DNA of 64,000 nt from Symbiodinium natans (Eukaryota; Sar; Dinophyceae; Suessiales; Symbiodiniaceae). The notes under the pieces were generated by a model. The model was given only the letters and a program-made list of their open reading frames with translations, searched no databases and was not told the origin of the DNA. Below, piece by piece: positions 1-64,000 of the stretch. A program made the translations under genes and the position numbers. The stretch's first letter is position 1. Every line of letters begins with the position of its first letter. Where the stretch lies: contig CAJNDS010002213.1 of assembly GCA_905221605.1 (NCBI GenBank), forward strand, positions 186,001 through 250,000. Direction: 5' to 3'.

Positions 1-35
1 CTATCAAGGACTGTTAGTGTCAGGGGGAACATCCC
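1..35. mobile_element. family A inverted-repeat element, right end
   Basis: Ends ...ACTGTTAGTGTCAGGGGGAACATCCC, the right terminus of the family defined at 41,639-41,720; its left part lies outside the window. Confidence 0.6.
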
Positions 36-760
36 AAAAGGTTACCTGCAAAAGCTGCCCATCGTATCTCTTACTCTAGGGAGCCCTTGACCGTTTAGGG
101 TTTAGGGTTTAGGGTTTAGGGTTTAGGGTTTAGGGTTTAGGGGAAAACCCGAAGCCCGACGGTCAGAATTCTTCAGGGGTGCCGTACCCAAGGAACCGAT
201 GAGGAAGTTAAGGTTTTAGACTAAGTGAGAACCGCACCGAAACCGAAAAGTTGCACGTTCGATCGTAGAGAGGAAGTCGTATTCTACCCTGACTACACCT
301 AAAAACCCGAGACCCTAAACCCAAAAACCCTGGAGCCCCGAACCATGAGCCTTACCTTTGGGATCCAAACCACCATGAGCCCTACAGTTGTCAAGCCCCA
401 AGGCTTTGAATCTTTGATTCCGAATGTCATTTTCCTGAAGCCGTAAACCCTTGAAACCTTAGTGTCACAGACCCGTAAAACTAAGATCGCCAAACACTGA
501 AGCCCTGAACACCGCGACTCACCGTAAACCCTAGACCTCGGATACCACAAGCCCTTGAAGCACTGAAGCACCCCACGACATGAAGCAAAGACCCCCCGGC
601 CCCCACGCCATCGCTAGACCCAAAGTGTAAAGCCCCCAAAACCGCACACCCTGAACCCCAAACCAGACTTCGGTTCAAACCCTAAGCCCCAAACCCCAAC
701 CCCGAAGCCCTTAACAGCCTGAAAACCTAAACCCGAAACCCCAAACCCCGAAGCCTACTT

Positions 761-870
761 GGTAGCCCAGTAACCATCTTACAACAAGGGTGCCCTTTTC
801 TGGGGTTGGTTACTTTTTTTAAAGTGAACCCAGAACCAAGAAAAGGGTAAAGGGGCACCACTGGGCTACC
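761..870. mobile_element. family D inverted-repeat element
   Basis: Perfect ends GGTAGCCCAGT / ACTGGGCTACC over 110 bp, internal AAGGGTGCCCTTTTC. Confidence 0.7.
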
Positions 871-1029
871 AAACCTAAAGCTGCAGAAGGCCCCCGTCTC
901 AGCCGCCGCCAGCCGAACGGTTCGCAAGGCGCGAGGGCCAGAGGACCAAGGTGTCCAGCCTCGGAGGGCCATGTTTAGGGTTTAGGGTTTAGTGTTCAGG
1001 GTTTAGGGCTAGGGTTTTGGGCTTAGGGT

Positions 1030-1115
1030 TTACGAAAATAGGGGACACCGAAAATAGACCCCCAAAATAGTAGGATCCCCTTATTTAATAAGGACCCAAA
1101 AAAGGTACACCTAAC
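1030..1115. mobile_element. family E element, partial
   Basis: CGAAAATAGGGGACACCGAA ... AGACCCCCAAAATAGTAGGA TCCCC core. Confidence 0.5.
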
Positions 1116-1450
1116 ATCGTAAACCCTCCATGTGGGGTTGAGGGTTTGAGGTGTATGGGTTTAGGGTCTAGGGTCTAGGGTTTAGGGTTTAGGGTTTAGG
1201 GTTTAGGTTTTGGGGTTTAGGGCTTAGGGATTGGGGTTTGGGCTCAGGGTGTAGGGGTCTGGGGCTTCAGGGCTTTAGGGATTTTGGGGCTCATGCCCTT
1301 CAGGACCCTAAGCCCTGAGCTCTACCCCCTTTTCGGGTTTGGGGCTTCAGGGGTTTTTTGCACGTGGGATGTAGGCTCATGATCGTTCGGAGTTGTTCTG
1401 TTTTTTGGGGTCACTGGGGCCTGCGGGGATTCGAGTAGGATCGGGGTAGG

Positions 1451-1575
1451 TACATGGTCCCTCAGTATGGGCCTTAAGGGGACCCCTCATATATATTTCT
1501 CAGAAACCCTGTACAACCCAAGGGCCCATACTTCAGAACCCTTGAAAGGAGGTAAGGCCCATATAGCTACCCTTT
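1451..1575. mobile_element. family F element
   Basis: ACATGGTCCCTCAGTATGGG ... GGGCCCATACTTCAGAACCC ... AGGCCCATATAGCTACC; inverted GGTCCCT/AGGGACC-type ends, diverged. Confidence 0.55.
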
Positions 1576-2088
1576 GAGTAGGATCTAGGGTTCAGTGTTA
1601 AGGCTTGAAAAGCTATTTCTGAGTGAGGGGACGTCTTCGTCAACGACTTTGGGCCTGGGTCTAGCCTCTTGCTTCAAAACGGGCTTCTCCGGGTATTCAA
1701 GGAGGGCGATTCATGTTCAGGGCAATTACACGGCTTGCGAAGTTTCGGTTCCCGACCGTCATGGTGCTCTCAAGAACCCGAGTGGGTATTTTTTCCACAG
1801 AAGCTTCAGTAGGGTTTATATAGGGTTTAGAGTTTTCGAGGCACCCCCAATCAGAGGCGCTAAGCCTGTGAGCCTTTAACCCTCAGCCCGTTGTCAAGTC
1901 AAGACCGATGCATCGCGCGTCTGCAGTGCAGACACGAAAAACCCCCAAAGGAAGCTACCTTCTAAGAGGGCTATAAAGGACAGAATGTGATATCTTGGTG
2001 ACATCATTGAAGTTGCTTCGCAAGAGCCCAGAAAGCTAACCCCGTGTTACCTCGGAACTCTAAGGACACATGGGGAATTCCGAAAATG

Positions 2089-2180
2089 GGGTTACCCTTC
2101 ATATACCCCCAAAATGCGATATAATCTTTTTAAAGGAGCCCCCAAAAAAGGGTACCCCTATTTTCGGAAACCCCATATTG
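2089..2180. mobile_element. family E element
   Basis: GGGGTTACCCTTCATATACC CCCAAAATG ... TTTTCGGAAACCCCATATT, diverged but with both arms. Confidence 0.5.
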
Positions 2181-2188
2181 AAACTCAC

Positions 2189-2247
2189 AGCATAACTCCG
2201 TCAGGCTGCACGTGGTCTATCGGAAAGCTGGACTCTTGGCCCACCTC
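2189..2247 (-). CDS. possible coding island, strand unresolved
   Basis: Minus: attcccag, then EVGQESSFPIDHVQPDGVM, then CT/GTGAGT. Plus: aactcacag, then NSVRLHVVYRKAGLLAHLLG before GTGTCG. Both are equally credible, which illustrates how weak single islands are without transcripts. Confidence 0.22.
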
Positions 2248-3503
2248 CTGGGAATGGGGTGTCGGGTTCAGGGGTACCGGGGCACTTCTCCGAAATGATG
2301 GTCGCTTTTCTTGGATGCTAGGGTTTAGGGTTTAGGGTTTGGGGTTTGGGGTTTAGGGTTTAGGGTTATGTAATTAACGGCCCCTTGATAGAGTAGGACC
2401 CCTCCAAACAGGAGCATCAATGGGAGAACTGGAGACCTAAGAAAGCGGAACTTCTGTTGGGGTCTAGAGTCTGGGTAGCGTTCCAGGCTGTGGGCTGTTG
2501 AGGGATTCGAGTCCAGAGGTCCAATGTGGCTCTACTAAGTACCAGTTTAGGGCCGGGTTTCGGCTTAGGGTTCATGAAAGCCCTCAAGTCTAAGCCCAAG
2601 ACCCTGCGGGAGCCGACCTGTCTTTCAGACACCACAGGCGCACTCAGCCAGGCACCCCCTCCCCCACCCCACCCCCCCAACTTCGCACCGACCCGGTGCT
2701 ACCTACCCCCTCCTTACCTCCCAACCCGACCTTCAACCCTACCGTGTTCTTCTCGTTTTGCCACTTTCACATTTGGGGTGCCTGGTCCGTACATGAGCCT
2801 GTTACAACATGCATGAGCTTGTTACAACATGCCCAAAAGGGAATGATTGCACATACACCCGAGATCTCCGTGTTTGGGTTGCCTCGCTGCTGGGGCAGGC
2901 CAGGCTGGGTCGCCTAACGTTAAAATTAAGGGTATCTTGGATTTGTTCAAGAATTGGGGTCTCGATGTATCCTATAAAACTATAAGAAAAACTAAGCTCT
3001 TCAACAAGCCGAGACCCCAAGTGCATAACCCCCGGCTCCTGCTGACTATCCAGCCAGTCTGCTTGACCTTGGTGGCAGCCGGGAACCCCAGAGCCGCAAA
3101 ACATGTCACAGTTGAGGGCTGAGAGTTTAGGATGGTTTCAGGGGTTGAGGGTTTTAGGTTTAGGATTTTAGGGTTTAGGGTTAGGGTTTAGGGTTTTAGG
3201 CTTCCTCTTGAAGAGAGGGTTCCAGGGTGTGGTATTCTGCTGCTGCCTTGCACGAGGCTGTATGTCGGCTGTCAGGATGAGCAGCACGCCTAGGCCCTTC
3301 AAATGCTCTCAAAGGGCAGGTTTAGGGTTTAGGGTTTAGGGTTTAGGGTTTAGGTTTTAGGGTTTAGGGTTTAGGGTTTAGGGTTTAGGGTTTAGGGTCG
3401 AAAGAAAGTACAGGGGTGTAGGGGGGGGGGGGGGCTACAAACATTCAAATCATGTGGACTGTTATAGGGAGAAGTAGGGATGTCGGCCTCATGGGATTCA
3501 AAA

Positions 3504-3617
3504 ACCTGACGCAAGAGTAACCTCGGAATAACAAGGGTGCCCTTTTTGCTTTTAAAGCGGCTTATCAGGGAATCAAAACCGTAGGAAAAAGAAGCAGGGA
3601 CTACTCTGGGTCCTAGG
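3504..3617. mobile_element. family C element
   Basis: CAAGAGTAACCTCGGAATAA ... AGGGTGCCCTTTTTG ... ACTCTGGGTCCTAGG, the shared layout of family C (see 40,831). Confidence 0.6.
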
Positions 3618-4208
3618 AAATGTCGTAAAGGGGCGTTAGTTTAAGGGACCCTAAACCCTAAACCCTAAACCCTAAACCCTAAACCCTAGGAATTTCAAAG
3701 CATAAATTGATGGCAGCGGCCAGCTGTCAAGAGCGACAGGAACTCCTTGCTTTCGTTGTAGCAGCCTTAGGGTTTAGGGTTTAGGGTTTAGGGTTTAGGG
3801 TTTAGGGTTTAGGCCCTCCGAAGGCCAGACCCTCAACCCCAAGCGCCTCAACAGCTACAAAATCCAACACATCCCCGTCAAAAGCCCTAAGCCCTAAGCC
3901 CTGCAGTCCTACAGCCCTACCACCCTACAACCCTAAACCCCACACCCTAAACCCAAAACCCCAAACCCTAGACCCCATACCCTAACCCTAAACCCTAAAC
4001 CCCAAACTTTTTATCTTCATCAATAGGGGGATATAAGGTTCTAGGGTTTAGGGTATAGGAGGCTCCAGAAACGTGGGGCTCAGCCTGCTCTCAGTAGGGA
4101 CTGAAGGAATTAGGTACCTCAGAGCTTTCTGACTTAGGGTTGGGGGTTTAGGGTTTAGGGTTTAGGGTTTAGGGTTTAGGGTTTAGGGTTTTAGGGGAAC
4201 ATATGCAC

Positions 4209-4266
4209 CTATTTCACTCATCCCCAACTCCTTAAGAGCCAGGAAGTCAAGCTTGAGCATCCATGT
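4209..4266 (-). CDS. candidate exon, minus strand
   Basis: Minus strand: acceptor acaagccctag, reading TWMLKLDFLALKELGMSEI, donor G/GTGCAT. The + strand is not convincing. Both flanks are TTTAGGG-type, so it does not follow the usual island arrangement. Confidence 0.3.
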
Positions 4267-4550
4267 CTAGGGCTTGTAGGCGTTAGGCTGTTAAAGGCCT
4301 ACTTTCGGTTTAGGGTTTAGGGTTTAGGGTTTAGGCCTACTTTCGGTTTAGGGCTCAGGGTTAAGGGTAGCTGCATCTGGGGTTTGGGGGGGTTTAAGGT
4401 CTGTTGAGGGCGTCAAGTTTCCAGAATGGCCGGCCCCACGCAAATGGACCCTAAACCCTAAACCCTAAACCCTAAACCTTAAACCCTAAACCCTAAACCC
4501 TAAACCCTAAACCCTAAACCCTAAACCAAGCCCAGACGCCTGCGAAGTAG

Positions 4551-4628
4551 AACATGGCCTGCAGCAAGGGGGGCAGTCTTCGCCTCTACACCCTGTCGGG
4601 CCCTAGCGCTGTGCTCGCCGGGTTCAAG
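4551..4628 (+). CDS. candidate exon or start exon
   Basis: It follows gcgaagtag; 26 codons containing an ATG (ACSKGGSLRLYTLSGPSAVL, then AGFK), with 20 of 25 codons ending in G or C, and a donor AAG/GTTTAGAG. Flanks are CCCTAAA (left) and a degenerate TTTAGGG (right). Confidence 0.38.
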
Positions 4629-5142
4629 GTTTAGAGCTTGAAGGGTTCTTGGGTTTCGCTAAGGTTGTAGTCTAGGGTTAAAGGGCGTTTGGGGCGAAGT
4701 GCTGGGTTTAGGGCTTTTGGGGTTAAGGTCTTAAAGTTTCTGAGTAGTGTATGGCTTCCAGGATGTTGATGGCACCTGTGCAAGATTCGTTTTTATAAGG
4801 CCTAGGGCGCAGGGCGTAGGGATGTTTAGGGTTTAGGACTTGCCGTACCATGGGCAAATATGGGCAGGTCTCTCAATCAGGGTTCCTTCTTGCAAAAATT
4901 GAGTGCCCGAATATTATGGGCACCTACCCAATAAGGAAACCGCCATGAAGTATGACCATCACATACACCTGAGCCGTAGTACGACTGTTATGAAATTTGT
5001 TTGCTCAATTTTGCTTCGCCATCGAGTTGAAGAAATGCAGGGCCCTGAATAGTTACAGTAGGGTTTGGGGAGTTATTATTGTAAATGATGACATCGGGAC
5101 CCTCAATGCATACTATATATTCGTAAGTATTCCGACTTCCGA

Positions 5143-5246
5143 AATTAGGGGTACAGTACCTTATTCAGGTCCTTGTTCTCAGGCGATCCTACTATTTGGG
5201 GGTCTATATTTGGCGTCCCCGATTTTCGTAAAGCCCCATAATACCC
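5143..5246. mobile_element. family E element, opposite orientation
   Basis: GAAATTAGGGGTACAGTACC ... GATCCTACTATTTGGGGGTC ... GATTTTCGTAAAGCCCCAT. Confidence 0.55.
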
Positions 5247-5375
5247 AACCCTAAACCCTAAACCCTAAACCTTAAACCCGATTGGTGACCTGTATCTCCG
5301 AGCGCGTGATGCGGTCGCCACGGCTGCTGAATGCCCGCGCTGCGTTCTGGAGCTCCTGCGCGGAGGCGATGCGAG

Positions 5376-5469
5376 CTTAGGGTTTAGGGTTTAGGGTTTA
5401 GGGTTTAGGGTTTAGGGTTTAGGGTTTAGGGTTTAGGGTTTAGGGTTTAGGGTTTAGGGTTTAGGGTTA
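5376..5469 (+). repeat. TTTAGGG tract
   Basis: About 13 near-perfect TTTAGGG units, directly right of a GC-rich exon-like island (5,281-5,375) that would end at A/GCTTAGGG. Confidence 0.97.
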
Positions 5470-5818
5470 GGACATTACGTCGCAGCCAGCCCAAGAACTT
5501 CGTCTCGAGTCAGGCTACGAAGTGCAGAAACCTCCCAAACAAAGCCACGCATAGGGTTAGGATTTAGCGTTTAGGGTCTCGGGTTCAGGGTCTAGAGTCT
5601 ATAGGGTGAGGTGAAACCTACGGGTTTAGGGTTTAGGGCTTAGAGTAAGGGTTTGCACGTCTAAAACAGCTTTGAGGTGTACCTGTTTGGGCTCCGGACC
5701 CACACTGCACTAAACTAAGCCCTCGCCTTCGAACACTAACTCACCCTAAACCCTCAACCAAAACCCTGCACCTAAATCCTGATCTAACCCCTCAACCCGA
5801 AACCCTGCACATAAACCC

Positions 5819-5908
5819 TGAACCCTAACCCTAAACCCTAAACCCTAAACCCTAAACCCTGAACCCTAAACCCTAAACCCTAAACCCTAAACCCTAAACC
5901 CTAAACCC
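5819..5908 (-). repeat. CCCTAAA tract
   Basis: About 12 CCCTAAA units with a CCCTGAA variant, left of the island at 5,909-6,010. Confidence 0.96.
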
Positions 5909-5960
5909 CTGGGGCCTCACGTCGAGGCACGCCCCCGCGGAGGGCGCTGAAGACGCTCAC

Positions 5961-6001
5961 CTTGGGACAAAGCGGGTGCGGTCGAGGGCGTGGGGGTTCA
6001 T
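5961..6001 (-). CDS. candidate short start exon, minus strand
   Basis: Minus strand: aactctgaacag, ATG and MNPHALDRTRFVP, then AAG-type end AG/GTGAGCG, a canonical donor. Only 41 bases long. The + strand lacks splice signals here. Confidence 0.28.
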
Positions 6002-6032
6002 CTGTTCAGAGTTCAGGGTTTAGCTTTGCTAT

Positions 6033-6146
6033 GGTTTAGGGTTTAGGGTTTAGGGTTTAGGGTTTAGGGTTTAGGGTTTAGGGTTTAGGGTTTAGGGTTT
6101 AGGGTTTAGGGTTTAGGGTTTAGGGTTTAGGGTTTAGGGCTTAGGT
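6033..6146 (+). repeat. TTTAGGG tract, part of a duplicated segment
   Basis: About 15 units; the tract plus the next 100 bp recurs at 8,341-8,537. Confidence 0.97.
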
Positions 6147-6245
6147 TTAGCGACTTGTCTGTTGAGGTTTTCAGGGTGTAGCTCTTTGAGGGCCCAGGGG
6201 TTAGTCTGTTTAGGGCTTGTGGTGTTTAGGGCCTCGGGTAGCTGA
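6145..6245. repeat. 100-bp segment duplicated at 8,443
   Basis: The sequence from CGACTTGTCTGTTGAGG to the GCTGA motif is repeated with few changes at 8,443-8,537, each copy preceded by a long TTTAGGG tract. Confidence 0.9.
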
Positions 6246-6345
6246 TACCGAAAGGACAAAAGCGAGCTAAGGCCCCCCCCCTGCCTCATGAGAATAGCCT
6301 TATGCTTAAGCAAGGCCGAAATTGTATTTCGCGCTTCCTCTTTTA
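6228..6345 (-). CDS. possible coding island, minus strand
   Basis: Open minus frame with EEARNTISALLKHKAILMRQ and LSSLLSFRYQLPE. No convincing splice pair identified. Its left part belongs to a segment repeated at 8,443-8,537. Confidence 0.25.
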
Positions 6346-6811
6346 TTCCCCTCAACCCTGAACTCTAGAAACCCTAAACCCCGAGAAAGTTTGGGGTTTG
6401 GGGTTGAGGGCACTAAAAATCTGAAGACGCAAGAAGCCTAAACCCCTAGGGTTCAGGGTTTAGGGCCCGAACCTTCGAACCTACCAACATACCCCTAAAC
6501 CCTAGAAGCCCTAACAACATACAAGCGAGCTTGGCTCCAAGGTACCACATGCCGCTGGTGCTCCTGGTGAGAGCCGCAACTTCCAACACCCCTGCCGTAG
6601 AGGCGCTAAGGGTTTTTGGGGGGTTTAGGGTTTAGGTTTTGGGGTTTAGGTTTCGAGTTTGGGATTTGGGACCTGCGTGCGAAACGGAACAGTCCTTCAG
6701 TTGTTCTTAAGCCCTTCTGTTTGTGGGTGGGACGCCATCTCGGGACTTTGGCCTCTATACTCATTGCTTATAGGGGTTCAGGATGGACAGGGACGACTGG
6801 GAATCTCTTAG

Positions 6812-6955
6812 GGCAGTTCCCTGGTCCCTTAGTACGGGCCCTTGAAAAGGGGACCCCGTATAATATGCCCCTTGTATACCCTATACAGATTACGGGCCCA
6901 TACATCGGAACCCATTTAAGGGAGGTTTGGGACCATACTAAGGGCCCATGAAATT
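6812..6955. mobile_element. family F element, best copy
   Basis: CCCTGGTCCCTTAGTACGGG CCC ... GGGACCATACTAAGGGCCCA; inverted repeat of about 20 bp, length about 140 bp. Confidence 0.65.
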
Positions 6956-7415
6956 ACCCTCACACCTCAAGGTGCCTTCCAAGTCTCTAGGCTTATGGCC
7001 CTAAACCCTAAACCCTAAACCCTAAACATTAAACCCTAAACCCTAAACCCTAAACCCTAATTAAACCGTTTGAAGACTTCAGAGCCCGTAGAAGATTTAC
7101 TATTCGCTTGTAGGGTGTAAGGGTTCAGGGAGTTGCAGACCCCTAAGCCCAATGGCCTTGGGAAAGAACTATCTAAACCCTATAAACCCTAAACCCTAGA
7201 CTCTTGGCTTCCCCAGTGAGACTTCAGTTCAGGGACCAAAGGAGGGGCACTCACAAGCACAAGGGACCCTAGGGTCTAACAGGGTTTGGGGTTTAGGGCT
7301 TTAGGGTTTGGGGTTTAGGGCTTAGGTTTAGGGTTTAGGGCTATCTAGGTGCTACTTAATTAGGTAGGACGGATTGCGTAAAGTAAGGGGTTTGTCGTGG
7401 TGTCCCGAAATTCAC

Positions 7416-7554
7416 ATAACTCCTGCTCCCAAAAATCACGGAGCAGGGCGCGTGTGACACCGAAGTCACGGGCTCTAAGCTCCCGAAACCCGAAACTCTG
7501 AACGATCAAAGAGCCCTGCTCCTGCTGCGTCTCGTAGAGCACCAGGTCTTCTAC
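7416..7554 (-). CDS. candidate exon, minus strand
   Basis: After gagctgttgggag the minus strand is open for 46 codons (VEDLVLYETQQEQGSLIVQS ... RALLRDFWEQEL) to a T/GTGAAT donor. One of the longest protein-like stretches in the first 10 kb. The + strand has an alternative short exon (ALLLLRLVEHQ) in its right part. Confidence 0.36.
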
Positions 7555-7701
7555 CTCCCAACAGCTCAACACTCAGGAGGTGCCCTTAGGGTTTAGGGCT
7601 AAGGGTTTCGGGTTAAGGGTTAAGGGTTAAGGATTAGGGTTTAGGGTTTGGGGTTTGGGGTTTGGGGTTAAGGGTTTGGGGTTAAGGGTTTAGGGCTAGG
7701 G

Positions 7702-7832
7702 TAGCTTTCTTGGGGTAGTTACGTGGTCCCTTATTTTGGGCCAGTACTTGCTATCAAGCCCAAGGGGTCCCATACTTCAGAACCCTTTTAAGGAGGTAAG
7801 GGACCATAGTCTAAGGGACCATAAGCCCTAAA
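7702..7832. mobile_element. family F element
   Basis: ACGTGGTCCCTTATTTTGGG CC ... GGTCCCATACTTCAGAACCC ... GGGACCATAGTCTAAGGGACC. Confidence 0.6.
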
Positions 7833-8273
7833 CCCTCAACCCTAAACCCTCAAACCCAGCAAACCTCCAAGGTCGACGGCTACCTAAGGGGTAGCGAGCT
7901 CTCCCAAAACCCTCAGCCCTAAACGCGCAACCCTAAACCCGAAACCCCAAACCCGAACCCCCATGAAAAGAGGAACAGAGAGCTTCTGGCTTAATGGCTT
8001 CGGGGCAGGCCCCGGAGCCTCACAAACCTCTAAACCCCCCGAGGTCCTAAACCCTGATCTCAGAGCCCTAAACCCGCGTAAGCCCCGAAACCCGAAACTA
8101 AGCCCCCCCCCCACTTAAGCCCGAAGACCCTAGCAAGCCCCTAATGCCCTAGACCCTAATCCCAAACCCTGTGCTTTTAAACCCTAAACCTTAAATCCTA
8201 AACCCTGAACACTAAACCCTAAACCCTAAACCCTAAACCTTACAAGCCCTCAACCACACTCTCTCTCGTTCAG

Positions 8274-8340
8274 GGCGCCTGGAGTGTCCTTTTTGGCCAC
8301 CAGTCATCCAGGAAGCTGAAGCCTGACTCACAGAAGCAAG
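8274..8340 (+). CDS. candidate exon A1 of spliced gene A
   Basis: Clear acceptor: CCCTAAA repeats, then a pyrimidine tract (accacactctctctcgttcag). The 67-base island reads GAWSVLFGHQSSRKLKPDSQ plus KQ, and stops exactly at GTTTAGGG, the first unit of a 15-unit telomere-like tract. Phase 0 in (if internal), phase 1 out. No domain recognised. Confidence 0.42.
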
Positions 8341-8443
8341 GTTTAGGGTTTAGGGTTTAGGGTTTAGGGTTTAGGGTTTAGGGTTTAGGGTTTAGGGTTT
8401 AGGGTTTAGGGTTTAGGGTTTAGGGTTTAGGGTTTAGGGTTTA
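8341..8443 (+). repeat. TTTAGGG tract starting at a candidate splice donor
   Basis: About 15 perfect units; its first bases GTTTAGGG directly follow exon candidate A1. Confidence 0.97.
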
Positions 8444-8537
8444 GCGACTTGTCTGTTGAGGTTTTCAGGGTGTACCTCTTTGAGGGCCCAGGGGTTAGTC
8501 TGTTTAGGGCTTGTGGTGTTTAGGGCATCGGGTATAG
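8443..8537. repeat. second copy of the 100-bp segment
   Basis: Matches 6,145-6,245 apart from a few substitutions (for example GTGTACC for GTGTAGC). Tract and unique sequence moved together. Confidence 0.9.
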
Positions 8538-8620
8538 CTGAAACCCTGAACCCTAAACCCTAAACCCCAAACCCCGAACCCTAAACCCCGAACCCTAAAC
8601 CCTGAACCCTGCCTAGCCAG

Positions 8621-8684
8621 CCGAAGAGCGGCCCAAGACAGCGATAGAGGCAGCCCTGGAGGCTCTGGATCAGCCTCGGCATCG
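8621..8684 (+). CDS. candidate exon A2 of gene A
   Basis: The acceptor is cctgcctagccag. The island reads EERPKTAIEAALEALDQPRH and ends CG before GTTAGGGTTCAGGG. Phase 2 in agrees with A1 (the junction codon would be GCC). The opposite strand is also open (LIQSLQGCLYRCLG). Confidence 0.38.
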
Positions 8685-8687
8685 GTT

Positions 8688-8783
8688 AGGGTTCAGGGTT
8701 CAGGGTTCAGGGTTCAGGGTTCAGGGTTCAGGGTTCAGGGTTCAGGGTTCAGGGTTCAGGGTTCAGGGTTCAGGGTTCAGGGT
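8688..8783 (+). repeat. homogenised TTCAGGG variant array
   Basis: About 13 consecutive TTCAGGG units with almost no TTTAGGG. A single variant amplified in tandem points to local slippage or unequal exchange, not random decay. Confidence 0.96.
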
Positions 8784-9232
8784 TTATTTTGAGGGTTGAG
8801 GGTTTAGGGTTTAGGGTTTGGGGTTGTCTATAGATAGGTTATTGCTAGCGTTGAGGACCTAACGAGTTGCGCTGCCTTGAAAAAGTTCAGGGTTCTCTGC
8901 AACCCCTCAGCCCGAAACCAAAAACCCGGCCGTTCCCGGCCATCGATGTTTCGGGAGGGCGAGGATGCCCACGAAACCCTGAGGAGTTTAGGGTTTAGGG
9001 TTTAGGGTTTAGGGTTTAGGGTTTAGGGTTTAGGGTTCAGGGTTCAGGGTTCAGGGTTCAGGGTTGAGGGCTGAAACCTGGACCCCACCTCGAACCCTGC
9101 ACCCTAGACTCCCTAGCCCCTAAATCCTAAACCCTACACCCTACACTCTACACCCTAAACCCTAAACCCTAAACCCTAAACCCTAAACCCTAAACCCTAC
9201 CAACAATCCCAAACCCTGCCGTCGAAGCCCAG

Positions 9233-9298
9233 TGGCCAAGCAGTTTTCTCCAAGGCCTCATCGTCGGCAGGCACATTGCAGCCTGCTCTGCATCTGCG
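9233..9298 (+). CDS. candidate exon A3 of gene A
   Basis: It begins after cgaagcccag and reads GQAVFSKASSSAGTLQPALH before CTGCG/GTTTAGGG. Phase 1 in and 2 out fit both neighbours. Flanks are CCCTAAA (left) and TTTAGGG (right). Confidence 0.36.
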
Positions 9299-9971
9299 GT
9301 TTAGGGTTTAAAGAGTTTAGGGAGTTTAGGCTTCCGGGAGTTTAGGAGTTTAGGATCTAGGATTCAGGGCAAGAATTCCACTCTAGTTGCTTACCGGCTG
9401 AATTTTCTAATTAGTAGATTTATGCAGGGTTGAAGGGTTGCAAAAGCCAATTCTGCCATACTTAGCCTACTTGCATGCCCAGCGTTGTCGCAGAACACGG
9501 CCGCAATGCAAAGCGAACATCTACGCTGCCTGGAAAGGTGGCGCCGCAAGGTCATGTGCGCTCCGCTGATCTATGTGGGCCGGCTCAATAATACACCCAT
9601 GATTCTATTCTACTTCTCAGTGAAAGGGGGTTTCCACTAGAAAAGCGGCCTTGGCGTGCCAGCCAGTGCCAGCTTCAAATTGGGGGCCCCGGGGTGGGGG
9701 GGGCTGGGGGGGCCGGAGAATGACATCCAAGTCTTCTGAAGCTGCAGGGCAAGCTGCCAATCAAAGCAAACCCCAGCACCTACTTGGCACCACGTGAAGG
9801 CTACAGAGAGCTTTTGGGCGAAGAAGAGAAGCAACCAACCGTTTGGTGACTTAACGTGTATGGGTGGTGGGGCTCAGGGGTTTATGGGCCCTAAACCCTA
9901 AACCCTAAACCCTAATCCCTAAACCCTACACCCTAAACCCTAAACCCTAGCTCAAGGCCGGGAACCTCCAG

Positions 9972-10041
9972 CAATACTGGTCGCCCCTATCCGAGTGGGC
10001 TCTGGCAGAAGGTGGCTTCCTTCAAGGTCCTTGCAGACGAG
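9972..10041 (+). CDS. candidate exon A4 of gene A
   Basis: The acceptor is gggaacctccag. In the phase set by the preceding exon it reads NTGRPYPSGLWQKVASFKVL plus ADE, and ends GAG before GTGATTC. This frame has more G/C third positions than the alternative (QYWSPLSEWALAEGG). Internal GTs (AAG/GTGGCT, AAG/GTCCTT) are other possible donors. Confidence 0.38.
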
Positions 10042-10189
10042 GTGATTCAATTTCGGCTTTGGGGTTTCAGGCCGTCTTGTTCATTTAGGGTTTAGTGTTT
10101 AGTGTTTTGGGTTTAGGGTCTTCGGGCTGGGACTAAGCAGAAGTACTGGAGAAGTTCTCCTTCGGGTACAGCGGCACCTGACATTTTTG

Positions 10190-10305
10190 GGTTTACCAAA
10201 ATCAGGGGCCCCTAATAGAGTCCCCCAAATAGTGGGATTCCCTTATAATCAGGACCCCAAAAAGTTACCCCCCCCCCCCCCCCCCAATTTCGGAAACCCC
10301 CACAT
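10190..10305. mobile_element. family E element with poly-C expansion
   Basis: Inverted termini ACATTTTTGGGTTTACCAAA / AATTTCGGAAACCCCCACAT; internal CCCCCAAATAGTGGGATTCC; a run of about 18 C sits at the inner edge of the right arm. Confidence 0.65.
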
Positions 10306-21078: not shown

Positions 21079-24000
21079 TTAGGGTTTAGGGTTTGGGGGT
21101 TAGGGTTTAGGGTGGTAATATTTTTCGTTTGAATAGCTATAGTTCTGATGACTTCTAGCAATGCAGCATCACCACATTTAATATCAGAGCATATGGAGCG
21201 TAGGTTTGTATCCCCTGCAACCTGTATAACGCAAGCAGATGCTGACCCTATACCGTATCCTAGACCCCATCGTTTTGTTACAATTTCTAGAAGAAACGAC
21301 CTTCGTGACACAACCCCAGCCACAAGCACCAGCGACATCCGTAACCCTACGACCTCACAACCTCACATCCTATATGCCCACCCCTACCCTTTAACCCAAA
21401 CTCTCAAGCCAACCAATAATTTCAACCATCCAAAACACAAAACCACCTCCCAAAATACGCACACAGATTCACGACACAATTCTCAATCCGAACTGCCTCC
21501 TCAACATGCATACAAGGATTCCAAAAATATCCCCCCCCCCCCAAAAAAAAAAAAACAAAAGCACCCCGTAAATGCTTCAGCGAACCCATTTCTCTGCAAG
21601 GCCCTGGGGTTAGGGACCCGAAAAGGAAACCGGGATCTTAACCCCGAAACCCACAACACGGCCAGGAATACTGCATAACCAGGAAGAGCACCTGTCAAGT
21701 TCATGGATGGGCGACTTGCGTTTAGGGCGTAGGGTGTCCGGTTTAGGGCCTGTTGCGTGGGTCTAGAGGTGCCATCAAGAGGCTTAGAGTTGTGGCTTCA
21801 GCATGCTTCGAAAAATAGTTTGGATTTAGGGGTTAAGGGTTTAGGGTCCAAAACCCTAAGCCCTAAAGCCTAAACCCTAAACCCTAAGGGCCAGCCCCGA
21901 AACCCTCTTTGGGAGTTGTGGTCCTGGGTGCAGGAGATTGGATAGTCCTTCTGAGCTTATCTCACAAGGGATGCCTGATAATAGCCGCAACTGCTAAGGA
22001 AAGTATAGTCCAGAGTTTAGGACACCAACTCCCTTCAAACACGAATAACCAGTCTGCCCGTGAATGGGGCATTTTCAACGTGTCGGTGGTGGGTCTCAGA
22101 GCTACGGTGGAGATTCAGGATTTGAGGTTTGACATTCCATTTGAATTTGTGCACTTGCCGCAAGTCGGATGAACAATGGGCGGGGAAATCGTGCAAACTA
22201 GTTGTTAACACGAAAGAGGAGGCTGACACGAGCCCTCCTAAACCACATAAAGCCCTAAACCCTAAACCCTAAAGCCCGCCTGCGCGCAAACGATGTCAGC
22301 CCTGCCCACCACGTAGCAGATGCTCTCGGTGTGCACAGGGTGAGTGGCGAACCTGCGCGGGTCGTTTCAGGCTTCGAGATGTAAGATGGTGTTTGGGCAT
22401 GAAAGCTTAGGCTTTCGGTGCTCCATTCGCGAACCCGAGCCTGCTAATGCATGTCTTATACCCTAAACCCTATGATAAAGCCCATAAACCATAAACCCTA
22501 TAAACCCATAAACCCTATCCTGTAAACCCTATAAACCCTAACAAACCCTGTTAACCCTGTAAATCCTATAAACCCTACAAACCCCATAAACCCTATAGAC
22601 CATAGCCCTAAACCCTGATGCCTGGTAGTTGCCCCATCAACCCGAATCTGATCTGGGGCCCAAGAGCCTGGCGAACCCTAAAACCAGTTCAGGGTTTAGG
22701 GTTGACGCTCGAAGTCTTGCAGCTGTTCTTGCAGATCATTAAGGCTAAGAGCTGCAGCTATAACCAAGATGGCCGTAGGGATGTAGGTTTAGGGCTTGCA
22801 AGCCTACACGCTATAACCCTAAAACCCTCAAGCACCCCAAAAGCCCCAAAAGAAACTCTAAGAACCCTGCAAAACGAACAACAAACTGAAGCCCCATAGT
22901 CCTAAGCAACCCGCAGCACGGGCGAAGCGGTGGGGGCTAGCGCACAAGGCCGCCAAGAGCCTGGGAGATGGTCTCGGAAGCAGGAAAGAGGTGCTTCGGG
23001 CGTTTCGGCTCGAGGCTCGTGGGATTAGAGGGTTTAGGGGGTTTAGAGGGTTTGCATGGGGTTTAGAGGGTTTGCATGGGGTTTAGAGGGTCTATGGGGC
23101 TTGGAGAGTTTAATTAGAGTGTTTTGAGGGTTTAGGGTTAGACACGTCCTAGCTTCTGAGCCATTTTAGGTGTTTTTGTTGGGGGAGAGGGGGTGGCGGG
23201 GGGATGAGGGGTGGGGGTGGGGTGGGGAGTTTGTGGCCAAGGGGGGTTTCTCACTCTCCACTTTTTTTGCGAGCCAGGGAAGCTATGGGGGCTAGGGGCT
23301 TGTGCTTCTAGATCTCTGGATCAAGTGCTGCCAAGGGAAACCCCTGAAGTCAACGCAAGTTCAGGGATTAGGCTTTAGGGTGGAGGGTTTAGCAGGCTCC
23401 TCAATCTACTTTAAGGAATCTTCCTCCATCAAGCGGCTTTGGGAAGTTCAGGTCATCTAGATCCCCCCTGGGCTTAGGTAGGGTCTTGGGTCGTTTAGGG
23501 TAACTGAGAGGTAAAGGTTTCTCCAAGCAGATTGTGTACTAAGCTCACCACGCAGCAAAGGCCCAAGGGAGCTGACAGGCCTGTCGTGTATAGCTTTGAG
23601 GGTCTTGGGGGGTGGAGCGTGGAGAAGGGCCTCCCGCAAACTCATGCCCAAGACCCGAACCCTAACCCCAAAACACCTAAACCCACAGCCCCAAGGCCAC
23701 AAAACAAAGCTCGGCAAGTCCCTAATCCAGACAACAAGCCTTTAAGCACTCTAAACCCCACACGCAAACCCCGCAAGCCCTCAAATCCCCTCGGCCCTAA
23801 ACCGCAAACCCAAACCTTTCTAAACCCTAAACCTTATAATTATAAACCCTAAACCCTAAACCCTAAACCCTAAACCCTAAACCCTAAACCCTAAACCCTA
23901 AACCCTGAACCGCCCTCAAGCTGTTGCCACAAAACCCTTGAGATGATCTGGACGTAGGGGTCTTTGGGGTTCTTGGCGTGCGGTACGGGTTGAGGGAGGG

Positions 24001-24270
24001 ATTCTTGGGGTTTAGGGGCTTGGGGTTCTGGGCTGTACCCTAAACCCTAAACCCTAAACCCTCAACCCTGTAGGAGTTTAAGGGCTGAGGGGGCTTAGGG
24101 ATTTTGAGGATTTTGGGGGTGTAGACGCTTCGGCCAGGGACTTTAGGAGCTTCTCTGGCGTGAGGATGCCAGGTCCTAGTCCCTACATTGGCTTTGTGCT
24201 GTTGCTAGGTGCGGGGTTCATTGGTTTAGGGTTTAGGGTTTAGGGTTTTAGGGTTTAGGGGCTGAGCACT

Positions 24271-24384
24271 ACTAGACCCAAGAGCAACCTAGGAATAAAA
24301 AGGGTGCCTTTTTTGGTTCTAAGGAGCTTTTTCAGGGAACCAGAACCCTCCCAAAGGGAATAAGGGCGTACTCGGGGTCCTTGA
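24271..24384. mobile_element. family C element
   Basis: CTAGACCCAAGAGCAACCTA ... GGCGTACTCGGGGTCCTTGA; conserved GGAATAAAAAGGGTGCC core. Confidence 0.6.
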
Positions 24385-25543
24385 CTAAAGGGGGCTATCT
24401 TCTGCAGTTGGCGTGCTTCGTCTCTACAAGCAGTCGGTCTGAAATCGCTGCAAAATCCGGAGCTCCACATCGGGCATCGGACTTTGCCATCGTGGGTTTA
24501 TGGTTATTAGAGTTTAGGGTTTAGGGTTTGGGGTTGGCCGATGTGTGTGGAGTGTGTAAGGCGTACTCAGCTCCATCAGCGATTGTTTAGGTCGACGGCG
24601 CTAAACTCTTCCCCCCTCCCTCAACCCCAAACCCACAACCCTCAACAATTGCAACCTGCCGCCTCCTCCCAACCCTATCGCCCTAAACCTGAAACTGTTT
24701 AATACAGGAGCCTAACAAATTAAGCTTCATAATACCCTTATAACCGTAGTACAAACTACCCAAAGTAAAAAATTCAGTTCAGGAGCCCTAAACCCTAAAC
24801 CCTGAACCCTAAACCCCAAACCCCTAAACCCCTAAACCCCCAAACCCCTAAACCCCTAAGCCCCTAAACCCCTGAACCCCTAAACCCCTAAACCCCTGAA
24901 CCCCTGAACCCCTAAACCCTAAGTTAGATGCTCCCGCGCCTGGCGCCCAAAAATCGCCAGCTGCCAGGAACAGAGGCCATGCAGCAGAGCCTTTAGAGTT
25001 CAGGAGGGGTTAGGGTTTAGGGTTTAGGAATTTTTTGAGTCTAGAGTTCAAGGTTGAGGGCTGAGGATAAAATAGGGCCCTGGTATCAACCTTGAGCCCA
25101 GAACCCCGGACCCTACTTGAAGGTTCAGGGGCAGGTATAAGTTAAAAGGTCCTCAAATGGAGATCTCACCAACAATAACAAGAGCTCCTCAGCAGCGACC
25201 CTATTGCGAAGCGCAGCTAGAGTCCTTGAGCTTCCCATGAGCTTCCAGGTATACCTTTGAACCCTAAACCGCACACGTCTACTACAGGGGGTGGGAATAC
25301 TTAACTAAACCTATTCCCTTATGGTCCCTAAATACTTTTTCTATAACAACCCCGGAAACCCTATCCTCACTACTAAGGGCCCTAAATTCAGCGCCGAGCA
25401 GCATTGGTTAGGTGGAAGCCGCAGTTGCCGAAACCGTGGGCCAAGTAGTTCCACCTCAGCGGCGGTGGGCCGTGGCGTCGCTTTTTTTTTCGAAAACTCG
25501 ACCCGGGAGTAACCTAGGGTTTAGGGTTTAGGGTTTAGGGTGA

Positions 25544-25640
25544 TGCAGGAGTAACCTAGGAATAGAAAGGGTGCCCTGTTTTGTTTAAGGGGATTCTGAG
25601 GGAACCCCAACCCTGAAAAAGGAAATAACGGCTTCGGCTT
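25544..25640. mobile_element. family C element, right end lost
   Basis: CAGGAGTAACCTAGGAATAG AAAGGGTGCCC core is present; the element fades after AATAACGGCTT. Confidence 0.5.
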
Positions 25641-25805
25641 TAGGAAGCTTCGAAATTGGAGGGCCCAGAAGTTCCAAAAAACCTGTCATTCAGGAACATC
25701 CCTCAGACCGTATTCCAGGCCCAAGGTCGCTGACTAAGCCCCCAAAGGTCCATATCAGTCTTGCCCTTTAGACGTCAACTACTTTAAAAAACATAGGCCC
25801 AAGTT

Positions 25806-25905
25806 GGGATGTTCCAACCTTCTCATGACAGTCCTTAATGGGGATTGCAATAGAAGGTACTAAAAATCCCTATTCAGGAGCTGCTAGTATAAGGGGGAAC
25901 ATCCC
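25806..25905. mobile_element. family A element
   Basis: GGGATGTTCC ... GCTAGTATAAGGGGGAACAT CCC; both arms present, about 100 bp, with internal AGTCCTTAATGGGGATT. Confidence 0.65.
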
Positions 25906-26298
25906 ACGGCCCAAGCCGTAAACCTGAACTCCTGCCAGCCTTCGACCCTGAGAGCCAGGCCGGAAAGTCAGCACAGTCAGTGGTCGAAAGGACCTGAGTC
26001 ACGGGGAAGGGTTTAGGGTTTAAGGTTTAGGGTTTAGGGGAAGTAAAAGAGTTTAGGCTTTAAGGGTCCTGGGTCCCAGCGCCGGGGAAGGAAAGTGCGT
26101 AAAAGGGAACCTAACCCCAAAGAAAGTGGCAGTAGCATCGGTGGAAGTACGGAACCAAATAAAGGGGGTGTTAACAATTAGAATCGGGGATTGGGGCTTA
26201 TAATCGTATACATAGTTATAAAGGGACCATACAGGGATACCATCAGACTTTATGCCGATCCCTAGATTACGTGAGCTCAGGGCTTCGAAACACGAGTC

Positions 26299-26392
26299 AA
26301 CCCTAAACCCTAAACCCTAAACCCTAAACCCTAAACCCTAAACCCTAAACCCTAAACCCTAAACCCTAAACCCTAAACCCTAAACCCTAAAC
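26299..26392 (-). repeat. CCCTAAA tract
   Basis: About 13 perfect units. No exon-like island recognised on its right; AT-rich sequence follows. Confidence 0.97.
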
Positions 26393-26689
26393 TCTGGGAC
26401 GAAAGGGACCCAGAAAACCCTTGCAACTTGACTTCGCTTGGAGCCATGAAACAATGTGCTTAATATTCGCTTGGGTTTTCGATGACCAAAGTAAAGCATA
26501 CTTCCTGAGGGAACTATAGGTACGGAACTGCGTCAGAGAAGGGCTACTTAGGCATTTTGGAGGTATACCGCAGGGGCGACATAGGGGGCCAGCGCGTGTA
26601 CTGAGAAAGCCTGCGATGTATCCAGCTACAAGTTAAAGCAGGGTAGAAGGAATCAAAGTAACCTCCAGGCGTCCTACTATTCCCTAGCG

Positions 26690-26935
26690 GCATAGAATAT
26701 GGAATATATCGGATATATAGAAAATGTAGAATATATAAAATACATAGAATATGCAGAATATATATATATATATATATAGAGTATATAGTATATGTAAATA
26801 CCATATTCATATAGAATAGTTATACATATATCCACATATAAATGTGTGTGTAAAATAAATATTATATATTCATGTATAAACATGGTGTATTATAAATTGA
26901 TATATAGGGCAAGAATATGTACAGTATCAAGAATG
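26690..26935. repeat. AT-rich low-complexity region
   Basis: Repeated TATA, AGAATATA and ATATAGAATAT motifs, the most AT-rich 250 bp of the window. Tyrosine/isoleucine ORFs across it are artefacts. Similar but shorter AT/AC/CTAC runs lie at 34,190-34,335. Confidence 0.95.
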
Positions 26936-27108
26936 AATCAGAGAGTTTGCTTAGGATGTAGGGTTGAGGGCTGACGGTTTAGGGTTTAAGGGTCTACGGT
27001 CTACACTTCCCCGCGCAATCCGAGCACCCAACTTGTGGGTCCATGTGTTGGGGTCAAACATCTCCAAACCCCAGTAGTCCGTCCTCCAGAGCCTCTGCAG
27101 AATGCGCA

Positions 27109-27234
27109 GGTTTAGGGTTTAGGGTTTAGGGTTTAGGGTTTGGGGTTTGGGGTTTGGGGTTTGGGGTTTGGGGTTTGGGGTTTGGGGTTTGGGGTTTGGG
27201 GTTTGGGGTTTGGGGTTTGGGGTTTGGGGTTTAG
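27109..27234 (+). repeat. TTTAGGG passing into a homogenised TTTGGGG array
   Basis: Four TTTAGGG units, then about 14 pure TTTGGGG units ending again in TTTAGG. The long glycine/phenylalanine ORF across it is an artefact. Confidence 0.96.
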
Positions 27235-28869
27235 GTTCCAGTCCTTTGGCTTGTGGGCTTGGAGCTCGAGTTCGTTAACCACCTCAGAGGCACCACAAGC
27301 CCTAAACCGTTCACCCGCTCAACCTAAAACCTGAACCCAACTAAACCCTCCTAAAGTCCCCACACATCTCCACACCCTGCATCCCAAGAACTTAACCCCC
27401 CAGGTCCCAGTTTATAGGACTCTAGAGCCATCCTCTCCCTTCTTCGTGCCAACAACCGCAGGTTAGGATTTAGGCTTTTATTGTGCATCAGTGCACGCAC
27501 ACGTGGAGTGTGCCTTTTCTTGAGATCTAGGGCGCGCTCCCTGTCGCGCGCTCGCATAGCTTAGTAGCCCAACTCCCCCCACCCCAACTTTTGCGTTTGG
27601 GCTTTAGGGTTCTACCCCCCAAAATCCCCCTTGCCAAGCGGGGCTTTCTTGCTCTTGTTCAGCCACCTTCGATTTTACTGGGAGGCCCTCTGGTACCTGA
27701 GGCCGGTTGCTCTGATTCAATACCTTCTCAATACTCCCCCCAATATGAAGCCCTCCCTTTCCTCCAATATCAAATCCTCCCAATAGGGGGGTATTTGCTA
27801 TTAGGAGGTAGGGGGCGGTCGGGGGGGGTTTAAGATTGGGGGCGCAAACCGCTCCCCCCCGCCCTGCCCCCCCCCCACCCCAAACCCCCCTCTCGGACTT
27901 GGCATGCTAAGTGTGCGGCTACTCTACACCGGAGAACGCGTCGCAAAGGGGCGGGGCTTGTCCCTCCCAGGCCCGCAGGTTCGCCACATGCCAGTGCAGA
28001 GGCATGTACCGATGCATATGGGCAGCAGAACGCTCGCCAGCTTAGGGGCTTCGTATAAGGGTTGAGGGTTTAGGGTTTAGGCACTCGGCTAGGCAAGGTA
28101 ATGAGGTCAACCCTTGCAAACCTGACGTCCAAAGTTTCATGGTTCAGCGCTTTCGGACCTTACACCCTACACCCCAAACAGCTGCGGAAGTAGAACCCTA
28201 AAACCCAAACCCTAAACCGGAAATCCTGAACGTGCAGAAACGCCTTCGCAGGTCTAGGGTGGTGTCGACCACGACCGCGTTCCTGCGCGAAGAGGGCTTG
28301 AGAATGCAAGAAGGTGGGACTTAGAGGGTTTATAGGGTTGGGGTTTAGCGTTTGAGGTTGGTGAACTAGATTGCGAACATTGGGGTCGGGTTCAAGGTTT
28401 ACAGAGTGTAGGGAATCCCCGCAAGAATCTGAGCGACTGGGGTGTATGCACTGAGGCCTTGATCTGTATCGTGCATCGGGTTTGGTGTTGAGGCTTACCC
28501 TACACTCCAAAATGACATTCATTTCCGAGAGTCCCTCTACTAAAACTCGGTTAATCAAGCGCTAAAGCATACAGCATCTGGGGTGGAGTCTAAGATGGGA
28601 ACGACCCTAAACCCTCAACCCTACTAATAAATCTTAAAACCCCTATAAATACCCCCGGGTCTTCCCCCAAAACAGACAACCCTAAGCTGAAAAAACACCC
28701 TGAAGGCCCCAGAGCCCTAAACACCAAACCCTGAACAACAAAACCCCAAAGGGTTTAGGGTTTAGGGTCCCTAAACCCTAAACCCTAAACCCTAAACCCT
28801 AAACCCTAAACCCCGAACCCCGAAGTAAGGGGGAAGAAGGGGCTATGGGCTTCCACGCACCTGCGAATC

Positions 28870-28938
28870 ATGGCGTCATCCATGAAGAAGCCCCCGGTCT
28901 CCATATTGAAGTCCAGGACCTCGGGGGTTTCGTGGCGG
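28870..28938 (+). CDS. candidate first exon of spliced gene B
   Basis: ATG at 28870 opens 23 codons (SSMKKPPVSILKSRTSG is visible) ending CGG at 28938. The next bases are GTTTGGAGGGTTTAGGG, a GT donor at the start of a TTTAGGG-type tract. The island has CCCTAAA repeats on its left (28,770-28,823) and TTTAGGG variants on its right. The opposite strand is also open for about 19 codons, so strand is likely but not certain. Product unknown; the N-terminus is basic. Confidence 0.4.
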
Positions 28939-29021
28939 GTTTGGAGGGTTTAGGGTCTAGGGGGGTTGAGGGCTTGAGGGGTTCGGGGGTTTAGGGTTGT
29001 TCGGGTTCTCAGGGCTATGGT

Positions 29022-29022
29022 T

Positions 29023-29090
<68 letters not shown>

Positions 29091-29247
29091 TGTGTGTCTG
29101 TGTGTCTGTGTGTCTGTGTGTCTGTGTGTCTGTGTGTCTGTGTGTCTGTGTGTCTGTGTGTCTGTGTGTCTGTGTGTCTGTGTGTCTGTGTGTGTGTGTC
29201 TGTGTGTCTGTGTGTCTGTGTGTCTGTGTGTGTGTGTTGTGTGTGTG

Positions 29248-29278
<31 letters not shown>

Positions 29279-29391
29279 GTGTGTCTGTGTGTCTGTCTGT
29301 CTGGTCTGTCTGTCTGTCTGGTCTGTCTGTGTTGTGTGGGTGTGTGTGTGTGTGTGTGTGTGTCTGTGTGTGTGTGTGTGTGTGTGTTTTC
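29022..29391 (+). repeat. (TG)n and TGTGTGTC microsatellite
   Basis: Pure TG (about 60 bases), then an eight-base TGTGTGTC array, then interrupted TG. Followed at 29,402-29,438 by about 20 T and 18 G. All ORFs here are artefacts. It lies inside the proposed intron between gene B exons 1 and 2. Confidence 0.98.
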
Positions 29392-29731
29392 TTAATTATT
29401 TACTTTTTTTTTTTTTTTTTTTGGGGGGGGGGGGGGGGTTCGGGGTTTTGGGCCTGAGCTTTGGGGGTTTTGGGTTGCTGCCGGGAGGGGCCGCCACCCA
29501 CTCCTCGCCCTTTTAAGGGGCCAACCCGAAAGCGCTTGGCAGCCCGAACCTCAGGGCTGAAATTCAACTCACACACCCCACGCCCCTACGCCCTATAGAG
29601 CCCATAAAATCTATAAAACCTATAAACCATATAAACCCTAAACCCTATAAACCCTGTAAGCAACCCTATAAACCCTGTAAACCCTATAAAACCCTTTAAA
29701 CCCTAAACGCCAAACCCCAAACCCGCACAAG

Positions 29732-29827
29732 ACGGAGAAGTTGAGGAGGCAGCGGGCCTATAGGCTGCCATCGAGGCGCCTGAGCTCCAAGCTTCCGATG
29801 TGTCAGGATCAGAGTTCGGATTCTAGG
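29732..29827 (+). CDS. candidate exon 2 of gene B
   Basis: It follows ...cccgcacaag and ends AGG before GTTTTAGG. The 96 bases give 32 codons (TEKLRRQRAYRLPSRRLSSK begins it). Only this one of the three + frames is open, and it is the frame required by the phase-0 end of the preceding exon. That is the best single piece of support for the chain. The peptide is strongly Arg/Ser-rich. Confidence 0.42.
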
Positions 29828-30519
29828 GTTTTAGGTTGAGGGTTTGAAGGTTTGGCGAGGGAATCGGACCCAGACTACAAGGCTTTGGGCCGGGTATATG
29901 GTTTAGAGTGTCTTTTGGATCGTATTTGAGGTGCACTGCAGAGAAGGGAATCCGCTCATTACGTTCTGTTGGGGGCACGCTCTACACTAAGGTCTCCAAA
30001 ACCTAAAGCAAACCCCAGACCTGACAGTTCTCTACGTCATGTTCATGGATTCTCAAGACACTGGGCTATTGGGTGCCCAGGGCTTTTGGGTGCCCGGGAC
30101 TTAGGGTTTAGATGCTGATGAAGCCCAAGCCCACAAGCTTAGACGCCTTCAACCCATGTGGAACCATGAGCCGTAACTTTAAGCCAGCACTCCCAAGAGG
30201 AGCCTGAACTTATTACCTTGGAGGACCAGGCTCCGTATTGCCACCGGTACGTACCCCAAAAGATCTCTGATTTTTATAAACTTTAAAGGAGGGCATGCCG
30301 GTAGACCCAAAGCCCAGATCCACCCCTTGTGCACCCAAACATCCGCTTTATTCAGAGTACCTCTGGAAAAAAGGTTTAGAGGTTTAGGGTTCGGGCTATT
30401 TGGGGGGGAACCCGAATTTGGAACCTCCATATTGAGGTGTGAACCAACCATCACCAGCGGCAGCAATGCCGCGGCCGAGAAGACTCCTGTGCAACCAGGC
30501 GCTGCCAATAGGGGTCTAA

Positions 30520-30786
30520 GAGAGAAGAGGAGAGAAGAGAGAAGAGAGAAGAAGAGAGAAGAGAGAAGAAGAGAGAAGAGAGAAGAAGAGAGAAGAGAGA
30601 AGAAGAGAGAAGAGAGAAGAAGAGAGAAGAGAGAAGAAGAGAAGAAGAGAGAAGAAGAGAAGAAGAGAGAAGAAGAGAGAAGAGAGAAGAGAGAAGAGAG
30701 AAGAGAGAAGAGAGAAGAGAGAAGAGAGAAGAGAGAAGAGAGAAGAGAGAAGAGAGAAGAGAGAAGAGAGAAGAGAGAAGAGAGAG
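30520..30786 (+). repeat. purine-only GAGAGAA/GAAGA array
   Basis: About 265 bases with no pyrimidine on the + strand, a seven-base GAGAGAA unit mixed with GAAGA insertions. Mirror-symmetric purine tracts can form triplex DNA. It lies in the proposed intron between gene B exons 2 and 3. Confidence 0.98.
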
Positions 30787-31122
30787 ATATCCCAAAACCA
30801 AAGAGCGCACATCCACTTCGTTGCTTTTCTTCCGCAGACAGCATCAGTTGCTCCTATTACCTTACTTCTTCAACAACCAAGGAATTAGCAGGTTAAGCTG
30901 TATTATTCCTACTAGATACGGAAACCCAAAAAGGTTGCAGTTACTCTAAACCCTAAACCATAAACCCTAAACCCTCAACCCTAATTAAACCCTAAACCCT
31001 AAACCCTAAACCCTAAACCCGAAACCCTAAACCCTAAACCCTAAACCCTAAACTTAACCCTAAACCGGGTTTCAACTCCGGGCCACATCCCGTCCTGCTT
31101 CTGTCCGCTCGCCGTTGCTCAG

Positions 31123-31193
31123 GGCTCCCTCTCGCTTCGGGGACTCGGGAACGTACTCGCTGTAGTCCCCGTCCCCCTGGCTTGGAGTGGTGG
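31123..31193 (+). CDS. candidate exon 3 of gene B
   Basis: Preceded by a pyrimidine-rich acceptor (ttctgtccgctcgccgttgctcag) and followed at once by GTTTAGGG. Phase 0 in, phase 2 out. The peptide contains LGNVLAVVPVPLAW, a possible membrane segment. The minus strand of the same island is also open (GDGDYSEYVPESPKREG), so the strand rests on the splice signals and on phase with neighbours. Confidence 0.38.
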
Positions 31194-31778
31194 GTTTAGG
31201 GTTTAGGGTTTAGGTTTAGGGTTTAGGGTTCAGGGTTTAGGGTTTAGGGTTTAGGGGTTCAAAACTCGAAACATCTCCAGCCTACTGCAAACCTGAACGA
31301 AGGAGAACAAGTTCAGGCTTCTCGTCCCAGTCTAAAGAAAGCAAGCATCAAGATCCCCCTCCAAGTTCTTGCGCCGAACCAGGCTCTGACTTCCCTGATT
31401 GTCCCTTTTAGGGTTTAGGGTTTAGGGTTTAGGATTTAGGGTTTAGGGTAATTAGGATTGAATGTGTCCTGTTGGACGCGACGGGCCTTCAGACACGCAG
31501 CAAGGCGACTTCTCCACACGCACCACCTTAAACCCTACATGAGTTGAAGGTGCGTCGAAATGCGAGGGCATAAACCCTCAACCCCAAACTCTAAAACCTA
31601 AACACTACAACATCAGAACTGAAATTCAACTCACACATCAAATGCCCCTAAGCCCAACCCTAAACCCTAAACCCTCAACCCTCAACCCTAAACCCGAAAC
31701 CCTAAACCCTAAACACTAAACCCTAAACCCTAAACCCTAAACCCTCTACTCGCCTACGTAGCACGCCCCCTGGGCCAG

Positions 31779-31839
31779 GGCACCTCGCTGGCTTCGCCGG
31801 GAACCGCCCCCGTCTGCAGCAGTGACCAAGCCTGGGTCG
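31779..31839 (+). CDS. candidate exon 4 of gene B
   Basis: The acceptor is ...cctgggccag. The phase-1 frame reads APRWLRREPPPSAAVTKPGS, and the exon ends TCG before GTTCAGGGG, a TTCAGGG-variant donor. Phase agrees with the preceding exon (2 out, 1 in). A second possible donor lies at GAG/GTTTAGGG about 20 bases further on. Confidence 0.35.
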
Positions 31840-32618
31840 GTTCAGGGGATTGTGAGGTTTAGGGTTTAGGGTTTAGGGTTTAGGGTTTGTGAGGTTTAGG
31901 GTGTGTGAGGTTGGGGGTTTATTGAGGGTTTGTGAGGTTAGGGGTTTAGGGGTTTGGGGTTTGGGGTTTTAGTTGTTTGGGATTTAGGCTTTTTCGGTTT
32001 TGCGGTTTGGGGCTTTGGGGGTTTTGGTGTTGGACTTGGAGCCTGGGGTTTGGTATTTTGGGCTTGGGGTTTGGGGTTCAGGGTTTGGGGTGTCGAGTTT
32101 CGGGCGTGGGCTTTAGGGTTTTGGGCTTTGGGGTTTGGTGCTTTGGGGCTTGGGGGGTGTTGGGGTTCGAGTTTTTGGGCTTGGGCTGCAGGGTTTGGGG
32201 TTTCGAGCTGCGGGTGTGGGGCTTGCAGCTTGGTGTCTTGGGTCTCTTCTTGAACTCTTTATAGGTTTAGGGCTTTTTGGGTTCAGGGTTGAGGGCTCCC
32301 CAGAACAAAAGGCTGAAGGTCCATCGTGGTTTTTTAATCTGTATGGACAAATCCGGAAACCAAACAGTACACCCTCTCTGTAGTTTTGTTCATATTTTCA
32401 TATGTACTTACCTAGGTAGGAGGAAAGAGCGCCTCCACAGCAACCCAGGCTGCGAACAGACCCAGATGCTTGATCCCTGGGAGTTTCCCAAAGCTCTGGA
32501 GCTGTAGGGTTTAGGGTTTAGGGTTCAGGGTTTCGGGTATAGGGTTTAGGGTATAGGGTTTAGGGTTAGTTTTAGTAAGTTACCGTCCTCGGCACCCCGG
32601 CGATGCGGGTCTCGGCAG

Positions 32619-32692
32619 GCGTGCAGTCGGCAAAGGGCCGCGACACTCCGCAGCTGTAGCCCTGATGGAGACAGTGCCACGCACCCGACCAG
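32619..32692 (+). CDS. candidate exon 5 of gene B
   Basis: The acceptor is ...gggtctcggcag/G and the exon ends CAG before GTTTGGGG. Two + frames are open; phase 0 reads ACSRQRAATLRSCSPDGDSA and phase 1 reads RAVGKGPRHSAAVALMETVP. The minus strand is also open (GYSCGVSRPFADCTPAETRI) with a GTAAC donor at 32,582, so the direction is not settled. Confidence 0.35.
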
Positions 32693-32981
32693 GTTTGGGG
32701 TTTAGGGTTTAGGGTTTAAGGTTTAGAGTTTAGGGTTGAGGGTTGAGGGTTTAGGGGAATCCCTTCGGGAGAACGGACAAAATCCCCATGACCTGAGAGC
32801 TCTGTAAGCTTATAGCTATAAACCTCAAACAGTGCCCAAGCCACATCCTCCAGCCCCCCCCCCCCCCGGCCCCTCAACCAAACAGGCCCTACAGGGCTGT
32901 TAGGGTTTAGGGTTTAGGGTTTAGGGTTTTCTTAGGATACCAGAGTTTGGGGTTTAGGGTTTAGAGTTTAGGGTTTCACAG

Positions 32982-33057
32982 GAAACCCCCATGTCTGGGA
33001 CTCTGGCCACGATGGCTCGCGCCACTGTTGGCGGCACCTGTGCCGCTCATCAGCAGG
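32982..33057 (+). CDS. candidate exon 6 of gene B
   Basis: It follows gggtttcacag and ends AGG before GTTTTACC. All three + frames are open. Phase 1 (GLWPRWLAPLLAAPVPLISR at its end) fits both neighbours. Evidence comes from splice-site placement and chain phase only. Confidence 0.3.
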
Positions 33058-33425
33058 GTTTTACCTACCTAAACAAGGCTGTTAGTGTTACCATGCAGAT
33101 AGCCATACTGGGACATGCCCATGAACCTCCAAGTAGGTTTGCAACTCTGAGACCTGACATAGAACATCACTTAACGCCGCCCAAGAAACTTACATTAGTA
33201 GGTTGCCTTCCGGATTATGTTTTCCTGTTCGTTTCTTCGGGATATATGTCTACATGTATATATAGATATATGTGTTGATATTCATGATACTATTCATATT
33301 TGTAAATGTGTACGTATTTGTGTTCTCTTGAAAGGTAGGTTGTTTGGGCTACAAGTAGGCTGAGCGTTAAGCGCATCAGTTGTGCTCCCCATTTCTCCAA
33401 GGTTTTAAGCCATTTAAGGATTCAG

Positions 33426-33512
33426 GGCTTTCCTCATCGCGGGAAGAGGCCCCTGAAAGAAGCCAAGCTGAACCTCCTCGGGTGCTCGATGAGCAAACTG
33501 AGTGAGACCTAA
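33426..33512 (+). CDS. candidate terminal exon of gene B
   Basis: It begins after ...taaggattcag. In phase 0 it reads 28 codons (GFPHRGKRPLKEAKLNLLG, then CSMSKLSET) to a TAA at 33510-33512 that is itself part of the first CCCTAAA repeat (acctaaaccct). The whole seven-exon chain would encode roughly 177 residues. Phase 2 is also open (LSSSREEAPERSQAEPPRV), so the C-terminus is uncertain. Confidence 0.33.
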   Translation, partial: GFPHRGKRPLKEAKLNLLGCSMSKLSET

Positions 33513-33534
33513 ACCCTAAATACATGTTGCATTT

Positions 33535-33608
33535 GGGATGTTCCCCCTTATGCTAACAGTCCTTCATAGGGATTCTATCGGGGGTGCTCTAATCCCTATT
33601 CAGGACTC
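33535..33608. mobile_element. family A element, partial
   Basis: GGGATGTTCCCCCTTATGCT then AACAGTCCTTCATAGGG; the right arm ends at CAGGACT. Confidence 0.6.
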
Positions 33609-34479
33609 CTCCGAACATCGAACGCCTGACGGGAATCACGGACACAAGGAAGCCCCTCACCTAGCATGGACAAGTTCCGTAAGCCTTAGAGACCGCAAGC
33701 CCGGGCAAAACGGGACTTGAAGTGTCTGTTACCCAAAATCTGGGTACCCAGTACTTTCGGAAACCCCCAAGTCAGGATCGCGCCAAGCTCTTTTTCGGAC
33801 AGGCGAGTGTGCGTAGCCCATCCCCACTCATGCAGCCGGGTCATTGACATTCTTTGGTCATTGGCCCTACACGCTGAAGATCCCGAAGCCCTAAACATCC
33901 CGAAGCCGTAAGCACATCGTAAGCACTAAACAGCCCTAAATTCTATAAACTCAAGTCCATCATCAGAGGCATAGAAATTGGCAACCACTGCTCGCGAGAC
34001 AGGTACTGCATCCTGCTTGCAAGGTTAAACCACGAAACCCTATAGACCCTAAAAGCCCCAACCTTTATTCACCAGAAAACTTCAACCCCAAACAGTCCCC
34101 GTATTTGCCTATTTCCAGGGCTCAGCCCTGTTTGTGCTGGGGTTATGACTTACCAGTTTGATATATGGATACATAGAAAGAGAGTATAGTACACACACAC
34201 ATATAAGGATATCTATATATATATATATACACATGTATGTATACACACACACACCTACCTACCTACCTACCTACATATACCATACATATATATATATATG
34301 TATATAGAGAGAGAGATATACATAAGTAGATACATGCATGCATACCCTTAAACCTTAACCCTAACCCTAAGCATAAGCCACACTTGCACTCTCAGGGCCG
34401 GCGAATTGCCTGGGTGAGCTGATTTTGAGACCCCATGGGATGCCAGGCTCCCGACAATGCACAAAAGGGTCGTTTTTTG

Positions 34480-34557
34480 CAGGGTTTAGGGTTTAGGGTT
34501 TAGGGTTTAGGGTTTAGGGTTTAGGGTTTAGGGTTTAGGGTTTAGGGTTTAGGGTTT
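34480..34557 (+). repeat. TTTAGGG tract
   Basis: About 11 perfect units. Both flanks share the motif GACAATGC, suggesting insertion into, or duplication of, a target sequence. Confidence 0.95.
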
Positions 34558-34689
34558 CGCGCCGACAATGCGAAAGGGCATTTTGCAAGGGCAAAAAATA
34601 TATCGAGGCATGCGAGGGCTGCAGAGTTCAGGGCGAGGATTGGGACTCTGGCCATGGAACTCCGTGCGCTATCCAGCTGCGACCCAAAG

Positions 34690-34868
34690 CTAATTATTAG
34701 TATGATTAGTATGATTAGTATATATTAGTATTATTAGTATTATTAGTATTACTAGTATTATTAGTATTATTAGTATTATTAGTATTATTAGTATTATTAG
34801 TATTATTAGTATTATTAGTATTATTAATATTATGAGTATTATTAGTATTATGAGTATTATTAGTATTG
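34690..34868 (+). repeat. (ATTAGT)n microsatellite
   Basis: About 28 units of ATTAGT/TATTAG with a few ATGAGT variants. The isoleucine-rich ORF on the minus strand is an artefact. Confidence 0.97.
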
Positions 34869-35502
34869 ATGGCTGTGGTCCACTGCTCGTCGCCCTTTTC
34901 ATCCGTTCATTGCGTGCGGTCAAGAAAGTTGAAAAGCGCATTTGCTGACCCTCAACTCCAACCCTCAGCCCGAGTGCGTTGCAGCATACAGTCTTGAGGC
35001 CCCTCCCCGTTGCCTTGCCCACTCCGCACCCCCGTCCTCTGGGGCGCAGGCGCCCTGTGGCGTGAAGCCGTAGCCTGCCCAAGCCCTACATACGAGTGAC
35101 CCTATAACCCCTCTCAAGGAACCCTAAACCCTAAACCCAAAACCCTAAACCCGAAACCCTAAACCCTAAACCCTAAACCCCAAACCCCAAACCCCTCTCA
35201 ATCTGCAGCTTCCAGGGCCGAAGTTTACCTCACAACGAAACGTACATGGCAGTTGTGGGTACTAGGTTCTGCAGGAACCTAGCAGAGGATGTGGCTTTCG
35301 TTTAGGGTTTAGGGTTTAGGGTTTAGGGTTTAGGGTTTAGGGTTTAGGGTTTAGGGTTCAGGGTTTAGGGTTTAGGGTTTTAGTGTGGGTTCTGAGGGAT
35401 GACACCGAACCAAGAAAGGCAATAAGGGTGCTGTAGGCTACTGGGCACCCTGGGCTCAACCACAAAAACTGTCCCGGAAAGCCCTAAATCCTAAACCCTA
35501 AT

Positions 35503-35652
35503 ATGTGGGGGTCTCTCAAATTAGGGGTACCTTAAAGGGTTTAGGGTTTAGGGTTTAAGTACCTTATTCTGATCCTCATAAAGGAATCCTACTATTTGGG
35601 GGTTTCTATTGGGGTCCCTTAATTGCGGAACCCCCCCCCCCCCCATATGTGG
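35503..35652. mobile_element. family E element interrupted by a TTTAGGG insert
   Basis: ATATGTGGGGGTCTCTCAAA TTAGGGGTACC, then an inserted TTTAGGG tract, then GTACCTTATTCTG ... CCTACTATTTGGGGGTTTC and a C15 run before CATATGTGG. The termini are inverted copies. Confidence 0.65.
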
Positions 35653-35936
35653 TGGGCACATCTTGCCTCGCCTACAAGATTGAGAAAAAAAAAAACGGCT
35701 CTCACCGAAGCCACACCCCGCAAGAACCCTAAACCCTAAACCCTAAACCCTAAACCCTAAACCCCTAACCCTAAACCCTAAACCCTAGACCCTACTTCAA
35801 AGCCATGCCCGGGTTCTGGGGCGCTGGGCCATGGGGCGTACGACGTTTCCAGCTGAACGGGCGCTAAAACCCCAGAAGATCACTGACAGCCTAAGGCTCG
35901 GAATGCTGCCCCTGAATACCAGCACAGCCTTTAGAG

Positions 35937-35999
35937 GGATGATCTCATCGGGGTACTAGAATCCCTATTACGGACTGTTAGTATCAGGAGGAACATCCC
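35937..35999. mobile_element. family A element, left arm degraded
   Basis: Right arm GGACTGTTAGTATCAGGAGG AACATCCC is intact; the left arm is GGGATGATCTCAT only. Confidence 0.55.
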
Positions 36000-36195
36000 T
36001 ACACCCTAAACCCTAAACCCTGAACCCTAAACCCTAAACCCTAACCCCTCAGCGCCTTCGGGGCTGACTTCGGGCGCATAGCTTCCACTGTACGGCGGCG
36101 CCCGACCGAGATCTGAGCCCGAGAAGCCCACACCTGGCGGCTTGCTGATGTGAGAGGCATGGTCTGGCGGCTTGCTGATGTGAGAGGCATGGTTG

Positions 36196-36311
36196 CGGTT
36201 TAGGGTTTAGGGTTTAGGGTTTAGGGTTTAGGGTTTAGGGTTTAGGGTTTAGAGTTTAGGGTTTAGGGTTTAGGGTTTAGGGTTTAGGGTTTAGGGTTTA
36301 GGGTTTAGGGT
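36196..36311 (+). repeat. TTTAGGG tract
   Basis: About 16 units with one TTTAGAG. Immediately left, a 32-base sequence (GTCTGGCGGCTTGCTGATGT core) is repeated twice in tandem (about 36,130-36,193). Confidence 0.96.
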
Positions 36312-37760
36312 GTAGAGTATGAGGTTTGGGGTTTCGGGTTTGACCTTTAGAGCTTAGGGTTGGGTTTGGGGTTTGACGTTTGGGGCTTCGGGTCTCGCTA
36401 CCCGACACCTGAAACCCTGCATCAACCCAACGCACGAAGGGGGCTGACCACAAAAGACCTTAAGCCCCTTCAACCTTCCACCCTGAACCCTAAGCCCCGG
36501 AGTTCCATAAACAACAACAACAAACATCCAAAAGCCCAAAACTATCTGCAGACCCTCCCCTTGCCCACAAAGTACCTTTGAAGATGGGTTTCTATACTGA
36601 ACTTGGAGACCCAGCAAAAACTACCAATTTTTGCTGTTTCTTTGGAATTATAGTACCCAAAAGTACCCCTAAGGTTTAGGGTTTAGGGTCTAGGGTTTAG
36701 GGTTTAGGGTTGAGGGTTGAGGGTTGAGGCCCTTGATCATGGGGACTTCGAGGCGCCATCCGCGGAGGCCTCGGGCCGGAGGTGTTTCTGGTGTCAGAAC
36801 AGGCACTGTTTAGGGTTTAGGGTTTAGGGTTTAGGGTTTCGGGTTTAGGGTTTGGGTACTCCTCCTCGGCGAGCGGGATCTGAGAGCGGATCGCTATAGG
36901 GTCGGGCAGCCACCCGCCCCCCCCCACCCCGGAATGGTTTTTTTGACAGGTGTGTGGGCGCGGACGGAGGCGCGGTTACGGAATCCAAATGCTGAGCCCC
37001 CCCTCCGGGAGCTGCATTGGGCCAGGCCGAGGCAGGTCGCGTAGCGTCAGAATCAGAGTACCTTAAGAGCCCAACACGACTGTCTTAGCCGGCTTCTCCG
37101 GAATCCTACACAAACCCTGTATTCCCTTAGCCTCACAAGGACTTAGCCTCACAAGGACTGCAAACCATCAAACCCCGAAACACTCATAAACCCTAAACCC
37201 TGACCCCTAAGCCTCGAGTTTCAGGGCTACACTCCAAACCCTAAACCCTAAACCCTAAACCCTCAACCCTAAACCCCTAAACCCCTAAACTCCTGAACCC
37301 CAGAACCCCTAAACCCCTAAACCCCTAAACCCTATACCCTAAACCCCCAAACCCTCATTCCTTTTCTCCTCTTCTTCGCTGGTGTCTCCCGAACACTCTG
37401 CAGGCGCGTCCCTGCGTAGGGCTTCGGCCAGGGCAGCCTGCGGCTTCGAAAAAAGGGGGCCCTAAGAGGGCTTTTGAGGGGATTCGGGGGCTGAGGGGGG
37501 TAGGGTTGAGGGTTGAGGGTTGAGGGGTTTTGGGGGTTAGGGGTATTGGGGGTATTGGGGGTATTGGGGGGTATTGGGGGGTATTGGGGGGTTTAGGGTT
37601 TAGGGTTTAGGGTTTAGGGTTTAGGGTTTAGGGTCACGTGTCCTTCGTCCCTTTAATGCGGCGTCTTAGGTCCTACAAGGGGGTTAATGCTTCAGGGTTC
37701 AGGCTTCGATTTTGGACCTTGGACTTGTGGTGGATAGTTTGAGGAGGGCTTCGGGTTTAA

Positions 37761-37853
37761 GGGTTGGGGTTTAGGGTTTAGGGTTTAGGGTTTAGGGTTT
37801 AGGGTTTAGGGTTTAGGGTTTAGGGTTTAGGGTTTAGGGTTTAGGGTTTAGGG
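37761..37853 (+). repeat. TTTAGGG tract
   Basis: About 13 perfect units ending about 150 bases before the left edge of duplicated block 1. Confidence 0.96.
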
Positions 37854-38189
37854 CAAAATCGGTTGGCACGATACGGAGACATGTGACGAAGCAGACGAAC
37901 TGCTCTGGTGCAAGAACTAGCAGGGCTTCTGTAAAAAGTTAAAGTTAGAACCCGAGCCCCTTAACCGCAACCGCACGGCCCCCGGCCCCCAATTCTAGTT
38001 CCTGCTTTTCTGTACAACGAACTTAAACCTTACACCATGTAAACCCTAGACTCATTCTTTGTGTAACCGTTGAAGTTATGTCAACTTCCCGCAAGTGGCT
38101 CGCATGCCTTTTCCTCCACAGAATCCTCTGTCTGCCATGGCCATGTTGCGCTCTGATCTTCGGGGGCTGTCCTGCGTTTAGGGCTTGGG

Positions 38190-38440
38190 TCCCCTAAACC
38201 CTATAAACCCTATAAACCCTATAAACCCTATAAACCCTATAAACCCTATAAGCCCTATAAACCCTATAAACCCTATAAACCCTATAAACCCTATAAACCC
38301 TATAAACCCTATAAACCCTATAAGCCCTATAAACCCTATAAGCCCTATAAACCCTATAAACCCTATAAACCCTATAAACCCAATAAGCCCTATAAACCCA
38401 ATAAGCCCTAATAAAACCCTACATATAAACCCTATGACCT
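38190..38440 (-). repeat. CCCTATAAA nine-base array
   Basis: About 25 units of a nine-base telomere derivative (CCCTATAAA, some CCCTATAAG), identical in the second block at 50,817-51,067. Smaller arrays of the same unit occur at 22,450-22,600 and 29,600-29,710. Confidence 0.96.
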
Positions 38441-38461
38441 AGCATTGGAGCCCTTGCTCAG

Positions 38462-38512
38462 GCCGCCACGGGAAGGATGAATGCGGCTTCCATTGAATCC
38501 GCAAGTCCTTCG
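38462..38512 (+). CDS. candidate exon C1 of spliced gene C (copy 1)
   Basis: The acceptor is ggagcccttgctcag and the exon ends TCG before GTCTAGGGTTTAGGG. Seventeen codons read ATGRMNAASIESASPS, phase 0 both ends. An identical copy is at 51,089-51,139. The left flank is a CCCTATAAA array, the right flank TTTAGGG. Confidence 0.4.
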
Positions 38513-38908
38513 GTCTAGGGTTTAGGGTTTAGGGTTTAGGGTTTAGGATTTAGGGTTTAGGGTTTAGGGGTCAAGGGTTTAGGGTTTAGGGTAATTAAAG
38601 GGTTTGGGGTTTGGGGTTAAAGGGTTTAGGGTTTTTAAGTTCGAGGTTCCGGGGATGTTGCTTTGCTCGGAAGTTGAAGACCCCGGCCTCGGCCTGCGAA
38701 CCCAAACCCTCACGATCGAGGGTTCCTTCTCTAAGGGAGGGGTTCGGGATTGGGACCCTAAACCCTAAACCCTAAACCCTAAAACCCTAAACCCTAAACC
38801 CTAAACCCTGAACCCTAAGCCCTGAACCCTGAACCCTAAACCCTAAACCCCTAAACCCTCAACCGGTGTAATATGAGAGAACGACGCAGCAACTCTCCCC
38901 CCCTCCAG

Positions 38909-38973
38909 GCTCCTTCTGGAAGATTGCGAGCGACGGCGCGTGCCTTCAAAGCGGACACCTGGCATGCGCCCAG
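38909..38973 (+). CDS. candidate exon C2 of gene C (copy 1)
   Basis: One of the best splice contexts in the window: gcaactctccccccctccag, then 65 bases, then CAG/GTTGAGGG. Phase 2 reads SFWKIASDGACLQSGHLACA; phase 0 (APSGRLRATARAFKADTWHA) is also open. Copy at 51,536-51,600. Confidence 0.42.
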
Positions 38974-40038
38974 GTTGAGGGCTTTTAGGGTTTCTAGGGG
39001 CTTTTAGGGTCTCTAGGGTCTTTAGGGGTTAGGTTTAAGGTTAGGGCTTTTAGGGTTTCTAGGGTTTTTAGGGTCTCTAGGGTCTTTAGGGTTTTGAGGG
39101 GTTAGGTTTAAGGTTTAAGGTTTCGGGTTCTAGGGTTCTAGGGTTTGGGGTTTAGGGCGTTTAGGGGGGGGGGGGGGGGGTTAGGGACCCTAAACCCTGA
39201 ACCCTGGCCCCACATCCCAAGAAAGATAGCACTGGAAGATGTGACTGCAATCTCAGGAGCTATACTGTTATTTGATATTTGAGGTACAGTACTGAACTTC
39301 TAAGAACTACCTACGAACTTCCCTGAGCCCAACTTTTCAATTTGACCAGGGAGGGAGGGGAGGGGGCAATCCAGACTCATCAAACACCCAGGAATCGCAG
39401 ACCCTAAGCCCCACACCCTACGCCCTACACCCTACGCCCTAAACCCTAAGTCCTAAACCCGAAACCCCTAAACCCTAAACCCTAAACCCTAAACCCTACA
39501 CCCGACCGCCCTGGCCTCCGGCGCACGCCCTGGCTCGTACAGGTTTTTGGGTTCGGTCGCACTCTTGTTTTGAGGTTCCCTTGCCGTGTAGCGCGTTTTG
39601 GGTTGAGGGGAGGGGGGGGGGGGGGGGGGGGGGGGTTAAGGGCTTGAAGACATTTGGGGCGGTTTAAGGGGTTTCTGGAGTAGGGTTTAAGGTGAGGTTA
39701 GCGCGTTTTGGGTTGAGGGGGCTTAAGGGCTTTAAGGGCTTCAGGCGGCTTAGGGGGATTCTGGTTTAGGATTTGGAGTTTAGGCTTTGGGGGGTTGAGG
39801 GTGCTTAAGGGCCTTTGGGGTTTACATAGGGTTCAAAAGGCCGCTGAGAGTAGGGCTCCGACTTGGGTCTTCTGAAACATCGCTGAAGGGTGAGGGGGGG
39901 AGATGCCGAGGTCTCGAGCACACGACATTCTGAACTCTGAGGGCCAAAGACTGTAAGGAGCAAAAGAGGGTTTAGGGTTTAGGGTTTAGGGCTTCGGAGA
40001 TCAGGTACACATCCAAACCTTTCTGCCCGAAGCCCCAG

Positions 40039-40087
40039 CATTCCTGCATGCAGCTGCCGGCATGTTCCTCGGACGTCGGACATCAAG
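40039..40087 (+). CDS. candidate exon C3 of gene C (copy 1)
   Basis: Pyrimidine-rich acceptor (cctttctgcccgaagccccag), reading HSCMQLPACSSDVGHQ to CAAG/GCCACC, a GC-type donor (dinoflagellates are known to use GC donors). The minus strand is also open. Copy about 12,638 bases downstream. Confidence 0.3.
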
Positions 40088-40243
40088 GCCACCCGAAACA
40101 GACCCTGCAAGCCCTACACCCCCAACCAACCCTAAACCCAACCAACCCTAAACCCTAAACCCTAAACCCTAAACCCTAAACCTTAAACCGCAGACCCTGA
40201 ACCCGACACCCTACACCAAAAACCGAAGCGGCACCTGTTCCAG

Positions 40244-40302
40244 GCGCGTCGGCAAGGCAGCGGAGACACCTCCAGGGGCTTTGGGGGCGTTGTGACTCAC
40301 GG
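40244..40302 (+). CDS. candidate exon C4 of gene C (copy 1)
   Basis: The acceptor is gcacctgttccag. It reads ARRQGSGDTSRGFGGVVTH and ends GG before GCTTAGGG, so a CTTAGGG telomere variant would supply a GC donor. A GT alternative lies inside (GTT/GTGACT). Confidence 0.33.
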
Positions 40303-40830
40303 GCTTAGGGTTCAATATTTAGGGTTTGGGGTTTAGGCTGTAGGGTTCAGGATTTAGGGTTCAGGATTTAGGGGCTGGGACTTAGGGTTTGGGATTTAGG
40401 TTACAGGATTTCGGGTTGGCCTTTTGACTGTGAGACTCAAGGACACTCAAGTCGTAGATGGTTGCTGTGGGTCCTGGGTCCAGGTTCGAGGGCAATCATA
40501 TCTACATATCGACATACAACTACATCTTTTGCATTCGCCTAAGCCCTAAACCCTAAACCCCAAACCCTTAAAGGGATGCTGAGGGTGCTCGGGTCTAAGC
40601 TATTGGTCAGCCAGGGGCTCCCGTCAAGGAACCTTCGTGTCGTGATGCTCTTTGGACCGTTAGGGTTAAGGGTTAAGGGTTAAGGGTTAAGGGCTAAGGG
40701 TTAAGGGTTTAGGGTTTAGGGTGTTGGGTTTAGGGTTTAGGGCTCGTATCTAGACCCACGAATCGCCTAGGGATAGAAAGGGTCTACTTTGTGAACCTAA
40801 ACCCTAATCCCATACTCAGAACCAGTAACT

Positions 40831-40945
40831 TTCTAGGCCCAAGAGTGGCCAGGGAATAGAAAGGGTGCCCTTTTTGGTTTAAAGGGGCTTATGAGGGAAC
40901 CCAAACCCTAAAAAAGGGAATAAGGGCCGACTCTGGGTCCCTAGT
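40831..40945. mobile_element. family C element, best copy
   Basis: Terminal inverted repeat CTAGGCCCAAGAGT / ACTCTGGGTCCCTAG, with extended flanks CCAGTA ... TACTGG. A partial copy lies just left (40,747-40,800). Duplicated at 53,469-53,583. Confidence 0.7.
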
Positions 40946-41072
40946 ACTGGCTCTTAGGAGGGAATTCCAGACCTCCAAAAAACACCCGAAGCCATCCTAA
41001 ACCCTAAACCCTAAACCCTAAACCCTAAACCCTAAACCCTAAGCCCGAAGCCCGAAACCCGAAACCCTAAAC

Positions 41073-41159
41073 CCGAAGCCATGATGGCTCGGCGGGGCGC
41101 CGATTGGTGCTTTTGCTCGCCACGGCAAAGACGGCGAGGCCACCGTAGGAAGGGATCTC
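41073..41159 (-). CDS. candidate exon, minus strand preferred (copy 1)
   Basis: On the minus strand, ccagagatcag is followed by 87 bases (29 codons, EIPSYGGLAVFAVASKSTNR, then RPAEPSWLR) ending CGG directly before GTTTAGGG, with clean phase 0 at both ends. The + strand is also open (GRRLVLLLATAKTARP, donor GTAGGA) and would suit gene C. Copy at 53,711-53,797. Confidence 0.36.
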
Positions 41160-41638
41160 CTGATCTCTGGCTCAGGAATTTCTGTTTTCATGGGGGGTAG
41201 CAGGCTTCAGCAAGGTTTTCTTGGTGTTTACTAGTTGCACCACCAGGAGCCCTCACAAGGGACCCCTAATTTTGAGAAACCCCGCTAGGGCTTTGGTAGG
41301 GCGGAAGTCCTGCAGACCTTCTAAACCCCCCTGAACCCCCCCAAACCCGTGGATTTAGGGATTGAACGCTTCGAGCTGAGGCCCCTGGCGGCTGTGTAGG
41401 CGCGAGCCATGCTGAAGCCAGCCTCCAGAAGTATGAGTTCACCCTAAACCCTAAACCCTGAACCCTAAACCCGAAACCCGAAACCCTAAACCCTAAACCC
41501 GAAACCCTAAACCTTATTGTGGGGGCTAAGCCCTATAAGCCCAAAGCCTCTTCCTGTGCTTCCTGGTGGTTCCTTCAGGTTCGGATCCAGGGGCATGCGT
41601 GCCCACTACAATCTTTAGGGGTTTACAGCTTTAGGGGT

Positions 41639-41720
41639 GGGATGTTCCCCCTTAAACTAACCGTCCTTAGCAGGGATTATAATAGGGGGGTAGGACTGTT
41701 AGTATAAGGGGGAACATCCC
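41639..41720. mobile_element. family A element, type copy
   Basis: Terminal inverted repeat GGGATGTTCCCCCTTA(A/T)ACT / AGTATAAGGGGGAACATCCC over 82 bp, too short to code. The second block carries the identical copy at 54,277-54,358. Confidence 0.75.
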
Positions 41721-41780
41721 AAAATTTTGGGGTTTAGTTTCTTGTTTGAGGGTGGGGGGGTTGGCTTGCAGGGCTTAGGG

Positions 41781-41903
41781 CCTAAACCCTAAACCCTAAA
41801 CCCTAAACCCTAAACCCTAAACCCTAAACCCTAAACCCTAAACCCTAAACCCTAAACCCTAAACCCTAAACCCTAAACCCTAACCCTAAACCCTAAACCC
41901 TAG
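41781..41903 (-). repeat. CCCTAAA tract ending in a candidate acceptor
   Basis: About 17 units; the last is CCCTAG, read as the 3' splice site of exon candidate C5. Copy at 54,419-54,541. Confidence 0.96.
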
Positions 41904-41992
41904 ACTCCCACGGTGAGCCGGACGATGCCTCGGCCAGCCGTGCAAGGCCAACTGCCACTGAGGGGGAGAAGGCCAGGCCGTCTGGACGCCTC
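41904..41992 (+). CDS. candidate exon C5 of gene C (copy 1)
   Basis: The acceptor is the last, variant telomere unit itself (ccctaaaccctag). The island reads SHGEPDDASASRARPTATEG, then EKARPSGRL, and ends CTC before GTTTCGGGTTTAGGG. The acidic/polar, Ala-rich composition looks protein-coding. Copy at 54,542-54,630. Confidence 0.42.
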
Positions 41993-42558
41993 GTTTCGGG
42001 TTTAGGGTTTAGGGTTTAGGGTTTAGGGTTTAGGGTTTAGGGTTTAGGGTTTAGGGTTTATCAGGATCGGCAGACATGACCGCGAACCGGTTTTAGGGTG
42101 TTGTGGATGGTGTGTATATATCGATGTACATATCTATGTATTTATTGACCACAACTCTTGGTAGCCCACAAAGGAAACTACACTTGCGGAGGTCTGGGTA
42201 AAATCTGAATCCGAGAGCCTAGACAGCCAACCCCTAATCTGTGGCCTAGGCCCCAAACTCAGTCTTTCGGGCTAAGGGATTCCAGGGCCTAATCTCAAAA
42301 ACAAAACCCAAGGGTTTAGGGTTTAGGGTTTAGGGTTTAGGGTTTAGGGTTTAGGGTTTAGGGTTCAGGGTGTAGGGTTTAGGGTTTGGGGTTGAGGGTT
42401 TAGGATACCCTGCAGCCCCGAAGCCGTTCCCTAGGTGCTCCCAAAGCCCGAGATGCACGAGCCCACCCTAAACCCTAGACCCTAGACCCTAGACCCTAAA
42501 CCCTAAACCCTAAACCCTAACCCGAAACCCCAAACCCTAAACCCTAAACCCTAAACAG

Positions 42559-42647
42559 TGACTGCTCCACATGCTTCCACGGGGCACGACGCAGGCACCA
42601 AGCTGTGTGGAGAGAATGCCGTCATCCTTCAGGCGGTGCAGGCCTGA
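42559..42647 (+). CDS. candidate terminal exon of gene C (copy 1)
   Basis: The acceptor is again telomere-derived (ccctaaaccctaaacag). Phase 2 reads TAPHASTGHDAGTKLCGENA then VILQAVQA to a TGA at 42645-42647. Phase does not match C5 directly, so an exon may be missing or a splice site misplaced. Copy at 55,197-55,285. Confidence 0.4.
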
Positions 42648-42671
42648 GTCTACAGCGGCTTTGGGAATATC

Positions 42672-42752
42672 TATTCAACCCAAACCCCTAAACCCCTAAA
42701 CCCCTAAACCCCTAAACCCCTAAACCCCTAAAACCCTAAACCCCTAAACCCT
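42672..42752 (-). repeat. CCCCTAAA eight-base array
   Basis: About nine units of an eight-base variant. A similar array with more variants lies at 24,815-24,915. Copy at 55,310-55,390. Confidence 0.94.
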
Positions 42753-43148
42753 TGGGGGGCGCTTCTTGGGGTGCAGGGCTTGGAGCTAACTTTAGAGTGT
42801 GCATTTTGGGGATTGCGCGGTTTTTTGGGGGGCATGCGACCCTCTAGGAGTTGGCTGAAGCCCGCTCCTGGCACAGGCTCTGTGGTGGAGGGCTCTGAAG
42901 AGGGAGTTTGCCGGTTTAAGGAGTTTAGGGTTTAGGGTTTAGGGTTTCAGGGTTTAGGGTTCTGAAGAGGGAGTTTGCCGGCTTAAGGAGTTTAGGGGTT
43001 AGGATGTAGGGTTTAGGGCTGCTTTCCTGCAGCCTGTAAGTGGTAACTATTCCTTCTCAAAGAGCTCCAGAAGTTCGTGATTGATTCTCTACCCAAAAGC
43101 CCTAAACTTCAAACCCTCAAGCGCCTAACCCCCCCCCCCCCCCCCAAG

Positions 43149-43226
43149 AGCCGGCAGGTCTCAAAGCTTGTGGGGCTTTGCGCGGCCAGGAGCCGGACAG
43201 CCAGCAAAGAAGCTCTTGCCCCACAG
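43149..43226 (+). CDS. candidate exon of an unknown gene (copy 1)
   Basis: It follows a 17-C run and aag, reads SRQVSKLVGLCAARSRTASK and EALAPQ, and ends CAG before GTGATCAC. The frame is open for 116 codons around it only because of the adjacent poly-C/proline tract. Copy in the second block. Confidence 0.36.
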
Positions 43227-43524
43227 GTGATCACTCCTGCGCAAACGGGGCCGCGGAGGCCTGGTGAGAGCAGTGGCTTCGCGGGCCCACACCCTCCGAA
43301 AACAAAAACAAGGCCGGAAGATTCTGGTCACGGGGATCCCCCCCCCCCCCCCCCCCCCCTAAACCCTCAACCCCCGACCTTTCCTCCAAACAAAAAAGAG
43401 TTTCGGTTTCGGAGCCTTGGAATATAAACTTCCCTACTTAAGATCCTGTCCTGGCCCTGCGGCATCTGGACCTTGAATCCCTCTAAGACCCTAGATAAGG
43501 CCCCAAGGTAGAGCCCGCTCCTTC

Positions 43525-43576
43525 CTCGGGCATTCCCCATGTCCGTGCCATCCACGAGGATGGCATCGAAGTCGCC
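43525..43576 (-). CDS. candidate exon, minus strand (copy 1)
   Basis: Minus strand: the acceptor is agcctgtatcag and the reading is GDFDAILVDGTDMGNAR, with almost all third positions G/C, then GAG/GAAGG, a possible GA-type donor. The frame stays open to 43,367 but with a poorer codon pattern. The + strand is not protein-like, so the strand call is fairly good. Copy at 56,156-56,207. Confidence 0.4.
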
Positions 43577-44626
43577 CTGATACAGGCTATTTGGGCGAGA
43601 GATCAGGACGATCGTTGCTTAAGCTTAAGGCGCTGTCTTGCCCCTAAAGTTTAGTAAGGGTTTAGGGTTCGTCTCGAAACCCAAAGCCCTATAAACCCGA
43701 AACCCTAAATTCTAAATAACAGGGTTTAGGATGACCTCATAAAGATTATATGGGCGAAGGAACACCCCAGAAGCCGTCTCCAGAGTATACCCTAAACCCT
43801 AGACCCTAAACCCCAAACCCAAAACCCTGAAGCCGCTTCTTGGGCACTTCCTGGGCTCATCTTGCGGGGGGTTGGGCTTCGGGCCTGTCAAAGATGTAGT
43901 TTAGGATTTGGGGGTTTAAGGTTTAGGGGTTAGGAGTTTAGGAGTTTAGGAGTTTAGGGGTTTACCGGTTTAGCCGTTCAGGGGCTTTGGGGTTAGGGGC
44001 TATAGAGGCTTTGAGATTGAGGTGGGCAAGGGCTAAGGGCTTAGAGTCTCTTGTCGTGCCCAAAAGCCAAGAATCCCATGCGCTTAAAGCTCCCATGAGG
44101 TTTGCTTCCCGGCTGAGCTGGGATTACACGGACCTTTCTTGGCAAGCAACAAGGCTCAACAAGCAAACGCTTCCACGGAAATGGGCCCAAATCCCCGACC
44201 CCCCGGAACGTTCATGTCGAAAAGCTCCGAAGGCTATATACCCGACAACATTCGACCCCTGAACCCCCTTAAACCTTGAACCTTGAAATCCTGAAGCCCC
44301 ATTAACCTATGCGTTTCTCAGTAGGGATTAAGGGGCTTAGGGACCTTTCACCGGCTCTTTTTCCCCCTCACTCCCTGCTCAGACCCAGTAAGAATCACCT
44401 ACTGCAGTGGTATAGGGTTGAGGGTTTAGGGTTTAGGGTTTGGGGTTTGGGGTTCAAGTTCTAACTGCAGCTTCAGCCAAGCCTGTGGCCAGTTCCGGAA
44501 TTCGGCCGCATCTGCCTCGGTCCCATATGGGGGGTGTGTACTCTGCCCTATATCAACCCTGAAACCCTGAAACCCCAAAACCCTAAGACCCTAAGACACT
44601 AAACCCTAAACCCTAAACCCTCTATA

Positions 44627-44715
44627 GCAAGGGCCCGTACTTCGACTCCCAATAAACAAGGGTAAGGGGCCATACTGAGGGGCCATGGCTCCAACCTATA
44701 GAAACCTCGAAGGTG
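44627..44715. mobile_element. family F element, right part
   Basis: AGGGCCCGTACTTCGACTCC ... GGCCATACTGAGGGGCCATG, next to CCCTAAA repeats. Copy in the second block. Confidence 0.5.
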
Positions 44716-44962
44716 TGCTACTGGGTACCGGTTTCAAGACGCCCAAACTCCACGGCCCTGAAACCCAGCGTGGGAGTTTAAGGGCTTTAGAAGCGGTTTA
44801 GAGTTTTAGGGCCTGGGGTTTCGAGTCAGGTCAAGGATAAGGAAGCTATGCCTTTGCCCCAAACCCCAAGAGCCCGATCCCCTGAGGCACCCTAAACCCT
44901 AAACCCTAAACCCTAAACCCTAAACCCTGAACCCTGAACCCTAAACCCCCTAAACCCGGAAG

Positions 44963-45042
44963 CAACCTCACCGTGGACACTTGCATCCTGAACACTGAGC
45001 ACCTTGAGTCTGTCCTGAAGTCGGTTGAATGTGCTGCTTCGG
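44963..45042 (+). CDS. candidate exon of an unknown gene (copy 1)
   Basis: CCCTAAA-type flank, acceptor acccggaag, 80 bases reading NLTVDTCILNTEHLESVLKS then VECAAS, donor G/GTCCTC. It looks helical and soluble. The other strand has stops. Copy at 57,594-57,673. Confidence 0.42.
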
Positions 45043-45258
45043 GTCCTCTAAGACCACGAAACCGCAAGCTCTAACCTGCTCTAAACTCACTGCCCAAACC
45101 CCCAAACCCTAAACCCTAAACTCCAAACCCTGAACCGTGCTAAACTTTTAAGTCTTGCCCAAGGCGCAGCAATCTCGGTGACCCTTGCGTCACCCAGAGC
45201 CCACCCTTGCGCTGGAAGGAACCTCCAGGAATAGGTTCAACCCTAAACACCATAACTT

Positions 45259-45353
45259 GGGATGTTCCCCGTATACTAACAGTCCATACTAGGGATCTAC
45301 TAGTCCTGTTTCGGACTGTTAATATATATATATATATAAGGGGGAACAGCCCC
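45259..45353. mobile_element. family A element with AT expansion
   Basis: Left GGGATGTTCCCCGTATACTA, right arm interrupted by (TA)n between ACTGTTAA and AAGGGGGAACA. Copy at 57,890-57,984. Confidence 0.65.
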
Positions 45354-45529
45354 AGCTATAACTTAAACCGGAATGTAGGCTCAGAGATTGTGATTCACGG
45401 CCAGGTCTTGGCAGCCGGTTTACAGGGCTTTGGTTCCCACATGTGTACATGAAGATCCCAATTTCGGATTCGCATTTAAAAAAACACTGTAGCGAGAAGG
45501 TGGTTGTTGTGTGACTAAACACATAAGCT

Positions 45530-45594
45530 GGGATGTTCACCCCTTATACTAATAGCACCACCTACTATGATCCCTACTAGGGACTGTTGGTATC
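45530..45594. mobile_element. family A element, second copy nearby
   Basis: GGGATGTTCACCCCTTATAC to GGGACTGTTGGTATCCC, about 180 bp from the previous copy and abutting CCCTAAA repeats. Copy at 58,161-58,225. Confidence 0.6.
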
Positions 45595-45633
45595 CCTAAA
45601 CCCTAAACCCTAAACCCTACACGTAAGTGCCAC

Positions 45634-45842
45634 CTGCGGGCAGCTTTCCCGACACCCGGATCGATGTCGATGATGTAGACTTCCCCGGCCTCGGGCTTGC
45701 GCGCAGCAGCATCAGCATCAGCATCAGCATCAGCATCAGCATCAGCATCAGCATCAGCATCAGCATCAGCATCAGCATCAGCATCAGCATCAGCATCAGC
45801 ATCAGCATCAGCATCAGCATCAGCATCAGCATCAGCATCAGC
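45634..45842 (-). CDS. candidate exon with an Ala-Asp dipeptide run (copy 1)
   Basis: Minus strand: about 22 GCTGAT hexamers would encode (Ala-Asp)n, followed in the same frame by AARKPEAGEVYIIDIDPGVG and KAAR, then a donor CGCAG/GTGGCA. The unique 70 bases look coding. The + strand is also open (FPDTRIDVDDVDFPGLG plus Ile-Ser repeats), so strand is uncertain. The long ORFs that run on through the CAG array are repeat artefacts. Copy at 58,265-58,473. Confidence 0.35.
45711..45842. repeat. (CAGCAT)n hexamer array, copy 1
   Basis: About 22 perfect hexamers, same number at 58,341-58,473. It joins the unique exon-like sequence 45,634-45,704 to the CAG-rich array. Confidence 0.97.
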
Positions 45843-46850
45843 CAGCAGCCAGCAGCCAGCAGCCAGCAGCAGCCAGCAGCAGCCAGCAGCAGCCAGCAGC
45901 AGCCAGCAGCAGCCAGCAGCAGCCAGCAGCAGCCAGCAGCAGCCAGCAGCAGCCACCAGCAGCCAGCAGCAGCCAGCAGCAGCCAGCAGCAGCCAGCAGC
46001 AGCCAGCAGCAGCCAGCAGCAGCCAGCAGCAGCCAGCAGCAGCCAGCAGCAGCCAGCAGCAGCCAGCAGCAGCCAGCAGCAGCCCGCAGAAGCCAGCAGC
46101 AGCAGCAGCAGCCAGCAGCAGCCACAGCAGACAGCAGCAGCCAGCAGCAGCCAGCAGCAGCCAGCAGCAGCCAGCAGCAGCCAGCAGCAGCCAGCAGCAG
46201 CCAGCAGCAGCCAGCAGCAGCCAGCAGCAGCCAGCAGCAGCCAGCAGCAGCCAGCAGCAGCCAGCAGCAGACAGCAGCAGCCAGCAGCAGCCAGCAGCAG
46301 CCAGCAGCAGCCAGCAGCAGCCAGCAGCAGCCAGCAGCAGCCAGCAGCAGCCAGCAGCAGCCAGCAGCAGCCAGCAGCCCAGCAGCAGCCAGCAGCAGCC
46401 AGCAGCAGCCAGCAGCAGCCAGCAGCAGCCAGCAGCAGCCAGCAGCAGCCAGCAGCAGCCAGCAGCAGCCAGCAGCCAGCAGCCAGCAGCCAGCAGCCAG
46501 CAGCCAGCAGCCAGCAGCCAGCAGCCAGCCAGCAGCCAGCAGCCAGCCAGCAGGCAGCAGCCAGCACAGGCAGCAGCCAGCAGCAGCCAGCAGCCAGCAG
46601 CAGCCAGCAGCCAGCAGCAGCCAGCAGCCAGCAGCAGCCAGCAGCAGCCAGCAGCCAGCAGCCAGCAGCCAGCAGCCAGCAGCCAGCAGCCAGCAGCCAG
46701 CAGCCAGCAGCCAGCAGCCAGCAGCCAGCAGCCAGCAGCCAGCAGCCAGCAGCAAGCAGCCAGCAGCCAGCAGCAAGCAGCAAGCAGCAAGCAGCAAGCA
46801 GCAAGCAGCAAGCAGGACGTAGCAAGCAGCAAGCAGCAAGCAGCAAGCAT
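45843..46850. repeat. CAG-rich array (CAGCAGC / CAGCAGCCAG), copy 1
   Basis: Mixed 7- and 10-base units of CAGC and CAGCAGC, degrading at the right into CAAGCAG and AAGTAGT. It shares the landmark CAGGCAGCAGCCAGCACAGG with the array at 58,474-59,559, which places the copy boundary further right. Alanine/glutamine/serine ORFs of up to 918 codons come purely from the repeat. Confidence 0.97.
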
Positions 46851-46854
46851 GAAG

Positions 46855-48250
<1,396 letters not shown>

Positions 48251-48452
48251 AGGGTAGAACAAGAACAACAACAAGTACAGGTACAAGTGCAAGTACAAGT
48301 ACAAGCATGAGTGATGATTCCAGCACCAGTAACCTAGATATACGAGTGCTGCTTGCCATCGGCGGTTACTTCAGATTCAGATCTCGAGCCACATGACGAG
48401 CGGGGAATGCCAGCCCCGGATGCACAGAGCAGCCCCAAGCGACCCCCAAACC

Positions 48453-48884
48453 CTAAACCCTGAGAGCCCCAAACAACCTTTGAAACACGAAGCACCAAGG
48501 CGCAAGTAATTTTCCTGAATCAGACGATCCGGCCTCATAGCATGGCAGCTCTTGAAAGGGCCCAGCCGCCCAGGCGGCTTTGCCCGGTTGGCAGCCTCTT
48601 TTGGGTCTTCGGGCTGCAGATTTTCGGCCTATCCGCGTAGAGCCCAGTTCATGGATAGTTATACGCAGGTTGTTTATAGGCTGCCTCGTTTCAAGACTGC
48701 ATATACCTGGCCAATCCTGCCCAGCGCGAAAGCCTGCCCGTTGCTCCCAGAAAACTGTACCTACCCCTTTCATGAAGCCTGAATTAGCAGCGATAATTAG
48801 CAACGTGGCGTAAGGTCCAGACCCATGACGACATGCGCAGCATCTTTCAAAACCTTGGCAGCAGTGGTCAATCGAAATGATCAT
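48453..48884 (-). CDS. 143-codon ORF of unknown nature
   Basis: ATG to stop, the longest non-repetitive ORF outside the retroelement, in the rare stretch free of telomere repeats. The peptide is Cys/Gly-rich and I recognise no domain. An overlapping + ORF of 76 codons (DSYTQVVYRLPRFKTAYTWP inside) competes. Either may be chance. Confidence 0.22.
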   Translation of the reverse strand: MIISIDHCCQGFERCCACRHGSGPYATLLIIAANSGFMKGVGTVFWEQRAGFRAGQDWPGICSLETRQPINNLRITIHELGSTRIGRKSAARRPKRGCQPGKAAWAAGPFQELPCYEAGSSDSGKLLAPWCFVFQRLFGALRV

Positions 48885-49789
48885 CTACTCGAGAGCTTAG
48901 TTTGGGGGCTTGGGCTGCGAATTTCTCTGGTTTGGAGTCGACTGTCTGACCCCTTGTGGGCACCCGGCATCCCCCAACCCCAAAAGCCCCAAGCCAATTG
49001 ACTTGTTGATCACACATACATCCACAAATCCCTGCTTAACTCCCAAACCGGAAAGGATCAGGTCTTAAAGAGTCTGAAGGAGGGAAACGGGGGGAAGATC
49101 GTGAGTCTGTTTCTCGGGAGCACTTCAGGCGACGATCTGTTAAGGCACCCGCCTCCAGCCATACCCCCACGTGGACCCCACCCCGGGAGAAGATAACGCT
49201 CTATGAAAAGCTCTGCATTAGAGATGTCTACTTCGCATCTCCATACGTAGAACAGTTGTACGTGCCTTATGTACATGAATGTCACTTGTAAGTGGCTCAA
49301 AAACAAACTGCCTTGTCAGAAGACCAGTTTGTACCTATACTTACCGTGATTCTATCCTATACGAAGTAACTGCCTGCAAGTAGTTCGATGCAGATGCCGC
49401 CTTCAGCGGCGGGCTCGGGGTCGCAGATTCCGTTGTGTGTGTTCCGAAACCCACAGAAACTCAGACGCTGGGGCCGCCGCACCGGGTGTCGCGAGGGCCA
49501 TGGCCAGCTCTTCGTAGGCACGGAGGCCATCCTTTAAGCTTGGACATAGAGGGTCCACATGGTCTACGAATCAGGTTTGGCGGTTCGGATTTATGGTCTA
49601 GGGACAAGGTTTCAGGACCAAGAGACAGACAAGCATATTCAGGGTTAGGGACTTGCAGCTTGAAATCATTGCGGTATAAGAAGTTTGGAGGTCCCAAACC
49701 CAAGACAAACTAAGCCGTGTTCTCCCTTGGAAAGCCCTAGACCTGCGACACACGACGACGCCGACACTACCACCACAAACAGCAAGCAG

Positions 49790-49834
<45 letters not shown>
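49790..49834. repeat. (CAG)n tract
   Basis: About 14 AGC/CAG units. Nearby are (AAAC)n at 50,008-50,041 and CAACA/CTCAA repeats at 50,050-50,095. Confidence 0.95.
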
Positions 49835-49836
<2 letters not shown>

Positions 49837-50350
49837 AAACACGAATAATACAACAACCACGTGACCAAACGACCAACCACACATGACATTACGTAGCATC
49901 TGCAGTTGCAGCATTTGCCTTACGTTCCGCAGTCACATTACTAGCAAACATTGCATCCGCACACAAGCTAAAACAAAGACACAAACAAGCAAGCAAAACA
50001 AACAACATGCCAAACAAACAAACAAACAAACAAACAAACATTGACTACACGACACAACACAACACAACTCAATTCAACTCAACTCAACACAACACCGCGC
50101 AAAAAAAAAAATGACAACAAACAACCATGATTCCAAAAGCCACAACCACAGGGCGCATCGGAACCACAACCACACAACCAAGACCCAAAACTCTAAGTCC
50201 AGCGCAAAGTGGACTTGTCGAGGGCTTAGACTTACATACTCCCCTTAGAACCTTAATGAAAATGATATTTTTAATATCCTCTTGGGTTCTATACCCTAAA
50301 CCCTAAACCCTAAACCCTAAACCCTAATAGGTATAAGGTTCGGGATGGAC

Positions 50351-50412
50351 ACTTGGGCAGCACAGTCCTCGCCGGCCGCAAATGCCGCCGTGGATTGGCT
50401 CTGAATCTCCCG
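50351..50412 (-). CDS. possible coding island, strand unresolved
   Basis: CCCTAAA left and TTTAGGG right. Minus: gggagattcag, then SQSTAAFAAGEDCAAQ, donor GTGTCC. Plus: ATG-initiated DTWAAQSSPAANAAVDWL to TGA. Not resolved. Confidence 0.22.
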
Positions 50413-50535
50413 CGCCTGGCGCGTGAGGGCTCAGGGTTTAGGGTTTAGGGCTTAGGGCTTAGGGCTTAGGGTTTAGGGTTTAGGGTTTAGGGTTTAGGGT
50501 TTAGGGGTATTCTGGCATTTTTGCAGGAACTTCAC

Positions 50536-50635
50536 NNNNNNNNNNNNNNNNNNNNNNNNNNNNNNNNNNNNNNNNNNNNNNNNNNNNNNNNNNNNNNNNN
50601 NNNNNNNNNNNNNNNNNNNNNNNNNNNNNNNNNNN
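50536..50635. other. assembly gap of exactly 100 N
   Basis: One hundred consecutive N bases, the conventional placeholder for a gap of unknown size. The sequence to its right starts at a point that also occurs internally at 38,009, so the gap marks a scaffold join and its true distance is unknown. Confidence 0.99.
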
Positions 50636-52242
50636 TCTGTACAACGAACTTAAACCTTACACCATGTAAACCCTAGACTCATTCTTTGTGTAACCGTTGA
50701 AGTTATGTCAACTTCCCGCAAGTGGCTCGCATGCCTTTTCCTCCACAGAATCCTCTGTCTGCCATGGCCATGTTGCGCTCTGATCTTCGGGGGCTGTCCT
50801 GCGTTTAGGGCTTGGGTCCCCTAAACCCTATAAACCCTATAAACCCTATAAACCCTATAAACCCTATAAACCCTATAAGCCCTATAAACCCTATAAACCC
50901 TATAAACCCTATAAACCCTATAAACCCTATAAACCCTATAAACCCTATAAGCCCTATAAACCCTATAAGCCCTATAAACCCTATAAACCCTATAAACCCT
51001 ATAAACCCAATAAGCCCTATAAACCCAATAAGCCCTAATAAAACCCTACATATAAACCCTATGACCTAGCATTGGAGCCCTTGCTCAGGCCGCCACGGGA
51101 AGGATGAATGCGGCTTCCATTGAATCCGCAAGTCCTTCGGTCTAGGGTTTAGGGTTTAGGGTTTAGGGTTTAGGATTTAGGGTTTAGGGTTTAGGGGTCA
51201 AGGGTTTAGGGTTTAGGGTAATTAAAGGGTTTGGGGTTTGGGGTTAAAGGGTTTAGGGTTTTTAAGTTCGAGGTTCCGGGGATGTTGCTTTGCTCGGAAG
51301 TTGAAGACCCCGGCCTCGGCCTGCGAACCCAAACCCTCACGATCGAGGGTTCCTTCTCTAAGGGAGGGGTTCGGGATTGGGACCCTAAACCCTAAACCCT
51401 AAACCCTAAAACCCTAAACCCTAAACCCTAAACCCTGAACCCTAAGCCCTGAACCCTGAACCCTAAACCCTAAACCCCTAAACCCTCAACCGGTGTAATA
51501 TGAGAGAACGACGCAGCAACTCTCCCCCCCTCCAGGCTCCTTCTGGAAGATTGCGAGCGACGGCGCGTGCCTTCAAAGCGGACACCTGGCATGCGCCCAG
51601 GTTGAGGGCTTTTAGGGTTTCTAGGGGCTTTTAGGGTCTCTAGGGTCTTTAGGGGTTAGGTTTAAGGTTAGGGCTTTTAGGGTTTCTAGGGTTTTTAGGG
51701 TCTCTAGGGTCTTTAGGGTTTTGAGGGGTTAGGTTTAAGGTTTAAGGTTTCGGGTTCTAGGGTTCTAGGGTTTGGGGTTTAGGGCGTTTAGGGGGGGGGG
51801 GGGGGGGTTAGGGACCCTAAACCCTGAACCCTGGCCCCACATCCCAAGAAAGATAGCACTGGAAGATGTGACTGCAATCTCAGGAGCTATACTGTTATTT
51901 GATATTTGAGGTACAGTACTGAACTTCTAAGAACTACCTACGAACTTCCCTGAGCCCAACTTTTCAATTTGACCAGGGAGGGAGGGGAGGGGGCAATCCA
52001 GACTCATCAAACACCCAGGAATCGCAGACCCTAAGCCCCACACCCTACGCCCTACACCCTACGCCCTAAACCCTAAGTCCTAAACCCGAAACCCCTAAAC
52101 CCTAAACCCTAAACCCTAAACCCTACACCCGACCGCCCTGGCCTCCGGCGCACGCCCTGGCTCGTACAGGTTTTTGGGTTCGGTCGCACTCTTGTTTTGA
52201 GGTTCCCTTGCCGTGTAGCGCGTTTTGGGTTGAGGGGAGGGT

Positions 52243-52277
<35 letters not shown>

Positions 52278-55200
52278 GGGCTTGAAGACATTTGGGGCGG
52301 TTTAAGGGGTTTCTGGAGTAGGGTTTAAGGTGAGGTTAGCGCGTTTTGGGTTGAGGGGGCTTAAGGGCTTTAAGGGCTTCAGGCGGCTTAGGGGGATTCT
52401 GGTTTAGGATTTGGAGTTTAGGCTTTGGGGGGTTGAGGGTGCTTAAGGGCCTTTGGGGTTTACATAGGGTTCAAAAGGCCGCTGAGAGTAGGGCTCCGAC
52501 TTGGGTCTTCTGAAACATCGCTGAAGGGTGAGGGGGGGAGATGCCGAGGTCTCGAGCACACGACATTCTGAACTCTGAGGGCCAAAGACTGTAAGGAGCA
52601 AAAGAGGGTTTAGGGTTTAGGGTTTAGGGCTTCGGAGATCAGGTACACATCCAAACCTTTCTGCCCGAAGCCCCAGCATTCCTGCATGCAGCTGCCGGCA
52701 TGTTCCTCGGACGTCGGACATCAAGGCCACCCGAAACAGACCCTGCAAGCCCTACACCCCCAACCAACCCTAAACCCAACCAACCCTAAACCCTAAACCC
52801 TAAACCCTAAACCCTAAACCTTAAACCGCAGACCCTGAACCCGACACCCTACACCAAAAACCGAAGCGGCACCTGTTCCAGGCGCGTCGGCAAGGCAGCG
52901 GAGACACCTCCAGGGGCTTTGGGGGCGTTGTGACTCACGGGCTTAGGGTTCAATATTTAGGGTTTGGGGTTTAGGCTGTAGGGTTCAGGATTTAGGGTTC
53001 AGGATTTAGGGGCTGGGACTTAGGGTTTGGGATTTAGGTTACAGGATTTCGGGTTGGCCTTTTGACTGTGAGACTCAAGGACACTCAAGTCGTAGATGGT
53101 TGCTGTGGGTCCTGGGTCCAGGTTCGAGGGCAATCATATCTACATATCGACATACAACTACATCTTTTGCATTCGCCTAAGCCCTAAACCCTAAACCCCA
53201 AACCCTTAAAGGGATGCTGAGGGTGCTCGGGTCTAAGCTATTGGTCAGCCAGGGGCTCCCGTCAAGGAACCTTCGTGTCGTGATGCTCTTTGGACCGTTA
53301 GGGTTAAGGGTTAAGGGTTAAGGGTTAAGGGCTAAGGGTTAAGGGTTTAGGGTTTAGGGTGTTGGGTTTAGGGTTTAGGGCTCGTATCTAGACCCACGAA
53401 TCGCCTAGGGATAGAAAGGGTCTACTTTGTGAACCTAAACCCTAATCCCATACTCAGAACCAGTAACTTTCTAGGCCCAAGAGTGGCCAGGGAATAGAAA
53501 GGGTGCCCTTTTTGGTTTAAAGGGGCTTATGAGGGAACCCAAACCCTAAAAAAGGGAATAAGGGCCGACTCTGGGTCCCTAGTACTGGCTCTTAGGAGGG
53601 AATTCCAGACCTCCAAAAAACACCCGAAGCCATCCTAAACCCTAAACCCTAAACCCTAAACCCTAAACCCTAAACCCTAAGCCCGAAGCCCGAAACCCGA
53701 AACCCTAAACCCGAAGCCATGATGGCTCGGCGGGGCGCCGATTGGTGCTTTTGCTCGCCACGGCAAAGACGGCGAGGCCACCGTAGGAAGGGATCTCCTG
53801 ATCTCTGGCTCAGGAATTTCTGTTTTCATGGGGGGTAGCAGGCTTCAGCAAGGTTTTCTTGGTGTTTACTAGTTGCACCACCAGGAGCCCTCACAAGGGA
53901 CCCCTAATTTTGAGAAACCCCGCTAGGGCTTTGGTAGGGCGGAAGTCCTGCAGACCTTCTAAACCCCCCTGAACCCCCCCAAACCCGTGGATTTAGGGAT
54001 TGAACGCTTCGAGCTGAGGCCCCTGGCGGCTGTGTAGGCGCGAGCCATGCTGAAGCCAGCCTCCAGAAGTATGAGTTCACCCTAAACCCTAAACCCTGAA
54101 CCCTAAACCCGAAACCCGAAACCCTAAACCCTAAACCCGAAACCCTAAACCTTATTGTGGGGGCTAAGCCCTATAAGCCCAAAGCCTCTTCCTGTGCTTC
54201 CTGGTGGTTCCTTCAGGTTCGGATCCAGGGGCATGCGTGCCCACTACAATCTTTAGGGGTTTACAGCTTTAGGGGTGGGATGTTCCCCCTTAAACTAACC
54301 GTCCTTAGCAGGGATTATAATAGGGGGGTAGGACTGTTAGTATAAGGGGGAACATCCCAAAATTTTGGGGTTTAGTTTCTTGTTTGAGGGTGGGGGGGTT
54401 GGCTTGCAGGGCTTAGGGCCTAAACCCTAAACCCTAAACCCTAAACCCTAAACCCTAAACCCTAAACCCTAAACCCTAAACCCTAAACCCTAAACCCTAA
54501 ACCCTAAACCCTAAACCCTAACCCTAAACCCTAAACCCTAGACTCCCACGGTGAGCCGGACGATGCCTCGGCCAGCCGTGCAAGGCCAACTGCCACTGAG
54601 GGGGAGAAGGCCAGGCCGTCTGGACGCCTCGTTTCGGGTTTAGGGTTTAGGGTTTAGGGTTTAGGGTTTAGGGTTTAGGGTTTAGGGTTTAGGGTTTATC
54701 AGGATCGGCAGACATGACCGCGAACCGGTTTTAGGGTGTTGTGGATGGTGTGTATATATCGATGTACATATCTATGTATTTATTGACCACAACTCTTGGT
54801 AGCCCACAAAGGAAACTACACTTGCGGAGGTCTGGGTAAAATCTGAATCCGAGAGCCTAGACAGCCAACCCCTAATCTGTGGCCTAGGCCCCAAACTCAG
54901 TCTTTCGGGCTAAGGGATTCCAGGGCCTAATCTCAAAAACAAAACCCAAGGGTTTAGGGTTTAGGGTTTAGGGTTTAGGGTTTAGGGTTTAGGGTTTAGG
55001 GTTCAGGGTGTAGGGTTTAGGGTTTGGGGTTGAGGGTTTAGGATACCCTGCAGCCCCGAAGCCGTTCCCTAGGTGCTCCCAAAGCCCGAGATGCACGAGC
55101 CCACCCTAAACCCTAGACCCTAGACCCTAGACCCTAAACCCTAAACCCTAAACCCTAACCCGAAACCCCAAACCCTAAACCCTAAACCCTAAACAGTGAC

Positions 55201-58200
55201 TGCTCCACATGCTTCCACGGGGCACGACGCAGGCACCAAGCTGTGTGGAGAGAATGCCGTCATCCTTCAGGCGGTGCAGGCCTGAGTCTACAGCGGCTTT
55301 GGGAATATCTATTCAACCCAAACCCCTAAACCCCTAAACCCCTAAACCCCTAAACCCCTAAACCCCTAAAACCCTAAACCCCTAAACCCTTGGGGGGCGC
55401 TTCTTGGGGTGCAGGGCTTGGAGCTAACTTTAGAGTGTGCATTTTGGGGATTGCGCGGTTTTTTGGGGGGCATGCGACCCTCTAGGAGTTGGCTGAAGCC
55501 CGCTCCTGGCACAGGCTCTGTGGTGGAGGGCTCTGAAGAGGGAGTTTGCCGGTTTAAGGAGTTTAGGGTTTAGGGTTTAGGGTTTCAGGGTTTAGGGTTC
55601 TGAAGAGGGAGTTTGCCGGCTTAAGGAGTTTAGGGGTTAGGATGTAGGGTTTAGGGCTGCTTTCCTGCAGCCTGTAAGTGGTAACTATTCCTTCTCAAAG
55701 AGCTCCAGAAGTTCGTGATTGATTCTCTACCCAAAAGCCCTAAACTTCAAACCCTCAAGCGCCTAACCCCCCCCCCCCCCCCAAGAGCCGGCAGGTCTCA
55801 AAGCTTGTGGGGCTTTGCGCGGCCAGGAGCCGGACAGCCAGCAAAGAAGCTCTTGCCCCACAGGTGATCACTCCTGCGCAAACGGGGCCGCGGAGGCCTG
55901 GTGAGAGCAGTGGCTTCGCGGGCCCACACCCTCCGAAAACAAAAACAAGGCCGGAAGATTCTGGTCACGGGGATCCCCCCCCCCCCCCCCTAAACCCTCA
56001 ACCCCCGACCTTTCCTCCAAACAAAAAAGAGTTTCGGTTTCGGAGCCTTGGAATATAAACTTCCCTACTTAAGATCCTGTCCTGGCCCTGCGGCATCTGG
56101 ACCTTGAATCCCTCTAAGACCCTAGATAAGGCCCCAAGGTAGAGCCCGCTCCTTCCTCGGGCATTCCCCATGTCCGTGCCATCCACGAGGATGGCATCGA
56201 AGTCGCCCTGATACAGGCTATTTGGGCGAGAGATCAGGACGATCGTTGCTTAAGCTTAAGGCGCTGTCTTGCCCCTAAAGTTTAGTAAGGGTTTAGGGTT
56301 CGTCTCGAAACCCAAAGCCCTATAAACCCGAAACCCTAAATTCTAAATAACAGGGTTTAGGATGACCTCATAAAGATTATATGGGCGAAGGAACACCCCA
56401 GAAGCCGTCTCCAGAGTATACCCTAAACCCTAGACCCTAAACCCCAAACCCAAAACCCTGAAGCCGCTTCTTGGGCACTTCCTGGGCTCATCTTGCGGGG
56501 GGTTGGGCTTCGGGCCTGTCAAAGATGTAGTTTAGGATTTGGGGGTTTAAGGTTTAGGGGTTAGGAGTTTAGGAGTTTAGGAGTTTAGGGGTTTACCGGT
56601 TTAGCCGTTCAGGGGCTTTGGGGTTAGGGGCTATAGAGGCTTTGAGATTGAGGTGGGCAAGGGCTAAGGGCTTAGAGTCTCTTGTCGTGCCCAAAAGCCA
56701 AGAATCCCATGCGCTTAAAGCTCCCATGAGGTTTGCTTCCCGGCTGAGCTGGGATTACACGGACCTTTCTTGGCAAGCAACAAGGCTCAACAAGCAAACG
56801 CTTCCACGGAAATGGGCCCAAATCCCCGACCCCCCGGAACGTTCATGTCGAAAAGCTCCGAAGGCTATATACCCGACAACATTCGACCCCTGAACCCCCT
56901 TAAACCTTGAACCTTGAAATCCTGAAGCCCCATTAACCTATGCGTTTCTCAGTAGGGATTAAGGGGCTTAGGGACCTTTCACCGGCTCTTTTTCCCCCTC
57001 ACTCCCTGCTCAGACCCAGTAAGAATCACCTACTGCAGTGGTATAGGGTTGAGGGTTTAGGGTTTAGGGTTTGGGGTTTGGGGTTCAAGTTCTAACTGCA
57101 GCTTCAGCCAAGCCTGTGGCCAGTTCCGGAATTCGGCCGCATCTGCCTCGGTCCCATATGGGGGGTGTGTACTCTGCCCTATATCAACCCTGAAACCCTG
57201 AAACCCCAAAACCCTAAGACCCTAAGACACTAAACCCTAAACCCTAAACCCTCTATAGCAAGGGCCCGTACTTCGACTCCCAATAAACAAGGGTAAGGGG
57301 CCATACTGAGGGGCCATGGCTCCAACCTATAGAAACCTCGAAGGTGTGCTACTGGGTACCGGTTTCAAGACGCCCAAACTCCACGGCCCTGAAACCCAGC
57401 GTGGGAGTTTAAGGGCTTTAGAAGCGGTTTAGAGTTTTAGGGCCTGGGGTTTCGAGTCAGGTCAAGGATAAGGAAGCTATGCCTTTGCCCCAAACCCCAA
57501 GAGCCCGATCCCCTGAGGCACCCTAAACCCTAAACCCTAAACCCTAAACCCTAAACCCTGAACCCTGAACCCTAAACCCCCTAAACCCGGAAGCAACCTC
57601 ACCGTGGACACTTGCATCCTGAACACTGAGCACCTTGAGTCTGTCCTGAAGTCGGTTGAATGTGCTGCTTCGGGTCCTCTAAGACCACGAAACCGCAAGC
57701 TCTAACCTGCTCTAAACTCACTGCCCAAACCCCCAAACCCTAAACCCTAAACTCCAAACCCTGAACCGTGCTAAACTTTTAAGTCTTGCCCAAGGCGCAG
57801 CAATCTCGGTGACCCTTGCGTCACCCAGAGCCCACCCTTGCGCTGGAAGGAACCTCCAGGAATAGGTTCAACCCTAAACACCATAACTTGGGATGTTCCC
57901 CGTATACTAACAGTCCATACTAGGGATCTACTAGTCCTGTTTCGGACTGTTAATATATATATATATATAAGGGGGAACAGCCCCAGCTATAACTTAAACC
58001 GGAATGTAGGCTCAGAGATTGTGATTCACGGCCAGGTCTTGGCAGCCGGTTTACAGGGCTTTGGTTCCCACATGTGTACATGAAGATCCCAATTTCGGAT
58101 TCGCATTTAAAAAAACACTGTAGCGAGAAGGTGGTTGTTGTGTGACTAAACACATAAGCTGGGATGTTCACCCCTTATACTAATAGCACCACCTACTATG

Positions 58201-58553
58201 ATCCCTACTAGGGACTGTTGGTATCCCTAAACCCTAAACCCTAAACCCTACACGTAAGTGCCACCTGCGGGCAGCTTTCCCGACACCCGGATCGATGTCG
58301 ATGATGTAGACTTCCCCGGCCTCGGGCTTGCGCGCAGCAGCATCAGCATCAGCATCAGCATCAGCATCAGCATCAGCATCAGCATCAGCATCAGCATCAG
58401 CATCAGCATCAGCATCAGCATCAGCATCAGCATCAGCATCAGCATCAGCATCAGCATCAGCATCAGCATCAGCCAGCAGCCAGCAGCCAGCAGCCAGCAG
58501 CAGCCAGCAGCAGCCAGCAGCAGCCAGCAGCAGCCAGCAGCAGCCAGCAGCAG

Positions 58554-58595
<42 letters not shown>

Positions 58596-58780
58596 AGCAG
58601 CAGCCAGCAGCAGCCAGCAGCAGCCAGCAGCAGCCAGCAGCAGCCAGCAGCAGCCAGCAGCAGCCAGCAGCAGCCAGCAGCAGCCAGCAGCAGCCAGCAG
58701 CAGCCAGCAGCAGCCAGCAGCAGCCAGCAGCAGCCAGCAGCAGCCAGCAGCAGCCAGCAGCAGCAGCCAGCCAGCAGCCC

Positions 58781-58816
<36 letters not shown>

Positions 58817-58842
58817 AGCAGCAGCAGCAGCAGCAGCAGCAG

Positions 58843-58878
<36 letters not shown>

Positions 58879-59526
58879 AGCAGCAGCCAGCAGCAGCCAG
58901 CCAGCAGCAGCAGCCAGCAGCAGCAGCCAGCAGCAGCAGCCAGCAGCAGCAGCCAGCAGCAGCAGCCAGCAGCAGCAGCCAGCAGCAGCCAGCAGCAGCA
59001 GCAGCAGCCAGCAGCAGCCAGCAGCAGCCAGCAGCAGCCAGCAGCAGCCAGCAGCAGCCAGCAGCAGCCAGCAGCAGCCAGCAGCAGCCAGCAGCAGCCA
59101 GCAGCAGCCAGCAGCAGCCAGCAGCAGCCAGCAGCAGCCAGCAGCAGCCAGCAGCAGCCAGCAGCAGCAGCAGCCAGCAGCCAGCAGCCAGCAGCAGCAG
59201 CCAGCAGCCAGCAGCCAGCAGCCAGCAGCCAGCAGCCAGCAGCCAGCAGCCAGCAGCCAGCCAGCAGCCAGCAGCCAGCCAGCAGGCAGCAGCCAGCACA
59301 GGCAGCAGCCAGCAGCAGCCAGCAGCCAGCAGCAGCCAGCAGCCAGCAGCAGCCAGCAGCCAGCAGCAGCCAGCAGCAGCCAGCAGCCAGCAGCCAGCAG
59401 CCAGCAGCCAGCAGCCAGCAGCCAGCAGCCAGCAGCCAGCAGCCAGCAGCCAGCAGCCAGCAGCCAGCAGCCAGCAGCCAGCAGCCAGCAGCCAGCAGCC
59501 AGCAGCCAGCAGCCAGCAGCCAGCAG

Positions 59527-59550
<24 letters not shown>
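50636..59550. repeat. large duplicated block, copy 2
   Basis: It starts at the first base after the N gap and mirrors 38,009-46,800. The only differences noticed before the CAG array are homopolymer lengths and one T inside a poly-G. That is the pattern of two assemblies or haplotypes of one locus, although a very young tandem duplication would look the same. To the right it passes through the CAG array into non-shared DNA and the retroelement. Confidence 0.95.

Positions 59551-59559
<9 letters not shown>
58474..59559. repeat. CAG-rich array, copy 2
   Basis: Counterpart of 45,843-46,850 with additional pure CAG runs. It ends in CAG repeats and AAAACAACAAGAGTACTG instead of passing into AAGTAGT. 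Confidence 0.97.
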
Positions 59560-59560
<1 letters not shown>

Positions 59561-60060
59561 AACAACAAGAGTACTGTTTCCTTTATTCTTTGGGTTGAGT
59601 TTAGGGTTAGGGTTAGGGTTTAGGGGGTTTAGGGTTGCTCTTGCTGCTACTGCTACTGCTACTGCTCATGCTTCTGCTACTGCTTCTGCTACAGTCATGA
59701 CCTGCGGCACAATCTTTCTCATCAGCACCACCACAACAACAAGGAGGAGCGTGAGAATCAGTCTCGCTAGTCGACAAGTATGACTGTGCAACTTCATTAA
59801 TCATGCCAGACTTGGGAGAAAACGAACATTTGGGCCTTCTTGAACCTAACCCTAGACTACTATTCGTCCTTTTGCCCTAACCACTATGTGCTTTAGGGTT
59901 TAGGGTTTAGAGCCCTAAACCCTCAACCCTAAACCCTAAACCCTGAAACCCCGACACGGGGACCCCGGCGCCATGCCGGATGATCTCGCGCGCAGCCCCG
60001 CCGTTGCCACCGCCGCAGATGGCGACCTCGGTTTAGGGTTTAGGGTTTAGGGCCCCGGCC
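59560..60060. other. junction between CAG array and retroelement
   Basis: TTTAGGG units (59,598-59,635), a CTACTG/CTGCTA imperfect array (59,640-59,695), short open stretches, then opposed telomere-like tracts (59,890-59,950 and 60,030-60,050) that abut the truncated end of the retroelement. Confidence 0.6.
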
Positions 60061-60292
60061 AAGAAAACCCAATTCCACTCAGCGTTACGTGTTGGACCTT
60101 TGAAACCATCCTTTTAGACACTTTGCTTCTCTCAAACCCAACAAGGGAAAATATGAAATATCCCAAGCGCCTACCCGGTAAAAAATTTCGGGAGCCTAGC
60201 ACAAGAAAGACCGAACGACCCCAAAGAACCAACCGGGGCCTTTTCCATCACACCCAGCTGCCAGCCGACATCCTTCGAGAGTCGCGCAGAAT

Positions 60293-60407
60293 TCACCTGG
60301 CACACGCTGGGGAAAACATGTGGATTTCCATGACGGGGCTAGCGTCCACTTTCATGTTAGTAGAGGCTCGTCTCACTTCGTCCTGCAGCTCCTCCGTGAT
60401 GGGACCA
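60293..60407 (-). pseudogene. out-of-frame tail of the retroelement polyprotein
   Basis: Beside the stop of the main frame, an adjacent frame reads GPITEELQDEVRRASTNMKV and continues to HMFSPACAR before a TGA at 60293. It looks more protein-like than the main-frame ending VVPSRRSCRTK. This suggests a one-base frameshift around 60,395-60,420. No reverse transcriptase or LTR follows. By 60,055 the sequence has become telomere-like repeats, so the element is truncated about 0.3 kb past its integrase tail. The exact indel position is not determined. Confidence 0.5.
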
Positions 60408-63400
60408 CCTCCAGACCATGGACATCCCACCCTTGTCTTCGGGCTGCGACGATCATCTTTCGTTGGCTCCGGGTGGCCTCTTCCAAGTGCCACCTACGAA
60501 CCATGTGGAACACTCCATGTCCGCGATGGCTTGCCTGGGCCGGGGGAGAGGGAGCGGGACCCTGTGCTGAGGAAGATGAGGCCCCTCCCTCCTGGTAGTT
60601 CAGATTCTCCTCCAGTCTCCCACGTGGCTCATACTTCCGGAGGACCGCCTTCATCTTGCTTAAGTGTTCTTCAGTGTTTTTCTTGGCTTCGTCAAAACGC
60701 ACCTTCTTGGGTTGGCGTCCTGCTTCAGGCAGACCGGGATGTTGGCCCCTCGTATCCCGATGGAACTGCATGGGGACATCATCCAAGGCTGAAACTTGAG
60801 GTTGTGGGGGCTCCTCGTCGTCACTGAATTCCATCAGCCGGTCCCGGGGTTCTGCGATCTCCGGCTCCTCCATGTTCTCGATCTCGGGGCGGCCACCCTC
60901 CAGCTCCTTTTCCACCTCCTTCAAGGCCTCTTGGCAGACCTTGGTAGCTTCCACCTCCTCCAGGGCGGCAAGACGCACATACTCCAGCGGTAGTCCCTTC
61001 AGCTTGTTTCGGTATCGCACCCACACCCTCTTGATCGCCCCATCACGACGTTCCAGGGCCGCCACCACTCCGGGCCCCATCCACGACACCTGATCTTGTA
61101 GCCGGCGAGGAAGTCCTTTCCGCGAATTCGGGGGATCATAGAAGTAGATCATGGCTCCCTCAAACAGCATCTCGTGTCTCGGGTGTCGGGTCTTGGCATT
61201 CAGGGCTTTTCTCAAAGTCTCATGGCTGTCCGCCCAGATGAAGGCTTGCTCGGCCGCAAAGCGGATTTGCTCATTCCGATGTCGGGCTTCGTGAAAGGCC
61301 AAATCCTGGTTCAGCACATACTTGAAGTGCCCTCGGCCAATCTGGTCCAGGATGGAGGAAGGGATCGCCAGGTCCTTGCCCAAGACTATCTGCACGGGGC
61401 TGAAACCTCCCACCCGCGTTTGACGGTTGCGAGCGGCCACCGCAGCGATCAGGCACTCTTTGGTTTCATGGTAGCCCTTGGCGGTCGTAGCATGCACCGT
61501 CTTCATCACCAGGAGTTTCAGCACCGCCCCATGTCTTTCTGCCAATCCCATTCTCCACTTCGCCGACGGAGGAACCATCTCATGATGCACATCATATGAT
61601 CTCAGCAACTCCTCCGTTTCCGCCGCATACTCTGTGCCCGCATCGCTCATCAGCACTTCCGGAGGACCAAAAACACCAATCCAACTATTCCGAAGGAAGC
61701 TCGCCACCATCTGAGCTTGTGGTTGTACGAGTAAGGTGGCGACCTGGTACAGCGAGAAGGCATCCACCGCGTGCACCACCGCGAACTTCTCCTTTCTGCT
61801 GTCCCAGACAAAGAAGACGTCCGTGACCACCCTTTCGTTGAATCTTTGGGGCCTTTCAAAGGCCGCCTTGGGCGCCGGTGTGGGCGCTGTCACGGCTTGG
61901 CAAACCTGGCATCTCATATCACTGACCGCCTTGAGGATGTGGTCCTTGGCCCCATTCAAATGGAGCATGCGCTTCAGCTTCTCGCCTGAGATGTGGCCCA
62001 GCGTGACATGTAGTTTCGCCAAGGTGCTCCGCAGCTGTCTTGGCAACGCCCCACTGCCTCCTTCGAAGTAGATGTAGTCGAACTGCTGACCGGAAACCTC
62101 ACCCAAGCGTTGTCTCAACTGAGCCTCAGGGGACATCTCAATCTCCACAGGGACCGCTTCCCATTCGCCTGGCGTCAGACATTCTTGGTGCAGCGTCAAG
62201 TGATGAGAACCTCCTGAACGCGAGTTCAAAGTTTTCTGGGCCGAGGACAGCACCCGAAGCGTCCACTGGCTCGGCCAACGATGCATCTCTGCCACCTGCG
62301 AGTCCTTTTCGCCACCCGCCTCACCTTTCTTGCCTCCGATGGCTACATGCCCTCCGTCTCCATGGGGACATCGGCTTCCACTCTCTAGGGCACCACACCA
62401 AAACGGATCATTCACGGCGTAGCAAAGCCCTCTCTTGCAAGGACGTCCGTCACTGTCACAAAGGCCGAAAGCGCAAAGGTCGACACGGGCTTGATATAGA
62501 GGATCAGGCGATGAATCGTTAACCCATAAAGAGGTCCCCAGGTGCTGATCGTCTTGCCATTCCTCCGGAAGATCTCCAGGGCTATCTATGTTGAACCCTA
62601 TGTCTCTCCCCTCCGATGGTGGTCCTTGGTGCTGATCGTCTCGCCATTCCTTCGGAAGATTTCCAGGGCATAGGCGTCGATATAGTCTTTGCATTTCTCT
62701 CATCTCATCAGGTCCCGGCACCGTTGCTTTTGCTGGGAATTGGATCATGACCAATCTTCGGTGAGCTTGCTGATACTTCCAGACCTCGAAGATCATGTGC
62801 CACATCGGCCAGTAGCAAGCCTTTTGTCTCATCAGATCTTTGCTAGAACCTCGGGGCCAGGACGACCGAGGGCCCACTGGAGGAGCGAGGATCAGCACAT
62901 CGGGCTTGATCTTCACCACCTCCTCGATGATCTTCTGGCTCTCCTTAGGGGACAAGGGCCTTCTTGAAGTACACAAAGGGCCATTGGACACCCGTTGCGC
63001 CGGCGTGTCCTCCCAGGTCCTGCCTGTCGGGAAGATCTCCAGCACATTCCAGCTCATCTGCCAGGATGCCACCATCGTCAGGAGTCCCAAAGTCCGAACT
63101 CCTGTCGCCACGCCCCTCTTCAGCTTCTGAGTCAATCCTCGCGACGGTCGGCCACAGCAGCCCTGGCGCTGCTCGTCTCCAAGGGGTTCCCCTTCATCAG
63201 GCCGGAAAGTCTCGGGTCGTGACACAGCTGACGAGCCGCGCCTATGTGCCCCCATAAGCTCCCCATCTGCTTTCCCAGCAACAGCATCAACCATCTCGGG
63301 TTCCTTTTCCACTGAGCCCGATGTCCCATCTCCGCCCTCACGGCGGCCCGGACTCGAAGCATCCAGACCAGGGTTTTCCATTTGAACGTGAAGAGCTGGG

Positions 63401-64000
63401 ACTGCAAGCTGATCATGATGTTGATCGGGAGGTCGTCGGAAAACTTGCTGGACATTGTGGGGAAGGGAGCGCTGTGGTCCGTCAGAGAATGCTGCTTCTT
63501 GGGTGCTCCTTTGGGCTTCGCTCTCGCTGTGGCTGTAGGCGTCGTAGAACTCGTCGTCGAGCTGGCCCTTCCCCTGGTCCTCGGAAGCGGACTGTCCAGC
63601 GAGGGGACTGAGGCGTCCTCTCCACTCAAACTCGGCTTGGCCAGCTCCACTGCCTCGTCCTCCATGGCCTGTGACCAACTCCTCCTCCAACATCTGGATC
63701 CGGCTCACCCAGTACGCCTTCGTTGCTTTCGAACCTTCTGTCGGCAAACTCGAGGGGTCGAGGTAGTGCAGCAAGATCTCCTCGAGCTCGGCAGCCTGCT
63801 CCTTGAGCGATGCCAAAGTCCGCTTGTCCTTCTCCTTGGGCCCGGCCGCCTGCCCCTTCAGCAATGCCCCAGTCTGCTTGTCCTTCTCCTTGTGATCGGT
63901 CGCCACGCTGTAGGCCTCGGGGGAGCGGTGCCGATGAGCTCGAGGGCTGGGACTCTTCTCGGCTGAGCGCTCTCGAGTCTTGTCTGCGGATTTGGAGCGA
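60373..64000 (-). CDS. Ty1/copia-type retrotransposon polyprotein, partial (Gag-like, methylase-like, integrase)
   Basis: The reading frame is open from the right window edge to a TGA at 60373-60375, so the true start lies outside the window; the first GTG (63906) is only a convenient numbering origin (1,177 residues from there). Residues 1-250 are charged, low-complexity and Gag-like. Residues 285-525 resemble a degraded cytosine-methyltransferase fold (LEIFPTG, then DVLILAPPVG, then MIQFPA, ARVDLCAFGL, CPHGDGGH). Residues 633-669 form the integrase zinc-binding HHCC (H633, H638, C666, C669). The catalytic core shows D696 (VVTDVFF), D755 (MSDAGTEY) and E790 (GLAERHG), 34 residues between the last two. 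An SH3-like C-terminal domain follows (about 912-980), then an acidic tail. No reverse transcriptase precedes integrase, which fits the copia order (integrase before RT). No DTG/DSG-type protease motif was seen. It would insert element cDNA into the nuclear genome. RT and RNase H are missing, so this copy is not autonomous. Integrase identity is firm; the methylase-like part is a motif-level inference. Confidence 0.88.
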   Translation of the reverse strand, partial: RSKSADKTRERSAEKSPSPRAHRHRSPEAYSVATDHKEKDKQTGALLKGQAAGPKEKDKRTLASLKEQAAELEEILLHYLDPSSLPTEGSKATKAYWVSRIQMLEEELVTGHGGRGSGAGQAEFEWRGRLSPLAGQSASEDQGKGQLDDEFYDAYSHSESEAQRSTQEAAFSDGPQRSLPHNVQQVFRRPPDQHHDQLAVPALHVQMENPGLDASSPGRREGGDGTSGSVEKEPEMVDAVAGKADGELMGAHRRGSSAVSRPETFRPDEGEPLGDEQRQGCCGRPSRGLTQKLKRGVATGVRTLGLLTMVASWQMSWNVLEIFPTGRTWEDTPAQRVSNGPLCTSRRPLSPKESQKIIEEVVKIKPDVLILAPPVGPRSSWPRGSSKDLMRQKACYWPMWHMIFEVWKYQQAHRRLVMIQFPAKATVPGPDEMREMQRLYRRLCPGNLPKEWRDDQHQGPPSEGRDIGFNIDSPGDLPEEWQDDQHLGTSLWVNDSSPDPLYQARVDLCAFGLCDSDGRPCKRGLCYAVNDPFWCGALESGSRCPHGDGGHVAIGGKKGEAGGEKDSQVAEMHRWPSQWTLRVLSSAQKTLNSRSGGSHHLTLHQECLTPGEWEAVPVEIEMSPEAQLRQRLGEVSGQQFDYIYFEGGSGALPRQLRSTLAKLHVTLGHISGEKLKRMLHLNGAKDHILKAVSDMRCQVCQAVTAPTPAPKAAFERPQRFNERVVTDVFFVWDSRKEKFAVVHAVDAFSLYQVATLLVQPQAQMVASFLRNSWIGVFGPPEVLMSDAGTEYAAETEELLRSYDVHHEMVPPSAKWRMGLAERHGAVLKLLVMKTVHATTAKGYHETKECLIAAVAARNRQTRVGGFSPVQIVLGKDLAIPSSILDQIGRGHFKYVLNQDLAFHEARHRNEQIRFAAEQAFIWADSHETLRKALNAKTRHPRHEMLFEGAMIYFYDPPNSRKGLPRRLQDQVSWMGPGVVAALERRDGAIKRVWVRYRNKLKGLPLEYVRLAALEEVEATKVCQEALKEVEKELEGGRPEIENMEEPEIAEPRDRLMEFSDDEEPPQPQVSALDDVPMQFHRDTRGQHPGLPEAGRQPKKVRFDEAKKNTEEHLSKMKAVLRKYEPRGRLEENLNYQEGGASSSSAQGPAPSPPAQASHRGHGVFHMVRRWHLEEATRSQRKMIVAARRQGWDVHGLEVVPSRRSCRTK
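62533..62675 (-). repeat. 87-bp direct duplication inside the retroelement ORF
   Basis: Residues 415-428 and 444-457 are near-copies (GNLPKEWRDDQHQG and GDLPEEWQDDQHLG), 29 residues apart. The DNA shows the same duplicated block around GCTGATCGTCT(T/C)GCCATTCC. The frame is preserved, so the duplication added residues without breaking the ORF. It lies in the linker between the methylase-like and integrase regions. Confidence 0.7.
63790..63891 (-). repeat. 54-bp direct duplication in the Gag-like start
   Basis: Residues 6-21 (KEKDKQTGALLKGQAA) and 24-39 (KEKDKRTLASLKEQAA) are diverged tandem copies with an 18-residue period. The segment is Lys/Glu/Ala-rich and probably helical or coiled coil, as expected in a Gag multimerisation region. 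Confidence 0.6.

Follow-up and report, generated by a model that had tools for sequence, protein, structure and literature searches.

Internal tandem tracts of the telomere motif, many of them intronic, are described in mammals as interstitial telomeric sequences (ITSs). In the available part of that account (PMC7215372), 31% of human ITSs lie in introns, a share that fits random insertion, and the effect of intronic telomeric repeats on splicing is posed as still to be tested for mammals. In the dinoflagellates Amoebophrya and Prorocentrum cordatum, introners have inverted repeats close to both intron ends (PMC7789003 and PMC10666404, in their available parts). Symbiodiniaceae introns have non-canonical splice sites, and for Symbiodinium natans Table 2 of PMC10666404 gives 58% GC, 23.6% GT and 18.4% GA donors, with AGG at 97.1% of acceptors; the part of that paper available contains no oriented telomere-motif tracts in its description of the introns. 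The dinoflagellate telomere unit is TTTAGGG (PMC11453091, available part), and a count of the string "telomer" in the main text of the paper describing the S. natans genome (PMC8045281) gives 0.

By our estimate, (TTTAGGG)n makes up 4.4% of the 759 Mb S. natans genome. The dimer (TTTAGGG)2 occurs 1,788,098 times in the forward and 1,787,600 times in the reverse direction, against 257 and 280 for the reversed-motif control, and by this count the tracts qualify as interstitial telomeric repeats, being telomere-type units arrayed in tandem at internal sites. Unlike mammalian ITSs, they take up this estimated share of the genome and show an orientation bias close to exons. The window analysed here, one stretch of 64,000 nt, contains 520 exact TTTAGGG and 487 exact CCCTAAA heptamers. 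Between positions 1 and 45,700, islands with CCCTAAA on the left and TTTAGGG on the right (neighbouring tracts 60–200 bp apart) number 42, against 24.8 ± 3.6 in 5,000 label shuffles with a largest count of 39, and the reversed order is found 25 times, at chance level. These islands have a mean GC of 0.60, the other three arrangements 0.50–0.54. Both the islands and their GC-richness, described in an earlier note on this DNA, are thus borne out; their supposed openness is nothing unusual, since a stop-free frame among the six is present in 37 of the 42 and in 36.9 ± 2.2 after shuffling. In 172.5 kb from other parts of the genome there are 83 such islands (60–200 bp) and 44 reversed ones, with 52.3 ± 5.0 in shuffles (largest 71).

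The gene of the window is, as predicted from homology, of TMTC type and lies on the minus strand. Two joined islands match Pfam PF08409 with E=1.4e-6 and 28.6 bits (cut-off 27); a longer join adding a third island gives 26.9 bits, just below this cut-off. We take TMTC to be the O-mannosyltransferase TMTC, DUF1736; 25 homologues of the gene were found. Among 43 segments aligned to P0001, 28 were kept and 15 (10 upstream, 5 downstream) were discarded by judgement as chance matches, and the exon junctions rest on protein homology. Four further exons, two of them only probable, correspond to the downstream domain of Effrenium P0013 and were left out of all intron counts. The features, with exons of the TMTC-type gene placed by spliced alignment, are as follows.

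11980..33037, minus strand, TMTC-like (DUF1736) gene, modelled part, 28 consecutive exons, spliced alignment to P0001
33008..33037, minus, exon PPTVARAIV, donor GC; tblastn 75% identity
32602..32661, minus, exon GYSCGVSRPFADCTPAETRI, CCCTAAA 39 nt upstream of acceptor
31784..31831, minus, exon AWSLLQTGAVPGEASE
31113..31176, minus, exon GDGDYSEYVPESPKREGALSN, with CCCTAAA 18 nt ahead of the acceptor and TTTAGGG 48 nt past the donor
30799..30828, minus, exon EKQRSGCALF, weakest in the model, may be wrong
30445..30486, minus, exon VFSAAALLPLVMV
29754..29779, minus, exon ASMAAYRP
28861..28919, minus, exon VLDFNMETGGFFMDDAMIR
28244..28282, minus, exon NAVVVDTTLDLR
27033..27092, minus, exon LWRTDYWGLEMFDPNTWTHK
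25961..25993, minus, exon SFRPLTVLTFR
25403..25454, minus, exon WNYLAHGFGNCGFHLTN
24940..24990, minus, exon ALLHGLCSWQLAIFGRQ
23552..23580, minus, exon ACQLPWAFA
22946..22960, minus, exon LLAAL, 15 nt
22280..22352, minus, exon FATHPVHTESICYVVGRADIVCAQ, donor GCGGGC, TTTAGGG from 6 nt into intron
21672..21691, minus, exon VLFLVM
20927..20970, minus, exon LYAPLSTAGRSLSQ
19661..19722, minus, exon QAWLRLILACILIVAAGLCK, donor GA
19102..19143, minus, exon ETGFTFFGLLVIWE
18327..18354, minus, exon VLALFRGKL
16976..17001, minus, exon FSVQRLIR
16143..16176, minus, exon VFGLLALGSAA
15525..15576, minus, exon ATRVWYTSGTQIARMD, CCCTAAA 10 nt upstream of acceptor
15029..15100, minus, exon YSNPIAASDDPYVRVLSYALVHG, with CCCTAAA 9 nt ahead of the acceptor and TTTAGGG 36 nt past the donor
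14044..15028, minus, example intron; distances 36 nt from donor to TTTAGGG and 30 nt from CCCTAAA to acceptor
14009..14043, minus, exon YLKLLVWPVFL, acceptor CCCTGAAG|G
12495..14008, minus, example intron; distance 40 nt from donor to TTTAGGG, acceptor made of CCCTAG
12448..12494, minus, exon YDYSMDAVPLVHSME, repeat-derived acceptor CCCTAAACCCTAG|G at 12,494
11980..12008, minus, exon DVRLMLPVA
8613..8655, minus, exon GCLYRCLGPLFGWL, Effrenium P0013 downstream domain, TTTAGGG soon after donor
8277..8322, minus, exon FSFLDDWWPKRTLQ, same domain, CCCTAAA just upstream of acceptor (the 8,341 site)
4540..4558, minus, probable exon AMFYFA, same domain, TTTAGGG soon after donor
3729..3765, minus, probable exon, same domain, acceptor CCCTAAACCCTAAG|G
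14289..14475, plus, tract of 22 exact CCCTAAA units, lying in a minus-strand intron
8342..8446, plus, tract of 14 exact TTTAGGG units, seen from the minus-strand gene as CCCTAAA ahead of the 8,322 acceptor

The earlier note had read the gene on the plus strand; a reading without homology can choose the wrong strand because the pattern looks alike on both. The letters at its proposed splice sites are as quoted, allowing for the variants TTTGGGG (32,693), TCTAGGG (38,513) and TTTCGGG (41,993). As donors of the gene modelled here, these plus-strand sites do not hold: 8,341, 15,109, 31,194 and 32,693 lie 9–32 nt upstream of minus-strand exon acceptors, and 16,752 and 18,615 fall within introns of the minus-strand gene. 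Six of the ten sites were placed in this way, with 9,299, 38,513, 38,974 and 41,993 outside the comparison; around the claimed acceptors at 41,903 and 42,558 no gene was identified.

Splice sites were compared in 100 homology-modelled introns from 11 genes (27 introns TMTC, 73 dynein heavy chain). Their donors are GC in 54, GT in 29 and GA in 17 cases and AG|G acceptors occur in 97, as in the published Symbiodiniaceae introns and as expected of dinoflagellate spliceosomal introns, the donor set and AG being constraints of the alignment and AG|G receiving a small bonus. All 33 of the 33 introns of the TMTC region are retained without this bonus, and 23 of 33 when any donor is allowed. Donors inside GTTTAGGG, as had been proposed, are found in 0 of the 100 introns exactly and in 3 of 100 at ≤2 mismatches; a GT-only alignment places 3 of 32 donors there, and its score falls from 1672 to 1222.

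In the sense direction, introns tend to follow the layout donor...TTTAGGG...CCCTAAA...AG|G, so that opposed telomere-like tracts near both intron ends, as noted earlier, do occur above the level of intron-interior controls. Within 75 nt of the 100 acceptors, CCCTAAA (C) is found 33 times and TTTAGGG (G) 4 times; within 75 nt of the donors, G is found 33 and C 16 times. Against a 1:1 expectation the bias has p values of 1e-6 (acceptor side) and 0.021 (donor side), and against the mix in intron interiors, itself C-rich, 1.9e-4 and 5e-7; gauged in the latter way, the donor-side preference is no weaker than that of the acceptor side. In the interiors, C and G lie within 75 nt ahead in 28.1% vs 13.4% and behind in 24.3% vs 15.2% of cases, an excess which shows that some strand-wide bias toward CCCTAAA exists. 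The 400–2000 nt distance bins hold 15 C and 4 G. In 64 introns of at least 250 nt, tracts at 0–25 nt are G:C 10:1 at donors and C:G 11:0 at acceptors, and at 125–400 nt 23:24 and 19:18, the bias fading beyond ~125 nt. Where TTTAGGG lies within 100 nt of a donor, the tract begins 6–72 nt into the intron, not at its end. Adjacent tract pairs 30–200 nt apart in the five repeat-bearing genes of the 11 are ordered CG 28, CC 5, GC 3 and GG 2 when they span an exon, and CG 21, GC 23, CC 21 and GG 21 when they do not (Fisher p 3.4e-7); within this distance the order bias appears only with an exon between. CG is not in excess among exon-containing pairs more than 200 nt apart (2 of 11 and 1 of 7).

Dynein paralogues contain both repeat-filled and repeat-free versions of the same intron. 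At 8 of 12 common positions, compared as paralogous introns at the same position, not as allelic or orthologous sites, one gene has 7–71 heptamers and another, with its intron in the same phase, none; at 7 of these 8 a repeat-free counterpart measures at most 132 nt. The repeats would therefore have entered old introns. Before the acceptors of 44 repeat-free introns, AGG occurs 12 times vs 26.0 expected (Poisson 0.002) and [CT]AGG 4 times vs 12.9 (Poisson 0.004). Elsewhere in these introns AGG is not depleted (37 vs 31.6 after donors, 68 vs 59.3 mid-intron), nor is plain AG before their acceptors (117 vs 98.8), and there is no G-run excess near their donors (GGG 50 vs 51.8).

The reading we favour, and regard as fairly likely, is that interstitial telomeric repeats have invaded dinoflagellate spliceosomal introns and that splicing filters the orientation of these repeats near exons. 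Tracts would enter introns in both orientations, perhaps by break repair or telomerase, and splicing would filter those next to exons. TTTAGGG placed ahead of a 3' splice site would bring a decoy acceptor, TTTAG|GG, with each 7 nt; CCCTAAA, which contains no G and therefore no AG and no GT, GC or GA, would be tolerated there and would sometimes supply the acceptor's own flank. The one-way orientation near exons thus probably reflects the false splice sites of the opposite orientation. Downstream of donors TTTAGGG would be favoured, perhaps via G-run enhancement. The homology-based intron structure, the bias, its dependence on exons, its fading with distance, the repeat-free paralogous introns and the AGG depletion are computed; selection on splicing as the filter is what we infer. 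An insertion mechanism favouring one orientation near exons may act instead, because repeat load varies by gene and introns as long as 950 and 789 nt are among the repeat-free ones.

Several observations weigh against the filter, among them the undepleted plain AG before acceptors, the missing G-run excess near donors, the strand-wide bias toward CCCTAAA and the lack of CG excess in the more distant exon-containing pairs. The decoy argument does not cover the donor side, where CCCTAAA is equally decoy-free, yet TTTAGGG is preferred. The few TTTAGGG tracts still present within 75 nt of acceptors (4 of 100) run counter to it.

Other explanations invoke the inverted arrangement itself. That opposed tracts at the intron ends pair in RNA and join donor and acceptor, as the earlier note had suggested, we hold to be very improbable. 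Of the 64 introns of at least 250 nt, 20 have G as the closest tract at the donor and C as the closest at the acceptor, each within 100 nt, and in 24 of the 100 introns G and C lie within 150 nt of donor and acceptor, respectively. The presence of tracts at both ends is correlated (Fisher 1e-12 to 7e-17) because genes differ in load, which ranges between 0 and 41 heptamers per intron kb in the 11 genes; their orientations, however, are not, acceptor C:G being 20:4 in donor-G and 11:0 in donor-C introns (Fisher p 0.14–0.28, in the wrong direction), and inverted ends number 23 vs 25.3 ± 2.4 in within-gene shuffles. The nearest complementary partner is also found on the other side of the exon, with a median loop of 130 nt, against 571.5 nt across the intron. 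Hairpins that show the exon in their loop, for exon definition or circular RNAs, are an explanation to which we likewise give very little weight. Each of the 25 exons that have C upstream and G downstream at no more than 150 nt folds, with 21–119 pairs around the exon, as it would because the repeats are complementary (real sequences only), and downstream G is somewhat commoner with upstream C (24:5 against 7:6 without it, at 150 nt; Fisher p 0.066). This association weakens to p 0.27 at 100 nt and 0.48 at 75 nt, and inverted flanks number 25 vs 23.1 ± 2.0 shuffled within genes, or 25 vs 24.9 for exons tract-flanked on both sides.

Little probability also attaches to an introner-like origin, in which mobile DNA bounded by telomere-motif inverted repeats would create introns as it inserts. 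Some introns do have inverted repeats near both ends, as Farhat et al. define for introners (PMC7789003) and as described for P. cordatum (PMC10666404; available parts of both), and 39 of 51 intron positions are seen in one dynein paralogue only, the comparison covering the 12 common ones. Unlike Amoebophrya and P. cordatum introners, however, the S. natans repeats are telomeric, stand off the exact intron ends, do not form one unit with inverted ends, and are oriented independently at the two ends; the same-phase repeat-free introns at 8 of 12 positions do not agree with insertion creating the intron or with the telomere-motif introner origin earlier put forward. For the common positions, introners were accordingly rejected as the identity of the introns. 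Telomerase capping of broken ends, followed by rejoining, would leave the tracts as scars and give a doubly capped fragment reading CCCTAAA-fragment-TTTAGGG, covering the C-exon-G order, donor side included, without splicing, and mammalian repeats do arise at double-strand breaks (PMC7215372, available part). The same order would be predicted at non-exonic islands, where it is flat, which makes this account of the order highly unlikely, although telomerase-capped ends may yet have given rise to the tracts. Somewhat less remote, but still doubtful, is a genome-wide co-option of the motif as a splicing signal, with CCCTAAA as branch/pyrimidine region and TTTAGGG as enhancer (G-runs or G-quadruplexes) of weak GC, GA and GT donors.

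A telomere-motif inverted repeat near intron ends, then, need not be an introner. If co-option were true, part of the genome's telomere-like DNA would be a functional splicing code. The exon-dependent orientation bias fits splicing as a filter on repeat insertion, and in the S. natans genome, with its millions of repeat units, the effect of intronic telomeric repeats on splicing is directly testable.

The window carries a TMTC gene on the minus strand, with 28 modelled exons. Two joined minus-strand islands (15,000–15,109 and 12,376–12,500) match the Pfam family TMTC_DUF1736 with 28.6 bits (E 1.4e-6, cut-off 27), and a longer join adding a third island reached 26.9 bits, slightly below this cut-off; a single 30-aa exon tested alone against Pfam gave no passing match, and neither did a search of the PDB. 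The protein search returned 25 homologues, including proteins named for Effrenium voratum and Durusdinium trenchii as well as transcript-derived proteins. One exon at a time, tblastn located the gene on the minus strand, and spliced alignment to the homologue P0001 yielded 28 consecutive exons, running from 33,037 down to 11,980 and ranging in size from 15 to 73 nt. This model retains, by judgement, 28 of 43 alignment segments, among which the exon at 30,799–30,828 is weak; with two other homologues, P0002 and P0003, as queries, 20 and 14 of the 33 introns of the region, respectively, were recovered exactly. The earlier note had placed its introns on the plus strand, opposite to the gene modelled by tblastn and spliced alignment, and the strand could have been mistaken because the pattern of CCCTAAA, exon, and TTTAGGG is identical on both strands. 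With the Effrenium voratum homologue P0013, tblastn and spliced alignment located four exons of the downstream part, which stand outside all counts:

8,613–8,655, minus strand, downstream-part exon
8,277–8,322, minus strand, downstream-part exon
4,540–4,558, minus strand, downstream-part exon
3,729–3,765, minus strand, downstream-part exon

CCCTAAA lies ahead of the acceptor in two of these four exons, and TTTAGGG past the donor in two. Neither spliced alignment of other N-termini nor tblastn confidently found the exons at the start of the TMTC gene, and the same searches found no gene at 38–43 kb. Scoring of islands by codon usage was too weak as an exon finder (90 segments vs 68 and 53 in two controls), although it nevertheless pointed to the TMTC motif. 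Other DUF1736 loci of this genome (L001–L004) have open frames of 572–782 codons, unlike the 28-exon gene described here, one intron of which includes a tandem repeat of ~30–40 bp (GCCCACTTTTGAGGCC...) at 12,540–13,080.

Elsewhere in the window, a 7.9 kb segment occurs in two copies (38,009–45,900 and 50,636–58,531; 99.8% identity, no mismatches, three gap openings) next to a 100-N gap at 50,536–50,635, and is probably an assembly duplication. Elements of ~80–100 bp with inverted ends, GGGATGTTC...GAACATCCC, which we read as MITE-like, are found at 25,806–25,905 and 41,639–41,720; their ends recur throughout the window, with single ends at 19,486, 33,535, 45,259, and 45,530. Long satellites at 45,700–48,300 and 58,340–59,560 consist of CAG/CCAGCAG-type and AGTAGTAAGT-type arrays, and an uninterrupted 1,208-residue frame on the minus strand at 60,000–64,000 looks like a putative retroelement.

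To the 27 TMTC introns, ten dynein heavy chain (PF12774) loci of the same genome add a further 73, giving a set of 100 introns in 11 genes, every junction of which is modelled from protein homology. The dynein queries were uninterrupted paralogous frames of this genome; 100 of 230 alignment segments passed a score filter that we set, and the introns counted are those between consecutive passing contiguous exons. The dynein loci (L024–L036) extend from an uninterrupted 3,242-codon frame to genes with exons of ~20–80 nt, and their intron repeat load ranges, depending on the gene, between 0 and 41 heptamers per kb. Modelled donors are GC in 54, GT in 29, and GA in 17 of the 100 introns (16, 9, and 2 in TMTC), with AG/G acceptors in 97 (25 of 27 in TMTC). 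The proposal that donors lie inside GTTTAGGG finds no support among these homology-modelled sites, none of the 100 being an exact match and three coming within two mismatches. When the alignment of the TMTC region is limited to GT donors, the score falls from 1672 to 1222 and 3 of 32 donors lie in GTTTAGGG; the alignment permitting any donor places none there. A loose heptamer-like pattern of our own devising matches 9 of the 100 acceptors, few of them convincingly.

The window contains 520 exact TTTAGGG and 487 exact CCCTAAA units. The assembly of this genome (G000; 759,417,921 bases, 2,543 contigs), in which the window spans 186,001–250,000 of contig C1901, has 1,788,098 forward and 1,787,600 reverse matches to the 14-mer (TTTAGGG)2; a reversed control has 257 and 280. 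The repeats are estimated at ~4.4% of the genome by scaling up the number of bases that each match covers within the window, which is richer at 7.8%. Pure TTCAGGG and TTTGGGG variant runs adjoin TTTAGGG runs at 8,691–8,780 and 27,139–27,230, each looking as if it had spread through local expansion. The order of tracts described in the earlier note is confirmed: neighbouring tracts 60–200 bp apart, with CCCTAAA on the left and TTTAGGG on the right, number 42 in 1–45,700 (G+C 50.9%), compared with 24.8 ± 3.6 (maximum 39) in 5,000 label shuffles, and the reverse order, at 25, is at chance level. In 18 other stretches of the genome, 172.5 kb in all (three adjacent to the window, one picked for a TMTC paralogue, and the others blindly positioned on numbered contigs), the corresponding numbers are 83 and 44, with shuffles giving 52.3 ± 5.0 (maximum 71). 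Two of these stretches hold two tracts or none; thus, the repeat load differs between loci. The islands are GC-rich, as had been noted, but no more open than shuffled sequence, so openness was dropped as evidence of coding.

Tract orientation, read in the sense direction of each gene, depends on the presence of an exon. In five repeat-bearing genes (TMTC and the dynein loci L027, L028, L030, and L032), tract pairs 30–200 nt apart that enclose an exon are CCCTAAA-left/TTTAGGG-right (CG) in 28 cases, CC in 5, GC in 3, and GG in 2, whereas those without an exon number 21, 21, 23, and 21, respectively (Fisher p 3.4e-7). At greater spacing, pairs that hold an exon are not enriched in CG (2 of 11 at 200–500 nt, 1 of 7 beyond). 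Among the 100 introns, any of which may be counted for both motifs, CCCTAAA occurs within 75 nt of the acceptor in 33 and TTTAGGG in 4, and TTTAGGG occurs within 75 nt of the donor in 33 and CCCTAAA in 16. Random interior positions of longer introns show an excess of CCCTAAA (24.3% vs 15.2% TTTAGGG behind, 28.1% vs 13.4% ahead), and, tested against this background, the counts near splice sites give p 1.9e-4 for acceptors and p 5e-7 for donors, the donor bias being not weaker than that of the acceptor. TMTC intron interiors also favour CCCTAAA in the sense direction, separately from the exon-proximal pattern. Within 25 nt, TTTAGGG exceeds CCCTAAA by 10:1 at donors and CCCTAAA exceeds TTTAGGG by 11:0 at acceptors; at 125–400 nt the bias is gone (23:24 and 19:18), and beyond 400 nt CCCTAAA prevails by 15 to 4, both sides summed. 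The motif is nearly absent from introns shorter than 250 nt (36 of the 100).

Alignment of the ten dynein paralogues reveals 51 intron positions, of which 12 recur in two or more genes; in 8 of these 12, one gene carries 7–71 heptamers and another none. The intron after residue 27 has 1267 nt with 69 heptamers in one gene, versus 53 and 68 nt with none in others, and that after residue 162 has 724 nt with 11 heptamers versus 65 and 56 nt with none. A repeat-free copy of at most 132 nt exists at seven of the eight positions, and some copies that lack repeats are as long as 950 and 789 nt. Sharing of both position and phase implies that an intron is old, with the repeats having arrived in it later or been lost from it. 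Judged from these alignments, the repeats did not create these introns at shared positions, the other 39 positions being seen in one gene each. Insertion during break repair, as argued for mammalian interstitial telomeric sequences (PMC7215372), would be the likeliest source of the intronic repeats.

Pairing of opposed tracts across an intron, as previously suggested, would couple the orientation of its two ends. Inverted ends number 23, against 25.3 ± 2.4 in within-gene shuffles, and where both ends are marked within 100 nt, all 11 introns with CCCTAAA nearest the donor also have CCCTAAA nearest the acceptor. This independence of the two ends, together with the repeat-free introns at the same positions in paralogues, opposes the suggested introner origin. 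Pairing across the exon would have a median loop of 130 nt, compared with 571.5 nt across the intron; such exon hairpins are not supported either, coupling being slight (25 vs 23.1 ± 2.0 in within-gene shuffles; Fisher p 0.066 at 150 nt, 0.27 at 100 nt, and 0.48 at 75 nt). Capped fragments were rejected as the cause of orientation, since non-exonic islands are evenly mixed (CG 21, GC 23, CC 21, GG 21). With neither form of pairing supported by the contingency tables and shuffles, a local cause remains.

In the 42 nt before the acceptors of 44 repeat-free introns, AGG (12 vs 26.0) and [CT]AGG (4 vs 12.9) are depleted; no depletion of AGG was found after the donors or in the middle of these introns. 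Every TTTAGGG unit would present a decoy acceptor, TTTAG/GG, and CCCTAAA contains no G, which would produce the bias on the acceptor side. The preference for TTTAGGG on the donor side cannot be derived from such decoys, and this lowers our confidence in splicing as the filter. We can guess that G-run enhancement underlies that preference; G runs were not found to be enriched near the donors of the 44 repeat-free introns. Co-option of the telomere motif as a genome-wide splicing signal, with the tracts themselves functional, seems unlikely to us. In the part of the open-licence literature covered, no description was found of telomere-motif tracts with a set orientation at the splice sites of dinoflagellates. 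The explanation we prefer, and consider fairly probable, is that these are interstitial telomeric repeats residing in introns, whose orientation in the vicinity of exons has been filtered by splicing.
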